A stretch of 64,000 bases of DNA, taken from contig NZ_RSCL01000007.1 of the NCBI RefSeq assembly GCF_003991905.1, positions 281,475 through 345,474 of the forward strand. Direction: 5' to 3'. The position numbers were made by a program, and so were the translations under genes. Shown here piece by piece: positions 1 to 64,000 of the stretch (within the stretch, counting starts at the first letter, position 1; each line of letters opens with the position of its first letter). The notes beneath the pieces are model-generated. The model did not search any database. It worked only from the letters and a program-made list of their open reading frames with translations, and was not told the origin of the DNA. Source of the stretch: Dulcicalothrix desertica PCC 7102 (GTDB lineage Bacteria > Cyanobacteriota > Cyanobacteriia > Cyanobacteriales > Nostocaceae).

Positions 1-339
1 GTGATTGAAAAGACACGTTCCTACGCTCCACAAATAGTTACTCGTTGGGAACACCAAGCAAGAGCTTACCACTTACAGTATTTAGCTCGTAATGCAGTGC
101 GTCTTCAATCTGGTTCAATAGCTGTGCAATTAATTAATCAAGCAATAAGTGCCAACTGGCGAATTCTTATTCTTGAACCGCGTCGCATGTTTTTGACGTT
201 TGCTGCTGCCTATTCGCTTTGGCTTCTGCCACAGTCTATTTATAAATTAATTGAGACTCTAGGCTTAAAAATGACAGGAGCTAACCAAAAACGGCGTATT
301 CTTCAAGACAAGCTCGATTACCAACAAAGTTGTATTTAA
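1..339 (+). CDS. Family 2 glycosyltransferase, C-terminal part (cut by window edge)
   Basis: The reading frame is open from base 1, and its 112 residues align with the C-terminal third of the next gene: shared blocks include SYAP, ARAY, YLAR, NWRI, EPRR and LLPQS. This is therefore the tail of a GT2 glycosyltransferase whose catalytic N-terminus lies upstream of the window. The GTG at base 1 corresponds to an internal valine in the neighbour and should not be taken as a start. The gene ends 15 bp before the next, same-strand gene, so the two look like a tandem duplication in one operon. The substrate is unknown; surface polysaccharide assembly is inferred from family and context. Confidence 0.8.
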   Translation: MIEKTRSYAPQIVTRWEHQARAYHLQYLARNAVRLQSGSIAVQLINQAISANWRILILEPRRMFLTFAAAYSLWLLPQSIYKLIETLGLKMTGANQKRRILQDKLDYQQSCI

Positions 340-354
340 CAGGAATATATCCAA

Positions 355-1410
355 ATGAAAAAAGTTTCTATTATTATCCCAGTTTACAAAGCCGAGAAAT
401 ATGTAGCTGCTACCGTGCAATCGGCTCTTGACCAAACTTACAAAAATTTTGAACTCCTAATTATTGACGATGGTTCTCCTGACCGAAGTATAGAAATTTG
501 TCGGCAATTCACAGACCCTAGAATTAAAATTATACGTCAACAGAATCGCGGACTACCCGGAGCAAGGAACACAGGTATTCGACATGCAACTGGAGAATAT
601 TTAACTTTTTTAGATGCTGATGACCTGTGGTTGCCTGAAAAACTCGAAAAACACGTAACTCATCTAGAAAATGCCCCAAAAGTCGGAGTTAGTTTTAGTC
701 GCTCTGCTTTTATTGATGAAAATGGACAACCCTTGGGTATCTATCAATTACCATTACTCACGGGTATCACTCCATCTTTAGTTCTTTGCCGAAACCCAAT
801 TAGTAATGGGTCAGCAGCGGTAATGCGTAAATCAGTTTTAGAAGCGATTAAATTTCAAGATAATCTTTACGGTACTGTAGAAGATTTTTATTTTGATGAA
901 CATTTTCGCCGCTCAGAGGATATAGAATGTTGGATACGTATTTCTGTTCAGACTAATTGGCTTTTGGAAGGAATTCCTGAAGCGTTGACATTGTATCGAG
1001 TAACTTCAAGCGGTTTATCAGCTAATTTATTTGAACAATTAGACTCTTGGGAAAAGGTGATTTCCAAAGCTAGCTCATACGCACCAGAACTAGTTGATAA
1101 ATGGGGAACACTAGCTAGAGCATATCAGTTAAGATATTTAGCTCGCAAAGCAGTTAGTCTTCAAGATGGTTCTATGGCTGTAGAACTCGTTAATGGAGCT
1201 TTATCTACAAACTGGCGTATCATCGTTTACGAACCACGTCGTACCCTTTTAACCTTAGTCGCTGCCTACCTCATTTTTCTTCTACCTCAGTCCCTCTACA
1301 AATCAATTGAAGCTTTTGCACTCAAGAAAACAGGAGCCACCCAAAGGCGCCGCATCACCCAAGATATAATCACACAAGATGTTATCACGCAAGATGTTGT
1401 ATCAATCTAA
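355..1410 (+). CDS. Family 2 glycosyltransferase (GT-A fold)
   Basis: A 351-residue protein beginning with the GT2 signature VSIIIPVYKAEKY, followed by the nucleotide-binding LLIIDDGSPDRS (about residues 36-47) and the metal-binding FLDADDLW (about 84-91). It probably transfers a sugar from a nucleotide donor during exopolysaccharide, LPS or glycolipid synthesis at the inner face of the membrane. A hydrophobic stretch near residues 300-315 may attach it to the membrane. The ATG at 355 follows an AGGA box at a suitable distance. It lies 15 bp after a paralogue. The last 20 residues are built from a triplicated ITQD(I/V) motif absent from the upstream copy. Acceptor specificity cannot be read from sequence. 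Confidence 0.9.
   Translation: MKKVSIIIPVYKAEKYVAATVQSALDQTYKNFELLIIDDGSPDRSIEICRQFTDPRIKIIRQQNRGLPGARNTGIRHATGEYLTFLDADDLWLPEKLEKHVTHLENAPKVGVSFSRSAFIDENGQPLGIYQLPLLTGITPSLVLCRNPISNGSAAVMRKSVLEAIKFQDNLYGTVEDFYFDEHFRRSEDIECWIRISVQTNWLLEGIPEALTLYRVTSSGLSANLFEQLDSWEKVISKASSYAPELVDKWGTLARAYQLRYLARKAVSLQDGSMAVELVNGALSTNWRIIVYEPRRTLLTLVAAYLIFLLPQSLYKSIEAFALKKTGATQRRRITQDIITQDVITQDVVSI
1354..1398 (+). repeat. 15-bp repeat, three copies, inside the glycosyltransferase C-terminus
   Basis: Three successive 15-nt units starting ATCAC(C/A/G)CAAGAT encode ITQDI, ITQDV, ITQDV just before the stop codon. The unit is a multiple of three, so expansion keeps the frame. Confidence 0.85.
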
Positions 1411-1935
1411 ATTAATGATTGTACATTACCAATCGGCGCCTTAGACTCTTTACAAAAGTGGTCAGGGTGCTTTTGGTATAGGCGAAAACTAAAATAATGC
1501 TGTTTTAGTATAAGTAATTATGATGAATAGACTTTGTTTATCTTTATAAAAAAATACCGTAACGTATCCCTGGCAAAGAGTACAGCTTCATTTTAGTTGA
1601 ATATACTTTTATCAAAAATTAATATAGATTATGAGTGTTGTTTAATACTAATAAATTATTCATCCGCAAATATAATGGTATATAATATTACATTAAACTT
1701 GGCATAAATTCGCTTATCAGGCGCCTACAGTGTTTCACAGATAAAACAAATTCGATATATTGAGTATAAATGTAGAAAAGTAAAAGAAATAGAATATTTT
1801 AATAAAAAGATAAATGGTAAATATTTATACTTATAAATCCAGATAAAAAGCGGTAGCAAGAATCTGTGTAGCTTTTGAGACCAAGGTTGACAAAAGATTT
1901 TTTACTTGCAATAGTGATATGAAGAATTTAGCAAT
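1411..1935. other. 525-bp intergenic region, no gene seen
   Basis: AT-rich spacer between the glycosyltransferases and the histidine kinase operon, holding two GGCGCC sites (about 1435 and 1720). A weak hairpin ACTAAAA/TTTTAGT at 1488-1509 lacks a following T-run. No convincing ORF, RNA or promoter was recognised. Confidence 0.6.
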
Positions 1936-3501
1936 ATGTGCCAACTGTTTGATATCGCCTATGTAAGCTTACGGATTGGTAGAGTTGTGTTAATTATTAA
2001 TCTTTTTCATTCACTAACCAAAACTACCTCAAAAAGTCATTTATTCGCGCCTTTGTACACTAGCTTTTTAGTGTTGGTGTTATTAATCTTGGGGCAGCAA
2101 GGCTTTAACATCTGGGTAGAAAACCTTAATTATCAAGCGTCTGATTGGAAAACTCATAGCTTGATAGTACAGCATGAAGGGGAACGCCTATTAAATGCTG
2201 TAATAGATGAGCAAACAGCGATTTCTTTATATTACACTCACCAACAGTTGATGATAGAAAATTATGGTGAAAGTAGCTTCCCCTTTCGCGACAGCTTTAA
2301 TAAACTATACGATTTAATGGAGGACAACCCGACCCAACTCCAAGAACTTGATAAAATTAAACATTTACATAACCACTGGCTTTTCAAGTTTAACCAGAAG
2401 ATGTTTTCTAATTATGTCAGTAGCTACCACATGACAGGAGGTACTTTATTTAGTTACTTGTGCAGTGAAATTAACGTTTTAATTAAGCGTGAGGAAATAC
2501 TTTTAATAGAACGCACAAACAGTTTACAGCAATTAAACCACGTCAAGACTGTTATAAATATTTTCACCACAGTAATGATTATAGCAGGAGCGGTTTTAAA
2601 CCTTCAGCGTTTGTATCGACGAGCAGAAATTCCTTTACAGCAGTTGACAGAGACAGGCAAACTTTGGCGCCAAGGTCAAATGTCAGTTCAGGTTGACTAT
2701 TCATCACAAGACGAAATCGGTCAGTTAGCTGTAGTTTTAGATGGAATGGCAGATGAAACTCGTCACCGTCAGGAACGCATTGAGGTACGTAACCAACAGC
2801 TTGAGGATATGATTTGCGCCCTTTCTCATGACTTGCGTACTCCATTGCTTGCGACTCGTACCACCTTAGACGGGATGATTAAAGGAGCTTTTGGGACGGT
2901 CTCGGAGACTTGGAAAGAAATATTTGAAGAGTACCGCGAAGCTAACGAGGATATTCTCAAACTTGTAGAAGTCCTCTTAGATGTCTCGCGCTATGAATCT
3001 GGACGTGGCGCCTATTTAAACTACGACCCCCTTGATTGGGAAAAGATTTTTGTCAAAGTAATAGCTCAAATCAAAGCTTCTTCAAAGTGTGAATTAAAGT
3101 TCACATTAGAAATACCTCAATCACTGCCAACCGTTTACGGTGATGAGTTAGAAATTCAACGAGTCGTGCAAAACCTAATTGATAACGCCGTGCGAGCTAG
3201 TTTACCATTATCGGAAATCTCACTTGGGACAAAAAGCTTTGGGGAACAAGTACAGGTATACGTGCGCGATAAGGGTTCAGGAATTGCACCACAAGAGAAG
3301 GAACGACTTTTTCACCGCTTTATTCAGGGAAAAGGTCGGCATGGCAAAGCAGGACTTGGGTTGTACTTGTGTCGTCAAATAATTGAATCTCACTCTGGCA
3401 CTATTGGGGTGGAAAGTTCGCCTGGAGAGGGTAGCACCTTTTGGTTCACCCTCCCGGTTGATAGAAGTAAAGCCTGGTTCAATCATCTGAAAGAAATCTA
3501 G
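1936..3501 (+). CDS. Membrane sensor histidine kinase
   Basis: A 521-residue kinase: first membrane helix near residues 38-58, an extracytoplasmic sensor region of about 150 residues with no recognised fold, second helix near 207-223, HAMP linker about 226-280, HisKA with phospho-acceptor His298 in ALSHDLRTP, then an HATPase_c domain with N-box NLIDNAVRAS, DKGSGIAP and GKAGLGLYLC. It should autophosphorylate in response to an unknown external cue and pass phosphate to the regulator that begins 8 bp downstream. An N-terminal extension of about 35 residues precedes the first helix, so a later start is possible. Confidence 0.88.
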   Translation: MCQLFDIAYVSLRIGRVVLIINLFHSLTKTTSKSHLFAPLYTSFLVLVLLILGQQGFNIWVENLNYQASDWKTHSLIVQHEGERLLNAVIDEQTAISLYYTHQQLMIENYGESSFPFRDSFNKLYDLMEDNPTQLQELDKIKHLHNHWLFKFNQKMFSNYVSSYHMTGGTLFSYLCSEINVLIKREEILLIERTNSLQQLNHVKTVINIFTTVMIIAGAVLNLQRLYRRAEIPLQQLTETGKLWRQGQMSVQVDYSSQDEIGQLAVVLDGMADETRHRQERIEVRNQQLEDMICALSHDLRTPLLATRTTLDGMIKGAFGTVSETWKEIFEEYREANEDILKLVEVLLDVSRYESGRGAYLNYDPLDWEKIFVKVIAQIKASSKCELKFTLEIPQSLPTVYGDELEIQRVVQNLIDNAVRASLPLSEISLGTKSFGEQVQVYVRDKGSGIAPQEKERLFHRFIQGKGRHGKAGLGLYLCRQIIESHSGTIGVESSPGEGSTFWFTLPVDRSKAWFNHLKEI

Positions 3502-3509
3502 GAGGCATC

Positions 3510-4184
3510 ATGACCACTGTAAAAGATGAAAAGAAAACTTTGCGGATCTTATTAGTCGATGACCATGCTTTAATTCGTCGAGGAATGAAAGGTCAATTTA
3601 CCCTTGAACCTGGCTTTACTATGGTTGGAGAAGCTTCGGACGGCGCCCAGGCTATTGAATTAGCAACTCAACTCGAACCAGATGTAGTATTGATGGACAT
3701 TGAAATGCCAGTCATGGATGGAATTACAGCTACCCAACAAATAAAAAGCAGGCGCCCTGAGACTCGTATTTTAGCATTGAGTGCATTTGGCAAAGATACC
3801 CAGGTGATGGGGATGCTCGCAGCAGGTGCAGATGGTTATTGCCTTAAAAGCATTGAATGGGAACAACTCATCGCTGTCATTCAATTAATTCAAATGGGTG
3901 GTGCTTATTTAGACCCACAAATAGCTCAACAAGTTGCTCGAATGCTCAACAAAAGCGTTGACACAGAAACTTCCTCTCCAGAAATTCAACAACCAGTTCT
4001 CAGTAATCGTGAGCGCGAAATTCTTAAACTTATTGCTCAAGGATATTCAAACCAGCAGATTGCCGATAATCTTTACCTTTCACTAGGAACCGTCAAGTCC
4101 TATGTACGTATGGTTCTGAACAAACTTAGCGTAGATGACCGCGTTCAGGCAGCAGCTTTAGCAGTGCGCGAAGGTTTAATTTAA
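3510..4184 (+). CDS. NarL/FixJ-family response regulator
   Basis: A 224-residue DNA-binding regulator. The receiver domain starts with LRILLVDDHALIRRG; the phospho-acceptor is Asp63 in VLMDIEMPVMDG, with a conserved lysine in YCLKS. A LuxR-type helix-turn-helix follows: LSNREREILKLIAQGYSNQ and LSLGTVKSYVRMVLNKL. A perfect AGGAGG lies 5 bp before the ATG, and the gene starts 8 bp after the kinase stop, so the pair is a co-transcribed two-component system and this is almost certainly the kinase's partner. Its 3' end overlaps a convergent gene by 9 bp. Targets are unknown; the flanking polysaccharide genes are candidates only by proximity. Confidence 0.92.
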   Translation: MTTVKDEKKTLRILLVDDHALIRRGMKGQFTLEPGFTMVGEASDGAQAIELATQLEPDVVLMDIEMPVMDGITATQQIKSRRPETRILALSAFGKDTQVMGMLAAGADGYCLKSIEWEQLIAVIQLIQMGGAYLDPQIAQQVARMLNKSVDTETSSPEIQQPVLSNREREILKLIAQGYSNQQIADNLYLSLGTVKSYVRMVLNKLSVDDRVQAAALAVREGLI

Positions 4185-4481
4185 AGTTTGAAGAGCTTTT
4201 TGCACACAAATATACAATTCTTCCAATCCTTCCAATTCTTGCTCCTCCGAGATTTTATTTTCTGACCAAAAAATATAAGGTTGATGTATCTGACAAAGTT
4301 GAAAGTTCTCAGGTATAGGTAGACATAATACCACGACATGAGGGGCAAACAGAGTTATATCATCAACAATAGGAATACCGTAGTAAGGAAAAACTTCTAA
4401 ATTCTTTTTCAAGCAGTAGCTGCTAACACGTTGCACGGTAGTCACATTACTACCAATAACCATAATACGTTGCCTTTCCAT
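4176..4481 (-). CDS. Hypothetical protein, receiver-like fold possible
   Basis: A 101-residue protein of unknown function converging on the response regulator. It opens with a beta-strand and turn (RIMVIGSN) and has a later hydrophobic strand, PHVVVLCLPIP, where a receiver domain would carry its phospho-aspartate; here there is no aspartate, so it could be a degenerate receiver-like or Rossmann-like domain. This is a guess from pattern only. No clear ribosome-binding site precedes the ATG. The 9-bp tail-to-tail overlap leaves no room for a terminator. Confidence 0.5.
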   Translation of the reverse strand: MERQRIMVIGSNVTTVQRVSSYCLKKNLEVFPYYGIPIVDDITLFAPHVVVLCLPIPENFQLCQIHQPYIFWSENKISEEQELEGLEELYICVQKALQTLN

Positions 4482-4519
4482 AGCAGCTACAAGTTAATTC
4501 TATAATTTTTAATGGCATC

Positions 4520-4547
4520 GTAGAGACCGTATTAATACGGTCTCTAC
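4520..4547. repeat. 28-bp perfect palindrome (GTAGAGACCGTATT arms)
   Basis: Two 14-nt arms, GTAGAGACCGTATT and its exact complement, abut without a loop. Similar GTAGAGAC...GTCTCTAC hairpins are common dispersed intergenic repeats in Nostoc-like genomes (established by recollection, not searched). It may act as a bidirectional transcription barrier between the flanking genes. Confidence 0.85.
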
Positions 4548-4800
4548 AAATAATGTGGTGTCGTAGTAATCGCATCTGTTTATTTATTTATAGATGATGA
4601 CATTATGGAGTTAAAACTATTTGCATACTACTACCAAGTGGATAGCTATATGGATAATTTTATCTTGCCATGAGGATGCTTTAAACCTGAGCTTGTGAAT
4701 AGTCACCAGATAGTATTTTTCACTGTTATTAAAAGAGCAAACTATACAAAGACTTACGTGAAGAAACAGGGTTTATCACTAGCTTCAAATTATATATATA

Positions 4801-5558
4801 TGGCAGACAGAGTTAGTTTTCTGAACATCAATTTTGATCGGATGCCCGAATCTGAAGCAATCGAAGTACTATTAGCGCGGTTACTCAAGCGGCAAGGTGG
4901 TCGTGTATATTATGGCAACGCGCATACTATGGTAACTGCTGCCAGAAACCCAGCACTCGCACAAGCATTGGAGCAAGGTGATTTATTGCTTGCAGACGGA
5001 AGTGGAGTTCGCTGGGGTAGTGCCTTTTTGGGTACACCGCTAGTACATAATCTCAATGGCACCGACTTAGTTCCATCTCTGTGCAAAAACGGCGCCGCCA
5101 AAAATCTATCAATATATCTTCTTGGCGCCAAGCCGAACGTAGCTGAAATAGCAGCAGCAAACCTAAAAAAAGCCTACCCTGGCTTAATAATTGCAGGAAC
5201 CCAGCACGGGTATTTCTCTGACTCAGAAACCCCACAAATATTAGAAGCAATCAGGGTAGCTCGTCCACACCTACTGTTAGTAGCAATGGGCGTACCATTA
5301 CAAGAAATTTGGATTGACCAACACGCAAATCTCCTGCCTGAAATTACTTGTATGGGTGTTGGAGGTCTGTTTGATTTTGTCGCTCTTCGTATAGCTCGCG
5401 CACCATATTTCATTCGTGTGATTGGTATGGAATGGTTGTGGCGCCTAGCAATGGAACCAAACCGAATGTGGCGCCGCTACATCATAGGTAATCTTGTCTT
5501 CTTAAGTTTAGTACTATCTTGCGCTGTCACTTTAAACCAAGGCGAACAAACAACGTAA
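4801..5558 (+). CDS. WecG/TagA/CpsF-family glycosyltransferase
   Basis: About 252 residues from the ATG at 4801; an in-frame GTG at 4695 would add 35 residues that are not typical of the family, so the shorter start is preferred. Family features visible: an early VSFLNINFDRM strand, YYGNAHTMV, LLADGSGV (aspartate thought to be catalytic in TagA), LNGTDLV, IYLLGAKP, and the C-terminal VGGLFDFVA...APYFIRVIGMEWLWRL block. Members transfer N-acetylmannosaminuronic acid, N-acetylmannosamine or related sugars to lipid-linked acceptors in teichoic acid, enterobacterial common antigen or exopolysaccharide synthesis. The nearby GT2 pair fits a surface glycan role; the actual sugar is unknown. Confidence 0.88.
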
Positions 5559-5561
5559 AAC

Positions 5562-5735
5562 TGGTAAGTTTAATTTTCCAATACTCGATTTTACAGCTAT
5601 TTCCCATACCGAAATTGCCGATACTAGCAAGCCATTTTGCGGTTCTTCTATATCAATGATGGCTTGGGCTTTACTGGATAATTTACTTGGTTAGTGAAGT
5701 AACCAAAGCCAAGTGCGAGTATCTAATAAAATCAT
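5562..5735 (-). pseudogene. Decayed PIN-domain (VapC-like) toxin
   Basis: Read on the minus strand from an ATG at 5735, this begins MILLDTRTWLWLLH, hits an in-frame TAA, then continues in the same frame with recognisable VapC sequence (AQAIIDIE, LLVSAISVWEIAVKS, IGKLNLP). It stops matching at about residue 58, where a PIN toxin should continue for another 65-70 residues. The ATG overlaps the preceding antitoxin remnant's TGA as ATGA, the normal arrangement of such pairs. One nonsense codon plus a lost C-terminal half make it a clear pseudogene. Confidence 0.8.
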
Positions 5736-5968
5736 TCGCCCAATGCTTCCCAAAGTTCTGGCATAGGTTCATCAAAGTCTTCCGAGATTACAATTGGCAT
5801 TCCCCGCAATGGATAATTTGGTGTTGAAAATGATGTTATTTTGCAAGGAACAAGGCGAGCTATAGGCTGACCATTGCGCGTAATTACAACTTCAGACTAG
5901 CTAGCCGTTACCTCGTCAAGTAATGTTACAAGCGCTGTATCTGTCTCTTTTACTTAAAGCTGTTTCAT
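5732..5968 (-). pseudogene. Decayed Phd/YefM-type antitoxin
   Basis: Minus-strand frame from an ATG at 5968 reads MKQL, stop, then KETDTALVTLLDEVTAS, stop, then SEVVITRNGQPIARLVPCK and a typical C-terminal toxin-binding tail ending ISEDFDEPMPELWEALGE. The middle and end match Phd/YefM antitoxins closely, but a TAA and a TAG interrupt the frame. It ends in an ATGA overlap with the decayed PIN toxin. The two genes record a lost toxin-antitoxin locus. Confidence 0.82.
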
Positions 5969-6068
5969 CTTAAAGCTTTCCTATATTGCTTCTACGCTTT
6001 TATTATAAAATATCTTTTCTAGTATATAGCAATCCTGCATGAATTATGAAAATTAAATTAACATCTTT

Positions 6069-6102
6069 CTTGTGGGATGGGCGCCCGCCACGTGCCCCGT
6101 CC
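6069..6102. repeat. Dispersed repeat, CTTGTGGGATGGGC family
   Basis: One of about nine copies in the window of an intergenic element that starts CTTGTGG(G/A) and carries a GGGC...GCCC stem, ending CCGTCCT. This copy holds a GGCGCC inside the stem. Confidence 0.75.
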
Positions 6103-6305
6103 TAATATTGAAGTATTTGCTTTAGATGCACACCCCATAAGAAAATTTTGGATATTTTTTTATTTTCAAAGACTTTGAGCAAGTACCTGCTTACCTATCA
6201 CTATAATTATTAGAATGGTGCATTACTGCACTATAATTTTGCGTATTTAGTAGATTGTTCAAGCAGTAACACACCTTACTCAAATCTTTACCAGGCAACT
6301 ACGTA

Positions 6306-6494
6306 TTAGCCCATCAATTTAATAATACCTTGATTAACCAGAGACTCTAACTTGTCATCGAGCAATATTTGCTCACGTAGCAACTTCATCTGTTGATGCG
6401 AGAGGATATGTAATCCTGGATGGACAACATAACCTTTAATGTTGATGTTTTGCGGTTGCTTGCTGTCAGTACGGTTGTATGTAATTGAAGGCAT
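6306..6494 (-). CDS. Small hypothetical protein
   Basis: A 62-residue protein with the pattern GYVVHPGLHILSHQQ, then a helical LLREQILLDDKLESLVNQGII. This resembles short phage-like or tail-associated proteins with a HPGLNIL motif, from memory only. An AGAGG box lies about 12 nt before the ATG. An alternative overlapping minus-strand frame (6386-6571) has lower-quality composition and was not chosen. Confidence 0.4.
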   Translation of the reverse strand: MPSITYNRTDSKQPQNINIKGYVVHPGLHILSHQQMKLLREQILLDDKLESLVNQGIIKLMG

Positions 6495-6675
6495 ACTTGC
6501 AATTGAACCTCTGGGCTTATATCACCTACAGTATAGGCCATCTTGACATAACAATTAACTTTTGATATCATCCCTCAATTTTTATGCTATAGTGAATAAG
6601 TATTCTAACCGTTAACGCGGTAAGCATAGCACCATCTTTGGCTAAACCAATTTTATTAATGAGGCTAAGTATAAA

Positions 6676-6885
6676 TTGAAAATTAAAGCGTTGGACATAA
6701 AGGATGGTGACCGCATCATTGCTTACTGTAAGAACAAAAGGCAAATCTGCAAGGTGAAACAAATTTTAGATGCTGGGCAGACCAGTGTCACCCTTGCAGT
6801 ATTCACAACTGAAAATTACCGTGGCTGCTCGGTCTCACACGTAGTCCGGTTTCAATGGGATGCTTTGGTTGAATTAGTGAGCTAG
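6676..6885 (+). CDS. Small conserved-looking hypothetical protein
   Basis: A 69-residue protein starting at a TTG with a GAGG box about 10 nt upstream. It reads as a compact beta-barrel-like domain (IKALDIKDGDRIIAYCKNK, then TSVTLAVFTTEN and WDALVELV). Similar short proteins that begin with the K.KALD...DGDRI pattern are found in cyanobacteria, from memory. No function can be given. Confidence 0.5.
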   Translation: MKIKALDIKDGDRIIAYCKNKRQICKVKQILDAGQTSVTLAVFTTENYRGCSVSHVVRFQWDALVELVS

Positions 6886-6924
6886 AAACTCCTGTTTATC
6901 ACCATAAATTAATTATTCGATAAT

Positions 6925-7293
6925 TTATCGCTTTGCGTAAGCAACTAACGAAACTCCTAATATAACCATTACTACTCCTGCAATTCTCTCTGGACTTGCG
7001 GGATATTTGGTAAGACCAATGGCGCCATAATTATCGAGAAAAAGTGCTGCAACCATTTGACCTGCAATTGTCAGTCCGAGTGTAAGTGCTGCACCAATTT
7101 GAGGTGTGGCAAAAATTGTTGACCATACATATAAAGTTCCCAAGCAACCTCCAATCCACATCCACCACGAGGTTTGGGATAATGATGTCCAAGCTGGAAT
7201 TGGGTATCGCGCAAATAAGCAAATAATAAGTGACGTCAAAGTTCGGTTGTAGGTTGGGCGGAGAAACGGAACCCAACAAATGTTCAAATTCAA
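6925..7293 (-). pseudogene. Truncated YdcZ (DUF606)-type membrane protein
   Basis: Residues 22-122 of the open frame match the last two thirds of YdcZ/DUF606 DMT-superfamily transporters: SWWMWIGGCLGTLYVW, TPQIGAALTLGLTIAGQM, LFLDNYGAIGL, RIAGVVMVILGVSLVA. The first helix and the conserved N-terminal GG...P.Q.G.N region are missing. The frame's first residues (NICWVPFLRPTYNR) are simply the translation of a dispersed GTTGGGTTCCG repeat at 7247-7278. The repeat therefore seems to have replaced or displaced the 5' end, making the gene non-functional or a remnant. Confidence 0.65.
7247..7278. repeat. Dispersed GTTGGGTTCCG repeat (inverted arms)
   Basis: Contains GTAGGTTGGG, a short centre (CGGAGAAACGGA) and ACCCAACA, an imperfect palindrome. 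Related copies occur at 32341-32369, 57929-57956 and 60527-60558. It sits exactly where the YdcZ-like gene loses homology. Confidence 0.75.
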
Positions 7294-7644
7294 TTGTACA
7301 GTACGTTAATACACTTGAAGTTTGCATTTGTCAAGCTACTTTAGAAGTAAATAATGTAAGCAACACCTTTCAAAAGATAGAAATGTGAATCACTCCAAAG
7401 TAGTAACTTGTATAAGTGTTGTGCCCAGATGCTGCATAGAATAAGCAATGCCTAAATTCGAGACTGTAATACCTCTTGCAAATCAAAGGGCGCCAGGTCA
7501 AAATAAAGTTTACCGCTTGTGACATATAATATGTACTTTTAATTCTAGGTTTAAGCACTTCTGAAGTTTTGAATCTAAAAGTTAAAGCAATTACTATCCT
7601 GTTTTGCAACTGTAACCACTTGTAACTGGATATTGGGGAAAAAA
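7294..7644. other. 351-bp intergenic region, no gene seen
   Basis: Separates the YdcZ remnant from the hybrid kinase on the plus strand. It has one GGCGCC (about 7489) and no convincing ORF or hairpin. The promoter of the kinase should lie here but no clear -35/-10 pair was picked out. Confidence 0.5.
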
Positions 7645-10407
7645 ATGGCAACACAGCAAGACCGTACTATTTTGATTATTAGTGATTGTGCTGAAGACCG
7701 CGTGGCTTATCGGCACTGTCTTCTCGAAGAATCAAAGTATAATTATAAAATTTTAGAAGCAGAATTAAGAGTGGGGTTGACTTTGTGTTGTGAGGCTAAA
7801 CCAGATTGCGTTTTGCTTGATTTTATCGAGTCAAAGACAGGTGGATTTGAATTTATATCAAATTTACAGGCTCAGATGGGTAAATCATATCTACCACCAT
7901 TAATAGGAATAACAGAATATCGAGACGAAATGATGGGCACCTGTAATTGTTCAGTTCGCCATTTAGTTAGTGAGTACTTAGTAAAAACTAGTTCACCTGA
8001 TACCTTACGCATAGCGGTACGCAGTGCGATTGAGATTAACGAGCTACGACACAAATTACAAGCAAGTGAAGCACATTTTCGCACTTCCGAACAATTTGAA
8101 CTAGCAGCAGAGGCAGTTAATTGCTTGATATTTGATTTAGACTTACAAACCAACACTGTAGAAAGAACGCGCGGTTTAATGGAATTAGTTGGTTATACAT
8201 TATCTGAGGCTGAACCAACTGCACAATGGTGGCATCAACTTATACATCCTGATGATATAAACTATATCAAAGGTGAGGAGTTGACGACTATTTTAGAATC
8301 GAAGCAGCGCTATACTGGGGAGTATCGCGTTCGCCATAAGCAAGGTCATTACCTGTGGGTACAAGAACAAGGAATTATTTTACGAGATGCGAATGGTCAA
8401 GCAGTGAGGATAGTTGGTAGCACAGTTGATATTACTCGACGTAAACAAGCAGAAGAAGCATTGCAACGTTCTGAGGAGAAGTTAGCTTTTGTCCTTAATA
8501 ATGTAAATGCGTCAATTAGCAGATTTTGGGTATTTCCAAATCAAGATTGGAAGTCTGATTATTATTCTCCTGGGTGTGAGAAAATTTTTGGTTACACCAG
8601 TCAAGAACTATTGCAGGATAAAAAACTTTGGTTGTCAAGAGTGGCGCCATCCGATTTAGAAAATGTGATTTTACCTAAGTTTGAAAATATTTTTGCCGAA
8701 CAAACAGTAAGTTATGAGTATAGATTTTACCATAAAGATGGTAGCTTACGATGGATTAATGATACTTTAACTTCTCAGTTCGATCAAACTGAAAATGCAT
8801 GGATTGTTACTATTATAGCTGTGGATATTACCGAGCGTAAACAAGTGTTAGAGGCACTGTGGGAGAGTACAGAACGCTATCGTTATGTAGTGGAAACTGT
8901 TCCAAACATAGTGTGGAGAGCTTGTTCAAATGGTAATAGCGACTTTGTTAATCATCGTTGGGTTGAATATACAGGGTGTGACGTTGAGCAAGCACTACAG
9001 ATGGGGTGGTTACAATTTATTCATCCAGATGATGTATTGCGAGTTCAAGCTTTTTGGCAATCAACTACGAGTAATACAAATTCATTATACGAAATACAAT
9101 ACCGCTTAAAATATATTGACGGAACTTACCGTTGGAATTTAGTTAGAGGTTACCCAATTATAGATGAGCGGGGTAACGTTATTAAATGGTTTGGTAGCTG
9201 TACAGATATTCACGACCAAAAAGAATTAGAAGCGCAAAGAAACCAGCTTTTAGCAGAAGCACAAGCAGCACGTGAAGAAGCAGAACTTGCAAACCGCACA
9301 AAAGACGAATTTCTTGCTATTGTTTCTCATGAGTTACGAAGTCCTCTCAATGCGATTTTAGGTTGGACAAAGTTATTAAAAACTCGTAACTTCGATAGCG
9401 CGAATACTGCACGTGCGTTAGAAGTCATTGAACGTAACACAGTTGCACAGGTACAGTTAATTGAAGATTTGCTCGATATTTCGCGGATGATTCGGGGTAA
9501 TTTACGTTTAACATTACAACCTGTTAATCTTGCTACGACTATTGAAACTACAGTTAATAATCTACGTCTATCGGCAGATGCGAAAAAAATAGACTTGCAA
9601 ATAAGAAATTATGCAACGAAGTGTTTAGTTTTAGGTGATATGAATCGGTTGCAGCAGATAGTTAGTAATTTACTTACCAATGCGATTAAATTTACACCTT
9701 CTTTGGGACGGGTTGAGATTTGTCTTAAAATTGTTAACCATCATACAACACAAATAACAGTTACCGACACAGGTAAAGGTATTAGTGCAGATTTTTTACC
9801 TTATATATTTGAACGGTTCCGTCAAGTAGAAAACACTACAACACGTGCCAAAGATGGGTTAGGTTTAGGGCTTGCGATTGTTCGTCACCTTGTAGAATTA
9901 CATAATGGCGCCATTACAGCTTCTAGTTTAGGGTCCGGACAGGGAGCGACGTTTACTGTAACGCTACCACTATTAGAACAGGAAGCAACCAGACAAGAGG
10001 GACAAACAGGACAAGAGGAAATATCTCCTACTATTTTATCCAACAAAAAAATCTTAGTTGTAGATGATGAACCTGATAACTGTACTTATTTAAGTTGCGC
10101 TTTAGAAGAATATGGAGCAATAGTAACAACAGCATCCTGTGTAAAAGAAGCCTTAGCAATTTTTGAAGAATTTCAACCTGATATTATTATCAGTGATATC
10201 GGGATGCCAGAAGAAGACGGTCACACACTAATACGAAAAATACGCCAACTAACAACACACAACTGTAACATTCCTGCTATTGCACTAACAGCTTATACAA
10301 AACAAGAAGATAGAGAACGCTCTCGAAATGCTGGTTTTCAACTTCACATGACAAAACCTGTCGAACCAATCGAGTTAATTAAAGCTATTTCCAACCTAAT
10401 TAAGTAA
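7645..10407 (+). CDS. Hybrid histidine kinase: REC-PAS-PAS-PAS-HisKA-HATPase-REC
   Basis: A 920-residue cytoplasmic phosphorelay protein. The ATG at 7645 is preferred over the TTG at 7633 because GGGGAA lies 6 nt upstream. An N-terminal receiver (residues 1-130) carries Asp59 in VLLDF. Three PAS/PAC units follow (about 150-275, 280-400, 410-530), the first two ending in the typical VDIT.RK and the third in CTDIHDQK. HisKA has phospho-acceptor His562 in FLAIVSHELRSPLNAILG; HATPase_c shows NLLTNAIKFTP, DTGKGIS and GLGLGLAIV. A C-terminal receiver has Asp851 in IIISDIGMPEEDG. No membrane segment is visible, so the PAS domains probably sense an internal signal. No partner regulator is adjacent. 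Confidence 0.92.
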   Translation: MATQQDRTILIISDCAEDRVAYRHCLLEESKYNYKILEAELRVGLTLCCEAKPDCVLLDFIESKTGGFEFISNLQAQMGKSYLPPLIGITEYRDEMMGTCNCSVRHLVSEYLVKTSSPDTLRIAVRSAIEINELRHKLQASEAHFRTSEQFELAAEAVNCLIFDLDLQTNTVERTRGLMELVGYTLSEAEPTAQWWHQLIHPDDINYIKGEELTTILESKQRYTGEYRVRHKQGHYLWVQEQGIILRDANGQAVRIVGSTVDITRRKQAEEALQRSEEKLAFVLNNVNASISRFWVFPNQDWKSDYYSPGCEKIFGYTSQELLQDKKLWLSRVAPSDLENVILPKFENIFAEQTVSYEYRFYHKDGSLRWINDTLTSQFDQTENAWIVTIIAVDITERKQVLEALWESTERYRYVVETVPNIVWRACSNGNSDFVNHRWVEYTGCDVEQALQMGWLQFIHPDDVLRVQAFWQSTTSNTNSLYEIQYRLKYIDGTYRWNLVRGYPIIDERGNVIKWFGSCTDIHDQKELEAQRNQLLAEAQAAREEAELANRTKDEFLAIVSHELRSPLNAILGWTKLLKTRNFDSANTARALEVIERNTVAQVQLIEDLLDISRMIRGNLRLTLQPVNLATTIETTVNNLRLSADAKKIDLQIRNYATKCLVLGDMNRLQQIVSNLLTNAIKFTPSLGRVEICLKIVNHHTTQITVTDTGKGISADFLPYIFERFRQVENTTTRAKDGLGLGLAIVRHLVELHNGAITASSLGSGQGATFTVTLPLLEQEATRQEGQTGQEEISPTILSNKKILVVDDEPDNCTYLSCALEEYGAIVTTASCVKEALAIFEEFQPDIIISDIGMPEEDGHTLIRKIRQLTTHNCNIPAIALTAYTKQEDRERSRNAGFQLHMTKPVEPIELIKAISNLIK

Positions 10408-10566
10408 AATGCATCCGCTTGTAAAGCTTGTTTTTGCTTCGGTAGGTGTAGCCCTGCTTACCCTTATGGATAAGGTGCATTCTGGTGAGTCATAGCGTTG
10501 CCCCCTGCCTAATGTATAATTAACTAAAGTAAAGTACTAATTTTTAAGCTAAGGTCAGTAATTACA

Positions 10567-10803
10567 ATGCTAAGTATAACAATAGATGAAATCCAAAACA
10601 ACCCGTTAAAGTATCTCCGTCAAGTGGAGGAAGGTGAAAGCTTTGTAATTATGCAAGCTGATAAACCTATTGCTGAACTTAAACCTGCTAGTTCTGTCAA
10701 GCAATTGAGACCATTTGGTTTATGTGCTGGAGAATTTACTGTCAGTAATGATTTTGACGCACCGTTACCAGACGATATTATTAGGGGATTTGAGGGGCGA
10801 TGA
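10567..10803 (+). CDS. Phd/YefM-family antitoxin
   Basis: A 78-residue antitoxin: an N-terminal DNA-binding half (MLSITIDEIQNNPLKYLRQV, ESFVIMQADKPIAELKP) and a C-terminal toxin-binding tail with NDFDAPLPDDII. Its TGA overlaps the next gene's ATG as ATGA, as in intact pairs. It would normally bind and neutralise a PIN-domain RNase and autorepress the operon. The adjacent toxin is truncated, so the antitoxin may now act alone. Confidence 0.85.
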   Translation: MLSITIDEIQNNPLKYLRQVEEGESFVIMQADKPIAELKPASSVKQLRPFGLCAGEFTVSNDFDAPLPDDIIRGFEGR

Positions 10804-11090
10804 AAATCCTTTTAGACACGCACATTTTTTTATGGCTTATCAGTGGGGATAATAAACTATCGATTAACACTATAAATGCTGTTCGTGACCCAGATAACGA
10901 AGTATATTTAAGCGTTGTTTCAGTATGGGAGTGCATAATTAAGTATCAATTGGGCAAATTACCATTACCAGAGTCGCCTGAAACATATTTACCAAAACAA
11001 CGCAATCTCCATCAAATTTTGAGTCTTAGAGGATGTTTGAAAAGTGTGCTTTCATGTCATGCTGAGGAACTAAACATGACAAAGGTCTAG
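10800..11090 (+). pseudogene. C-terminally truncated VapC-type PIN toxin
   Basis: The first 78 residues are a good PIN domain: MKILLDTHIFLWLISGDNKL with the first catalytic aspartate, VYLSVVSVWECIIKYQLGKLPLP with the conserved glutamate, then YLPKQRNLHQILSL. After that the sequence becomes unrelated (RGCLKSVLSCHAEE...) and ends at 96 residues. Family members have about 125-130 residues, including a DPFDR motif that completes the acidic Mg-binding site and is missing here. RNase activity is therefore unlikely. It overlaps the antitoxin by 4 bp. The open frame could still be translated. Confidence 0.75.
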
Positions 11091-11124
11091 ATTTTAACCG
11101 TTTGCAGTATATATATCAATAGAT

Positions 11125-12903
11125 TTAAGATACATTCTCCAAGGCGCCTTGTTTTTGTTGCGAAGCTAAAATAGCTGCATATAATTTATTACTTAACAAC
11201 TCTTCGTGTGTACCCTGTGCGACTAACTTACCTTTATCAAGAAGTAAAATGCGGTCAGCATTGCGGATACTACTGAGTCTTTGAGCAACCATTATTACTG
11301 TACAACGGCGCCGCCGCATTAAGTCATTCAAAGACTCTTGAATTAATGTAGCTGTTTTCGCATCGACAGCAGAAGTACTATCATCGAGAATGAGAATACT
11401 AAAATCAGTAAGTACAGTACGTGCAATAGCTATTCGCTGTTTTTGTCCTCCAGATAACCCAATACCCCGCTCGCCAACAATTGTGTCGTAACCATCGGGT
11501 AAACTACTAATAAAGTCATCAATAGCTGCAAATTTAGCTGCTTCAATTATCTTGTCTAAAGGCGCCTCTGGTACAGCATATGCGATATTATCGCGAATAG
11601 TTCCTGAAAATAAAGTTGCATCTTGAAAGACTACACCAACATGCGAACGCAAACTATCAACCGTTAAATCTCTCACATCGTAGCCATCTATTCTCACGGC
11701 GCCTGATGTAACATCATAGAAGCGGGGAATTAAATTAACAATTGTGCTTTTACCCGTTCCTGTCATCCCTACAATAGCTGCAAATTCACCTGGTTTCACT
11801 GTAAAAGAAACTTTAGAGAGCGCATTAGTATTTGCTTCTGGGTAACGAAAATCTACATCTTCAAATTCTACTTTACCTGCACATGTTTCTAAAGTAATAG
11901 GATTTGCGCGGTTGTGAATATCTATTTGTGCATCGATAACTTCATATACACGTCCTGCTGAAGCTGATGCTTGGGCAATAACTCCAGATGCAAAACCTAT
12001 TTGTAGCACTGGTTGGATAATAAATGCTAAATACGAATTAAATGCAACTAACTCACCTAAAGATAGTTGCTTGTTGATTACTTCGGCGCCGCCAAATCCC
12101 AAAACTGCTAAAGTAATAAAATTACTCAGTAAAAACAAAACAGGGAAAACATTTCGCAGCACCCTTACAGTCTTCATGTTCGACTCTAACAACTCACCGT
12201 TAAGGTTTGTATATCTTAATACTTCTGATTTTTCGCGTACAAATGCTTTTACCACCCGCACACCCAGTAAATTCTCTTCAAGAACACCATTCAAATTTGC
12301 TAGCTGTGTTTGGACTAATCTAAATAACTGTGAGTTATTTTTAAAGAACCTTCCCACTATAAATCCTGCAACTGGTATTGAAAGCAATGTTATGAGTGCT
12401 AACTTCCAATTCATTACAAGTACAATAGTCGCACTCGTAACTAAAGTAATTAGCCCGCTAAACACTTGTAGTACACTAGTACCAACAAAAGTCCGAATTT
12501 GGTCGATATCGCTGGTAACGCGCGTTAGTAACTGTCCGCTTGTTGTGCGGTTATAGTAGTTCTGACTCAAATACTGAGTTTGAGTAAAAATTTGATTACG
12601 AAGATTGTAAGCGACATTTTGCGAAGTTGCCTCTGCGAAAAAACTCTGCCCAAAGCTAAATAATCCTCGTCCAACTGCTGCTAAAACTAGAAACAGCGCG
12701 CATTTGTATACAACATCTAGATTACCCTTTGCGATACCCTGGTCAATACCCCACCGAAAAAGCTGTGGAGTTATGGCATTGATTGTAATTAGTAGTAATA
12801 AACTAGTGATGGCGCCTAACACCAGCAAGCGATAAGTATTTAAAATGCCCAGCACCCGTTTTAGAGAAGGCGCCGAGGAATTACGTTTCGATTCGTGTCG
12901 CAT
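11125..12903 (-). CDS. ABC exporter half-transporter (permease-ATPase fusion)
   Basis: A 592-residue fusion with six membrane helices in residues 15-315 and an ATPase domain in 340-580. Visible motifs: Walker A GMTGTGKST, Q-loop VGVVFQDATLF, signature LSGGQKQRIAIAR, Walker B ILILDDSTSAVD. The residue after Walker B is Asp rather than the usual catalytic Glu, and the switch position reads VAQRLSS, with Gln in place of His. Both changes occur in the degenerate partner of heterodimeric exporters, but no second half-transporter is next to it. The substrate is unknown; lipid or drug export is the family range. It converges with the truncated toxin. Confidence 0.9.
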   Translation of the reverse strand: MRHESKRNSSAPSLKRVLGILNTYRLLVLGAITSLLLLITINAITPQLFRWGIDQGIAKGNLDVVYKCALFLVLAAVGRGLFSFGQSFFAEATSQNVAYNLRNQIFTQTQYLSQNYYNRTTSGQLLTRVTSDIDQIRTFVGTSVLQVFSGLITLVTSATIVLVMNWKLALITLLSIPVAGFIVGRFFKNNSQLFRLVQTQLANLNGVLEENLLGVRVVKAFVREKSEVLRYTNLNGELLESNMKTVRVLRNVFPVLFLLSNFITLAVLGFGGAEVINKQLSLGELVAFNSYLAFIIQPVLQIGFASGVIAQASASAGRVYEVIDAQIDIHNRANPITLETCAGKVEFEDVDFRYPEANTNALSKVSFTVKPGEFAAIVGMTGTGKSTIVNLIPRFYDVTSGAVRIDGYDVRDLTVDSLRSHVGVVFQDATLFSGTIRDNIAYAVPEAPLDKIIEAAKFAAIDDFISSLPDGYDTIVGERGIGLSGGQKQRIAIARTVLTDFSILILDDSTSAVDAKTATLIQESLNDLMRRRRCTVIMVAQRLSSIRNADRILLLDKGKLVAQGTHEELLSNKLYAAILASQQKQGALENVS

Positions 12904-13005
12904 TTTACAGAAGTCACCACAGGCAGAAGTACTATGATACTACGGAGAAAGGCGCCGTTCATTCCTTCTCTGGGTTAAAAAAGCTAAAATCAGATTGTAA
13001 TCTCA

Positions 13006-13260
13006 ATGAGTGCGACTGTTATGCTGCAAATCTCTGTTACAGAAGCATCCGAAAATTTAGCTCAGTTTATTGATGCAGCCCTTACAGGGGAAGAAATAGT
13101 CATCATCAAGGATGACTTGCCTGTGGTAAAATTGACTCCGGTTAAACGAAGTGTAAAGCGCAATCGTCAACCAGGTAGTGCAGAAGGTTCGGTTTGGATG
13201 TCTGACGACTTCGACAAGCCGTTAGAAGAGTTATATAATCTGGCGCCTGCTAGCGCATAA
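13006..13260 (+). CDS. Orphan Phd/YefM-type antitoxin
   Basis: An 84-residue protein with the antitoxin pattern ISVTEASENLAQFIDAAL, GEEIVIIKDDLPVVKLTPV and a tail SDDFDKPLEELYNL. An ATG at 13021 could also serve as start. No PIN toxin frame follows: an ATG 14 nt after the stop gives only 13 codons (MLLIFNLHNSHNF) and bears only slight likeness to a VapC N-terminus. This looks like a solitary antitoxin left after toxin loss. Confidence 0.75.
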   Translation: MSATVMLQISVTEASENLAQFIDAALTGEEIVIIKDDLPVVKLTPVKRSVKRNRQPGSAEGSVWMSDDFDKPLEELYNLAPASA

Positions 13261-13321
13261 AAGCCACACTACCATGCTGTTGATATTCAATTTACATAAT
13301 AGCCATAACTTCTGATAAACT

Positions 13322-13353
13322 CTTCTGGGATGGGCATCGCAAGCCCCGTCCTC
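13322..13353. repeat. Dispersed repeat, CTTGTGGGATGGGC family
   Basis: A diverged copy (CTTCTGGGATGGGC, centre ATCGCAA, GCCCCGTCCT) between the orphan antitoxin and the kinase. Confidence 0.7.
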
Positions 13354-13369
13354 CTCAAAGTATATAAGC

Positions 13370-14806
13370 TTACTCGTGACTCTTAACAATAGGTAAAGTC
13401 ACGATAAACGTTGTACCCCTACCAACTGTACTTTCAACTTGAATTTGACCTTGGTGGAGTTCTACTATAGCTTGGGCAATAGCTAAACCTAAACCTGAAC
13501 CAGTTGCTTTTTCAGTAATTTCACTCTGGTTATGTGCGCGCGCTGGGTCTATTCGGTAAAAACGGTCAAATAATTTTGGTAAAGCTTCCGTAGGAATACC
13601 GATGCCAGTGTCAATAACTTTTACTTTTAGTAAAGGAGTAAGATAACGCAGTCCAGATACTCGATAAATAGATTCGATACGTGTCAATTCTACATCTACT
13701 GTTCCACCAGATGGAGTATAGCGTAATGCGTTGCCTATTAAATTTGTAAATAATCGCACTAGTTGACCCCAGTCACCATTTAGCGCAAACCAGTTATCAA
13801 GTACTTCTGGGTTGGTTTCTGTCTCAGGTGGGTCAATTAATGTCAATGAAAGCGCAATTTTTTTCTCTTTTGAAAACAACTGCTGTTCTTCCACAACTTC
13901 CATTAGTAAAGCATCGAGTGGGCAAGATGAAAATATATCTTTGCTGATACCGCTATCTTGACGCGCGAGGAATAATAAATCATTAACTAGCTTGCCTAAA
14001 CGCTGCGTAAGTTTTTCGATAATTTTTAATTGTTGCTTATAGTGCGACTTAGTGGCGCCGTTTGTTTCATTTGCTTGTAAATTTGACTCTAAATCAGATA
14101 GCGCAACCTGCACATTCGTTTGAATTAGGGCAATAGGACTTCGCAACTCATGGGAAGCATCAGCGGTAAACTGTTTTAAGCGTTGGTAAGACTCGTTTAC
14201 AGGTTCCATAGCTTTTCCAGAGAGAAACCAACCACAGTAAGCGACTGAAAGCACCATTAAACTAGTACCCAAAGCTAAATCAAACATTAATTGCCGACTA
14301 GGTTTTGACACTTCAAACCAAGGATGACTCACACGTAAATATCCTAAAACCTGGCGCCCAATTTCCACACGGTCGGTAACTTGACGTAGTAATAGTGATG
14401 AGTGCTGAGTTCTGAGTGTTGAGTGGGTTCCTTTGTTTTCGATGCGAACAGTTTCACCGTTACGGTTTGAGTGAATAGGAATATTTATAGGTTCAGGGAA
14501 AGTTGTCCAAAGTAACTCTCCCGTAGGACTAAACCATTCGATATCAATACGGTCATCTTCTACCGAATTAGCATTATTGCGAAAACTCGCCTCTATATTT
14601 ATACGGTATTCCTTCTTTTGACGATTTACCTGTTCAATTACAAGCGCACGCTCAACGACTTCGACCACATGGTTCAAAGTATCATCAACACGTTCAACTA
14701 ATGTACTACGAACGTATAAGTATACTCCGCTCGCAAACAATAGCAGTAATACGGCTGTAATTGAAGTGTACCAGAGCGCTAGGCGCCGACGAGTCGCTTG
14801 AAACAT
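13370..14806 (-). CDS. Membrane sensor histidine kinase
   Basis: From the ATG at 14806 (MFQATRRRLALWY) the protein has 478 residues; the open frame extends 19 codons upstream, but those codons run into a dispersed repeat and are not kinase-like. Helix 1 is near residues 10-30, a periplasmic sensor region follows, helix 2 is near 170-192, then HisKA with His219 in ADASHELRSPIAL, and HATPase_c with NLIGNALRYTP, DTGIGIP and GSGLGLAIA. It resembles RppB/NrsS-like cyanobacterial sensors from memory, but no regulator gene is adjacent, so the signal and partner are unknown. A heptanucleotide repeat lies inside the periplasmic-domain coding region. Confidence 0.88.
   Translation of the reverse strand: MFQATRRRLALWYTSITAVLLLLFASGVYLYVRSTLVERVDDTLNHVVEVVERALVIEQVNRQKKEYRINIEASFRNNANSVEDDRIDIEWFSPTGELLWTTFPEPINIPIHSNRNGETVRIENKGTHSTLRTQHSSLLLRQVTDRVEIGRQVLGYLRVSHPWFEVSKPSRQLMFDLALGTSLMVLSVAYCGWFLSGKAMEPVNESYQRLKQFTADASHELRSPIALIQTNVQVALSDLESNLQANETNGATKSHYKQQLKIIEKLTQRLGKLVNDLLFLARQDSGISKDIFSSCPLDALLMEVVEEQQLFSKEKKIALSLTLIDPPETETNPEVLDNWFALNGDWGQLVRLFTNLIGNALRYTPSGGTVDVELTRIESIYRVSGLRYLTPLLKVKVIDTGIGIPTEALPKLFDRFYRIDPARAHNQSEITEKATGSGLGLAIAQAIVELHQGQIQVESTVGRGTTFIVTLPIVKSHE
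14400..14427. repeat. Heptanucleotide repeat within a kinase gene
   Basis: Four imperfect units: GAGTGCT, GAGTTCT, GAGTGTT, GAGTGGG. They match the complement of the ACTCAGC repeat at 25382-25416. Translated on the minus strand they give THSTLRTQHSS in the sensor domain. Four 7-nt units are 28 nt, so unit changes would shift the frame. Confidence 0.75.
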
Positions 14807-14847
14807 TTTTGTGTAGCAGCTATTTAGTACTAAAACATTCAAAAAGT

Positions 14848-14904
14848 CTTGTGGAGTGGGCAATATTCAAAAATTCTTGTGGAGTGGGCATCCTTGCCCG
14901 CCCT
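14848..14904. repeat. Two tandem CTTGTGGAGTGGGC elements
   Basis: A short copy (from 14848, CTTGTGGAGTGGGCAATATT) is followed 28 nt later by a full copy (from 14876, with GGGCA TCCT TGCCC hairpin). They lie just upstream of the kinase start chosen above. Confidence 0.75.
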
Positions 14905-15037
14905 TGATATTGAGACGCATAAGGTTGGTGGTTTTGTTTTATTCCTGTTTATAAATATTCGATTACGTAAAGAATATTAGTATGTAAAGCTTCTGTTGTG
15001 CTACCCAGACTCTGAATTTTTTCGCTTCATTAGCACA

Positions 15038-15066
15038 TTGACAGCAGAAATTGCAAATGTTAAAGT
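15038..15066 (+). promoter_or_regulatory. Candidate sigma70-type promoter of a small RNA
   Basis: A perfect TTGACA at 15038-15043 is followed after exactly 17 nt by TAAAGT at 15061-15066, four of six matches to TATAAT. It precedes a structured stretch ending in a terminator, with no ORF between. Confidence 0.35.
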
Positions 15067-15143
15067 CTTCAACCGCCAACACCCTAGAATCATATATAAC
15101 TCAGGCGGTTGTCTATACTCAGTGTTGTTACTGAGTATTTTTT
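15067..15143 (+). ncRNA. Candidate small RNA of about 75 nt
   Basis: Between the candidate promoter and a factor-independent terminator lie an 8-bp stem (CAACCGCC at 15070-15077 with GGCGGTTG at 15104-15111) and then the terminator hairpin. The region is in the spacer between the divergent kinase and the chaperone-usher cluster. No known RNA family was recognised. If transcription starts a few bases downstream the first stem would be clipped, so the 5' end is uncertain. Confidence 0.35.
15116..15143 (+). terminator. Factor-independent terminator
   Basis: Perfect 8-bp stem TACTCAGT/ACTGAGTA with a 6-nt loop, followed directly by six T residues. No protein gene ends upstream on this strand, which is what suggests a small RNA. 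Confidence 0.7.
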
Positions 15144-15529
15144 GTCGTCAATACCTCATAATTCCATATTCTCACTGAAGGTGGTTTGAGATTAAAAGAG
15201 TTAAATTCTTTATGTAATCGAGCGATGTAAAGAAATAAAAATTACACGCGAAGGTTCTTGTGGTGTTTTGTGTGGTATTTACTGTTTTTTATATAAAGAG
15301 GAGTGCTGTATAGGTAAAAGTTCATATATAGAAAATAAGCCATTAACATCTATTTGATGTTGACACATTGTATTTTACCGCAAACTCTCCGGCTTGCATA
15401 AGGGTCGCTCTATCAACAAATAATTAACAAAAAAATTATTAGCTTTGATGAGTACAAAGCGAGAGTTCATCAAACTTAAAAATCTGACTCTACTAACTCA
15501 ATTGTAAATTTTTTGGAGAAATTTTTCAC
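15144..15529. other. 386-bp leader region of the chaperone-usher-like cluster
   Basis: AT-rich stretch upstream of the first exported protein. A TTGACA at 15360-15365 lacks a good -10 box at the right spacing. A GGAG box lies about 12 nt before the ATG at 15530. Nothing else was recognised. Confidence 0.4.
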
Positions 15530-16099
15530 ATGAATAAGAAGATTGCATCAATCATCGCAGGAAGCTTAGCAGCATTAGGTAGCGCAATTGTAGCGGCGCC
15601 TGCTCATGCACAAACCACCATACCAGTTGAAATAGAAGTACAACCTTCTGTTTACTTAATTACATATAATAAATTGAAGTTTCTAGTTAACGAGAACGAC
15701 TTCCTTGCTGGTGGTTCAGTAAGCCAGACAGTTCCATACGATGAAAAAACTGGTGAGACTACGTTACCAGCAGGTGTACTACCAGAAGGTGAAGCAGCTT
15801 CAAATACAATTTCCAGAACTGTTAGCCCTTTGTACAGAGTTGCATCTCCTGCTGGCGGAGAGGTAAGAATTAGTGCGTCTGACATGAATCTCGAAAGAGT
15901 TGGAAGAGCAACTGAGGTAGTTACTATGGAAGTAAGTGAAGACACTGCTGTTAAAGAAATTGGAGAGCCAGACGAGTCCGGTTTTTTTGATGGTGATGTA
16001 ACGTTAGATTTTACATTCCCTGCTACCCGTGCGTCGTCAAGAACAGGAAATCCTGTATACAGTGGTGGTGAACTAACAATTAGTGTTGTTACTCCGTAA
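15530..16099 (+). CDS. Exported beta-rich protein, candidate pilus or fibre subunit
   Basis: A 189-residue protein with a clear Sec signal peptide (MNKKIASIIAGSLAALG...) cleaved after AHA at about residue 27. The mature part is rich in Val, Thr, Ser and Gly, contains no cysteine, and ends in a beta-strand-like YSGGELTISVVTP, as expected of a subunit that polymerises by donor-strand exchange. It does not visibly match the spore-coat-U family. It is the first gene of a four-gene plus-strand set that includes a PapD-like chaperone and an usher-like protein, so a role as major secreted subunit is inferred from context. A hairpin after the stop could raise its expression over downstream genes. Confidence 0.7.
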   Translation: MNKKIASIIAGSLAALGSAIVAAPAHAQTTIPVEIEVQPSVYLITYNKLKFLVNENDFLAGGSVSQTVPYDEKTGETTLPAGVLPEGEAASNTISRTVSPLYRVASPAGGEVRISASDMNLERVGRATEVVTMEVSEDTAVKEIGEPDESGFFDGDVTLDFTFPATRASSRTGNPVYSGGELTISVVTP

Positions 16100-16123
16100 G
16101 AATACTAACTTTTTTAAGATTTC

Positions 16124-16150
16124 TGGTGCAGGCCTGAGTGCCTGTTTCCA
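16124..16150 (+). terminator. Hairpin after the candidate subunit gene (possible attenuator)
   Basis: Core stem CAGGC (16129-16133)/GCCTG (16140-16144) with outer pairing TGG/CCA, followed by only a short T stretch. It could partly terminate transcription and give more subunit than chaperone or usher. Weak evidence. Confidence 0.35.
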
Positions 16151-16334
16151 GTATCTCTCATAAGTGAAATATAATTATGCCTCAATTGATTGCAGTTTTC
16201 TGCAGGTTGTTCAAGCAGCTTATGTCATAATTTATGACCGAATGCAGGCTAAATATAGAATTGAATAAATTAATTAGTCGCTGTAAACACTCATAATTGA
16301 TGACATATGTTGTTCCTATAGCTTAATAATTAAA

Positions 16335-16865
16335 ATGAATGACCGACTTTTTAGAAAATGTAACTTATTTGTTGTTTTTGCAATACTTATCGCACAACAG
16401 CCACAAGCGTTTGCAGAGGAAAGAATTGATTCTTGTCAATTGAATATTTATGAGGTACCTAGACTACAACTAAATCAAATAACATCTTCAGATATATTAG
16501 CAAACTCTGTTGAGCGAGTTGATAATCAGCAATCACTATTTTCAGCTAGACCGCGATTAAATGATTTGATTACTCGTCCCTTAGTGTGGGAAATGCGAGT
16601 TAACAAAACAGACTTGCCTATTAACGCTAATCAAATTCAGTATCAGGTAGCACCAGAGAGGAGGAACGGTAATCCTTTTAATTCTGTTGTTGTTAAAGCT
16701 GAAAATTTTAATGATGCTGTCAGAAGCTGCGATGAGAAGACGGCGGTAATAAGAGGTGAAGTGACTTTAGAGTTTCGAGATTTACACCGGATTAAACCGA
16801 CTCGTACTCAACAGCAACCAATACCTTTTCGAGCGAATATTCGAGTATGCTTAAAAAGCTGCTAA
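16335..16865 (+). CDS. Exported cysteine-containing protein of unknown function
   Basis: A 176-residue protein with an N-terminal signal segment (NLFVVFAILIAQQPQAFA, cleavage near residue 27) and four cysteines in the mature part: one in DSCQLNIY, one in RSCDEK, and a C-terminal CLKSC pair. It ends in ANIRVCLKSC, so two disulfides are possible. No family was recognised. Placed between the candidate subunit and the chaperone (54 bp before the latter), it may be a minor or tip subunit or an assembly factor; this is inferred from position. Confidence 0.6.
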   Translation: MNDRLFRKCNLFVVFAILIAQQPQAFAEERIDSCQLNIYEVPRLQLNQITSSDILANSVERVDNQQSLFSARPRLNDLITRPLVWEMRVNKTDLPINANQIQYQVAPERRNGNPFNSVVVKAENFNDAVRSCDEKTAVIRGEVTLEFRDLHRIKPTRTQQQPIPFRANIRVCLKSC

Positions 16866-16919
16866 TTAGTATTAATAATTATTAAATTATTTATTGAAGT
16901 GAGGATTTGAGCGATTAAA

Positions 16920-17816
16920 ATGTCTAATCAAACTGTAAAGATATTATTGTCAAGTTTAATTGCATTAGCGAGCTTAGTGCCATCAAGTGCTACTGCTATA
17001 GAAGTTACTGTTACTCCTCCACGTTTTGAAGTGGATATTAATAATAAGCAGTCCCGCTCCAATTCGATTAAAATTACGAATTTATCTGACAAGCCAGCAG
17101 AAATGAGGGCTTATATACGAAACTGGGTAATGAATGACAAAAATGAGTTTAAAGACGCACCATCTAATGAGCAATCTTTAGACCAATGGGTTGTATTTAC
17201 TCCATCTAGATTTACAATTCCACCTCGTAGTACTCAAACTGTTCGTTTTGCGATTCGTCCTAAAATTAAACCGAATTCTGGCGAATATCGTGCTGTTCTT
17301 TATCTAGAGGAAGTGGCATCTAATAATCCTACTACAAGTAGTATAAAGGCTATTGGTCGTATAGGTGTAGTAATTTATGGTTATGCTGGAGAAATTAAAC
17401 GGGTTGGTAGCATTGACTCTATTACAGTGGATACAAAACCTAGCGGAATGAGAGCAGTATTCGATATTTCAAATAAGGGTAACGCACACGTTAGAATGGG
17501 TGGTCAGTATGCTATTTGGCGTGCTGCTAATTATCCAGGTGCGAAAGCAACACAGTTCATTGCTGGTGCAGGTAGTTCAAAAACAAAACTACCAGCAAAT
17601 GTTATTGATGCTGGGAAAATAGAATTCTCACCTGTTCTACCAAATAATCGGCGCCAACTTGCATTACCTTTAGGAAAATTACCTCCTGGTAACTATGTCT
17701 TAGACATAAATGGAGATTTGAGTGGAATGGTAGTTGATAAGGGTATTCCTTTCACAGTGCCAAATACTAATGCTTTACCACCTAATCCTAAAACTACTAA
17801 TAGCTCAACTAAGTAA
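16920..17816 (+). CDS. PapD-like periplasmic chaperone
   Basis: A 298-residue protein with a signal peptide cleaved after ATA near residue 27. The mature start IEVTVTPPRFEVDI, the ITNLSDKPAEMRAYIRNW strand and the block FTIPPRSTQTVRFAIRPK...SGEYRAVLYLEE fit the N-terminal immunoglobulin-like domain of PapD/FimC chaperones. The second half (about 165-280) is consistent with the C-terminal beta-sandwich. Such proteins hold fibre subunits in the periplasm and hand them to an outer-membrane usher, which is encoded 212 bp downstream. The Asn/Pro-rich tail after residue 280 is probably disordered. Confidence 0.82.
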   Translation: MSNQTVKILLSSLIALASLVPSSATAIEVTVTPPRFEVDINNKQSRSNSIKITNLSDKPAEMRAYIRNWVMNDKNEFKDAPSNEQSLDQWVVFTPSRFTIPPRSTQTVRFAIRPKIKPNSGEYRAVLYLEEVASNNPTTSSIKAIGRIGVVIYGYAGEIKRVGSIDSITVDTKPSGMRAVFDISNKGNAHVRMGGQYAIWRAANYPGAKATQFIAGAGSSKTKLPANVIDAGKIEFSPVLPNNRRQLALPLGKLPPGNYVLDINGDLSGMVVDKGIPFTVPNTNALPPNPKTTNSSTK

Positions 17817-18028
17817 TTTTACTGCAACACTTATTCTTCAGGAAGAATTGATTACTACCCTGAGTTAACTTGCTGTAAAAAATTTTAATCAATTAATCTC
17901 AACTATTAAGCAGTGTTGAGTTCCAAATCCGCCAGTTCAAAACTTTTTTACTTTAATTCAATCGGTAATTACTGCTAAAAAATCATTGCTGTTCCTAGAT
18001 TTTTTCAAGGCTTAATATTCAAATACTT

Positions 18029-21000
18029 GTGCTTATGCTCTACCTAGCTTTACCACCCACGCCAGCACCAATTGTTGCCACATTGGCACCTCAAGAGGTG
18101 AAAATTGAAGCTTTGCAAACTAAAACTTCTCCAAATAGTCGCCGCTTTCAAGCTTCTTCCCGGAATGATGGCACTGTTAGAGTGGCAACTACACAATCCG
18201 ACTCTTGCAAATCTTCTAATGCCTCTGAGCAGTCAGATTTAGTCAGTAATTTACTAAACAAAATACTGAAGAATACTAGCGTCGTAAAAACTTCTTATAG
18301 TACTAACGTAGCTAAAAACAATTGCACCTCTGCTACGCACTCTGATGCGAGTAAGCCTACAAATAGTAAATTAGCCACTAATCATAAACAGGTATCAAAA
18401 GGTTTTTCTCCTATACCCATACAAGAGGAAAATGTAAATGTTATTGAGGGTGCGGCGAGAACAGGTAAAGCTTCAGTCACTGATACAAATACTACAGAGC
18501 TACAGTCTGAACTAGAAGACACACATTCTACTAAACAGAATAAGCAAGAAAAAGCTGTAGATAAAAATCCTATTGGTCAAATTCTTGAAAAAGTTCAAGA
18601 GTTGATTAGCGTCTCCTTATATGCTTCTATAAATAATAATATTGAAAATACGATTAGCAATAGTACACAAAATACTACTACAGCAGATAGTCAAGATTCT
18701 CAGAAAATAGCTACTAGTAATATTTATAAGGATACTTATACATCTGAGCAAAATAGAGATAATAGCATTACTACCTCAAAAGTTGCTAGTAGTTTATCAG
18801 GAAATAGTAATACACAAAAAATTATAGCAGTTGTTCAAGAGCTTATAAGTGCTTCTTTACATGCATCACTTAACAATACTTTGAATGATGCCGTTAAAGT
18901 AGAAAGTAAAGTCGAAAAAATTGCGTTGACACCACCACAATCGCCGGATTCCAATAATTCTAAAGTAGCTAGCAGCAATCAAATTACTCCTACTAATCCA
19001 GAAGTTGATAAGCAACAAAATTTAATTGCTGCACTCAAAAATTCTGCTAGCCAAAATAATCCTAATTCAACTATTACTAATAAACCTGCTTTAGAATTAG
19101 CGCAAGTACCAGATACTCCCTTTTTGGTAGGTGTACTTATCAATGGTAGAGAAGCCGGTACTATAGATGTTCTTATACAAAATAATACTTTATTTATTCC
19201 ATTAGAAAGCTTTGCAAAAGTTGCTAGCTTTACAATTGAGCAAAATAACCAAATACTAAGTGCAAAAACTCCATTAGGTAGTGTTAATTTACAGCCAAAT
19301 GATTTAAGCCAAATTGATGGAGTTGTTTATATTAGTAAATCTACTTTACAGCAAAAACTAAAAGTCGATGTTGAATTAAATACTGCTGATATTAATTTAC
19401 TTGTTGAACTACCTTGGCGAGGTGGTAGGCAATCTGGTTCTGCGGCTCAACTCAAACCTGATGTGCTTCCACCAAGTACGGCTTTTTCGACTTTACAGCA
19501 AAATTTGAATATCACAACCTCTTCTAACAGGACTGATATTCGTAGTTCTACGCTGTTGGGTGGCAGATTAGCAGGTGGTGCTTGGCGCGCGCGTTTAGAA
19601 AATGATTTTAAAAATGCGCCCAATCTAAGCGAGTATTTTTATTACAAACGTGACGGTCAATTCCGCTATCAAATTGGTAGACAGTTTTTAGGCTTAAATC
19701 CGTTGTTGGATGGTCTTAGTTTAACTGGTTTGCAATTTGGTTATACTAATTTACCCGCAGAAACTTTTAATACAAGCTATAGTGCCAACGAGTTGTTGCC
19801 AAGACGTTCTAGACCAGTACAAACATTTCGCGGTACGGCGCCTCCAGTTAGCTTAGTACAGTTAAGAGTTGGTAGATCGATAGTTGCACAGCAGCAAGTA
19901 GGGTTTAATGGACAGTATGAATTTTTAGATGTGAATTTACCTGCTGGGCAAAGTAACGATGTTGAAATATTAATTTTTGACCGTAATAATTTACGTGCCC
20001 CTAGAGAAATTCGTACCGTTAGAATCAATGCTTCTGATTTACTACTGCCAGCAGGAGGTAATGTACAGTTAGCAGGTTTAGGATTGACTGGTAACTTAGC
20101 CCAAACATCTTTATTTGGAGATTCAAGATTTCAATTAGAAAACGAAGGACAGCTTGCTGGTTTTTACCAAATGCGTCAGGGTCTAACGAATAATTTGACC
20201 TTTGAAGGTGGAATTCAAGCTTTACCCGAAACATTCCAAGCTCAAGCTGGTTTAGTGTGGCGCCTAGCAAACCCAGCAATTCTTTCAGCTAGTGTTGGTA
20301 GCTCCAATGATAAGCTTGGTTACACTGCCGACCTAGATATACAGTTAGACCGTTTGCAAATTAACGCTAATTCGCAATCATTGCCTCAGCGATACTTTTC
20401 AAATTTTAGCAATTCTAGAGAATCTTTTAATCACAGTTTAGAAGTAAAATATAACTTTGGTAATCGATTAGATTTAGGATTTATCGCGCGTAATCGTCAG
20501 TCAGAAAGTAATTCAGCTAATTACATTCTGCCGACTTTTTCAGCGCGTCCTTTCTCTTCACTTTTTCTAAGCGGTAGACCTGACTTTGAAGGAAGATATT
20601 TATTTAATGCTTTCTATCAGCCAACTTGGGCGACTAGATTATCTTTTAATACTTACGGCGATACTTATATATCTGATTTCAGCTATAGGCTTAATAATAA
20701 TTACCAGATGTCTTTTGGTGGTGAATTTGGTGGTAATGATGCTGCTCGTTACACTGCCCGTTTCGGTTATAGTCCCAATAATTTCAGAGCATTGAGTTGG
20801 AATGTTGGACTCGGAGTAACTGGAGATGGGCAAATCGGACCCGTTGCTGGTGCAAGTATGCAAGTACTACCTGGTTTATTAGGAAGGATTGAATATCAAG
20901 GCATTCCTTCGAGAAGTTTAAGTTATCTCGGTGGTTTCGGTGATGACCGTTTGTCAATTTCTCTTGTTTCTGATTTATCTTTTGGTGGTGGTCGAGTTGC

Positions 21001-21607
21001 TCCATCCTGGAGTGGTGGTGTTGGCAAAGAACGTGGCGCCATTTCTGGACAGCTAGCTGTTGGAAGCATTGCTAAAAACTTCGATTTGAGCGGGTCGAAT
21101 GTCCGAGTTTACAATAACCGCAACAAGCTAATAGGCAGCGCTAGAACAGACTCGAAAGGTGGTTTCATGGTCGGCAATTTACCAGAAGGTACTTATATTG
21201 TTGAACTAGAACCCGACGAATTACCTGTAGAACTTTCAGTACCAAAAACAAGTTTAATCGCTCAAGTCGCAAACTCTGCTGTTACTCGTTTAGATTTTCC
21301 TGTCAGAATTGAATACGGTTTAGCAGGGAAAGTTACTGATGTTGCAGGTCAACCAGTAGAACAGGTACGAGTTGAGTTAAATAATCTTGAAGGAGCAAGG
21401 GTGATATCTGCTGTAACTGACCAATTTGGTTTATACCGTCTTGATGGTGTTCCTGTAGGTAAATACACATTACGAGTATCGCCGTTAGATGAACTCAACC
21501 GCAATGATTCGCTACCCAAGCGCCAAATTGAGATTAGCAATGAGTTTGTTTACAATCAAAATCTACAGTTACCAGTTTCTGCGGCAGCAGTTAAGAAAAA
21601 ATCATAA
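18029..21607 (+). CDS. Usher-like outer-membrane protein with long disordered N-terminus
   Basis: A 1192-residue protein. Residues 1-355 are low-complexity (Ser/Thr/Asn/Lys) and contain a duplicated VQELIS(V/A)SL(Y/H)AS motif near 188 and 266. Residues 360-470 resemble the usher N-terminal domain (LINGREAGTIDVLI, LFIPLESF, SKSTLQQKLKVDVEL). From about 500 a beta-barrel follows, interrupted near 596-680 by a plug-like domain (VQTFRGTAPPVSLVQLRV, GQYEFLDVNLPAGQ, FDRNNLRAPREIRTV). Residues 1010-1192 form two carboxypeptidase-regulatory-like beta sandwiches (RVYNNRNKLIGSARTDSKGG; GKVTDVAGQPVEQVRV). The start is uncertain: GTG at 18029 or ATG at 18035, upstream TAG at 17996. The N-terminus is only weakly signal-like. 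It should secrete and assemble the upstream subunits. Confidence 0.78.
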   Translation: MLMLYLALPPTPAPIVATLAPQEVKIEALQTKTSPNSRRFQASSRNDGTVRVATTQSDSCKSSNASEQSDLVSNLLNKILKNTSVVKTSYSTNVAKNNCTSATHSDASKPTNSKLATNHKQVSKGFSPIPIQEENVNVIEGAARTGKASVTDTNTTELQSELEDTHSTKQNKQEKAVDKNPIGQILEKVQELISVSLYASINNNIENTISNSTQNTTTADSQDSQKIATSNIYKDTYTSEQNRDNSITTSKVASSLSGNSNTQKIIAVVQELISASLHASLNNTLNDAVKVESKVEKIALTPPQSPDSNNSKVASSNQITPTNPEVDKQQNLIAALKNSASQNNPNSTITNKPALELAQVPDTPFLVGVLINGREAGTIDVLIQNNTLFIPLESFAKVASFTIEQNNQILSAKTPLGSVNLQPNDLSQIDGVVYISKSTLQQKLKVDVELNTADINLLVELPWRGGRQSGSAAQLKPDVLPPSTAFSTLQQNLNITTSSNRTDIRSSTLLGGRLAGGAWRARLENDFKNAPNLSEYFYYKRDGQFRYQIGRQFLGLNPLLDGLSLTGLQFGYTNLPAETFNTSYSANELLPRRSRPVQTFRGTAPPVSLVQLRVGRSIVAQQQVGFNGQYEFLDVNLPAGQSNDVEILIFDRNNLRAPREIRTVRINASDLLLPAGGNVQLAGLGLTGNLAQTSLFGDSRFQLENEGQLAGFYQMRQGLTNNLTFEGGIQALPETFQAQAGLVWRLANPAILSASVGSSNDKLGYTADLDIQLDRLQINANSQSLPQRYFSNFSNSRESFNHSLEVKYNFGNRLDLGFIARNRQSESNSANYILPTFSARPFSSLFLSGRPDFEGRYLFNAFYQPTWATRLSFNTYGDTYISDFSYRLNNNYQMSFGGEFGGNDAARYTARFGYSPNNFRALSWNVGLGVTGDGQIGPVAGASMQVLPGLLGRIEYQGIPSRSLSYLGGFGDDRLSISLVSDLSFGGGRVAPSWSGGVGKERGAISGQLAVGSIAKNFDLSGSNVRVYNNRNKLIGSARTDSKGGFMVGNLPEGTYIVELEPDELPVELSVPKTSLIAQVANSAVTRLDFPVRIEYGLAGKVTDVAGQPVEQVRVELNNLEGARVISAVTDQFGLYRLDGVPVGKYTLRVSPLDELNRNDSLPKRQIEISNEFVYNQNLQLPVSAAAVKKKS

Positions 21608-21625
21608 TTATTTAATAATGCATCT

Positions 21626-21653
21626 CTTGTGGGATGGGCATCCCTGCCCGTCT
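21626..21653. repeat. Dispersed CTTGTGGGATGGGC repeat
   Basis: Copy with a GGGCA TCCC TGCCC hairpin, 18 bp after the usher stop and followed by CTTTA. It could serve as that gene's terminator. Confidence 0.7.
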
Positions 21654-21903
21654 TTATACACACTTCTACCCGTTCTATACTAAAAGCTTGTTACAAGTTG
21701 ACTTTTTAATTGGGTGGAAATCTTGAAGATGCTTCGTTCGCGACTCATGACACTTGTATTTGTTCCAATAGACAACCTAATTTTGGAATAATCTCACAAA
21801 ACATCAAGTTTTGTCTTCTACCATCGAGGGAATTACCTGCCATAGCCCTTCTACTATAGAATATTGCTAGATTCATCTATAAGCGTGGGTGTTAAAAGTA
21901 CAC

Positions 21904-24105
21904 ATGGCAAAACCAAAAAAAAGCGCTAATTCTCTCAACCTTAGAGACCCACAGTACTACAACAGTCGCGAGCTAAGTTGGTTAGAATTTAATAACCGTG
22001 TCTTACATGAAGCACTTGACCCGCGTACTCCTTTGTTGGAACGTCTCAAGTTCATGGCGATATTTTGTTCTAACTTGGACGAATTCTTTATGGTGCGGGT
22101 TGCTGTATTAATGCAGCAGGTAGAAGCAAAAGTTACCCAGTTAGGACTCGATGGACGAACCCCACAGCAGCAGTTAGATGATATTAGTTTTTCGCTGCGT
22201 CCTTTAGTTATTCAGCAGCACCAACATTTTGAAAAAGTTCTGCGACCGCAGTTAGCACAAAACGGTATTTATTTAGTTAATTATATTGAACTTAGCGATA
22301 AACAGCGCACTTATCTTGATAATTACTACGAAGAACAGATATTTCCCGTAATTACACCGTTGGCAGTTGACCCTAGCCACCCATTCCCCTACATTTCTAA
22401 TCTTAGTTTAAATTTGGCTGTTGTCGTCAAAAACCCCGACACCGATGAAGAATTTTTCGCACGTGTAAAAGTTCCCAAGGTATTACCGCGATTTTTAGCT
22501 TTGCCTCCTGAATTAGGAATGACTCATAATGGCAAACCTGCACATTGGACGGGTATTCCGTTGGAACAAGCTATTGCTCATAACTTGGAATCTTTGTTTC
22601 CAGGTATGACTATTCAGGAATATCATACTTTCCGCATTACCCGTGATGCTGATTTAGAGGTTGAAGAAGATGAAGCTGATGACCTGTTAATTGCTATCGA
22701 GCAAGAATTGCGAAAACGTCGTGTTGGTGGAAACCCTGTACGCTTAGAAATTCAGTCTCAAACTCCACAGTCTGTACGTTCTCGACTTTTAGAAGATTTA
22801 GAATTGGATGAAATTGATTGTTACGAAGTTGAAGGTTTATTAGGTTTACGGGATTTAATGTATTTTATGTCACTCCCGTTACCCGAACATAAAGACCGTC
22901 CTTGGCAAGCAGTAGTCCCTTCAAGATTACAGCGTATTCGCGAACCAAATCCCAATAACCCCCAAGTACACGACGTTGAAGATGGTAAAGATATTTTTAC
23001 TGTAATTCGCGAACGCGACATATTAGTTCATCATCCTTATCAATCTTTCTCATCATCTGTTGTTAAATTTATTTCTAGTGCAGCGCAAGACCCAGATGTA
23101 CTCGCGATTAAAATGACGCTTTACCGCACTTCTGGTGATTCTCCTATTGTAAATGCTTTGATTGCTGCTGCCGAAAATGGTAAGCAAGTATCAGTACTCG
23201 TTGAACTTAAAGCCCGCTTTGATGAAGAGAATAATATATATTGGGCACGGCGCCTAGAAAGTGTAGGTGTACACGTTGTTTATGGTTTAGTTGGCTTAAA
23301 AACACACTGTAAAACTATACTAATTGTGCGACGTGAAAAAGACCGTATTCGTCGTTATGTACATATTGGTACAGGTAACTATAATCATAAAACTGCACGG
23401 TTATATACCGATTTAGGATTATTTAGCTGTCGCGATGAATTAGGCGCCGATTTAACCGATTTATATAATTATCTAACTGGTTACTCGCGACAAAAATCTT
23501 ACAGACAGTTACTTGTTGCTCCCGTCAATATGCGCGACCGTTTTTTAGCTCTTATTCGTCGCGAAATCGAAAATGCTCAGAATGGATTATCGGGACGCAT
23601 CGTTGCGAAAATGAATTCATTAGTAGACTCAGAAATAATTGCCTCTTTATATGAAGCATCGCGCGCGGGAGTACAAATTGATTTAATAATTCGCGGTGTT
23701 TGCTGTTTGCGTCCGCAATTGAAAGATATTAGCGAGAACATTCGCGTTATTAGCATCATTGGCAGTTTTTTGGAACATTCTCGCATTTATTATTTTTATA
23801 ACAATGGTCAGGAAGAAATATTTATTGGCAGTGCTGATTGGATGCCACGTAATTTAGACCGTCGTGTCGAAGCAATTACTCCAATTCTAGACATAGATAT
23901 TGCCAAAGATTTGCAAGAAATATTAGGAATAATGCTTGCTGATAACCGTTTAGCTTGGGAATTACAATCTAATGGTACCTATATTCAACGGCGCCCAGGC
24001 GATAATTGTCCAGAATCGAACTCACAGAAAGCTTTAATGGCAATGGCATTGGGGTCAAATGGGGTTGCCTCAAATATAGAACCAATAAGTGCTGTACGAA
24101 ATTAG
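21904..24105 (+). CDS. ppk1: Polyphosphate kinase 1
   Basis: A 733-residue enzyme that reversibly polymerises the gamma-phosphate of ATP into polyphosphate. The start at 21904 (MAKPKKSAN) is preferred over a GTG at 21889. It shows SRELSWLEFNNRVLHEA and CSNLDEFFMVRVA at the N-terminus, the KMTLYRTSGDSPIV block, the phosphorylated histidine His468 in GLKTHCKT, HIGTGNYNHKTA, and a C-terminal GSADWMPRNLDRRVEAI. All expected domains are complete and the length is normal. It is a stand-alone gene followed by a tandem palindromic repeat that begins right at its stop codon. Confidence 0.95.
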   Translation: MAKPKKSANSLNLRDPQYYNSRELSWLEFNNRVLHEALDPRTPLLERLKFMAIFCSNLDEFFMVRVAVLMQQVEAKVTQLGLDGRTPQQQLDDISFSLRPLVIQQHQHFEKVLRPQLAQNGIYLVNYIELSDKQRTYLDNYYEEQIFPVITPLAVDPSHPFPYISNLSLNLAVVVKNPDTDEEFFARVKVPKVLPRFLALPPELGMTHNGKPAHWTGIPLEQAIAHNLESLFPGMTIQEYHTFRITRDADLEVEEDEADDLLIAIEQELRKRRVGGNPVRLEIQSQTPQSVRSRLLEDLELDEIDCYEVEGLLGLRDLMYFMSLPLPEHKDRPWQAVVPSRLQRIREPNPNNPQVHDVEDGKDIFTVIRERDILVHHPYQSFSSSVVKFISSAAQDPDVLAIKMTLYRTSGDSPIVNALIAAAENGKQVSVLVELKARFDEENNIYWARRLESVGVHVVYGLVGLKTHCKTILIVRREKDRIRRYVHIGTGNYNHKTARLYTDLGLFSCRDELGADLTDLYNYLTGYSRQKSYRQLLVAPVNMRDRFLALIRREIENAQNGLSGRIVAKMNSLVDSEIIASLYEASRAGVQIDLIIRGVCCLRPQLKDISENIRVISIIGSFLEHSRIYYFYNNGQEEIFIGSADWMPRNLDRRVEAITPILDIDIAKDLQEILGIMLADNRLAWELQSNGTYIQRRPGDNCPESNSQKALMAMALGSNGVASNIEPISAVRN

Positions 24106-24106
24106 A

Positions 24107-24288
24107 AACCCTAGAAACCCGGTTTCTTTATCGATAACTTGTAATCTAAATAACGATTTTGGAAGAGAAACCGGGTTTCTTCGTCGATAACTTGTAATTT
24201 AAACAGCGATTTTGGAAGAGAAACCGGGTTTCTTCGTCGATAACTTGTAATCTAAATAACGATTTTGCTTAGAAACCCGGTTTCTTAT
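24107..24288. repeat. Tandem palindromic repeat, 53-bp unit, four palindromes
   Basis: The hairpin GAAACC(C/G)GGTTTCTT occurs at 24114, 24167, 24220 and 24272, spaced 53, 53 and 52 bp. The linkers (CGATAACTTGTAAT... AACGATTTTG) are also conserved, so the whole unit is tandemly duplicated. Single copies of the same hairpin lie at about 53298, 53348, 56618 and 62355. Confidence 0.9.
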
Positions 24289-24520
24289 TTGTCCTTGATG
24301 TGAATTTTATATAGTCGAATGAATTATGAAAAAGACTTAAAGTTTGATAATTATTTTCAACGATTTTGAAATGTTTTGAAATAAGTCAAAAAGATTTAAC
24401 CCCAGTATCAGTGGTAATAGTCCATTTTAGCGATTTATTCACCCATTAGATAGAGTTGATTTGAATGAATGTTCCTTTAAACTGTAAGGGTTATATTATA
24501 TAATTCGTTCATTAAACTGG
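24289..24520. other. Spacer before the single-domain response regulator
   Basis: AT-rich, no ORF. The regulator's promoter is expected here, but no clear box pair was chosen. Confidence 0.4.
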
Positions 24521-24934
24521 ATGTTAATGTTGTCCTGTGAGCCTTCTACCCTGCGGGTGTTAGTAGTTGACGACCACGAACTAACTCGTATGACCCTGCA
24601 AATGGTACTTTCCTGCCAAAAAAATATGCAAGTAGTTGGTTTAGCAACCAATGGTCAAGAAGCTGTTGATATGGTAAAACGCCACCGACCAGACGTAATT
24701 GTCCTAGACTTACAAATGCCAGTTATGGATGGTTGGACGGCATCGGGTAAAATCAAGGAAATTGCTCCTGATACCCAAATCATCGCCTACTCGTCAGTAG
24801 AAGATGCTAAAAATGCAGGTGCTAATAACGATATGGGTCGTTGGGATGTTTTTTGTAAAAAGGACGTACCCACTACTGAGTTGATTGCCCTAGTGCGTGA
24901 ATTGGGAAACGGAAATAACGAATCCGCAGCTTGA
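24521..24934 (+). CDS. Single-domain response regulator
   Basis: A 137-residue CheY-like receiver with no output domain: LRVLVVDDHELTRM acidic pair, phospho-acceptor Asp63 in VIVLDLQMPVMDGW, conserved Ser/Thr in IAYSS and Lys in FCKKDVP. It probably acts by protein-protein contact or as a phosphate carrier in a relay. It is followed by a strong terminator and stands alone, so its partner kinase is unknown; several orphan kinases occur in this window. Confidence 0.88.
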   Translation: MLMLSCEPSTLRVLVVDDHELTRMTLQMVLSCQKNMQVVGLATNGQEAVDMVKRHRPDVIVLDLQMPVMDGWTASGKIKEIAPDTQIIAYSSVEDAKNAGANNDMGRWDVFCKKDVPTTELIALVRELGNGNNESAA

Positions 24935-25016
24935 TAATTGCAATGCCTATGAATGAGTTGAATATCCATATATTTCAATTGTCAAGAGTATTTTATCTAC
25001 AAGTACTCCTGGCTAA

Positions 25017-25061
25017 AGCATTAGTACTTATCTAGTATGTGATAAGTACTAATGCTCTTTT
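25017..25061 (+). terminator. Strong factor-independent terminator
   Basis: Perfect 16-bp stem (arms AGCATTAGTACTTATC and its complement), 8-nt loop, then CTTTT. It lies 83 bp after the response regulator stop. Confidence 0.8.
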
Positions 25062-25125
25062 AATGTATCAGGGCGCCTATTTCAAATTAGAATCGTCTAT
25101 AACCTCACCTAGAAAAGCGAAAAAA

Positions 25126-25308
25126 CTATAAACTTCCTGTTTGCGGGAAGGTGCGTCTATATTCATCAATTAAATCATCCATTTCTTCCAAGGCTTGATT
25201 GACATCAACTCTCAAAGTACCTAAATTTGGCTGTTCCAGAAGTTGCAGCAGGTATTCTCGTTTGGTTTCAACTTGGGCAATGCGTGCTTTGAGTGTTTGT
25301 AAGTCCAT
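25126..25308 (-). CDS. Small coiled-coil protein, hypothetical
   Basis: A 60-residue, charged, helical protein (MDLQTLKARIAQVETKREY, LLEQPNLGTLRVDVNQALEEMDDLI). The heptad-like spacing suggests a coiled coil. It resembles a small protein conserved in filamentous cyanobacteria, from memory. Function unknown. It follows ftrC and the DUF309 gene on the same strand, 89 bp after the latter. Confidence 0.65.
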   Translation of the reverse strand: MDLQTLKARIAQVETKREYLLQLLEQPNLGTLRVDVNQALEEMDDLIDEYRRTFPQTGSL

Positions 25309-25381
25309 ATGTTTTAATACCTTTATTAGAGCGTCGCTGTATACTTTTAACTTAACGCAAAAATTCTTAATATTTACAAAT

Positions 25382-25416
25382 ACTCAGCACTCAGCACTCA
25401 GCACTCAGCACTCATT
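25382..25416. repeat. ACTCAGC heptanucleotide tandem repeat
   Basis: Four perfect ACTCAGC units and a fifth imperfect one (ACTCATT). It overlaps the 3' end of the DUF309 gene and encodes that protein's last residues and stop. Confidence 0.9.
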
Positions 25417-25793
25417 ACTATTTTTGGAATAGGAAATCTTTCATCTTCACCGAGTATGAGATTTGTAATCATTTCTGGTTGAGTGTGTTGAAGTATTTTT
25501 AATAAAGCTACACTTTGATCTAAAAATTCATCTACATCAACACCACCAAAAACAGATGGGTAACGTCGCAAGCGGTTAGTGCCTTCTCCAAGTAAAATTG
25601 TGGCGCCGCGTAAATTACCGTTACCCAAGTGATACAAAGCAACAGCAACTTGCAGTATACCTTGGTAAAAAGTTTTTTCCGGCTCTAGGGCTTCTATCCA
25701 TAAAGCTTCTAAGGTATCGTGGCAGGCGTAGAATTGCCCTGTATTGAACTGTTCTACACCTTGCCAATATTGCGAAGGCATTTCTTCCTTCAT
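25398..25793 (-). CDS. DUF309 domain protein
   Basis: A 131-residue helical protein of the DUF309 family: YWQGVEQFNTGQFYACHDTL, EALWIEAL, FYQGILQVAVALYHLGNGN and GATILLGEGTNRLRRY. The conserved His, Glu and Arg positions of the family are present. Its biochemical role is not established. Its ATG overlaps the ftrC TGA as ATGA, so the two are translationally coupled. The last five residues (MSAEC) are encoded by the ACTCAGC repeat, so the tail has been altered by repeat insertion or expansion. Confidence 0.85.
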   Translation of the reverse strand: MKEEMPSQYWQGVEQFNTGQFYACHDTLEALWIEALEPEKTFYQGILQVAVALYHLGNGNLRGATILLGEGTNRLRRYPSVFGGVDVDEFLDQSVALLKILQHTQPEMITNLILGEDERFPIPKIVMSAEC

Positions 25794-26164
25794 GCCATGC
25801 TTTCTCGCACTTCTTTAATGGTTTCGAGCGAGATGTCTTGTTTATCACCTGCAAATTCGTTGTCTGGGGTAAGAAATAACATGCAGTGACATTCTTTACG
25901 TTCGCGCATTGGTACACAGGGGCAGTTCCAAAAAGTAGCAGCCACTTCAGCTTCTTTATCTTCGTAGTGCCGACAAGGGCATAAAGGCGCCCCTAGTTCA
26001 TCTTTATGTTTAGCGAGGCCTTCGATTACAACAGCAGTAACCGAAGGTTCGGAACAGAAATAAGTACCAGTGCGCTTTGCATACTGCTCCGAAAAATGGC
26101 GCATTGCTTCAAGATTCTTATCGCTGGACTTTGAATTAACTTCTGATGCGTCTGATGCAATCAT
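25790..26164 (-). CDS. ftrC: Ferredoxin-thioredoxin reductase, catalytic subunit
   Basis: A 124-residue iron-sulfur protein that passes electrons from photoreduced ferredoxin to thioredoxin. Seven cysteines are in the family positions: Cys37 in TYFCSEPS, Cys62/Cys64 in LCPCRHY, Cys81/Cys83 in NCPCVPM and Cys92/Cys94 in ECHCMLF; together these hold the 4Fe-4S cluster and the redox-active disulfide. The ATG at 26164 (MIASDASEV) is chosen because the open frame upstream is not family-like and crosses a structured region. The gene marks the organism as an oxygenic phototroph. It is coupled to the DUF309 gene downstream. Confidence 0.93.
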   Translation of the reverse strand: MIASDASEVNSKSSDKNLEAMRHFSEQYAKRTGTYFCSEPSVTAVVIEGLAKHKDELGAPLCPCRHYEDKEAEVAATFWNCPCVPMRERKECHCMLFLTPDNEFAGDKQDISLETIKEVRESMA

Positions 26165-26233
26165 AGGACTTGTGTTAGAAGAGTTGAGTTTGAATACATA
26201 TGCAGCATTGTACCGCACCCGACAACTCAAAAC

Positions 26234-26297
26234 TTGGGTGATACTCCCCTTTCTTTACACGAGTCGAACGCGCGACCCGCCTTGAATGTATCACCAA
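26234..26297. promoter_or_regulatory. Structured element in the ftrC upstream region
   Basis: TTGGGTGATAC at 26234-26244 pairs with GTATCACCAA at 26288-26297 (10 bp, one bulge). Within it GTCG/CGAC forms a second stem near 26262-26275. It lies about 70 bp before the ftrC ATG, where the 5' leader would be. It may be a regulatory leader, a terminator for the convergent side or a tRNA-derived remnant. Confidence 0.4.
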
Positions 26298-26394
26298 TTA
26301 ACTAATTTTAGACAGGCACAGTAACCTCTTTATACCAGCATTGAAATATTGAATGCATACAATTAGAGATACTTAAACCATCCGTTACATCCGT

Positions 26395-27561
26395 TCATAA
26401 TCCGTTGCCAAGACGCTTTTGTAATTGAACTTGCAGTTGTTCATCATGACTCAAAATAATACCTGGCGCCTCTCGATTTATTATCTCTTGTGTCTCAGGC
26501 GATTTTGGTTGCCATAGTAGCCAACGACTACCATTATTTATTGAAGAGAGTGTAACTGGGTTTTGCGACAGCCAAATTATTGGTAATTTAGGTAGCTCCG
26601 CGATTACTTCGTCTTGTAACGGCGTAGTTGCTGCTAAAGTTTCAAGTACAGAACGTTCCCCTTTAACTAAACCTGTGTCTTTTGTCCACAGTTGTACGTT
26701 CATTTGTTGATGCATAGCATAAAAGTACAGCGATGCAGCGGCAATAACAGCTTGTTCAAAGTTCTCTTCATCCCACTTTCCCCCACTATCTAGGGCAATA
26801 ATAATATCTTGCCCACCAGTAATTGTCTCAAACTCACGTACTCTTAATTCGCCATAACGGGCACTAGTACGCCAATGTACTAATCGAATTGGGTCGCCAA
26901 CGTGGTAAGGACGTAAAGAACGCATGAGTCCTTCTGTTGCTTGCATTAACGGGTTTCCTTGCGGGTTGCCTCTACAACTATAATCCAAACCAATCTCATC
27001 AATTAAGGGGCAAGTTGTTAGCGGTAAAACCTGCGGATAAACAATAGAGTAGGCTGGACAATTATGTTCGCGTCTGCTCCAAAATAACCCAAACGGCGCC
27101 CCACTTCTAAACTCAACTGTATGCCAACGATATAAACCTCGACGTTCGGCATTTACACGGTAAGAAAACGAGTAATTACTTTTGGCGCCGATTATATTGA
27201 TTGCATGTTGGTTGCTCAAAACTGATAGAGTATTGAGTGTATAAGGTAATATATCTTTTACGCTCAACAAACTTACGTCTTGTTTTGATTGGTTAGTTAT
27301 TTCAAACTCCACTACCAAATCATCACCCGCCGTTACAGGTTCTATTGGACGGCGCCTGATAGATAGTCGCTTCAATGAACTGCTCGGTAAAATTGCAGCA
27401 ATAACCAACAGCGCACAACTTACACCGCTAATAACATACAACCAGCCTGCCATCGTGTTAATCGCGGCGCCGAAAAAACAAATCGTAATTCCACTCAATA
27501 CCCAACCACTATAAGCAGGGGCACAAGCGCGAGTTTCAAAATAATTAATAATACGCTTCAT
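26395..27561 (-). CDS. DUF58 domain protein (vWA-like)
   Basis: About 388 residues from the ATG at 27561 (MKRIINYFET); an upstream ATG would add 24 unlikely residues. Two membrane helices lie near residues 18-58, then a beta-rich region, then the DUF58 signature RPYHVGDPIRLVHWRTSAR followed by GELRVREFE and a vWA-like IIIALDSGGKWDEE. DUF58 proteins often sit with MoxR ATPases and transglutaminase-like proteins; neither is adjacent here. A role in cell envelope or complex assembly is only a family-level guess. Confidence 0.85.
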   Translation of the reverse strand: MKRIINYFETRACAPAYSGWVLSGITICFFGAAINTMAGWLYVISGVSCALLVIAAILPSSSLKRLSIRRRPIEPVTAGDDLVVEFEITNQSKQDVSLLSVKDILPYTLNTLSVLSNQHAINIIGAKSNYSFSYRVNAERRGLYRWHTVEFRSGAPFGLFWSRREHNCPAYSIVYPQVLPLTTCPLIDEIGLDYSCRGNPQGNPLMQATEGLMRSLRPYHVGDPIRLVHWRTSARYGELRVREFETITGGQDIIIALDSGGKWDEENFEQAVIAAASLYFYAMHQQMNVQLWTKDTGLVKGERSVLETLAATTPLQDEVIAELPKLPIIWLSQNPVTLSSINNGSRWLLWQPKSPETQEIINREAPGIILSHDEQLQVQLQKRLGNGL

Positions 27562-27879
27562 AAATATAGGTTTTCTAATGTCAAAAAAATCACATTTACT
27601 TGCTCTGCTATCAGTTAGCAGCATAGTATCCACTCAAGATTAACCTATCAACATAGCTAGTTCACACTAACCACGCTATTTAATGAAATCACTGTAAAGA
27701 TGGGTTGAGAGCCGTAGAAATTAACTAAGATAGATGTACATTAGCAATAGCAATCTAAGTAAGTTTACGGTCGTGCAAAAGACAGTAAATATTCATGTAT
27801 CAGTAATGATACTGAATAAAATATAACTTTTTAGATTGAAAAAATAATTACAACCTGCAATCGGCGAAAGGACGCAGTC
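27562..27879. other. 318-bp divergent intergenic region
   Basis: Separates the minus-strand DUF58 gene from the plus-strand PilT gene, so both promoters should be here. A small hairpin GTATCA-GTAA-TGATAC lies at 27797-27812, about 70 bp before the pilT ATG. No other feature was seen. Confidence 0.5.
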
Positions 27880-29172
27880 ATGGACGAATCTACAACGTCC
27901 CCGTTACAAAATCCCAAACTAGAGCATCTACCCGCAAAAGCCATGACGGGTCAAAACCCTATGGATAACTCACGAGTATCCTCGGTAATGCGTTGCTCAC
28001 CTCCACCACCACCTGTACTGCAAGTAGTCGGTCAACCGCCTCTTATAAGCGTTACCGTTCAACAAATGGTGCGCGATGCTTATGCCCAACAAGCTTCAGA
28101 TATACATGTTCGTGTTGGAGAAGTACCAAGATTTCGGATTCGGGGCCACATGGTGGTTTACAGCAAAGGCGAAATAGTCTCACCACAAACTTTTGAAAGT
28201 TATTTAACCGAAGTTCTTACCCCATCGCAACGACAACGGTTTACCGAAACCAAAGAACTCGATACAGGAATTTTCTATCCTGGCTTTTTACGTTGTAGAG
28301 TCAATTGTTTTGAAACCCTGACAGGCGGAGCAATGGTGCTGCGGTTAATAACCTTAGAAGTACCATCAATTGACAGCTTGCGCTTACCAGCTGTTCTCAA
28401 AGACATTGTTTCCAAAAAACAGGGTTTAATTTTAGTTACAGGTCCAACGGGTTCGGGTAAATCGACCACAATTGCGTCAATGATTCGCTTTCTCAACGAA
28501 ACAGCGCAAAAACATATTGTTACGATTGAAGACCCAATTGAATATGTCCACACTTCGCAAAAATGTTTAATAAGTCAGCGTGAAGTAGGATTACACACCT
28601 ACGAATTTCATGATGCACTACGGTCAGTATTGCGTGAAGACCCAGATGTAATTTTAATTGGGGAAATGCGCGACCGTATAACTGTAGATACAGCCTTAAA
28701 AGCAGCGCAAACAGGGCATTTAGTTTTAGGCACATTGCATACCAAAAACGCAATGGCTGTTATTAACAGACTACTAAATATCTATAACCCTGATGAACAA
28801 GCTGCGATGCGAGTCCAAATCGTAGATTCACTAGTTGCCGTTATTGCCCAGCAATTAATTCCTACAACCGATGCTCGAAGAGTTGCCGCAATGGAAATAT
28901 TGCTCAACACTCCTACAATGCAAGACTTCTTGCTTAAAGGTGAGGACATTCAAGCTTACCAACTTATGGAGGATAGCACTTCGGATGGAATGCAGGTTAT
29001 GAACCATGCACTATGCGAATTAATGCTAACCGGGCAAATTCGCGTCGAAGATGCAGTTAATGCTTCCCCTGATGTTGGTGACTTAAGGCGCCGTGCCCGA
29101 AACGATGGGTATAATCCATCACAATCTACACGACGCGAAAAGCAAGAAGCCTACAACTTCACCCCTCGCTAA
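27880..29172 (+). CDS. pilT: PilT/PilU-type pilus retraction ATPase
   Basis: A 430-residue hexameric ATPase of type IV pilus retraction. About 55 Pro/Ser-rich residues precede the PAS-like domain (VQQMVRDAYAQQASDIHVRV). Walker A is GPTGSGKST, the Asp box IVTIEDPIEYVH, Walker B DVILIGEMRD and the His box TGHLVLGTLHT. The C-terminal half ends NASPDVGDLRRRARND, closer to the PilU or second PilT of cyanobacteria than to E. coli-type PilT, so it is probably a paralogue. AAAGGA precedes the ATG. No other pilus gene is next to it. It is convergent with the following gene. Confidence 0.88.
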   Translation: MDESTTSPLQNPKLEHLPAKAMTGQNPMDNSRVSSVMRCSPPPPPVLQVVGQPPLISVTVQQMVRDAYAQQASDIHVRVGEVPRFRIRGHMVVYSKGEIVSPQTFESYLTEVLTPSQRQRFTETKELDTGIFYPGFLRCRVNCFETLTGGAMVLRLITLEVPSIDSLRLPAVLKDIVSKKQGLILVTGPTGSGKSTTIASMIRFLNETAQKHIVTIEDPIEYVHTSQKCLISQREVGLHTYEFHDALRSVLREDPDVILIGEMRDRITVDTALKAAQTGHLVLGTLHTKNAMAVINRLLNIYNPDEQAAMRVQIVDSLVAVIAQQLIPTTDARRVAAMEILLNTPTMQDFLLKGEDIQAYQLMEDSTSDGMQVMNHALCELMLTGQIRVEDAVNASPDVGDLRRRARNDGYNPSQSTRREKQEAYNFTPR

Positions 29173-29200
29173 AATCATTATCTTACATAGCTCTTTAGCT

Positions 29201-29299
29201 CTTGTGGAGCGGGCATCCCTGCCCGCCTCTACCCTATATTTCACAACCTAAAAATATATTTTTAAATTGTATGACGGGCAAGGATGCCCATCCCACAAG
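29201..29299. repeat. Inverted pair of CTTGTGGGATGGGC elements
   Basis: A forward copy (29201-29232, GGGCATCCCTGCCCGCC) and a reverse copy (29273-29299, GGGCAAGGATGCCC...CCACAAG) face each other 40 bp apart between two convergent genes. Paired, they could fold into one long hairpin. Confidence 0.8.
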
Positions 29300-29303
29300 A
29301 TTG

Positions 29304-29333
29304 GTACTACTGGTTAATCTAAACCAGTAGTAC
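29304..29333. terminator. Hairpin between convergent genes
   Basis: Perfect 12-bp stem GTACTACTGGTT/AACCAGTAGTAC with a 6-nt loop, between pilT and the next minus-strand gene. T-runs are poor on both sides, so it may be a bidirectional barrier rather than a classical terminator. Confidence 0.55.
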
Positions 29334-29363
29334 TGTTAAAAAACTATAAAAAATCTAAAACTT

Positions 29364-29717
29364 CTAAGCAGATTTTGGTTCTTGACAGTAATTTCTAATA
29401 CCTATCTTAAGTATGTATAAAGTTACTGGAACAGCAAGAGAAACAGGTGGAGGTAAAAACCCTGCTACTAAATTTAACAACCCTAAAAAATCTTCTGCTG
29501 GTTGACTACATACAGTTTCACGGCATTTTCGTGCTAACTCATCTAAATCAACTTCTCGAAATTGGGCGCCATCTTGTTTTGATAACTGTGTAAATGCAAC
29601 TTCGAGATCACCATTATATTTCTCAATAGTGTCAAGTGCAGTTTTGGCGCCTGCATCAGGATAATTGGATAACTGCGTGCGATAGTGCTGAAGTTCTTCT
29701 TTTGAAATAGATGCCAT
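29364..29717 (-). CDS. Conserved hypothetical protein with C-terminal hydrophobic segment
   Basis: A 117-residue protein: a helical N-terminus (ISKEELQHYRTQLSNYPDAG, LDTIEKYNGDLEVAFTQL), reminiscent of a UBA-like helical bundle, then VDLDELARKCRETVC, then a hydrophobic stretch LAVPVTLYILKIGI near residues 93-107. It ends in CQEPKSA. It resembles small cyanobacterial proteins of unknown function. It lies 19 bp after the next minus-strand gene, so it is probably in an operon with it. Confidence 0.7.
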   Translation of the reverse strand: MASISKEELQHYRTQLSNYPDAGAKTALDTIEKYNGDLEVAFTQLSKQDGAQFREVDLDELARKCRETVCSQPAEDFLGLLNLVAGFLPPPVSLAVPVTLYILKIGIRNYCQEPKSA

Positions 29718-29736
29718 GTTTTTGCAACGAGAAATA

Positions 29737-30372
29737 TTATTTTTTCAGAACGACGTTGAATGAATTTAAATAACCTGCAATACTTTTGGTTAAAAACTTT
29801 TGCTGTCTTTTAGTCGTGATGACCATTACTTGATACAGGCGCCCTTCAGCAAAGTATAAACGGTTTCTAGTAATTTTACCCCCAGCGTTGATGTATTCAA
29901 TTTCTCGTCCTGGATGTCCGTTAGAGCTACGAATGCTTTTTTCGGTTAAAAGATTACTTTTGGTTGTTTTTAATGCCATTTCTTGAGCATTTTTTAGTAC
30001 TTCTTCGGGGTCTGCCATTTGCCCGTAGCTGTCGGGGAAGTCGTTAAATGCAACTACATAAGCAACTTCTTGTCTGGGAGGTTGGGCAATAAACACCTGT
30101 AGGTTTATTTCTCCCATAAAAGTTCTTTGTGTCTGGGATGTTACCTTTGGTTGACCCGGCATTAAAACGCTGAAACGTCCATCAGAGGGAGTAAATACTT
30201 TCCATCGGAATTTTTCTACCTCTGATGCGTCTGGTTTTGGTGCTGATGGTTTACGTGAGGAACGTGCTTCTACAGTTGTAGTGAGCGCAAAAATTAAAGC
30301 TGCGGTCAAAAAAGGTAGAAAACCCTGAATTTTATTTCTGAATTTTAGTCGAGTCAAAGGTGTTAATGTCAT
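29737..30372 (-). CDS. Exported protein of unknown function
   Basis: A 211-residue protein with a signal peptide (hydrophobic core FLPFLTAALIFALTT, cleavage near VEA at residue 37). The mature domain starts WKVFTPSDGRFSVLMPGQPK and has a mixed alpha/beta pattern with YVVAFNDFPDSY and GREIEYINAGG. This matches a family of secreted cyanobacterial proteins with the F.V.MPG.P pattern that lack a named function. It probably shares a transcript with the downstream small membrane protein (19-bp gap). Confidence 0.75.
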   Translation of the reverse strand: MTLTPLTRLKFRNKIQGFLPFLTAALIFALTTTVEARSSRKPSAPKPDASEVEKFRWKVFTPSDGRFSVLMPGQPKVTSQTQRTFMGEINLQVFIAQPPRQEVAYVVAFNDFPDSYGQMADPEEVLKNAQEMALKTTKSNLLTEKSIRSSNGHPGREIEYINAGGKITRNRLYFAEGRLYQVMVITTKRQQKFLTKSIAGYLNSFNVVLKK

Positions 30373-30427
30373 AGATTTGGCTATTGTGATGTTAATATCA
30401 CGTACATGCCAATCTGTTATAACTCAC

Positions 30428-31453
30428 CTATAACCTAGCTGCACGAATAGCGGCGCCAATTAGTCCAACTTGTTGATTAAGAATAATTTTTACTGGTATG
30501 TCTTCTAAGATGCTTCGCATTCTTCCCTTTTGGCTGAAGTGCAGTAGAAAATCACCACCTTCAATAAGTGGCAGAATCTTAGGAGCAATACCACCAGCAA
30601 TATATAATCCCCCGTATGGTAAAAGCTTTAACGCAAGGTTTCCAGCTTCGGCGCCGTAAGCTTCGACAAATAACTGCATTGCTTGTTCAGACAAATTATC
30701 AGTTTTATTGAGTGCAGCATTACCAATAGCGGCGCCTGGGTCAACACTTTTCTCTTGTTGTCCTGCTTGTTGTTCCCATGTGCGAACTACTTGTGCAATG
30801 TCGGGAGACTCAGTAGCTATTTTACGGTCTCTCAAAAATTGATAAATCGAGACAAGTCCCAAACCAGAGACAACCCGTTCGACAGAAACCCGTTGAATAT
30901 CATGTTTATCGAGTAAATATTTTAATAATTGAAACTCTAATTCTGTGCGTGGTGCAAAGTCCGCGTGTCCTCCTTCAGAAGGATAAACATAGTACTCTTG
31001 TCCTTTCTTGATTAAAAAACCTTGCCCTAAACCTGTGCCGGCACCAATAATGGCAATTGGAGCATCATCACAAGGTTTGCCATCTTGTAACGTAAACAAA
31101 TCTTGACTTTCTAGCCCTAAAATTCCATAACCAACAGCAGCAAAATCGTTAATTAGAGCTACATGAGGTATATTTAATTCCTCTTGAAGACGTTCACAAT
31201 CAAGATACCAAGCCAAATTGGTTAATTTAGCAGTATCACCAACAACAGGCCCAGCTATACCAAAACACGCTTTTTGTGGATGGTCAGAATTAGCTTCAGT
31301 AAGAAACTGCTTGACCATAGGTACCAAATCGACAAAATCACCGCTGCGGTAAGCATTCTCATGTACCGTTTGTAATGATGACTTCTCGGTTGCATCAACC
31401 AATCGTAAAATCGTCTTAGTTCCGCCAATATCGCCGGCTAGTAATAAAGTCAT
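30428..31453 (-). CDS. glk: Glucokinase
   Basis: A 341-residue sugar kinase from the ATG at 31453 (MTLLLAGDIGGTKTILRL); the open frame has eight extra N-terminal codons that are unlikely to be used. The phosphate-binding GDIGGTKT, the ALINDFAAVGYG catalytic block (Asp as base), IGAGTGLGQGFL and YIAGGIAPKI are those of the Glk family. It phosphorylates glucose with ATP, feeding glycolysis or the oxidative pentose phosphate pathway. A histidine-phosphatase gene lies 67 bp upstream on the same strand. Confidence 0.92.
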   Translation of the reverse strand: MTLLLAGDIGGTKTILRLVDATEKSSLQTVHENAYRSGDFVDLVPMVKQFLTEANSDHPQKACFGIAGPVVGDTAKLTNLAWYLDCERLQEELNIPHVALINDFAAVGYGILGLESQDLFTLQDGKPCDDAPIAIIGAGTGLGQGFLIKKGQEYYVYPSEGGHADFAPRTELEFQLLKYLLDKHDIQRVSVERVVSGLGLVSIYQFLRDRKIATESPDIAQVVRTWEQQAGQQEKSVDPGAAIGNAALNKTDNLSEQAMQLFVEAYGAEAGNLALKLLPYGGLYIAGGIAPKILPLIEGGDFLLHFSQKGRMRSILEDIPVKIILNQQVGLIGAAIRAARL

Positions 31454-31520
31454 AATATTTGTACAGCTAGTAGTCAAGAGTTAATGGTTAATTGCAATTA
31501 ACCATTATTCCATCACTCTT

Positions 31521-32168
31521 TTAATTAAATCGAACCATTTCTTCCACCTCAGTCAAGTGCGATGTATCTCCTTTTAGCTCAATCCACCATTCAGGGTACT
31601 GACGAACAAGCTTAAACAAACTACACAACCTCACTTTTTCAGCTTGGTAAATAGATTCTCCTGCAATTCCCATTACAGCACCGTTGACTGATGCACCGTG
31701 TGCCACTAATAGTATATTTTCTGGAGAGTGTTCAGTAGCCAAACATCTGGCTGCTTGTCCAGCACGTGCGCGAACTTGCGCTCGTGTTTCTGGATACCTA
31801 GCAGCAATGATAGGTGTGTAGCTAGCGTCTATACGGGGATAAAATTTGACCAATTCGCGAACTGGGTGAAGTTGTGGTTCTTCATCCATCCAATCAGGAT
31901 TTAGCCATTCACTCAAGCCTGTTTCTAACTTAATTGGTAAATTTAGGACATCAGCGATAGCATGTGCAGTTTGAACGGTTCGTAAAAACGGTGATACAAA
32001 TATATGATGAATTTTTTCGCCTTTAAGACGATTTGCTAATTGTTGTGCTTGAATAAACCCATCTTCACTAAGTGGTGGATCATAACGACGTTCAGCAGTG
32101 AGAAACCAGTCGGGGTTTACAAAGTCGAGACGGTTAGCGTGTCTGGCAATCCAAATTATCTGAGACAT
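31521..32168 (-). CDS. Histidine phosphatase family protein (phosphoglycerate mutase-like)
   Basis: A 215-residue protein. The catalytic motif reads IARHANR (RHA instead of the usual RHG), with FVSPFLRTVQTA, a catalytic Glu in LSEWLNP, and the second histidine in LLVAHGASVNG. It should form a phosphohistidine and remove phosphate from a small substrate or protein. The order PGM-like then glk on one strand suggests co-transcription and a link with sugar metabolism, but the substrate is not predictable. The ATG is at 32168. Confidence 0.85.
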   Translation of the reverse strand: MSQIIWIARHANRLDFVNPDWFLTAERRYDPPLSEDGFIQAQQLANRLKGEKIHHIFVSPFLRTVQTAHAIADVLNLPIKLETGLSEWLNPDWMDEEPQLHPVRELVKFYPRIDASYTPIIAARYPETRAQVRARAGQAARCLATEHSPENILLVAHGASVNGAVMGIAGESIYQAEKVRLCSLFKLVRQYPEWWIELKGDTSHLTEVEEMVRFN

Positions 32169-32340
32169 TCACTCTATTTCCAGCGAGTGCGAGGATAAAC
32201 GCAGGGTGGGAAATATATATAATGACATGTTTCGTTATGTTAAGCATTGAAAGCCTTAGACAAATTTTGTGGTTTTACCCTACGGCACCGTTTGTATTTT
32301 TTGTACGGTTAACCGAATAAACCGTACAGAAATTTGATTG

Positions 32341-32369
32341 TAGATTGGGTGGAGGAACGGAACCCAACA
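32341..32369. repeat. Dispersed GTTGGGTTCCG repeat
   Basis: TAGATTGGGTGGAGGAACGG followed by AACCCAACA. Same family as the copy that interrupts the YdcZ-like gene. Confidence 0.7.
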
Positions 32370-32409
32370 TAGTAGTTCATGTCATAAGTTTTGTCTGGTT
32401 GTAGAATCA

Positions 32410-32690
32410 AATCCCCCCCAACCCCCCCTTAGTAAGGCTACGGTATACACACAAGTCGCGAAAACCCTATCCCGTCTGGGATTTTTAATCCCAGTCTCAT
32501 AGCACAAGTCCATTGAAATGGACTGGTTTCAACAATATTAGTCATCTAAATGATGACGAAGAGCGAGAAGACGACGGTTTACTTTAATTGGCGTTTATTT
32601 GAGCATTTAAGGGGTGCTTAAAACCCGAAACCTATGCGGGGAATACTTGTGTGTACACGGTAGCCGAATTCGCGGGGGGTAGGGGGGATT
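32410..32690. mobile_element. 281-bp terminal-inverted-repeat element (MITE-like)
   Basis: Its ends are imperfect inverted repeats of about 46 bp: AATCCCCCCCAACCCCCC... GGCTACGGTATACACACAAG at left, and the complement AATCCCCCCTACCCCCC... GGCTACCGTGTACACACAAG at right; the inner 21 bp match at 19 positions. Inside are hairpins CTGGGATT/AATCCCAG (32476-32494), AGTCCAT/ATGGACT with a TGAA loop (32507-32524) and GTCATC/GATGAC (32541-32557). It contains no ORF and no GGCGCC. It may be a non-autonomous transposable element or a structured RNA. Confidence 0.7.
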
Positions 32691-32875
32691 ATAATCTGCG
32701 ACAACTCCCCAAAATTAACTACATAAACCAATAGATTGTAGTAAAGTGGATTAGGCACCAACTACGAATTAGTAAGGCTTTTAGGCTGCAATTTTCATGT
32801 GGATTGATAAAGTCGAGGTGTGGCTCCTATGGTAAAGCTTTTAACACTAGAATAAGCACAGGGGGGGTGCAGTGT

Positions 32876-33583
32876 ATGAACAAACGATTACTACTGTTGA
32901 GCAATTCTACCAACTACGGAGAAGAGTATTTATCTTACCCACGGCAGGAAATAAAAGCTTTTTTAGGCGCCTCTATCAAAAAAGTATTATTTATACCGTT
33001 TGCAAATGTGATTAGCTACGACGGTATTACCGAAAAAGTGGGTAAAGTATTCCAAGAATTGGGTTATGGCATTGATTCTGTGCATTCTACTTTGAACCCG
33101 CGCGCTTTGGTAGAAAATGCTGAAGCTATTGTAGTTTCTGGTGGCAACACTTTTCATTTGGTTCATCGCTTACATGAAGCTGGAATAATTGACATTATTA
33201 GAGAGAAAGTTAATAACGGCACACCTTATATAGGGTGGAGTGCAGGTTCAAACGTTGCTTGTCCGACTATTAAGACGACCAACGATATGCCAATTATTGA
33301 ACCAATGAGTTTTGAAGGGTTGAATTTAGTACCTTTCCAGATCAATCCTCATTATACAGATGGAGTTGTCCCTGACCATAATGGGGAAACAAGAGAAAGC
33401 AGGATTGAAGAATTTTTAGCTGTTAATCCAAATATCACTGTTGTTGGTTTACCAGAGGGGACAATATTAAAGATTGAGAATTCCTCAGTTAAGTTAATAG
33501 GTGATAAAAACATAGTTGTGTTTAAGTCAGGTGAAGCAAGGAAAGAATATGGTAAAGGCGCCGATTTAAATATCCTTCTTTAG
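32876..33583 (+). CDS. pepE: Peptidase E (alpha-aspartyl dipeptidase)
   Basis: A 235-residue member of peptidase family S51. From the ATG at 32876 it reads MNKRLLLLSNSTNYG, with VLFIPFANV, IVVSGGNTFHLVHRL, the nucleophile serine in YIGWSAGSN, CPTIKTTNDMPI, FQINPHYT and IVGLPEGT, all close to E. coli PepE. It cleaves dipeptides with an N-terminal aspartate in the cytoplasm. A GGGGGGTG stretch about 10 nt upstream serves as ribosome-binding site; a longer frame from 32804 is possible but its first 24 residues do not fit the family. Confidence 0.92.
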   Translation: MNKRLLLLSNSTNYGEEYLSYPRQEIKAFLGASIKKVLFIPFANVISYDGITEKVGKVFQELGYGIDSVHSTLNPRALVENAEAIVVSGGNTFHLVHRLHEAGIIDIIREKVNNGTPYIGWSAGSNVACPTIKTTNDMPIIEPMSFEGLNLVPFQINPHYTDGVVPDHNGETRESRIEEFLAVNPNITVVGLPEGTILKIENSSVKLIGDKNIVVFKSGEARKEYGKGADLNILL

Positions 33584-33595
33584 TAAGATGATTTT

Positions 33596-35716
33596 TTAAC
33601 TTTGAGTCAGGGGAATTTCAATCCAAAATTCTGTTTTCCCAGGCGCCGAGGTAAAATTAAAAACGCCTCCGTGTTTATTAACTACTATTTGATAGCTAAT
33701 TGATAATCCTAAACCAGTACCTTTACCTACAGGTTTTGTAGTGAAAAATGGGTCAAAAATTTGTTTTTGCACCGATTCTGGTATCCCATATCCGTTATCA
33801 GCAATTGTAATAATGACTCGATGAAGTTCTTGTAGCTTCGTCCGAATTTCAATAGTTGGTGTTGGGATATTAATTTCTGTTTCTAGAACATCTATTGCAT
33901 TGCATAACACATTCATAAATACTTGGTTGAGTTGTCCGGCATAACATTGTACATCTGGCAAATCAGCATAATTTTTGATAACTTTAATTTCAATACCTGC
34001 CTTATTTTTAAGCCGACTTTGTAAAATTAGAAGCGTCGAATCAATCCCGTCATGGATGTTTACTGCTTTCATCGATGCTTCGTCTAATCTGGAAAATGTG
34101 CGAAGTGAAAGAACTATTTCTCGAATGCGTGTTGCTCCAATTTTCATTGAGGAGAGTAATTTAGGCAAATCAATAATAAGATATTTATAATCAATATCCT
34201 CCATTTTATTAAGCAAAGCGGAAGACGGGTTAGGATATTCTCGCTGATAGCATTTGAGTAAATCCATTAGTTCATCAATATATTGGCTTGCGTGCGTGAG
34301 GTTGCCAAAGATAAAATTTACAGGGTTATTAATTTCATGGGCAACTCCTGCTACTAATTGTCCCAAAGCAGACATTTTTTCAGTCTGAATTAATTGTGCT
34401 TGGGTTTGTTGAAGTTCGTATAGAGTTGCCTCTAACTCAGATGCTTTGTGTTTTAATAACGCTTCAGAAGCTTGAAGGGCATCAGATGCAGCTTTGCGCT
34501 CAGTAATGTCATCTATAACAACAAGAATTCCAATTACGTTTCCATCTTTATCATGCAAGGGCAGTTTACTAGTGTCTAACCAAGCTTGTTTTCCAGAAGC
34601 CTGCTGTTGTGGTTCTATAATATGCATTTCTGCTTGATTTGATTCCATAACACGAGCATCGCAAGCTCTAAAAAAATCTGCCTCTTCTTTCTTCCACGCT
34701 AACTCATAGTCATTTTTTCCGACAATTTGCTCAGGCGCCTCTAGTCCTGCAATTAAAGCTGATTTCTGATTACAACCTAAATAAATAGAATTGCGGTCTT
34801 TCCATGCGACAAGTTGCGGCATAACATTAATTATTAGCTGCAAAAACTCTTTTGATTGTCGCAACTCTTCTTCTTTTGCTTTCAGTTCACTAATATCACG
34901 GAAAAACCAAATCCTACCATGATAAGTACCTTCAGATGAGTAAATAGCTGCGGTGTATCTATCTAAAGTTCGTCCATCTTTGAGTAAAATTTCATCTCGG
35001 CTAACAATTTCTGGATGCTGGTAAAGATAATTTACTTTAGCTAAAAATTCTTTTTCATTAACAGGCTTTGTGCCAACTAATTCCAAAATTTTACGGTCGT
35101 CAGCCTGTTGTACTAATGATTCTGGAATTTGCCAGATTTGATAGAAATTTTGATTATAGTACAGGACTTGGTTATTTTCGTCTACAACTAAGATACCATC
35201 TACACCTGTTTCTTGTTGAGCTTTGAGAAACGCATTGCTGCGGTTGAGTGCGGATATTATTTGTTGTCGCTCAGTGGCTTTTGCTGCTAATTCTTCATTT
35301 GCTCTTGATAATTCTAATGTTCGCTCTAGTACTAAAGACTCTAACTTTGCGTTAAGACTTTTTAGTTCAGCATTTGCAATTTCTAACTGCTCTTGCGTTT
35401 GGGTTAATAAAAGTGGACCATCGACTAAAAAAGAGTAATAGCGTCGAAGGGCAACATATGTAATAGCGACGGTTGCGGTAATTATATCTACTCCTATTTG
35501 AAATTTGAGTAAGAGTAAATGATGCTGACTAGCAAATAGCATCATTAAAACATGGGCGCCGTGTCCTAAAGCACAACTAAAAAACACGCAGATAGTAGCT
35601 AGCACAAGTGGAGTCTTCTGCTGCCCTCGTATAAATGGCAGCAAAATTAAAAAACCAATAATAAAGTAGCAAACCGAAATAACGCTATTTGCAGCAGTTA
35701 GGAGTCCATCCAGCAT
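33596..35716 (-). CDS. PAS histidine kinase with ethylene-receptor-like membrane domain
   Basis: About 706 residues from the ATG at 35716, which has AAAAGG upstream (a GTG at 35725 is the alternative). Three N-terminal helices (about 10-30, 36-60, 70-90) show CYF at Tyr17 and a CALGH motif with Cys48 and His52, spaced as in the copper/ethylene site of ETR1 (Tyr32, Cys65, His69). A coiled coil (about 105-165), two PAS domains (about 165-285 and 285-410) and HisKA with His460 in [14 protein letters not shown] follow. HATPase_c has [19 protein letters not shown] and [11 protein letters not shown]. It starts just downstream of the kinase-AAA gene on the same strand (41-bp gap), so the two are likely co-transcribed. 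Confidence 0.88.
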
Positions 35717-35757
35717 TCGCAGCACCTTTTTACTTACCTAGCTTAGGGTACCCGTTG

Positions 35758-38700
35758 CTAGAAGTTTCGAAATTTTTCTGCTTCTACTAATTGAAATTTA
35801 TGTAAATAATTCATCGGCGCATGATGTGCCCATTCTTGCATTTTTGCTTGATTTGTGTCAACTATTTCTATGTATTGATTTTGCTGTGTTGAATTGACGG
35901 AATTATAGACTGCTAAATATGAAAGCGAAGAGTAAAGGTAAAATTGAGCAATATCTATTGCAGATGCCGCAGCTAAATAATTGACTGATTTATCTATATT
36001 TTCAGTAGCTCGATTATATGATTCAAAAATATAACTCAAAGTCAGCTTGTACAGATGCAAAGTTACAAGCGAAAATCCATCTTTAATGTTATAATAATCA
36101 ATCAATGATTTTTCTTCATTATACACGTCACCGATTAAACAAGATGGGTTATTACTCTCTTGCATCAAATTAATTACCATCTGCTCTAGCATTTCAATAT
36201 GATTCAAAGAAACTTGCTGTTTATTTTTTTTAATTTCTGCTTTAAAAATCGAAATTTTATACATCACCTCATTAAGTGGTTTGCCCATTAAAACTTCGGT
36301 ACGACATTCATAAACATAATTCCAGGCGCCGTATTCAAAGTCTCCAACGAATAAAGCTTTTTGCCCTCCAAGGTTAAACAGTGCTAAACTCTCACTGAAA
36401 TGAGATTTCCAATGTGTTGAAAAAGTCGCTGTAATAAATAGAGTTTTAGGAGCATAGGTCTTGTCAGCTAAACTATTCAGTAAATTTAACGCTAAATTTC
36501 CAAGCTGATAAGTTGATTCTATATCGTTTATAATAGCATTAAGAATACAGCCGTATTGACTATAGATAACTGGGGATAGAGGTGTATTACCATCCTGCAC
36601 TGACAATTTCATCATTGCCAAAGTGGTAAGTGTGTATAATGGTGGATTAAGGAAATAAGTTGTTGAACTAATTGCGTCTAATATTTGTAAAATTGCTAAT
36701 GATTTAGGATTAGTCATTAATGGTAAGTCAATTATTGATGCAATTGTTGATTGTGGAACTAACAAGATTGTCTCTGTTAATGCTTGCTGAATGTCAGCTT
36801 CAGTTGGTGAATTAGGAAAAAGCATTCCCAACAATTCCAAAATCTCTAACCCAATAGCTATTGATTTGGGCAGTTGTTTCTGAGCGATACAGGCGAGGAT
36901 GTAAAAATAATAAACTTTGACTTGATCAAGTGTTGTTTGAGCATTTTGTTTAAGAATTTCACCAAATAGTTGCATCTGCTCAAATTCACGACAGAAATAT
37001 GCAGCTTCGGTTGCTTTTTCATGCAATGCCAAAGTTAAATCGTAGTTAATTTGCCAACTATCAATTGGCAACAACGATAAACCAGTACGGCAGTATTTTA
37101 ATGCTGCATCATACGCTGCTGATGCTTTGGCTTTTTGCGCTGCGATTAAGTTAAGTCTTGCTAGCTTTATTTTTTCAGATGATTCTAGAATTAAATCAAT
37201 ACCCATGTTCAAATGATTAAGAATCTTGAAAATGTTGGCTTCTAGTTCTTCTGTTGATGAAACTATGGAACACTTTTGCAACAGCAGTTTTCCAATTTTA
37301 GCGTGAGTCGCTTGTTTTTGTTCTTCTATAATTAGCGCATAAGCTGCTTGCTGTACCCGGTCATGTAAGAAACTATATTCAATATTTTCACCTTGAATAA
37401 CTTCTACTATTTCTTGGGCGCCAAATACCTGTGGCAAAAGGTAATTATTTCCTACTGGTACAATTAAACCTACAGTGAGCGCTGACCATAAATCCTCAGC
37501 AACTGATGAGTATGACTGTTGTGCGACTGTTGCTAAGGTTTGTAAATCGAACTTATTACCAATACACGCAGCTAATTGTAATATCTTTTGTGTTGGCGCC
37601 GCGAGTTTATGAATTTTATTAATCATCAACTCAACAACGTTATCTGTTACACCTTGTTTATGAATTTTCTCTAAATCCCACTGCCATACCCCCCTCTGTC
37701 CTCCCTGTAGGGGGGATGAAAGGGGAGTCTCAAACGACAGCAAACCCGAATCATACAACGACTTGAACAACTGCGTTAAGAAAAAAGGGTTTCCTTGGGT
37801 TTTCTCAAATAACAAACTTGCTAAAGACGTAACATTTTTTAATGGTGCCCGCAACGTATCTGCTACTAGTTGCGTAACATCATCAACGAAGAGTGGTTTT
37901 AGCTGAATATCACTAATTTTTGCCCCAGTTTGACGAATTACTTCTACCGTTTGCATAAAAGGATGGGTAGAACTTACTTCGTTATCGCGATAAGCAGCGA
38001 TAACAAGGCAATAGCAATTTGTCGAATCACTCATAAATGTTTGTAATGCCTGCAGTGAAGCTATATCAGCCCATTGCAAATCATCCATAAATAGTACAAC
38101 TGGATGATTGGAACTTTGAAAAACTTGAGAAAACTGTTGGAATGTTCGATTTAGACGGTTAGCTGTTTCTATTGCCCCTAATTCTACTACAGGTGGTTGG
38201 GCGCCTATAATTAGCTCCAGTTCTGGAATAATATTAATGATAAGTTGAGCATTGGCGCCTAATGCAACAGTAAACTTTTCTCTCCAATATTTTAGATGCT
38301 CCTCACTTTCGGTTAAAAGTTGACGTATTAAATCTCGATGAGCTTGTATTGAAGCAGCAAGAGGAACATTACGCTGAAATTGGTCAAACTTTCCACTGGC
38401 AAAGTATCCCTTGCGACGAGTTAACCCTCGGAGAATTTCGTTAATTAATGCAGTTTTGCCAATTCCAGAATAACCACCCACCAGTACAAGCTCAAAACCA
38501 CCATTACTTACCCGTTCAAAAGCTTCGAGCAAAATTTCTACCTGCTTTTCTCGTCCGTAAAGTTTTTGAGAAATAAGCAGTTGAGAAGCTTTATCATATT
38601 CTCCCGGTGTAAAGGAAGTAATTTTACCTTGTTTCAACTCTATTAAACACTGCTGTAAATCAGCCAAAAGCCCTTCAGCACTTTGATAGCGGTCTTCAGC

Positions 38701-39462
38701 ATTTTTTTCCATAAGTTTATTCACAATTTCTACCAAAACTGTCGGAACTTCTAAATTTAATTCCTGAATTGGAGTTGGTTGTTTAGCAAGATGGCAATGT
38801 ACTAATTCCAAGGGGTCATTGCTAATAAAAGGTAAGTGACCTGTGATAATTTCATAAAAAGTTACACCCAAAGAGTAAAAATCACTACGAAAATCTACTG
38901 AGCGATTCATTCTACCTGTTTGCTCAGGAGACGCATATGCAAGAGTTCCCTCTAATTGGTTTGGGTTTGTCAAACATGCTGTTTCTTGACCCAGACGACT
39001 CGCAATACTAAAGTCTGTTAGTTTTACTTGTCCCGTTTGGGGATTAATAATGATATTGGCAGGTTTAATATCTTTGTGAATAATTTGGTTTTTGTGTAGC
39101 GATACTAGCCCTTGCGCTAATTGTACAGCAATACTGAGAAAGATAATCAAAGGCAATTTTTGAGATTTTTCTTTTACTAAAAATTCTTTAAGGGAAATAC
39201 CACCAAAGTCTTCTGCAACTAGAATTAAACGGTTTTGATATGTTTCTAACCCGTAAACTTTGACAACTCCCTCTAATTCAAGATTTTCGGTAACTTTATA
39301 TTCGTGCTTGAGGCGAGTAATTTGCTCTAAACTAGGATATTCTGCTTTCAACACTTTAAGGATAACTAGCTGTTGATTAGATACACCTCGGTATATGACT
39401 GTGTTTAAGCCTTCACGGACTACTTCGGTAATTTCATAACCAGGAATTGCTATGGGCAGCAT
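35758..39462 (-). CDS. Ser/Thr protein kinase-AAA ATPase protein, lacking the usual GAF/histidine-kinase tail
   Basis: About 1234 residues from the ATG at 39462 (AGGTGA upstream). Kinase domain 1-270: Lys36 in LVILKVLK, HKDIKPAN with Asp131, TDFS in place of DFG, LAYASPEQTGRMNR. AAA/STAND-like ATPase 300-580: Walker A GGYSGIGKT with Lys336, Walker B VLFMDDLQWAD. A helical TPR-like region runs to the end. Cyanobacterial relatives of this architecture usually continue into GAF, HisKA and HATPase domains to about 1800 residues; this one ends soon after WAHHAPMNYLHKFQLVEAEK, and a separate histidine kinase gene follows. An in-frame GC-rich repeat sits at about residue 580-592. Confidence 0.88.
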   Translation of the reverse strand: MLPIAIPGYEITEVVREGLNTVIYRGVSNQQLVILKVLKAEYPSLEQITRLKHEYKVTENLELEGVVKVYGLETYQNRLILVAEDFGGISLKEFLVKEKSQKLPLIIFLSIAVQLAQGLVSLHKNQIIHKDIKPANIIINPQTGQVKLTDFSIASRLGQETACLTNPNQLEGTLAYASPEQTGRMNRSVDFRSDFYSLGVTFYEIITGHLPFISNDPLELVHCHLAKQPTPIQELNLEVPTVLVEIVNKLMEKNAEDRYQSAEGLLADLQQCLIELKQGKITSFTPGEYDKASQLLISQKLYGREKQVEILLEAFERVSNGGFELVLVGGYSGIGKTALINEILRGLTRRKGYFASGKFDQFQRNVPLAASIQAHRDLIRQLLTESEEHLKYWREKFTVALGANAQLIINIIPELELIIGAQPPVVELGAIETANRLNRTFQQFSQVFQSSNHPVVLFMDDLQWADIASLQALQTFMSDSTNCYCLVIAAYRDNEVSSTHPFMQTVEVIRQTGAKISDIQLKPLFVDDVTQLVADTLRAPLKNVTSLASLLFEKTQGNPFFLTQLFKSLYDSGLLSFETPLSSPLQGGQRGVWQWDLEKIHKQGVTDNVVELMINKIHKLAAPTQKILQLAACIGNKFDLQTLATVAQQSYSSVAEDLWSALTVGLIVPVGNNYLLPQVFGAQEIVEVIQGENIEYSFLHDRVQQAAYALIIEEQKQATHAKIGKLLLQKCSIVSSTEELEANIFKILNHLNMGIDLILESSEKIKLARLNLIAAQKAKASAAYDAALKYCRTGLSLLPIDSWQINYDLTLALHEKATEAAYFCREFEQMQLFGEILKQNAQTTLDQVKVYYFYILACIAQKQLPKSIAIGLEILELLGMLFPNSPTEADIQQALTETILLVPQSTIASIIDLPLMTNPKSLAILQILDAISSTTYFLNPPLYTLTTLAMMKLSVQDGNTPLSPVIYSQYGCILNAIINDIESTYQLGNLALNLLNSLADKTYAPKTLFITATFSTHWKSHFSESLALFNLGGQKALFVGDFEYGAWNYVYECRTEVLMGKPLNEVMYKISIFKAEIKKNKQQVSLNHIEMLEQMVINLMQESNNPSCLIGDVYNEEKSLIDYYNIKDGFSLVTLHLYKLTLSYIFESYNRATENIDKSVNYLAAASAIDIAQFYLYSSLSYLAVYNSVNSTQQNQYIEIVDTNQAKMQEWAHHAPMNYLHKFQLVEAEKFRNF
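37688..37728. repeat. GC-rich repeat inserted in frame in the kinase-AAA gene
   Basis: CCCCTCTGTCCTCCCTGTAG and GGGGGATGAAAGGGGAGT form an imperfect inverted repeat quite unlike the AT-rich gene around it. On the coding strand it reads TPLSSPLQGGQRGVWQ. Confidence 0.7.
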
Positions 39463-39606
39463 AATTTCACCTGAGACTTGCAAAATAATTCTTTACACTA
39501 TAGAATTCCCAAAAAGTGAGTGAAAGTTATCAGTATTTTCAACATTTTTTATGTAAAAATGTAAAACATTTAGATTCTCTTGTTATTTAAACTACAACCT
39601 TAAAAC

Positions 39607-40806
39607 ATGCAGGCGCCTAATATCCTCTCAGCAGAGTTTGATAAATCTCCCTACCAGTTGTTTGAAAATATACGTGAAAATTACCCGTTGTTTTTTCATG
39701 AAGCTACCAACAGCTATGTAGTTAGTCGTTACGAAGATGTAGAACGCGCATTTAAAGACCCTGCATTTTCCAGTCGTCATGCAGAAGCGCAGTTTGAACC
39801 AGTATATGGTCGAACGATGGTACAAATGGATGGCAGAGAACATGCAACAAATCGTAATTTAGTGATACAAGCACTTGGCAGTTACAAGTTAAACGAAAAG
39901 TTTTTGCCACTCATTGAAGAAAATGCTAGAGAACTGCTGAGTAAATTTAGCAGCAGAGGAGAAGTGGAACTAGTTGAAGAGTTCACTAGTATTTATCCTC
40001 TCAACGTTATCAGAACTATACTTGGCTTACCGAAGGAAGATATGCCATTCCTAAAGAAATGGTGTATAGATATCAGCAATTTTCTTTCAAATTTATCACA
40101 AAATCCACAAGTAACTGCGGCTGGTTTACAATCTAGAAAAGAGTTTCAAGCTTACTTGGCGCCAATTATTAAGCGAAAACAGCAAAATTCAGAAGATGAT
40201 TTACTATCTAGCTTATGTATAGCTGAAATAGACGGTATCAAGTTAACTGATGACGAAATTACATCGCTGGCAATGCTATTGTTTGGTGCTGGTGGAGAAA
40301 CGACAGATAAAGCGCTAGCTTTAATGTTTAGAAATTTGATTGTACACCGAGAACAGTTACAACAAGTTATTGCAGACCGCAGTCTAGTTGAGAGAGCTTT
40401 TACAGAAACGCTACGCTATTCACCTCCTATACAGTGGTTAATGCGTTTGACGCTTGAAGATGTAAAAATGACAGGTGGCACTATTCCTGCAAATTCAATG
40501 GTTATCGGATTAATCGCTGCTGCTAATCGCGACCCTCGCAAATATTCGGAACCTGATAATTTTAACATTTTTCGTCACGATTTAGATGTGAATCGAGCAT
40601 TTTCCGGCGCCGCAAATCATCTAGCTTTTGGTGGAGGAAAACATTTCTGTATTGGTACAAAATTAGCGAGAGAAGAAGTAATTATTGCCACAAATTTATT
40701 ATTGAATAGTATGGAAAATATGCAATTTAATGATAAATTACCCGAAGAGTATGGATTTTTTGCTCGTGGCTTAAAAAATCTACACATTAAATTTACACCT
40801 GTTTAA
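39607..40806 (+). CDS. Cytochrome P450
   Basis: A 399-residue heme monooxygenase. The I-helix oxygen-activation motif is GAGGETTDKA, the ExxR motif ETLRYSPPIQWLMR, and the heme-ligand loop FGGGKHFCIGTKLAR with Cys348 as thiolate ligand. No membrane anchor is present, so it is a soluble, bacterial-type P450 needing separate ferredoxin and reductase. It is divergent from the kinase-AAA gene (about 145 bp between starts) and ends 5 bp from the convergent Cache kinase. No biosynthetic cluster surrounds it, so the substrate is unknown. Confidence 0.92.
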   Translation: MQAPNILSAEFDKSPYQLFENIRENYPLFFHEATNSYVVSRYEDVERAFKDPAFSSRHAEAQFEPVYGRTMVQMDGREHATNRNLVIQALGSYKLNEKFLPLIEENARELLSKFSSRGEVELVEEFTSIYPLNVIRTILGLPKEDMPFLKKWCIDISNFLSNLSQNPQVTAAGLQSRKEFQAYLAPIIKRKQQNSEDDLLSSLCIAEIDGIKLTDDEITSLAMLLFGAGGETTDKALALMFRNLIVHREQLQQVIADRSLVERAFTETLRYSPPIQWLMRLTLEDVKMTGGTIPANSMVIGLIAAANRDPRKYSEPDNFNIFRHDLDVNRAFSGAANHLAFGGGKHFCIGTKLAREEVIIATNLLLNSMENMQFNDKLPEEYGFFARGLKNLHIKFTPV

Positions 40807-40811
40807 TTACT

Positions 40812-43070
40812 TCATAACCTGCACGCTGGAATTTCAATTATAAACTTTGTCCCCTCTCCCAGCTTGGAATCACAGTAAATTTTACCCTTGTGCTTTTCAA
40901 CTATAATTTGATAACTAATTGATAGCCCCAAACCTGTTCCTTTTCCTACAGGTTTGGTCGTAAAGAAAGGGTCAAATAATTTACTTAGAACATTTTCTGG
41001 AATGCCGGCGCCGTTATCGGCAATAGATACTAATATATGATTATGCTCTGTAAGCTGAGTATGAATCCAAATTGTTGGATTATTTATCGATGAATCTTCT
41101 AAAGCATCAATAGCGTTTGCTAGAATATTCATAAAAACCTGATTTAATTGTCCAGCATAGCAATTAACTAACGGTAATTGACCGTAATCTTTAACGATTT
41201 TAATTTCTGGATGATTAGATTTCGCTTTCATACGATGCTGTAAAATCATTAAAGTGCTATCTATACCTTCGTTAATATCTGCTTCTTTACATTCGGCTTC
41301 ATCAAGCCTGGAAAAATTGCGAAGCGATAGCACAATCTCTCGGATCCGCTTAGTGCCTGTGGACATCGAAGCGATAATTTTATTTAGGTCTTCTGTCAGA
41401 TAATCTAAATCAATCGTATCAATAATTTCTTGAAGTGCTTCAGGAGGATTGGGAAAATATATTTGATATGCTTCTATTAACTGTAACAAGTCCTGGGTAT
41501 AATTATCTATATGGGATAAATTACCGTGGATAAAGTTAACGGGATTGTTAATTTCATGTGCTATTCCTGCGACCATTTGCCCCAAAGAAGACATTTTTTC
41601 TGCTTGTACTAAGTTTGCTTGTGTTTGTTTTAACTCGTTCAGAGTTTGGGTAAGTGTTTCTGTTCTTTGAATAACTCGATTTTCTAATTCTTCATTTGTT
41701 TTTTCAAGTTCTAAATTTGCTTGTTCTAAAGCAGTAAATGAATCGCGTAACTGCTGTGCCATGCGATTAAATGAACTACCAAGAATATTTAATTCATTAA
41801 TTTTATTTTCAGAAATGTTCTGATTAAGTTTACCAGTTGCAATAGCTTCACTTGCTTCGCTCAATTTGAGAATTGGTTGAGTAATATTGCGCGCTGTATA
41901 TATTCCTATCAATATTGCAACGAATAAAGCAGTTATACACAGTAAAATAGTAGTACGAGTACTGGCATTAATTTGTGCCATAAAGTCGGATTCTGGTACA
42001 GCAATAACTACCAACCAATCCAAACCGGACTCTTCTTTCCAAGGTGTAACTCGGACGAAATAAGATTTTTTGTTGAAAGTAATATTAGTCTCTAAATTAT
42101 GTTTAATTTCTTGAAATGAATTAAACTGTTTTTTTAACTCGCTAGCAACGTTACGAGTAAGTGGGTCAGGACTTTGAAGCGCGCTGTATCTTTCAGTTTT
42201 GCCATTGAATTGAGATAAAATCGAATCTTTTTTTGAACTTCCTATTAATAAGCTATCTTTTTCCATAATAAAAATATGTCCATGATAACTTACTTTTAAG
42301 GTACTAATAAACTTGCTAATATCCGTTAACATTATATCAATAGCCATAACACCAATCAGCTTGCCATCGCTACTATACATTGCTTTCCTTGCGGGTAGCA
42401 TGTAATAATCCATGCCAATATTGGTATTAGGAACATTCTTTTCTAAAGCCTTACCAGAGTTGCTTATTTGTATATTTGTCGCGCCTAAGCTAAAGACTTG
42501 ACCCCAAATAGGTTTGCCTGTTTTGACTGCATCTTTATACGCTGCTTGTGATAATGGGTCAAAATCATAGCTTTGCAACAGTTGCGCGCGATTTCCCTTG
42601 TTATCAACTATATAATCTGAAGTTTTACCATCTCCTTTCAGATTTTCGCAAACTAGCAAATCCACACCGTTAATCCAACGTCCGGCGCCTGCTTCTCTAC
42701 CATCTGGTAAGATATAACCGATATAGCTAATACTTGTAAAAGCTTTGGCTTGGCGCCAAAAATAACGTTCGTTTGCTTTCTGGTCATTCAAGTTAAGCTG
42801 CCCATCAATTATCGCATCCGCGTTCATCTGCATAAGCTGAGAAGGCAAAGCTAGATATTTATCTAAATGTTCATCCACTTGCTTGCTTGTTTTGTCCATC
42901 AACTGTGATGCAAGGTCATTTACTGCTTTTTGCCCTTGGATAAACGATAAACACCCAACTAATCCCACTGCTGCAAATATTTGTAGGATAAAGGGAACTA
43001 CAAGAATTAGTCGGAGGGGTATTTTTTTTAGGCGCTTTGTATGATAATCTCTAGCCGAGTTTGATGTCAT
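40812..43070 (-). CDS. Cache-domain sensor histidine kinase
   Basis: A 752-residue kinase: helix 1 near residues 20-40, a large periplasmic double-Cache-type domain (about 45-370, with YIGYILPDGREAGAGRW and GVMAIDIMLTDIS), helix 2 near 372-395, HAMP about 395-450, a coiled coil, HisKA with His505 in [14 protein letters not shown], and HATPase_c with NILANAIDALE, DNGAGIPE and [11 protein letters not shown]. Cache domains usually bind small extracellular molecules such as amino acids or organic acids, and a Liv-type importer operon lies directly upstream on the same strand. The catalytic region is close to that of the kinase at 33596-35716, indicating a paralogous pair. Confidence 0.9.
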   Translation of the reverse strand: MTSNSARDYHTKRLKKIPLRLILVVPFILQIFAAVGLVGCLSFIQGQKAVNDLASQLMDKTSKQVDEHLDKYLALPSQLMQMNADAIIDGQLNLNDQKANERYFWRQAKAFTSISYIGYILPDGREAGAGRWINGVDLLVCENLKGDGKTSDYIVDNKGNRAQLLQSYDFDPLSQAAYKDAVKTGKPIWGQVFSLGATNIQISNSGKALEKNVPNTNIGMDYYMLPARKAMYSSDGKLIGVMAIDIMLTDISKFISTLKVSYHGHIFIMEKDSLLIGSSKKDSILSQFNGKTERYSALQSPDPLTRNVASELKKQFNSFQEIKHNLETNITFNKKSYFVRVTPWKEESGLDWLVVIAVPESDFMAQINASTRTTILLCITALFVAILIGIYTARNITQPILKLSEASEAIATGKLNQNISENKINELNILGSSFNRMAQQLRDSFTALEQANLELEKTNEELENRVIQRTETLTQTLNELKQTQANLVQAEKMSSLGQMVAGIAHEINNPVNFIHGNLSHIDNYTQDLLQLIEAYQIYFPNPPEALQEIIDTIDLDYLTEDLNKIIASMSTGTKRIREIVLSLRNFSRLDEAECKEADINEGIDSTLMILQHRMKAKSNHPEIKIVKDYGQLPLVNCYAGQLNQVFMNILANAIDALEDSSINNPTIWIHTQLTEHNHILVSIADNGAGIPENVLSKLFDPFFTTKPVGKGTGLGLSISYQIIVEKHKGKIYCDSKLGEGTKFIIEIPACRL

Positions 43071-43166
43071 GTTTGAGAAGTTGATTTTCGATCAACATTA
43101 TTGTTCCCTCAACATGCGGTTTATGTATCATCATCGGCAAGAAGATTCCCGACTTCTATTTCAAAA

Positions 43167-43883
43167 CTAACCTAAATAAGCTTTCATTACACGTTCATCG
43201 GTAATTAGTTCTGATGCGGCGCCTGTTAATGTTATGCTACCTGCTTCTAATACGTATCCTCTATCAGCTATTTGTAAGGCTAAGTTGGCGTTTTGTTCTA
43301 CTAGTAAAATTGTTACACCTGTCTCACGCAGGTTTTGAATAATTGTAAATATTTCTTTGACTATTGCAGGCGCCAATCCTAAGCTAGGTTCGTCAAGTAA
43401 TAATAATTTGGGTCTACTCATTAATGCGCGCGCAATAGCTAACATTTGCTGTTCTCCTCCACTGAGGGTTCCTGCTAGTTGGTTGCGACGTTCGGCTAGT
43501 CTTGGAAATAGTTCAAATTGATGTTTGATATCAGCTTGGATTTTCGCTTTGTCGTTGTGAATGAAGGCGCCTAGCATTAGGTTATCGTACACTGTTTGTT
43601 TGGCGAGGACTCTTCTTCCTTCGGGTGAGTGTGCTATACCTAGTTTTACTATTTCATGCGGTGGGCGTTTTATAATGTTTCGTCCTGAGTATAGTATTTC
43701 ACCGCTTTTTATGTTGATGATTTTGGATATGGCTCGCAGGGTAGTTGTTTTTCCTGCTCCGTTGGCGCCTATTAAGGTTACTACTTCGCCGCTGTTAATG
43801 TATAAGTTGATGTTTTTTAGAGCTTGAATTCCGGAGTAGTTTACACAGAGGTCTTTTGTTTCTAAGATTGTTATGGTGTTCAT
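43167..43883 (-). CDS. livF: Branched-chain amino acid ABC transporter ATPase LivF
   Basis: A 238-residue ATPase: Walker A GANGAGKTT, signature LSGGEQQMLAIARALM, Walker B LLLLDEPSLGLAP and the family's YLG C-terminus. It is last in a livJHMGF-order operon and powers uptake of branched-chain or other neutral amino acids (the cyanobacterial N-I/Nat system is of this type). A CTCTGTG-type repeat separates it from livG. Confidence 0.92.
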   Translation of the reverse strand: MNTITILETKDLCVNYSGIQALKNINLYINSGEVVTLIGANGAGKTTTLRAISKIINIKSGEILYSGRNIIKRPPHEIVKLGIAHSPEGRRVLAKQTVYDNLMLGAFIHNDKAKIQADIKHQFELFPRLAERRNQLAGTLSGGEQQMLAIARALMSRPKLLLLDEPSLGLAPAIVKEIFTIIQNLRETGVTILLVEQNANLALQIADRGYVLEAGSITLTGAASELITDERVMKAYLG

Positions 43884-43897
43884 ATGTTTTTTCTTTT

Positions 43898-43930
43898 TAC
43901 CACAGAGGCACAGAGAGCGCAGAGGAAGAG
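43898..43930. repeat. CTCTGTGTCTCTGTGG repeat, copy 1
   Basis: TACCACAGAGGCACAGAGAG followed by CGCAGAGGAAGAG, in the livG-livF gap. The inverted counterpart lies on the other side of livG. Confidence 0.85.
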
Positions 43931-43934
43931 AGGA

Positions 43935-44702
43935 TTATTCGTTTCCTAGGTAAGCTTCGATGACTGCTGGGTTGTTTCTTACTATGTCGGGTTTGTCTAG
44001 GGCTATTAGTTGACCGAAGTTTAATACTGCTATGCGTGAACATAGTCCCATAACTAGGGGAACGTGATGTTCTATAAGGATAATGGTTAGGTTGAATGTG
44101 TTACGTATTTGTCGGATGAAGTCGCTTAGTTGTTGTTTTTCGTTGGGGTTCATTCCTGCTGCTGGTTCATCGAGTAGGAGTATTTCTGGTTCAAGTGCAA
44201 GCGCACGTGCTATTTCTAAACGACGTTGGTCTCCATAGGGAAAGTTTTTCGCACTTTCATGCGCGCGCTCTTGTAAACCAACTAGTTCGAGTAATTCTAA
44301 TGCTTTTTGTTTGCTTTCAATTTCTTCTTTGGGTGCTGGTGGTATTCCAAACACACCTGTGAATATTCCACTCTTGGTATGTAAATGTCTACCAATAATC
44401 ACATTTTCCAAAGCAGAAAGCTCACCAAACAAACGGATGTTCTGAAAAGTTCGGGCAATACCTAACGAAGCAATATCATGAGGCTTTTTCTGAGATATTT
44501 CTGTCCCCTTATAAACCAACTTACCATCACTAGGAGAAATCAAACCAGTAATCAAATTAAATAAAGTAGTCTTACCGGCGCCGTTCGGACCAATTAAACC
44601 AAATATTTCATGCTCATGCACAGCAAACGAAACATCATTAACTGCCACCAACCCACCAAAACGTCGTGTTAAAGACCGCGACTCCAAAATAATATTACTC
44701 AT
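43935..44702 (-). CDS. livG: Branched-chain amino acid ABC transporter ATPase LivG
   Basis: A 255-residue ATPase starting at the ATG at 44702 (MSNIILESRSLTRRFGG). A longer open frame to 44825 would run through an intergenic repeat and overlap livM, so it is rejected. Walker A is GPNGAGKTT; LSALENVIIGRH and the LivG-typical AKNFPYGDQRRLEIARALA signature (PYGDQ replacing LSGGQ) are present; Walker B is ILLLDEPAAGMNP. It pairs with LivF as the two ATPases of the importer. Confidence 0.92.
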   Translation of the reverse strand: MSNIILESRSLTRRFGGLVAVNDVSFAVHEHEIFGLIGPNGAGKTTLFNLITGLISPSDGKLVYKGTEISQKKPHDIASLGIARTFQNIRLFGELSALENVIIGRHLHTKSGIFTGVFGIPPAPKEEIESKQKALELLELVGLQERAHESAKNFPYGDQRRLEIARALALEPEILLLDEPAAGMNPNEKQQLSDFIRQIRNTFNLTIILIEHHVPLVMGLCSRIAVLNFGQLIALDKPDIVRNNPAVIEAYLGNE

Positions 44703-44708
44703 CTTCCC

Positions 44709-44746
44709 TCTTACTCTGCGCTCTCTGTGTCTCTGTGGTAAAAAAA
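44709..44746. repeat. CTCTGTGTCTCTGTGG repeat, copy 2 (inverted)
   Basis: CTCTTACTCTGCGCTCTCTG followed by TGTCTCTGTGGTAAAA, between livM and livG. Same family as copies at 43898, 48185 and 52450. Confidence 0.85.
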
Positions 44747-44754
44747 TCCATATC

Positions 44755-45669
44755 TCACCCCTTCTTCCTCCCAAACACCCTCGGAGTAACCAACCCTTGT
44801 GGAAAAAATATAGTCCCCACAACAATTAACACTCCAAAAATAATCAACCGACCATCACGTAAAAACTGAGCCAACCAAACAGGCAACCCACCCGTATCAG
44901 CCAACCCCCTCAACACCTCCGGTAAAGCAGTAAACACCATCGCACCAACCACCGACCCCAAAAAAGTTCTCGAACCACCAATCAACACAAAAGTCAAATA
45001 AATAATACTCGCATCAAAAGTACCCTGACGAGCATTCCAAGTATTCAAAAAATGAGCGCTAATAGCACCAACAACACCAGCTAATACTGACCCTAAAGTA
45101 AAAGCCAATACCTTATAGTAAGTTGGATTAATCCCCATTGACCCCGCAGCTAACTCATCTTCACGAATCGCAATCAAAGCCTTACCTACACGTACTCGTT
45201 CCAAACGATAAATTAATACCATCGTCACAACCAACAACGGTAAACCCACCCATAAATATTCAATTGGATTTAAAAAAGGTTGAGGAATATTAAAAATACC
45301 AACGGCGCCACCTGTAATATCTAAATTAAGCGCTAATACCCGCAGTACTTCCACAAACGCAATAGTCGCAATAGCTAAATAAATACCTCGCAACCGCAAA
45401 GCAGGAATACCCACGACTACCCCTAACAACCCCGACACCACACCAGCAATTACCATCTCAAGAATTAGCAAATATACAGGAAATCCACCATCACTTTTAA
45501 ACACAGTCGTCGATAAAATTGCCGCAATATATCCACCCAGCGCATAAAAACCAGGACTTGCCAGCGATAACTGTCCTGCCATCAAAGGTAAATATAATGA
45601 TAGTCCAAGCAAGGCACCTAACACCATCGAGACTATCAACGAACCATAAGTATTAAAAAAATCAGCCAT
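44755..45669 (-). CDS. livM: Branched-chain amino acid ABC transporter permease LivM
   Basis: A 304-residue inner-membrane permease with eight or more hydrophobic helices. The LivM pattern is present: SLASPGFYALGGYIAAIL, GIPALRLRGIYLAIATIAF, the cytoplasmic EDELAAGSMGINPTYYKV coupling loop, and FVLIGGSRTFLGSVVGA. It forms the channel with LivH. An AATCCAAAAT-type repeat fills the gap to livH. Confidence 0.9.
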   Translation of the reverse strand: MADFFNTYGSLIVSMVLGALLGLSLYLPLMAGQLSLASPGFYALGGYIAAILSTTVFKSDGGFPVYLLILEMVIAGVVSGLLGVVVGIPALRLRGIYLAIATIAFVEVLRVLALNLDITGGAVGIFNIPQPFLNPIEYLWVGLPLLVVTMVLIYRLERVRVGKALIAIREDELAAGSMGINPTYYKVLAFTLGSVLAGVVGAISAHFLNTWNARQGTFDASIIYLTFVLIGGSRTFLGSVVGAMVFTALPEVLRGLADTGGLPVWLAQFLRDGRLIIFGVLIVVGTIFFPQGLVTPRVFGRKKG

Positions 45670-45670
45670 G

Positions 45671-45783
45671 TTGGGATTTTGGATTTTAGATTTTAAATTT
45701 TAGATTTTAGATTTTAGACTAGAGAATTTTAGACTTGGAACTCTAAACTTAATCCAAAATCCAAAATCCAAAATCTAAAATCG
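45671..45783. repeat. GATTTTAGATTTT / AATCCAAAAT short tandem repeats
   Basis: About 113 bp made of 7-10-nt units: (GATTTTA)n-like at 45675-45717 and (ATCCAAA)n at 45751-45776, roughly complementary to each other, so the stretch can fold back. It fills the livH-livM gap exactly. Confidence 0.85.
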
Positions 45784-46731
45784 TTAGACTTTTTGAATAA
45801 ACTTGCGTCCCAGTAAACCTTGTGGTCGCACCAGTAGCATGATGAATAAAATACCAAAGGCAACAGCATCTTTATAGCCAGAAAACTGACCTGGTACAAA
45901 TGCTTCAATAATACCAATCAAAAATCCTCCGACAACAGCACCAGGAATACTCCCCAAACCTCCTAAAACAATTACCGCTAAACCTCGTAAACCAAAAGCA
46001 ATACCAAAATATGGCCCTGCAATACTCACACTCGAAGCTAGTAAACTCCCCGCAACACCAGCTAAAAAACTACTAATAAAGAACGTTAGTATTATAAACT
46101 GGTCGGCGTTGATTCCTAGTAAACTTGCTGTTGTGGGGTCTTCGGCAATTGCCTGCATCGCTTTTCCATACTTAGTGCGATTAATAAAGTAAGTTAAAAG
46201 CGCTACAATTATTACTGAAACAATAAAGATAACTATTTGGACGGTGCGAATAGGTATAGGGTTATCATCTGTACCAAAGTTGATAGCAGAAGGTAAGTCA
46301 CCATAAGTATTAGCAGGAAAATTATAATTTTCGGCGCCAACTAAATATTGAATTAAGTTAACGATAACTACACCAACACCCAAGCTAGAAACCACCGTTA
46401 ACAAAGGGTCAGAACCTCTACGTCGTAAAGGTAAAAATGCTATTCGTTCTATAGCAACTCCAACTAAACCAGCCAAACAACTACTTAGTATTACAGCTAA
46501 CACAAACGGTAAACCAAAAGGTAACGTTGTATTTGCCAATACTCCACTAAACCCAAACGCACCCCCCATCAACGCATAAGTAAAATATGCACCAAGCGTA
46601 AAAACGGCGCCGTGCGATAAATTAATTATTCCTAAAATAGAATAGACAAGCGTATACCCTAATGCAAAAATTGCATAGGTACTACCAATAGATAACCCGT
46701 TAAGAAGCTGTTGAAAAAAGATTGTAAGCAT
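45784..46731 (-). CDS. livH: Branched-chain amino acid ABC transporter permease LivH
   Basis: A 315-residue permease: QQLLNGLSIGSTYAIFALGY at the N-terminus, INLSHGAVFTLGAYF, a coupling loop EDPTTASLLGINADQF, and LAVIVLGGLGSIPGAVVGGF near the end. About eight membrane helices are visible. It partners LivM. It starts 17 bp after the binding-protein stop, so they are translated from one message. Confidence 0.92.
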   Translation of the reverse strand: MLTIFFQQLLNGLSIGSTYAIFALGYTLVYSILGIINLSHGAVFTLGAYFTYALMGGAFGFSGVLANTTLPFGLPFVLAVILSSCLAGLVGVAIERIAFLPLRRRGSDPLLTVVSSLGVGVVIVNLIQYLVGAENYNFPANTYGDLPSAINFGTDDNPIPIRTVQIVIFIVSVIIVALLTYFINRTKYGKAMQAIAEDPTTASLLGINADQFIILTFFISSFLAGVAGSLLASSVSIAGPYFGIAFGLRGLAVIVLGGLGSIPGAVVGGFLIGIIEAFVPGQFSGYKDAVAFGILFIMLLVRPQGLLGRKFIQKV

Positions 46732-46748
46732 TATTTAATCAAGAATAG

Positions 46749-47948
46749 CTATTTAATAAACGCAAATGTACCTGTACTGCCGTCCTTCTCCATTTTTATT
46801 TGCGCCACATAGAAGTCTTTTTGTACTACTTCACCTACAGGTGTAAATGATATTTCACCTAATGGAGTGTTATATTTACCTGCTAATAACTGCTTGTTTA
46901 ACTCAGTTCGCAGTTGTGGAAGTTGTAATGTGCTAACTTTTGTCTTTTTATCTAGTGCTTGCAAAGCTTCGACATAAACTTGGACTGCTGTAAAAGCTTG
47001 GGCGCTAAATTGCGGTGGTTCTGTTTTAAACTGGTTAAAGTATGCTTGACGAAATGTCTTGTTAATTTCGCTCTTGTGTTCAGGACTGTAGGCTTGAGCT
47101 ATCATTACACCATCACACAAAGCTTTACAAACTTTAAATATATTAGATGTATTAAACCCGTTTCCACCTACAATTAAACCTTTGTAGCCAAGTTCGCGTA
47201 ACTGTCGAACTATATTACCTCCATCAGCAGCCAGTCCTGATATAATTACTAAATCAGGTTTGGCATTAATTGCACTTGTCGCTTGTGCCTGAAAGTCGGT
47301 ATCGGTAGTTTGAAACTTTTGGACTGTAACTACTTCTAAACCAGCATCCTTAACGGCTTTTTGAAAAATTTCTGTCTCCGTCTTGTTAAAAGCGTCGTTT
47401 TGTGCAAAGAAGACAGCGACTTTTTTAATATTGGGATTTTGCTTTAATGCGGCTTTAATCGCGTTTGGCGCCACTATAGATACAGGTGCTGAAACGCGCG
47501 CTACATAATCGCCAATTTCTGGAATATCCTTAGCTGTATTCGATGCTCCAATTACTGGTACTTTTACACGGTCAGCTATGGGACTTGCGCTAAATGCTTG
47601 CTGCGATAACGTTGGCCCAACAATTCCTACGACTCTATCTTTATTAATTAAAGCTTGAAAGGCATTGATGGCGCCTTGTTCATCTCCACCAGTATCTTGG
47701 TACACTAATCTAATCGGCGTACCGTTCACACCCCCCTTATCATTAAAATACTTCTCGGCTATTTTGACTCCATTTATCCCATCTTGACCAAGTAATGCCA
47801 CATTACTAGTTTGAGCAAAACCAATGCCAATGGGAATGGCGCCACTTTTTCCAGCATTATTTGTATTACCAGCGTTTCCACCAGCACAAGCTGTAACTAG
47901 TAAAGCGCTAGCAGTAAGTAATATTGTATTAGTTATAACTTTTTTCAT
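46749..47948 (-). CDS. Branched-chain amino acid-type ABC transporter substrate-binding lipoprotein
   Basis: A 399-residue lipoprotein from the ATG at 47948. A lipobox ends in LLVTACAGG, with the lipidated Cys near residue 21, then a Gly/Asn-rich linker and the type I periplasmic-binding fold (IGIGFAQTSNVALLGQDGI, DTGGDEQGAINAFQALI, VGIVGPTLSQQAFSASPI, VPVIGASNT). It leads the operon livJ-livH-livM-livG-livF and captures the amino acid in the periplasm; the precise ligand is not predictable. It is comparable to NatB of cyanobacterial N-I systems. Confidence 0.9.
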   Translation of the reverse strand: MKKVITNTILLTASALLVTACAGGNAGNTNNAGKSGAIPIGIGFAQTSNVALLGQDGINGVKIAEKYFNDKGGVNGTPIRLVYQDTGGDEQGAINAFQALINKDRVVGIVGPTLSQQAFSASPIADRVKVPVIGASNTAKDIPEIGDYVARVSAPVSIVAPNAIKAALKQNPNIKKVAVFFAQNDAFNKTETEIFQKAVKDAGLEVVTVQKFQTTDTDFQAQATSAINAKPDLVIISGLAADGGNIVRQLRELGYKGLIVGGNGFNTSNIFKVCKALCDGVMIAQAYSPEHKSEINKTFRQAYFNQFKTEPPQFSAQAFTAVQVYVEALQALDKKTKVSTLQLPQLRTELNKQLLAGKYNTPLGEISFTPVGEVVQKDFYVAQIKMEKDGSTGTFAFIK

Positions 47949-48371
47949 GACCAAATTATAAAAATGTTTCTACTCTTTATTAGATGCATTTCACACAGGT
48001 TATGCAGAATATCTGTAATGACTGCAAAACCGTAGTAAACTGCGCTCGTGAGTGAGCGTCATTTTTATTTGACCATGCTCGTGCCAATATCTCCAAGTCT
48101 TTTACATATCAATTTATGTAAAACCTCTTGTGGAACATTGTGGAACAGGCATCCCTGCCTGTGCATTACCTGTATTTATTTTTACTACAGAGTACGCAGA
48201 GAGAAGAGGAAGAGATTTGGCGCCAACTCTCGAATTGAATAGCTATGTATCTACTCTGCTAATTATTTTTAATCAGAGAATTTTACTTTTCCAGAAAAGA
48301 TGCTTACGGATTTTATAAAGTGCCAATTTTACGCTAAATTAAAATAAACGTAAGTACCTCCACTATGCCTT
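47949..48371. other. 423-bp divergent intergenic region with two repeats
   Basis: Contains a CTTGTGGAAC...GGAACAGGCATCCCTGCCTG copy of the CTTGTGGGATGGGC family (48124-48162), a partial CTCTGTG-type repeat (ACTACAGAGTACGCAGAGAG, 48183-48212) and one GGCGCC (about 48220). Promoters for the importer operon and the DUF4041 gene should lie here. Short open frames in it are repeat-derived. Confidence 0.6.
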
Positions 48372-49768
48372 ATGTTAGTAGCATTACTCTTGTTAGCAAT
48401 ACTGGGATTAACTATCGGCTTCACACAGCAAATTCAAAAAATTAAAAAAGAAGCCAAGATTGAGCAAGATAAGCTAAGGGAGAGCTTAAGTAAATATGAT
48501 GGACTTGTCTCGAAAGAAAAATATGAAGATAAACTAGATGAGAATATTGTTCTGAAAGAGAGTGAAATCAAAAAATTACAGATAGAGCAAGATAATATAT
48601 ATGCTCAAACTCGAACTATACAGCAAAAACTAACCGAAGTTCACGAAGAAGAGTATATTCAGAGATTTGCTTTTTATAAATCAAAATACAATTTTGGGAG
48701 TTCAGAGGAGTATAAATTCAAACTGGACAAAATTAGAAATAAGCAAAAAAGCTTATTAAAAAATGATGCCGCTGCAACTTGTTATACAAAGTGGGAAGTA
48801 GAAAACAGCGCTAAAAAAGGTAAAAAAATGATTAGTGATTACCTAACTGTAGTACTTAGAGCGTTTAATGGAGAATGCGATGCTGCTATACTTCAAGTCA
48901 AATATAATAATATTACTAAGCTAGAAACAAGAATTAACAAAGCTTTTGAAACTTTAAATAAGCTAGCAGAGACAAATCATTGTGCTATCACACGTGATTA
49001 TTTTAATGCAAAGTTAGAAGAGCTATATCTAACACATGAGTTTCAAGAGAAAAAACAGGAAGAGCTTGAAGAACAAAGAAGGATTAAAGAACAAATGCGA
49101 GATGAGGAAAGAGCTTTACGTGAAATAGAAAAAGCAAAACAAGATGCCGAAAAAGAAGAGAAACGTTATAGACTAGCTTTGGAAAAAGCTCGTCAAGAGG
49201 TAGAGCAAGCAACTGGCAGACAGCGAGAAGTATTAGAAAACAAACTCCAGCAACTCAATCAACAGCTTCAGGCAGCTTTAGAAAATAAGGAACGAGCTAT
49301 ATCGCGCGCTCAAATGACAAAATCTGGGTATGTCTATGTTATTTCTAATATTGGCTCATTTGGGGAAATGTTTACAAAATAGGTATGACAAGACGCTTAG
49401 AACCAGAAGAGCGCATTAAAGAACTTAGTGGAGCATCAGTTCCTTTTAAGTTTGACGTACATGCAATGATATTTTCAGAAAATGCTCCAGAAACGGAGAA
49501 TTTATTACATAACTATTTTAGAAACAAAAGCCTGAACAAAGTTAATGAGCGTAAGGAGTTTTTTCGGATTACGTTAGATGAAATAGCTAATGCTGTTGAA
49601 AAAATTGCGGAAGAAACCAAAAGTGTGAGTAAACCGGAAATTAGGTTCACTAAAATAGCAGAAGCAGAAGAATTTTATAAAACACAAGCTATTGAACGCG
49701 GTGAAACTCAAGCCCCCCAATCAACTTATACGCCTTCGTGGGATGATGATGAGTATGAACAGAACTAA
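48372..49768 (+). pseudogene. DUF4041 / GIY-YIG (T5orf172, Mug113)-type gene with a frameshift
   Basis: Part one (48372-49382, 336 residues) has an N-terminal membrane helix (MLVALLLLAILGLTIGF), a long coiled coil, the DUF4041 core, a second coiled coil (about 225-310) and the start of a GIY-YIG-like domain, SGYVYVISNIGSFGE. It then shifts frame and stops. Part two (49385-49768) resumes the same domain as MTRRLEPEERIKELSGASVP. Adding one A to the run at 49366-49368 joins them as FGENVYKIGMTRR, the expected family sequence. So a single-base deletion, a sequencing error or a slippage site splits the gene. The domain is associated with phage and mobile or defence contexts. No GGCGCC occurs in it. 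Confidence 0.8.
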
Positions 49769-49781
49769 TAAGTCATTACAA

Positions 49782-51923
49782 TTACTTAGCAACACATACT
49801 ACACGAAAGCCAACGCGGTTTAATTTATCATTTGAATCCCAACTTTTACGGAAGGCTGAACGACAATCTCTCGGGTCGTTATACCAAGAACCACCTCTTA
49901 ATAATCGTAAATTGGTACTATTATCATCAAACCATGCTTGTCCATCGCTCAAAGCATTATTGTAATTTTCACTCCAGCAATCTAAGCACCACTCCCAAAC
50001 GTTACCATGCATATCGAAAAGTCCAAAAGCATTAGCGAGAGGGAAAAACTCAACAGGAGTTGTTTTTTTTCTGAAGTTTCCTTTAAGTTGTGACCTATAG
50101 CTGTAATTACTGTCATAGTTTGCCAGTTTGGAGGTGATAGTTTCTCCAAAATGAAAAGGAGTTTTAGTGCCTGCACGACAAGCATATTCCCATTCTGCTT
50201 CTGTTGGCAGCCTATAATCGTGTCCTGTTTCTCTAGAAAGACGTAGGCAAAATTCCACTGCATCGTACCAAGAAACTTGTTCAACAGGTAAATTTGCCCC
50301 TTTAAAATGTGAGGGGTCTAGTTCTAAATCCCTATTAACTGTATTTAGAGTTGCTACTGCTTTCCACTGTGCTTGAGTTACTGGATATTTCCCTATTAAG
50401 AATGGTTTGGTTACTACTGAATGTTGAGGTCCCTCATTCGGAAGTCGTCTTTCCTCTGTTTCAGGTGAACCCATAAGAAATCTACCACCAGGTAGTAACA
50501 CTAACTCTAGTGAAACTCGTTTTTCTATGTATTGTCCGGCTGTTTGCTGATTACGTTGTATCTCCTGCCCCTTCTGGTCTATTGATACTACTTCAAACTT
50601 AAAAGTAGAAGTAGTAAAGGAAGAAGACAATATTTGAGGTGGTATATTTAGTAAGCTTATTGTCTCATTGGAGTCTGATTTGGTAGTAGAATGATTCTCT
50701 GTTACACTTTCTGGCACCAATCCCAAAGCTTCGCAAATAATTTCAAACTTCCTAGTATCAAGCATTTCTTGCTTAAAGAAGCGAAGAATTGTACTTTTAC
50801 TTATGCAACATACCTCAGCAAGTTTTGCGTAAGTGAATTTTTTCTCTGTCTTGGCAAGATTCGCTAATTCGGCGCCGTTGTTAGATAATTTTACATAACT
50901 AGCTTTTTGATTAGGTTTGTCATAATTTGTTGACAATGTAGAACTTTCTTCACTGCTGCGGCTATTGGAAGTATAATCTGGTTGAAATTCTGTTTGAATA
51001 TCAGCTTGAGTTTTAGAAGTTTTTAAAGCAATGCGCTTAATTGCATTAATTGCTTGGTTATCTATGATAGAAGCTTCTAAAACTCTAATCCACAGTTGTT
51101 CAGCCAACTCTAATTTTCCTTCTGCCTCAGCTTCAAAGGCATCAGCTTTGAGAATACTAACATCTGTGGGCGTTGCTTGCTTAGGTAATAAGATTAAATG
51201 TAATTTTGTCGCCGGCTCTGCAATCGTGTATGGCGTTTGTCGAGGCTTTTTATAGCGACTATTGATTTCAGGAACTTGATTACGTAAATATTGGTAGAGA
51301 CGGTCAACGGTTGCACAATTATTCTTTCCCTGTATTCGTAAAGCTTGAAGCAAACTGTACGTGAATGAGCCATGTTGAAACTCATCAATTTCGTAAGAAC
51401 GCTCATTAGGACTACAGGAAAAAAAAGTAACAATGCCCTGTTGCTTTTCGACCCCAACTCCTTCTCCATCTCGGTCACCTTCATTGCGACAAGCATCAAG
51501 AAAAAGAATCACGTTATCAGCACCACATCTACGTAATCGTTCGCTAATGTAATTAATTGAAATAGCTGTACGTTGTATATTGCCAGGGTCAGCATCGCTA
51601 GGCATTAAGTAATCTCGATTAAGATGTCTTTTTCCATGCCCAGCAAAGAAAAACCATATATTGTCACCTGCTCCTAAAAACTTTTCCTCAAAGCGTGCTC
51701 GTAAAAAGCGTGAGAGAGTACCATAAGTAGGCTGTGAGCGCATTGGTGAACCGTAGTCCTGCTGAATAGGAGGTGAGTCGTCAGAAAAATAGTAAACTTC
51801 CTCAAAATCTAATTGATTAAAACAAAAAGCTCTAAATGCCTCCGCATCACGTTTAGCATAGTTGAGGGGAGCCAAATAATCGTATTCATTAATCCCAATT
51901 GCGATAGCCCAGTTTCTCACCAT
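49782..51923 (-). CDS. Caspase-HTH-FGE-sulfatase fusion (orthocaspase)
   Basis: A 713-residue three-part protein. Residues 1-245 are a caspase-like C14 peptidase: NWAIAIGINEYD, His96 in FFFAGHGKR, and Cys145 in VILFLDACRNEGD, so the catalytic dyad is intact. Residues 350-405 look like an XRE-type helix-turn-helix (FTYAKLAEVCCISKSTILRF, then FEIICEALGLVPESV). Residues 465-713 are a formylglycine-generating-enzyme-like domain (LLPGGRFLMGSPETEERR, YPVTQAQWKAV, RLPTEAEWEYACRAG, LFDMHGNVWEWCLDCW, LRGGSWYNDPRDCRSAFR). Caspases of this kind cleave after Arg/Lys and are linked to stress death or defence. The small gene 41 bp upstream is likely its partner. FGE-type domains without copper-site cysteines often serve as binding modules. 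Confidence 0.88.
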   Translation of the reverse strand: MVRNWAIAIGINEYDYLAPLNYAKRDAEAFRAFCFNQLDFEEVYYFSDDSPPIQQDYGSPMRSQPTYGTLSRFLRARFEEKFLGAGDNIWFFFAGHGKRHLNRDYLMPSDADPGNIQRTAISINYISERLRRCGADNVILFLDACRNEGDRDGEGVGVEKQQGIVTFFSCSPNERSYEIDEFQHGSFTYSLLQALRIQGKNNCATVDRLYQYLRNQVPEINSRYKKPRQTPYTIAEPATKLHLILLPKQATPTDVSILKADAFEAEAEGKLELAEQLWIRVLEASIIDNQAINAIKRIALKTSKTQADIQTEFQPDYTSNSRSSEESSTLSTNYDKPNQKASYVKLSNNGAELANLAKTEKKFTYAKLAEVCCISKSTILRFFKQEMLDTRKFEIICEALGLVPESVTENHSTTKSDSNETISLLNIPPQILSSSFTTSTFKFEVVSIDQKGQEIQRNQQTAGQYIEKRVSLELVLLPGGRFLMGSPETEERRLPNEGPQHSVVTKPFLIGKYPVTQAQWKAVATLNTVNRDLELDPSHFKGANLPVEQVSWYDAVEFCLRLSRETGHDYRLPTEAEWEYACRAGTKTPFHFGETITSKLANYDSNYSYRSQLKGNFRKKTTPVEFFPLANAFGLFDMHGNVWEWCLDCWSENYNNALSDGQAWFDDNSTNLRLLRGGSWYNDPRDCRSAFRKSWDSNDKLNRVGFRVVCVAK

Positions 51924-51964
51924 TAGTCAAGTTATGGCAATCCAAATATCTTTTAATTTCTGGT

Positions 51965-52324
51965 TCACTGACGAGTAAATTTTAAGGTAATTCCTCCTTT
52001 ATTGGAAACCTTACTTCCTGTTCCCATTAAACTTACCTGCCCTTCCGCATTTATTTCTAGAGAAACTTCGACTTCGCTAAGTTTCATTCCTGTTTGTTGC
52101 TCTGCTTGATTAAATACATCCCCTACCACTTTTACTAAACCACTTATCTGAGTTTTAAGGGTGAATGCGTCTATTTGTACTCGTTTTTTAATTGCAGAGG
52201 ATAATTTTTCCGTTATTCTTGAACCAAAACCTCCTCCTGTGTCGATACTGTCTCTAGCTCCACTTATACTTGTTGATTCAGGAACGTCTTCAACTACGAC
52301 CCAGATAGTAGATTCCTCGGACAT
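51965..52324 (-). CDS. Small Pepco/Trypco-like (CU044_2847-type) protein
   Basis: A 119-residue protein: IWVVVEDVPES at the start, a Gly/Ser linker, an amphipathic helical middle (ITEKLSSAIKKRVQIDAFTL, LVKVVGDVFNQAEQQ) and a C-terminal hairpin LSEVEVSLEINAEGQVSLMG with KGGITLKF. This pattern recalls the small peptidase-co-occurring domains (Pepco, Trypco) found next to caspases and trypsin-like proteases in bacterial conflict systems; the assignment is from memory and tentative. It is encoded directly before the caspase gene on the same strand, consistent with a regulatory or adaptor role. Confidence 0.65.
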   Translation of the reverse strand: MSEESTIWVVVEDVPESTSISGARDSIDTGGGFGSRITEKLSSAIKKRVQIDAFTLKTQISGLVKVVGDVFNQAEQQTGMKLSEVEVSLEINAEGQVSLMGTGSKVSNKGGITLKFTRQ

Positions 52325-52449
52325 ATTAATTATCAGCCTATTGAATGTACAGAGTAGCGCTTTTATATAGTTTACCAGGTAGATTCACTTACTACAATTT
52401 TTAATGCCCACTTGTGTCATTAATTCTGAGGAGTTCATCCTAGTTTTAC

Positions 52450-52490
52450 TTTCTCCTCTGTATTCTCTGTGTCTCTGTGGTAACAAAATG
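52450..52490. repeat. CTCTGTGTCTCTGTGG repeat
   Basis: CTCCTCTGTATTCTCTGTGT followed by CTCTGTGGTAACA, between the Pepco-like gene and the GST gene. Confidence 0.8.
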
Positions 52491-52562
52491 CATGTACTGC
52501 ACAGGCGAAACGCCCATGCTACAGTTTTCCAAAAGGCGCCTGGATATGGTAAGTAAGAGCGC

Positions 52563-53165
52563 TTACGCTATACTCATCCCCTTCTGTACTGCTGGACGCT
52601 GCTGAAGGGTTTCTACCCAACGTTTGAGGTGAAGATGATTATTTAAGGTCAAACCTTGCATCTCGTAAATTGCTACCCAAGGATATGTGGCAATATCGGC
52701 AATTGAATATTCTCCACATATATACTCGTTATTGCTAAGTTGTTTATCTAAAACTCCGTACAAACGTATTGTTTCTTTTTCGTAGCGTTCGATAGCGTAG
52801 GGAATTTTTTCTGGAGCGTATTTTTTAAAGTGGTTGAGTTGTCCAAACATCGGTCCAACGCTTCCCATTTGGAACATTAGCCATTCAATGACTTGATATT
52901 TACCTTTTTGGTCGCTTGGCAGCAGTTTTCCTGTTTTCTCTGCTAGATACATTAAAATGGCGCCGGATTCAAATACTGTAATTCCGGTTTCTTGGTCGAT
53001 GATTGCAGGTATTTTACTGTTAGGGTTGATGGCTATATATTCGGGTTTGAATTGGTCGTTTTTGGTTATGTCGATTTTGTGTATGTTGTAGGGAAGTTGT
53101 ATTTCCTCTAGCATTATTGAGGGTTTGTAGCCGTTGGGTGTTGTGAAGGTGTATAGGTCAATCAT
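52563..53165 (-). CDS. Glutathione S-transferase (YfcG/YghU-like)
   Basis: A 200-residue transferase. The thioredoxin-fold N-terminus reads LYTFTTPNGYKPSIMLEE, with the TPNG(Y/R)K active-site pattern of Nu-class disulfide-reducing GSTs rather than a catalytic Ser/Tyr; SKIPAIID carries the cis-proline and VFESGAILMYLAEKTG binds glutathione. The all-helical C-terminal domain includes CGEYSIADIATYPWV. It probably detoxifies peroxides or disulfides in the cytoplasm. Stands alone. Confidence 0.9.
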   Translation of the reverse strand: MIDLYTFTTPNGYKPSIMLEEIQLPYNIHKIDITKNDQFKPEYIAINPNSKIPAIIDQETGITVFESGAILMYLAEKTGKLLPSDQKGKYQVIEWLMFQMGSVGPMFGQLNHFKKYAPEKIPYAIERYEKETIRLYGVLDKQLSNNEYICGEYSIADIATYPWVAIYEMQGLTLNNHLHLKRWVETLQQRPAVQKGMSIA

Positions 53166-53231
53166 GATAAAGTACCCTCGATTTGTTTACCGAAGGTAGT
53201 CTAGCAAGAAGAAGGTATATTAGGTATCTAT

Positions 53232-53364
53232 CTTGTGGGATGGGCGTCCTCGCCCGTCCTTAGTAGATGGGCTATTATAGGTTGTTATGCAAGCGTGAGA
53301 AACCAGGTTTCTTTTGGTAAACATCTAGGTTGTTATGCTTAGTGGAGAAGAAACCTGGTTTCTT
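53232..53364. repeat. Repeat cluster: CTTGTGGGATGGGC copy plus two AGAAACC(A/T)GGTTTCTT units
   Basis: A CTTGTGGGATGGGC copy (53232-53261) is followed by two units of about 50 bp, each with GGTTGTTATGC and a GAAACC(A/T)GGTTTC hairpin (about 53298 and 53348). The last hairpin overlaps the stop codon of the pentapeptide gene. Confidence 0.8.
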
Positions 53365-54730
53365 AAGACCAACTTACAGGAAGTGTTAGGTGTTGCGGCA
53401 AGGTAGTGTTGGTGTTGCCTTGTGCTTGTTCGAGTTGTTGTTGTTCTAAGTTTATGACTCGACTAAGGTCGGCGCCGCTGAGGTCGGCATCTTGTAGAAT
53501 TGTGTTTGTGAGATTGGCGCCTATTAGGTTGGCGTGGGTTAAGGTTGTGTTACTTAGGTTTGAAGACGATAATGCTGCTTCAAATAGTATTGCTTCGGTT
53601 AAACAAGCTGTGCTGAGAGAAGCGTTTTCTAAGTTGGCGCCAATAAGGTTGGCACCTGTTAAATTTGCTCCTATTAGGTTTGCTTGCGAGATGTTACATG
53701 CTTCTAGGTTGGCGAGTTTTAAGTTAGCATCACTTAGGTTGGCGCCTTCTAAGTTTGCTTGATAAAAAACTGCTTCTGTTAGGTTAGCGTCGTATAATGT
53801 TGCAAGATGCAGGTTGGCTTGATAAAAGACGGCTTTGGTAAGGTTGGCTTTTGGTAAGACTGCTGACTGTAGGTTAGCTTCGTAAAATAGTGCTTCGATT
53901 AAGTTTGCTTCGTACAGTACAGCATATTGCATATCAACCTCTGAAAAATCTACTGCTTGTAGGTTTGCTTGTGTAAATAAACAACCTTGTAAACAAGAAC
54001 CTGTGAAATCAGTATTCTGAAAGTTGGCGCCAGTTAAGTCAGCACCTGTTATATCAACATTGCGTAAATCTAACTTTTTATTTGCTGGTTCTTTAGTAAT
54101 ATCGCGTCGTCCAATGACGGTCAAAGCTGCTTGTATATCGGTTGGCAATAAAATTAATTCTTCTTGTCCTAATTCATCATCATCATCTAAATCTTCTTCG
54201 TCCCTCATAAAAGGTGTGTTTTCTCGAATGAATGCTGCTAAAGTTTCAATAATTGTCCACTGTTTACTAGGAGAATCTTTAGCTATTTGTTCAAGCGTAT
54301 ATATTGCTCCTAACCGCGCTTCTGGTTTGTCGTTTCCAAGTTGCCCTAATGCTTGATAAAAGTCTTCTGGTATTTCATTACTTGGGTTTGTATAACTGAC
54401 TTCGATTTGAATATCTTGATTTTCGAGCAGTTTTTCTAATAGCAGCAGTTTTGCTGATGATATTGTACTACCATTATTTTGTTTTTCTTGTATTTCTTTA
54501 ACGAGCATTCTTGTACTATGGACGTTATAAGTGATTATCCCTAAACCGGAAATTGCTGCTACTGCTGTTAAAATATGTGTTATATATTCTATTTTTTGTT
54601 CTATTACAAAATTTTGATTGTCAAGTATTAACAACACAATCAAAGTTAATATGAACATAAATAAGCCTGTTATTAGTTGCCATGACAAATTCACTTTTGC
54701 AGCGCTGGTAGGAATATTCACATAAAACAT
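53363..54730 (-). CDS. Membrane-anchored pentapeptide-repeat protein
   Basis: A 455-residue protein with two N-terminal helices (about 15-40 and 48-70), a helical linker with LGAIYTLEQIAKDSPSKQWT and FIRENTPF, an acidic stretch (RDEEDLDDDDE), then about 40 A(D/N)LXX pentapeptide repeats from residue 220 on, for example ADLTGANFQNTDFTGSCLQG, forming a right-handed quadrilateral beta-helix. The linker is shared with the next pentapeptide protein. Function is unknown; the repeat domain probably lies in the cytoplasm as a docking surface. Several GGCGCC sites here come from Gly-Ala or Ala-Asn codons of the repeats. Confidence 0.85.
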   Translation of the reverse strand: MFYVNIPTSAAKVNLSWQLITGLFMFILTLIVLLILDNQNFVIEQKIEYITHILTAVAAISGLGIITYNVHSTRMLVKEIQEKQNNGSTISSAKLLLLEKLLENQDIQIEVSYTNPSNEIPEDFYQALGQLGNDKPEARLGAIYTLEQIAKDSPSKQWTIIETLAAFIRENTPFMRDEEDLDDDDELGQEELILLPTDIQAALTVIGRRDITKEPANKKLDLRNVDITGADLTGANFQNTDFTGSCLQGCLFTQANLQAVDFSEVDMQYAVLYEANLIEALFYEANLQSAVLPKANLTKAVFYQANLHLATLYDANLTEAVFYQANLEGANLSDANLKLANLEACNISQANLIGANLTGANLIGANLENASLSTACLTEAILFEAALSSSNLSNTTLTHANLIGANLTNTILQDADLSGADLSRVINLEQQQLEQAQGNTNTTLPQHLTLPVSWS

Positions 54731-55011
54731 AGGGTAATTTACCTATATATAAATCGGTTAAAAAGTATTACTATAAATATTCTAAGAAGTTTCTATATTA
54801 AGTGTGTACGTGCAATTACGTAGTTGAATATTTTATATTTAAAAGTATTCTATGTATCTTTTAGCTAATATATTTGATTTTTTATCACTGATTTCAGTAC
54901 TATTTATATGAATAAGTTTGCCAAATTTTATTTAAATGTAATTATAAATTCAATTTAAGATTGCACTTTTATAAGGGTTGGTAGATACCCTGTGCTAAAA
55001 CAGCGCGCGTT

Positions 55012-56352
55012 TTACTCGGCTACAGCAACATAAGCCTTGTGTGGTTCAAATTCCACATTTTTGGCGCCGCTTAAATTTGCTCCATCCCATCTGACATTAT
55101 TAACGTTTGTGCCAGATAAATCTACTCCCATCAGGTTTGCACCGCAAAGGTTAGTTTCATGGAGAATGGCTCTTTGAAAGTTGCTACCCATTAAATTTGC
55201 TCCGCACAAGTTGGTTTCTTGCAAGCTAGCAGCAGTAAAGTTTGCAAAATAAGCTTCGCAAGACTGCAATTTCGCCGCATTTAGGTTCGCTTCCTTCAAA
55301 TTGGCACCATTTAAATTTGCCCCGTACAAATTGGCGCCAATCAATCCAGTATTATGTAAATTAGCTTTGCCAAGCTTTGCACCCTGTAAATTCGCTAAAA
55401 ATAATTTTGCCCTCGACAAGTTCGCAACCTTCAAGTTGGCAAACTGCAAATTCGCTTTATATAAATTCGCACCCGATAAATTTGCTCCCCGTAAAGATGC
55501 CCGCTCTAAGTTCGCAGCTTGCAAATTGGCGCCGCAAATCCAAGCCCGATTTAAATTTGCCGTTTGCAAGTTGGCTGCACGTAAATTGGCTTTGTGCAGG
55601 TTCGCTTCAAACAAAACGGAACCAACAAAGTTACAATTGTCAAGGTCTGCCAAAGCTAAATCGGCACCTCGCAAATCGGCATGACACAAATAGGAACCAC
55701 GCAAGTCAAGGTGCTGTAAATTCGCTTTACGCAAGTCCGCACGTCGAATATCCGTATTGCGAAGGTCGAGTTTACAGTTTTCGCGGTCTTTCTGTGCGTC
55801 ACGTCTGGCAATTACATTCAAAGCAGCTTGAATATCAGTACGTACACGAAGTGATTCATGACTTTCATCTTCAAGTTGGTAATTGATAGGCGCATTTTCG
55901 CGTACAAATGCCGTCAAAATCTCCATAATCGTCCAATACGACTTAGAACATTCGTTGGCAACCCCCTCTAAAGCATAAATGGCGCCTGTACGTGTAGCAA
56001 CGCTATCGTGCCCAAGCTGCGTAATCGCTGTCATAAAACGGTCTGCAACTAAACGTTCTTGTGCTAATTGAGCATTACTAACGTTAAGTTGGTTACTTTT
56101 CTCAGCAGCTATTGCATTTCTTTGCTCCGCTTCCCCACGCTTAGATACATAATAAGCATTGACAAACACCGCTAACCCCAAAAAATAGGTTGCAGAAGCT
56201 GTAAATGCTTGGTTCATTGATTCGATTTTTTGGCGTTCTGACAGGTGTCGATTTGCCGAAAAAACCAGGAAAAACAACATCGGTGCAGCAGTGAAGACTA
56301 CCGCAAGCGCTGTTAACTTATTTTTTAAAACGTCTGTCTTACTTGCAGACAT
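55012..56352 (-). CDS. Membrane-anchored pentapeptide-repeat protein
   Basis: A 446-residue paralogue of the preceding gene: two N-terminal helices (about 13-32 and 46-66), a coiled linker, then a conserved ITQLGHDSVATRTGAIYALE and WTIMEILTAFVRENAPI block and DIQAALNVIARRD, then about 45 pentapeptide units (LRKANLQHLDLRGSYLCHAD and so on). The same three-part plan in both genes indicates duplication. No binding partner is known. A 281-bp spacer with no visible feature separates them. The reverse strand of such repeats gives long false ORFs. Confidence 0.85.
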   Translation of the reverse strand: MSASKTDVLKNKLTALAVVFTAAPMLFFLVFSANRHLSERQKIESMNQAFTASATYFLGLAVFVNAYYVSKRGEAEQRNAIAAEKSNQLNVSNAQLAQERLVADRFMTAITQLGHDSVATRTGAIYALEGVANECSKSYWTIMEILTAFVRENAPINYQLEDESHESLRVRTDIQAALNVIARRDAQKDRENCKLDLRNTDIRRADLRKANLQHLDLRGSYLCHADLRGADLALADLDNCNFVGSVLFEANLHKANLRAANLQTANLNRAWICGANLQAANLERASLRGANLSGANLYKANLQFANLKVANLSRAKLFLANLQGAKLGKANLHNTGLIGANLYGANLNGANLKEANLNAAKLQSCEAYFANFTAASLQETNLCGANLMGSNFQRAILHETNLCGANLMGVDLSGTNVNNVRWDGANLSGAKNVEFEPHKAYVAVAE

Positions 56353-56676
56353 AGGCGTCCGTATTCCTCAAAACACAGAATTTTTACGTAGGCAATTCGG
56401 AACAAGAGTATAGCATTTATCTTCAAATTTCAATATCTTTTAGGTTTTTATACCAATGTCGCTACTGAAATCTAGGTGCTTAAACACTCCGCTTGTTCAA
56501 AATTCCCCCTTAGACAAATTCCGTAGCGACACCTGATGAGAATTACTTTCATACTAATTTAAGTATGTAGTTTTGGTATTATAGTTCTTCAAAACTGATT
56601 TTTCAAGCTAAATCCCAAGAAACCTGGTTTCTAATTTGCCAGTATTCTTGCACTACCAGCAGTATGAATTTTTACC
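56353..56676. other. 324-bp intergenic region
   Basis: Upstream of a pentapeptide gene and downstream of the GNAT gene. It contains one AGAAACCTGGTTTCT hairpin (56618-56632). Nothing else was recognised. Confidence 0.5.
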
Positions 56677-57225
56677 TCATTTTATTAAATCTCTTCTTAG
56701 AAGCGAGAATAGCTTCAAATCATGAAATTCAAACTTCCAGTAACCAAAGTCTCTTAAAATACCCTCTTCTGTAAAACCCAGTTTTGAGAGCAAATTTATC
56801 GAAGCTGTATTATCGAGCATTACAGTAGCTTCAATACGGTTTAACTCCATCCGTTCAAACGCAAATCGAATTATACTTAAAAGTGCTTCTGTCATTATAC
56901 CTTGGCGCCATTCTGGTTTTGAAAGCTCGTATCCTAACTCAGCGCAAAACATCGGTTTACCCCAGAGACGATAACCACAGGTACCAATAATAATGTTTTC
57001 GTTTTTCTTCGCTATACCCCAGCGAATACCTTGTCTAGTTAAAAAACGGTCTTCCCAAGTATTTATTAAGCGGGTTGCACGCTCAATATTTTTAAACGGT
57101 TCTGCATCATGGTACCGCAAAACTTCTGGGTCTGAAAAAAAGCCAAATATTGCTCCGGCATCAGATGACTTAATTTGTCTTAATATTAAGTTTTCTGTTT
57201 CAAGTTGAGGAAAGGTGTCAAACAT
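56677..57225 (-). CDS. GNAT N-acetyltransferase (RimJ/RimL-like)
   Basis: About 182 residues from the ATG at 57225, which has GGGTGA 5 nt upstream. The GNAT pattern is visible: LETENLILRQIKSSDAGAI, IIGTCGYRLWGK, LGYELSKPEWRQGIMTEAL (the acetyl-CoA-binding Q/RxxGxx region is changed to RQGIMT) and INLLSKLGFTEEGILRDF. It should acetylate an amine, such as a ribosomal protein N-terminus or a small molecule, from acetyl-CoA. It lies 21 bp after the DUF4174 gene's... next plus-neighbour on the same strand, suggesting co-transcription. Confidence 0.88.
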   Translation of the reverse strand: MFDTFPQLETENLILRQIKSSDAGAIFGFFSDPEVLRYHDAEPFKNIERATRLINTWEDRFLTRQGIRWGIAKKNENIIIGTCGYRLWGKPMFCAELGYELSKPEWRQGIMTEALLSIIRFAFERMELNRIEATVMLDNTASINLLSKLGFTEEGILRDFGYWKFEFHDLKLFSLLRRDLIK

Positions 57226-57246
57226 GTAGTCACCCAATAATTATTA

Positions 57247-57717
57247 TCATTCGCGTTTTCGTTGCATCTCCTGTTGTCGCATTGGCATTGCGTCTATTTC
57301 ACGAAAAATAGTCTTAGCTTGAACGACTTTAGAGTCTTGACGTTTTGCACCACCATCCTTGCCGACTAAGATTACACGAAAATCATTATCATTTATATTG
57401 AACTTTTGACGTAATTTTGCCGCAGATGCTATATCTATGGGTTGTTGATTAATATAGCTTGTGCCTTTATCTAAAACTGTAACTAAAAGTAAATCCCTCT
57501 CATTTAAACCTTGTTGCTGCTGTTGGAATAACTGTACCTGTCGCTGGTAGTTTACATTTTGAGCAGTTGGTGCGAATACTAGCAAGATACGGTTCTTCCA
57601 TTTATGTGATGTTAAATTAAATTCGGACATTTGGACGGATGCCTGGGATAGATTTTCTTGAACTAGTGGCGCCAAGCTTAACGATATGATTGAGGCAATG
57701 ATAGTAAGTTTATTCAT
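57247..57717 (-). CDS. DUF4174 domain protein, exported
   Basis: About 156 residues from the ATG at 57717 (MNKLTIIASIISLSLAPLV), which starts a signal peptide cleaved near residue 26. The mature part has a thioredoxin-like pattern without cysteines: HKWKNRILLVFAPTAQNVNY, LLLVTVLDKG, AKLRQKFNINDNDFRVILVG and KDGGAKRQD. This is the DUF4174 fold (peroxiredoxin-like relatives), function unknown. The longer open frame to 57846 passes through a repeat. It ends 21 bp before the GNAT gene starts. Confidence 0.82.
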   Translation of the reverse strand: MNKLTIIASIISLSLAPLVQENLSQASVQMSEFNLTSHKWKNRILLVFAPTAQNVNYQRQVQLFQQQQQGLNERDLLLVTVLDKGTSYINQQPIDIASAAKLRQKFNINDNDFRVILVGKDGGAKRQDSKVVQAKTIFREIDAMPMRQQEMQRKRE

Positions 57718-57719
57718 AA

Positions 57720-57753
57720 TAATCTTGTAGCACAGGCATCTTGCCTGTGATAA
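57720..57753. repeat. CTTGTAGCACAGGCATCTTGCCTG repeat
   Basis: An ACAGGCA TCT TGCCTGTG hairpin, related to the CTTGTGG...GGGCA...TGCCC family. It lies just before the DUF4174 start. Confidence 0.65.
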
Positions 57754-57928
57754 CAATGTATAAATATTACACCAATTATAATATTCATCCGATAAAATAG
57801 CGCTTTTTTTGCGTTCACGGAGTGTCTCCGGAGGAGAATAATACATAAATAATTAAAATTTTAGTAGCAATATTTACACTTCATATTAATTTGTAACATT
57901 TTTAATATTGGCGCCTAACTGTATAGAC

Positions 57929-57956
57929 GTTGGGTTACGCGCGAGCGTACACCAAC
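57929..57956. repeat. GTTGGGTTACGC repeat (inverted arms)
   Basis: GTTGGGTTACGCGCGAGCGT followed by ACACCAAC, related to the 7247 and 60527 copies; downstream of the formaldehyde dehydrogenase gene. Confidence 0.65.
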
Positions 57957-57966
57957 CGACTTTATA

Positions 57967-59142
<1,176 letters not shown>

Positions 59143-59216
59143 CTAATCACGTCCATCTATCGTTACATTTATATAGAATTATTCAATCTATCAATTATTC
59201 TAACCTTTCGCAGCTT

Positions 59217-60518
59217 ATGACTCCTGCACTTACCAAAATCGGCGCCCAAATGTCCAATCTTACAGGCGTTCGAGCTATTATGAAGGATATTATCGAAACA
59301 TTGCGCGCGGGTGCAGGACAGCAATTTATTAACTTAAGTGCTGGAAATCCGTTAATATTGCCAGAAGTTGAGAAATTATGGCGTGATTGTACAGCAGATT
59401 TACTCGCAAGCTCCGAATATGGCGAAGTTGTTTGTCGCTATGGTTCTAGTCAAGGTTACGCTCCATTTATCGAAGCTGTTGTCAACGACTTTAATAAACG
59501 CTACAACCTAAACCTCAGCGACCGTAATATTTTAATAACTCCCGGTAGTCAATCTCTATATTTCTACGCAGCAAACGCATTTGGTGGTTACACCGTAGCT
59601 GATCAAGGGAGAGAAGGGGGGGATTTAAAACACATTGTTCTTCCTCTCAGTCCTGACTACACAGGTTATGGTGGTGTCGCACTAACTCCAGAATCATTAA
59701 TAGCCTACAAACCAACATTAGATATAGACGCATCAGCACATAGATTTAAATACCGTCCTGACTTTAGCCAACTTTCAATCGACGAAAATACAGGTTGTGT
59801 TATTTTCTCACGTCCCTGTAACCCCACAGGTAATGTACTTACCGATGAAGAAGTTAGTAAAATCGCAGCACTAGCGGCGCCATATAATGTCCCAGTTATG
59901 GTAGATTCTGCATATGCTCCCCCATTCCCAGCATTGAATTTTACCGAAATGACACCTTTGTTTGGGGGTAATGTCATCCACTGTATGAGTTTGTCAAAAG
60001 CTGGACTGCCTGGAGAACGTCTTGGTATTGCTATTGGTGACGCAGAAGTAATAGAAGTATTAGAATGTTTTCAAACGAATGCTTGTATTCACGCTTCACG
60101 CTATGGACAAGCGATTGCTGCACGTGCTATTAATTCTGGTGCCTTAGTTGAGATTTCAGAAACTGTAATTCGTTCTTTCTATCAAAATAAGTTTACAGTG
60201 TTGGAAACTGCTTTGGATGCTGCAATGCCAGACTCATTACCTTGGTTCTTGCACCGTGGTGAAGGCGCCATTTTTGCTTGGTTATGGTTGAAAGATTTAC
60301 CGATAACTGATTGGGAATTTTACCAGCAATTGAAGCAAGTTGGTGTAATTGCCGTTCCTGGTAGCAGCTTTTTCCCTGGTTTACGTTCGGAGTGGAAACA
60401 CAAACAAGAGTGTTTACGCATTAGTTTAACTGGTAGCGATGAAGAAATAGCTACAGCTATGGAACGTTTGGCTGAAGTTGCTACAAAAGTTTATAGTGGC
60501 GCCGCTGTCAGTGTTTAA
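59217..60518 (+). CDS. avtA: Valine-pyruvate aminotransferase
   Basis: A 433-residue PLP-dependent class I/II aminotransferase. It has INLSAGNPLILPEVEKLW, ITPGSQSLYFYAANAFGG, SRPCNPTGNVLTDEEV, VMVDSAYAPPFP, and the Schiff-base lysine Lys261 in MSLSKAGLPGERLG. The order and motifs match AvtA, which exchanges amino groups between valine or alanine and pyruvate, linking branched-chain and alanine pools. It starts at the ATG at 59217. A repeat follows the stop. Confidence 0.9.
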   Translation: MTPALTKIGAQMSNLTGVRAIMKDIIETLRAGAGQQFINLSAGNPLILPEVEKLWRDCTADLLASSEYGEVVCRYGSSQGYAPFIEAVVNDFNKRYNLNLSDRNILITPGSQSLYFYAANAFGGYTVADQGREGGDLKHIVLPLSPDYTGYGGVALTPESLIAYKPTLDIDASAHRFKYRPDFSQLSIDENTGCVIFSRPCNPTGNVLTDEEVSKIAALAAPYNVPVMVDSAYAPPFPALNFTEMTPLFGGNVIHCMSLSKAGLPGERLGIAIGDAEVIEVLECFQTNACIHASRYGQAIAARAINSGALVEISETVIRSFYQNKFTVLETALDAAMPDSLPWFLHRGEGAIFAWLWLKDLPITDWEFYQQLKQVGVIAVPGSSFFPGLRSEWKHKQECLRISLTGSDEEIATAMERLAEVATKVYSGAAVSV

Positions 60519-60526
60519 TAGTGAAC

Positions 60527-60595
60527 GTAGGCTGGCTTCGCTTAAGCGTAACCCAACATGTTATATCAACGAACCGCAAAGGACGCAAAGTAAAG
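60527..60595. repeat. GTTGGGTTACGC-type repeat and AACCGCAAAGGACGCAAAG repeat
   Basis: GTAGGCTGGCTTCGCTTAAG, then CGTAACCCAACA (60527-60558), followed by ACCGCAAAGGACGCAAAG (60572-60589). Both are common intergenic elements of these genomes. They fill the avtA-rimM gap. Confidence 0.7.
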
Positions 60596-60599
60596 AAAT

Positions 60600-61220
60600 A
60601 TGGAGAAGCCGAAAAAGAGACAAGGAAAACAAGAAAATCAAAATAAATCATCTCCTCTTCCTTCACTGGAAAATTATATTCCTGATGGTTGGCTAGAAAT
60701 AGGCACTATTGTCGCTGCTCAAGGACTAGACGGAGAAATGCGCGTATATCCTGATACCGATTTTCCTGAACGCTTTGAAATACCTGGCGCCCGTTGGTTA
60801 TTACGTCCTGGTACTATAGTGCCAGAACCTATTGAATTACTATCAGGACGATATTTAGAAGGTAAAAATTTATATGTCATTGAATTAGAAGGTGTAGAAA
60901 ATCGTAATCAAGCCGAAGAAATGCGCGGTTGCAAGTTATTAGTCACAGAAGACGACCGTCCCGAATTAGGTGAAGATGAATATCATATTTTGGATTTGGT
61001 TGGATTACAAGTTTTTATGTCAGGCGAATTTGTTGGTACCGTTACTAATCTTATTGCCGCTGGAAACGATTTGTTAGAAGTTGAACTCGACAATAAAGCA
61101 AAAGATACAAAAAAAACTGTTTTAATCCCTTTTGTTAAAGAGATAGTTCCTGTTGTAGATATAGAAAATAAACGTGCGGAAATTACACCTCCAGAAGGAT
61201 TGTTAGAACTTAATGACTAA
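60600..61220 (+). CDS. rimM: Ribosome maturation factor RimM
   Basis: A 206-residue 16S rRNA-processing factor for 30S head maturation. After a Lys/Gln-rich leader of about 30 residues comes the RimM domain (WLEIGTIVAAQGLDGEMRVY, DFPERFEIPGARWLL, NRNQAEEMRGCKLLV) and a C-terminal PRC-barrel (YHILDLVGLQVFMSGEFVG, LLEVEL, VLIPFVKEIVPVVDIEN). The motifs and length are normal for cyanobacteria. No trmD or rpsP gene is adjacent, unlike in many other bacteria. Confidence 0.93.
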   Translation: MEKPKKRQGKQENQNKSSPLPSLENYIPDGWLEIGTIVAAQGLDGEMRVYPDTDFPERFEIPGARWLLRPGTIVPEPIELLSGRYLEGKNLYVIELEGVENRNQAEEMRGCKLLVTEDDRPELGEDEYHILDLVGLQVFMSGEFVGTVTNLIAAGNDLLEVELDNKAKDTKKTVLIPFVKEIVPVVDIENKRAEITPPEGLLELND

Positions 61221-61284
61221 TCATAAAATATTTGTTTCAAGTATTGTAAGATACAAATGAATAGAATTTACTAGCAGTTTCTAG

Positions 61285-62196
61285 ATGGCAAATCAAAAGC
61301 ACATATCCTTATTATTACAAGGTACAAATATCTGGAATCGGTACAAGGAAGAGGGATTTTCAACTCAAATAGACCTGAGTTACGCGCAATTAGAAGCTGC
61401 GAATCTTAGTGGAGTGTACCTTAGTGGCGCCAATCTTAGTGGCGCCAATCTTAGTGGCGCTAATCTCAGTCGTGCTAACCTTAATTGTGCGAACCTCAGC
61501 AAAGCAAATCTTGAACAAGCTTCTTTGAGTCGAGCTTGTTTATTACAGGCAAATTTAGAAAATGCAGTTTTATTTAAAGCTAATCTCAACCAAGCGAATT
61601 TACTCGGTGCTTGTCTTCAAAATGCAGACCTTCAAACTGCAAGATTCGTTCGTGCTAATTTAACGGCAGCAACACTTTCAGAAACAATTTTCTGGAAATC
61701 TATACTAACTGGGACAGTTTTAAGAAGAGCAGATTTGGCAAGAGCAATATTTCAAGAAACAAACCTTTGGTGTGCAGACCTAAGTGAAACTGATTTAACC
61801 GATACATACTTTTTGCAAGTTAACCTTAACCGTGCCAATTTACGCTCGGCAAATTTGAAAAAGTCATTACTGAAGAAAACAAGTTTTTGGCAAACTAACT
61901 TTGAAAATGCTTTGCTAGAAGGAGTTTATTTTCGGAGGGCAGTATTTAATCAAACTAATTTTAAAGGCGCCCATTTACAAGGAGCAAATTTAGAACATGC
62001 GATTTTCAAAGACGTTAATCTTTCAGGAGCTAACTTAGCAGGAGCTTGTCTAGATAAAGCTGTATTTATCAATGTTGATTTAACAGGAGCTAATTTAACA
62101 GGCGCCTCATTTCACAGAACTATTTTTAAAGAAGTTAATTTAAAAACAGCTTTAGGAATTGATAGTAATCTCAGCAAAGGGACATTAATCTACTAA
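61285..62196 (+). CDS. Soluble pentapeptide-repeat protein
   Basis: A 303-residue protein with about 50 A(N/D)LXX repeats from residue 30 to the end and no membrane segment. The N-terminal 28 residues (KHISLLLQGTNIWNRYKEEG) form the small cap common to cyanobacterial pentapeptide proteins. The repeats should form a right-handed quadrilateral beta-helix. The nearly identical LSGAN units at 61420-61460 carry GGCGCC or GGCGCT in register. Function unknown; DNA-gyrase mimicry is a known family activity but is not supported here. Confidence 0.85.
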   Translation: MANQKHISLLLQGTNIWNRYKEEGFSTQIDLSYAQLEAANLSGVYLSGANLSGANLSGANLSRANLNCANLSKANLEQASLSRACLLQANLENAVLFKANLNQANLLGACLQNADLQTARFVRANLTAATLSETIFWKSILTGTVLRRADLARAIFQETNLWCADLSETDLTDTYFLQVNLNRANLRSANLKKSLLKKTSFWQTNFENALLEGVYFRRAVFNQTNFKGAHLQGANLEHAIFKDVNLSGANLAGACLDKAVFINVDLTGANLTGASFHRTIFKEVNLKTALGIDSNLSKGTLIY

Positions 62197-62642
62197 TTTC
62201 CCAATTCTCGTACAAAATAGCATATTTTATACTTATGTTATAACTATCTGTTATATATAAATTATTATTCATAACTACCAATTTATTTTATTCGTTTTAA
62301 CTGGTTGTATATTATACATTGTGGGTATTGTTTTTTCATGTTGATTCGTTACATTGAGAAACCCGGTTTCTGTAACCTCTGTCTAAAGATATATTTATTA
62401 AGATATATAGATAAGTAAATTCTTATAGATAGGTTCAATTATTATTTATAAACTTATACTCGTGTGAAATCATAATTAAGTATGAGTTTTGTTATTGAAT
62501 GCTTTGCTAGTGTTGGTAGAGGCTAGCAACTATAATTATTCTTGCTTATAATTGGTTTTTAGTAAGAATTACAAGTAATAGAATGATTGTACTTGTAAGT
62601 CAGAACATATTAGTCCCAATCGGTTTGCTACCAGGTGTAATC
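62197..62642. other. 446-bp intergenic region upstream of phosphoketolase
   Basis: AT-rich, with one GAAACCCGGTTTCTG hairpin (62355-62372). No ORF. The phosphoketolase promoter should be in it. AGGTG precedes the xfp ATG by 7 nt. Confidence 0.5.
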
Positions 62643-64000
62643 ATGACTTTAGCAATTTCGACCGAACAGAAGCCTTTAACTGACGAAGAACTACATTTAA
62701 TTAACGCTTATTGGCGCGCGGCTAATTATCTTTCTGTAGGACAAATATATCTTTTAGATAATCCGCTTCTTAAAGAACCTTTAACAATTGAACATGTTAA
62801 ACCAAGGCTTTTAGGGCATTGGGGCACTACTCCTGGTTTGAATTTCATTTATGTTCATCTAAATAGAATCATCAAAAAATACGACCAAAGCGCTATTTAT
62901 ATAGCTGGGCCAGGACATGGTGGACCTGGGTTAGTGGCGAATACTTATTTGGAAGGTACTTATAGCGAGTATTATCCAAATATTTCCCAAGATACTGAAG
63001 GAATGAAACGTTTATTTAAGCAGTTTTCGTTTCCTGGTGGTATTCCTAGTCATGTGGCGCCAGAAACTCCTGGTTCAATACACGAAGGTGGGGAACTTGG
63101 TTATGCATTATCTCATGCTTACGGCGCCGCATTTGATAATCCTGATTTATTAGTTGCCTGTGTTGTTGGTGATGGTGAAGCTGAAACTGGCCCACTTGCA
63201 GCTAGTTGGCACTCGAATAAGTTTCTTAACCCTGTAAACGATGGCGCCGTATTACCTATACTGCATCTCAACGGGTACAAAATTGCTAACCCAACAGTAT
63301 TAGCGCGTCTTGAACATAACGAATTAGAAAGTTTGTTTATTGGTTATGGGTATAAACCTTACTTTGTCGAAGGTTCTGACCCAGTACTAATGCACCAACA
63401 AATGGCTGCGACTTTAGAAACTGTGGTGGAAGAAATTAAAGGTATTCAAAGAGAAGCGCGCGTACATGGGTTTACCAAGCGTCCTCAATATCCAATGATT
63501 ATTCTGCGAAGTCCCAAGGGATGGACGGGACCAAAAGAAGTTGACGGTAAGAAAACAGAAGATTTTTGGCGTTCGCACCAAGTACCATTTGGTGAATTAA
63601 AAAGCAAACCCGAACATATTCAGCTTCTCGAACAGTGGATGAAGAGTTATAAACCAGAAGAACTCTTCGACGAGAACGGTAAATTTATTCCCGAACTTGC
63701 ACAACTGGCGCCAACAGGACAGCGACGCATGGGTGATAACCCACATGCTAATGGTGGTGTCTTGATGCGCGCGTTGCGAATGCCTGAATTTGATGACTAC
63801 GCAGTTGATGTTCCAAAACCTGGTTCAGTTGTTGCTGAGGCTACCAAAGTAACTGGTAAATTCCTCAGAGATATCATGAAATTGAATCAAGAAAGCCGTA
63901 ATTTTAGAGTATTTGGTCCCGACGAAACGCAATCAAATCGTCTAGACGCAGTATTTGAGGTTACTGATAGAACTTGGAACGCTCCCCGTATCCCTGAAGA
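62643..64000 (+). CDS. xfp: Phosphoketolase, N-terminal 452 residues (runs off window)
   Basis: Starts at the ATG at 62643 ([17 protein letters not shown]) with AGGTG upstream, and is open to the window end. It shows the thiamine-diphosphate enzyme features of Xfp: [59 protein letters not shown], the cofactor-binding [13 protein letters not shown], and [15 protein letters not shown]. It splits xylulose-5-phosphate or fructose-6-phosphate to acetyl phosphate plus a shorter sugar phosphate. Full enzymes have about 790 residues, so roughly 57 per cent is seen here. Confidence 0.95.

Follow-up and report, generated by a model that had tools for sequence, protein, structure and literature searches.

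The hexamer GGCGCC is the alternate highly iterated palindrome (HIP) of the Calothrix lineage represented by Dulcicalothrix desertica PCC 7102, and part of what is new is that the trait is genus-wide. GGCGCC is enriched throughout the genome and throughout the genus, occurring at 1150-1711 per Mb in 7/7 genus genomes and at no more than 402 per Mb in the 53 other relatives searched. GGCGCC has already been reported as an alternate HIP in the sister strain Calothrix PCC 7103 and in D253, and a link with a methyltransferase has been suggested for PCC 7103 (Elhai 2015, PMC4390886; here and below, the portion of that paper available to us). PCC 7103 and PCC 7102 share the same hexamer, the near-loss of HIP1, GATC and CGATCG and a GATC endonuclease, and the two presumed GrCGyC methyltransferases of PCC 7103 have their counterpart in two copies of the family here. 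The earlier account, in the part available, drew on one such genome and 19 kb of D253 and regarded exceptional HIPs as sporadic and not grouped in clades, whereas here the trait is common to all seven genomes of a genus. The window, the whole stretch of 64,000 nucleotides that was analysed, contains the following features.

1..64000, no strand: field of 112 GGCGCC at a density of about 1.75 per kb; GCGATCGC absent; spacing mean 562 bp, SD 536, near random placement.
21889..24105, + strand: polyphosphate kinase gene (Pfam), the anchor for finding named relatives and comparing local site densities.
61402..61483, no strand: short 15-bp tandem array with a consensus unit ending in GGCGCC; few of the sites lie in a repeat of this kind.

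The initial annotation had called GGCGCC hugely over-represented, with 3-4 copies expected, and this is borne out by the window, in which a zero-order model at 38.4% GC predicts 3.2. A maximal-order Markov model applied to the window alone predicts 57.6, the excess being weak because the submers are themselves built from GGCGCC sites. The comparison with a Markov model that the annotation had proposed was made on 464 kb of the genome (the window and 20 stretches of 20 kb each), which contain 820 copies against 36.8 expected at order 1 and 16.2 at order 2 with sites masked when the model was built, a 50.6-fold excess; the runner-up among hexameric palindromes, CGCGCG, reached 4.5-fold (order 1). 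In 1.51 Mb of HIP1-bearing Nostocales, a control set from which NIES-267 (L075) was excluded, GGCGCC stood at 0.10 of expectation under the same order-2 model. The whole genome (11.42 Mb) holds 19,393 copies, or 1.7 per kb, so that a palindrome other than HIP1 is grossly over-represented genome-wide. The reversed sequence CCGCGG occurs once, but is a poor control because the genome encodes two Eco29kI-family systems (both by PADLOC, one REase by Pfam), the specificity of which we take to be CCGCGG. Sites lie in genes and spacers, as had been claimed: in a 244-kb stretch 378 of 424 were inside ORFs and the remainder non-coding (1.92 per kb coding, 0.98 per kb non-coding), with all three codon phases occupied and intergenic sites also present. 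The flanks do vary, as the annotation held, but not freely, G adjoining the site in only 10.4% of 1640 flanks. An Rfam search of the window gave zero matches.

HIP1 (GCGATCGC) and CGATCG are both absent from the window. The claimed absence of HIP1 holds there and does not strictly hold for the genome, which has 58 copies in 11.42 Mb, several of the listed places being clustered; at 5 per Mb this is near-absence beside the hundreds per Mb of the HIP1 class, and the annotation's own counter-case, HIP1 being equally abundant elsewhere, fails at 58 copies to 19,393 of GGCGCC. One stretch, C7:20-40 kb, looks like acquired DNA because it carries seven HIP1, 49 GATC and 21 GGCGCC. The suggestion that another palindrome has replaced HIP1 in the lineage agrees with all seven genus genomes, which are rich in GGCGCC and have HIP1 near zero in the stretches examined (4 in 200 kb for NIES-4105). 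Outside the genus HIP1 is as plentiful as had been supposed, with 4-26 copies at 74/75 polyphosphate kinase loci, the exception being Calothrix parasitica NIES-267 with one; at that 22-kb locus GATC and HIP1 have been lost and GGCGCC has not been gained. A DpnII system acting alone was considered as the cause of HIP1 loss and rejected: in samples of four non-genus genomes with a DpnII-family gene (G255, G264, G265 and G024) HIP1 remains at 733-1057 per Mb. Possession of the gene is thus not enough to remove HIP1, nor does a GATC restriction system by itself explain the loss.

Comparison with known iterated palindromes places GGCGCC close to HIP1, likewise a GC-rich palindrome found about once per kb in genes and spacers and associated with solitary methyltransferases, and reported to be maintained by selection (Xu 2018, as cited in PMC6604393). 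It differs in sequence, in lacking the GATC/CGATCG core and in offering no m6A site within the hexamer. The rCCGGy alternate HIP of Oscillatoria PCC 10802 (G136) is also comparable, in that a 54-kb sample lacks HIP1 and a different family of GC palindromes is enriched, the top 8-mer being CACCGGCA, which matches the table in the portion of PMC4390886 available; that motif, however, is degenerate and of another sequence.

Conservation among sister strains, another check that the annotation had proposed, went in favour of the sites. After alignment pieces below 300 bp or 75% identity had been dropped, sites were intact in 220/246 cases in PCC 7716, 114/138 in PCC 7103 and 91/111 in NIES-4105, against 73%, 70% and 51% for all hexamers. 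Four-fold third positions within sites were unchanged at 391/409 in PCC 7716 (317 expected), 202/223 in PCC 7103 (171 expected) and 174/192 in NIES-4105 (107 expected), identical codons outside sites being far less conserved; FI2-JRJ7 and HK-06 offered few such positions, 37 of 41 being unchanged in the former (32.7 expected) and 36 of 39 in the latter (31.2 expected). When controls were matched for codon and next base, contexts with fewer than five controls being dropped (NIES-4105 keeps 187/192), p was 5e-21, 4e-5 and 5e-23 for PCC 7716, PCC 7103 and NIES-4105, and with local matching 4e-9, 0.027 and 6e-12, PCC 7103 being the weakest comparison; all these values are nominal because neither the two third positions of a site nor related strains are independent. 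The ratio of observed to expected was 1.23, 1.18 and 1.62 within the site and 1.01, 0.99 and 0.98 at 1-9 bp from it (strains in the same order), so the extra conservation, synonymous positions included, is confined to the exact hexamer. No effect of distance from a site on nearby synonymous change was seen in the three comparisons, one far bin aside (0.837 at 1000-5000 bp in PCC 7716, n=423; the remaining two comparisons gave 1.04 and 0.96). Such site-by-site synonymous tests across sister genomes go beyond the available part of Elhai 2015, as do the substitution bias and the genus-wide methyltransferase lacking its endonuclease described next.

Among pooled substitutions, scaled to trinucleotide expectation, C3 to T reached 0.68 and G1 to A and G2 to A only 0.21 and 0.19, a bias such as m5C at C3 would give. 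GGTGCC is the one-off sequence most enriched relative to relatives (3.05-fold), and seven of nine one-offs are rarer than in HIP1-bearing relatives (0.35-0.81).

A C5 methyltransferase of the HindVP-partner family occurs in 7/7 genus genomes (here at G000:C4:441733-442671, one of two family copies in the genome), and the chromosomal copies form one clade (100/100). Its best homologues are 62-69% identical, and the closest solved structures, among others the HaeIII and then the HhaI methyltransferase, are too distant to indicate specificity. The family is that of HindVP-type restriction-modification (PF09519 plus a C5 methyltransferase), and relatives of the enzyme usually adjoin a HindVP endonuclease gene; neighbours were inspected in 19/50 non-window genomes with a homologue (E up to 1e-40), and of 14 endonuclease-like neighbours four were named by Pfam and one (G235) was an ORF of only 211 aa. 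The genus differs in that PF09519 was found in 0/7 genomes and GGCGCC is enriched, compared with 0-18 per Mb in 17 endonuclease-linked genomes. In six other genomes relatives of the enzyme also look solitary, yet the GGCGCC density there is only 8-132 per Mb, and the enzyme without its endonuclease is therefore not sufficient. Two other C5 enzymes were set aside: the first suspect, of L005 type (C3:539586), is found in only 5/7 genus genomes, and the L009 type, present in 7/7, has full-length orthologues in 23/53 other relatives. The methyltransferase foreseen by the annotation thus has a matching candidate in every genus genome, without the usual endonuclease and in keeping with the C3-to-T bias, but "dedicated" is too strong. 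HindVP specificity is presumably GRCGYC, and the enzyme, judged from the family of its partner, should share this specificity, which is broader than GGCGCC; with GACGTC at 0.07 and GACGCC at 0.60 of expectation in this genome, a specificity broader than the enriched set counts against the explanation preferred below.

That explanation, on balance a probable one, is of an alternate HIP that is linked to methylation and maintained at each site individually, the sites probably staying intact between strains through marking by a solitary DNA methyltransferase. The enzyme, no longer in restriction service, would methylate the internal cytosine (GGmCGCC), and the methylated site would have a cellular use such as has been proposed for HIP1, either in telling strands apart during repair or in organising the chromosome. 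New sites would then tend to persist, with selection against those that break; the loss of GATC, and HIP1 with it, may have cleared the way. It is scarcely credible that base composition, codon usage or a family of dispersed repeats lies behind the excess: 57% of in-gene sites (214/378) do read GGC GCC (Gly-Ala) and a few sites sit in the tandem array, yet most one-off neighbours do not exceed expectation and the hexamer is 50-fold above it, which refutes the idea, the sites occupy every codon phase and intergenic DNA, and the same codons are much less conserved elsewhere. A protein that binds the hexamer, for chromosome organisation or DNA uptake, with the methyltransferase incidental, is improbable; site-limited synonymous constraint needs only selection on sequence, but the C3-to-T bias speaks for m5C at the internal position, and no uptake sequence is known to be palindromic.

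More serious, if still doubtful, is a mutational ratchet without function (Elhai's model, from the available text), in which GmC-guided mismatch repair favours new GGCGCC and sites accumulate as a by-product. It accounts for GGCGCC alone accumulating among the GRCGYC forms (Elhai; GACGTC at 0.07), for the seven depleted one-offs, as if these had been turned into sites, and for the C3-to-T bias, as expected if the internal C is methylated; quick re-creation of lost sites could also mimic conservation. Against it, saturation is expected near one site per kb and the density here is 1.7, and repair would span about 1 kb although the extra conservation ends at the hexamer, a weak test in that this density leaves nearly all positions near a site. 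We lean towards weak selection acting on the hexamer rather than a ratchet driven by mutation alone.

These observations bear on the purpose of HIP sequences. Tentatively, the genus may have undergone a swap of epigenetic mark, HIP1's methylated function having moved to GGmCGCC, set by a methyltransferase no longer tied to its restriction partner, with selection keeping thousands of sites singly. The genus has several sequenced strains, 87-94% identical where they align, in which one can follow the retention of individual sites, their mode of decay and the enzyme that accompanies them. With constraint on the exact hexamer and a decay route that fits m5C, a connection with one solitary methyltransferase can be put to the test in named strains. 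If the swap is real, HIP function would depend on methylation of a GC palindrome rather than on the particular letters of HIP1, and the genus would serve as a natural experiment on the role of HIPs.

The excess of GGCGCC proposed in the initial annotation is amply borne out, the window (64,000 bp, 38.4% GC; positions 281475-345474 of contig C7 in the 11.42-Mb assembly of 109 contigs) containing 112 copies against the 3.2 predicted from composition. A 464-kb sample of the same genome contained 820 copies where Markov models predicted 36.8 or 16.2, an excess of 22-50 fold. The one-base neighbours of GGCGCC occur in that sample at 0.44-1.11 of expectation, with the exception of GGTGCC (1.24), and thus the enriched unit is, as had been suggested, the hexamer itself. 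The accompanying claim that HIP1 (GCGATCGC) is absent holds for the window, where its count is zero, but not for the whole assembly, in which 58 copies accompany 19,393 of GGCGCC. These HIP1 copies are partly clustered. One 20-kb stretch (C7:20001-40000, locus L228) contains 7 HIP1, 49 GATC and 21 GGCGCC, with GATC numbering 1-9 in other stretches, and from its palindrome content it looks like recently acquired DNA. CGCGCG is the second enriched palindrome in the 464-kb sample (150 copies, 4.5 fold; 0.37 fold in HIP1-bearing relatives), and seven palindromes with 38-107 copies expected (TGCGCA, GTCGAC, GCATGC, CGTACG, GAGCTC, CCATGG and GTGCAC) had zero counts there, most being rare in relatives as well. 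CCGCGG occurs once in the 11.42 Mb. Other features recorded in the window and its genome are:

Window 24113-24286: 53-bp unit repeated 3.3 times in tandem, immediately following the polyphosphate kinase gene
Window 35758-39483: protein of 1241 aa that combines protein kinase and AAA_16 domains
Window 49782-51923: gene encoding both caspase and sulfatase-modifying-factor domains
Contig C62, 9843-10979, and contig C4, 342899-344044: two C5 methyltransferases adjoining Eco29kI-like endonucleases

Comparison of polyphosphate kinase genes identified Calothrix PCC 7716, FI2-JRJ7, PCC 7103, HK-06 and NIES-4105 as the closest named entries. Their loci lack HIP1 and carry 27-35 copies of GGCGCC in 21-22 kb. 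Relatives beyond these do carry HIP1, as had been anticipated, with 4-26 copies in 74 of the remaining 75 loci and 0-2 GGCGCC in each of the 75. Among 60 whole genomes, the seven of the GGCGCC-rich Calothrix lineage that includes the window strain (here termed the genus) contain 7,475-20,380 copies, or 1150-1711 per Mb, and the other 53 have at most 402 per Mb (the maximum being genome G008). Two further high densities emerged among 243 genomes drawn from the order, namely G059, with 9,489 copies in 3.8 Mb, and G116, with 2,365 in 2.2 Mb, a genome in which the count of the control CCGCGG is raised too (1,104).

As regards the loss of HIP1, the window contains GATC at 0.05 of the expected frequency, and a DpnII-family gene adjoins a Dam-type gene in all seven genomes of the genus, the pair being located in the window's genome at:

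Contig C17, 92651-94491: DpnII-family gene and Dam-type gene

Restriction at GATC may have contributed to the loss of HIP1, but it is not the whole story, since HIP1 persists at 733-1057 per Mb (samples of 58-80 kb) in four further relatives that match DpnII strongly, and Calothrix parasitica NIES-267 (3 GATC and 1 HIP1 in a 22-kb locus, L075) has lost both GATC and HIP1 without their replacement by GGCGCC.

Conservation of the sites was assessed in approximately 50-120 kb of sequence aligned between the window strain and each of three sister strains. The synonymous comparison used four-fold degenerate third positions in codons whose first two bases were unchanged, with the expectation taken from the same codons outside sites.

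Conservation of GGCGCC sites of the window strain (p values nominal)
PCC 7716: sites intact 220/246; all hexamers 73%; other all-GC hexamers 78%; in-site third positions unchanged 391/409 (predicted 317); ratio 1.23; p 5e-21 (codon and next-base matching), 4e-9 (nearby codons)
PCC 7103: 114/138; 70%; 63%; 202/223 (predicted 171); ratio 1.18; p 4e-5, 0.027
NIES-4105: 91/111; 51%; 57%; 174/192 (predicted 107); ratio 1.62; p 5e-23, 6e-12

The sites are thus better conserved than hexamers in general. The codon-matched ratio falls to 0.98-1.01 at 1-9 bp from the sites, and since the synonymous excess is confined to the site interior, something would have to act on the exact sequence. Selection and biased repair are both candidates for this constraint. 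With the three comparisons pooled, all classes of substitution at sites were below trinucleotide expectation, the least suppressed being C3 to T (49 against 72.2 expected, 0.68), compared with 14 against 68.0 for G1 to A and 10 against 53.0 for G2 to A (C3 to T against the latter two, Fisher p 3e-9). When NIES-4105 was used as outgroup for PCC 7716, seven of eight losses had given GGCACC or GGTGCC; there were also eight gains, several of which require more than one change, so that misalignment or recombination may be included. Relative to expectation, GGTGCC is 3.05 times commoner in the window's genome than in HIP1-bearing relatives, the figure for GGGGCC being 2.03 from only 17 cases. The pattern of decay fits, as an indirect sign, deamination of a putatively methylated internal cytosine.

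The window's genome has 13 matches to PF00145. Clustering of the C5 enzymes of the genus revealed one cluster, of the HindVP-partner family, in all seven genomes, and a second type (L009) is likewise present in all seven. The gene of the first cluster is:

Contig C4, 441733-442671: C5 methyltransferase

The orthologues of this gene on the chromosomes group together in a single clade with support of 100/100. In G248, an HK-06-like genome, the closest copy is split across contig ends, and another copy, at 83%, is full-length. Matches outside the genus were found in 8 of 53 relatives, one being a fragment, and the HindVP endonuclease (PF09519), whose specificity is GRCGYC, is present in six of these eight; PF09519 was found in none of the seven genus genomes. 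Within the order, an endonuclease-like neighbour lies beside 14 of the 19 best homologues, and all four of the neighbours tested were HindVP. The density of GGCGCC is 0-18 per Mb in endonuclease-linked genomes (n=17) and 8-132 where the enzyme has no endonuclease-like neighbour within 1.5 kb (n=6), against the far higher range of the genus (n=7). Loss of the partner therefore accompanies relief of avoidance, but does not alone yield enrichment. Divergent extra copies of the enzyme exist in at least four strains, and the two in PCC 7103 agree with the two presumed GrCGyC methyltransferases reported there in the accessible part of Elhai 2015 (PMC4390886).

G059 is possibly an independent alternate HIP. 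In its samples (L190-L195, 53.7% GC) GGCGCC reaches 2.59 times, and AGCGCC 4.34 times, the frequency expected under an order-2 model; HIP1 is at 11 per Mb, and there is an enzyme homologue at 54%, beside which inspection by eye revealed no HindVP-like neighbour. Its congener G007 has GGCGCC at 0.28 of expectation and no enzyme homologue. Because the motif is broader, the case of G059 is suggestive only. G007 itself (L196-L199) has 12 HIP1 per Mb, and its commonest 8-mers have CAGG and GGCC cores in common (e.g. CCAGGGCC), perhaps another iterated motif.

A literature search on Calothrix, DNA methyltransferases and GGCGCC, with most subscription papers outside its coverage, found Elhai 2015 (PMC4390886) alone. 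The accessible part of that paper places GGCGCC in the position of HIP1 in PCC 7103, with GATC at 16% of expectation and a GATC endonuclease, proposes a GmC-guided mismatch-repair ratchet and describes exceptional HIPs as sporadic, not clade-wise. The GGCGCC phenomenon is real and its kind is already known; the additions made here are its genus-wide reach, the constraint on synonymous positions limited to the site, the bias of C3 towards T and the solitary enzyme.
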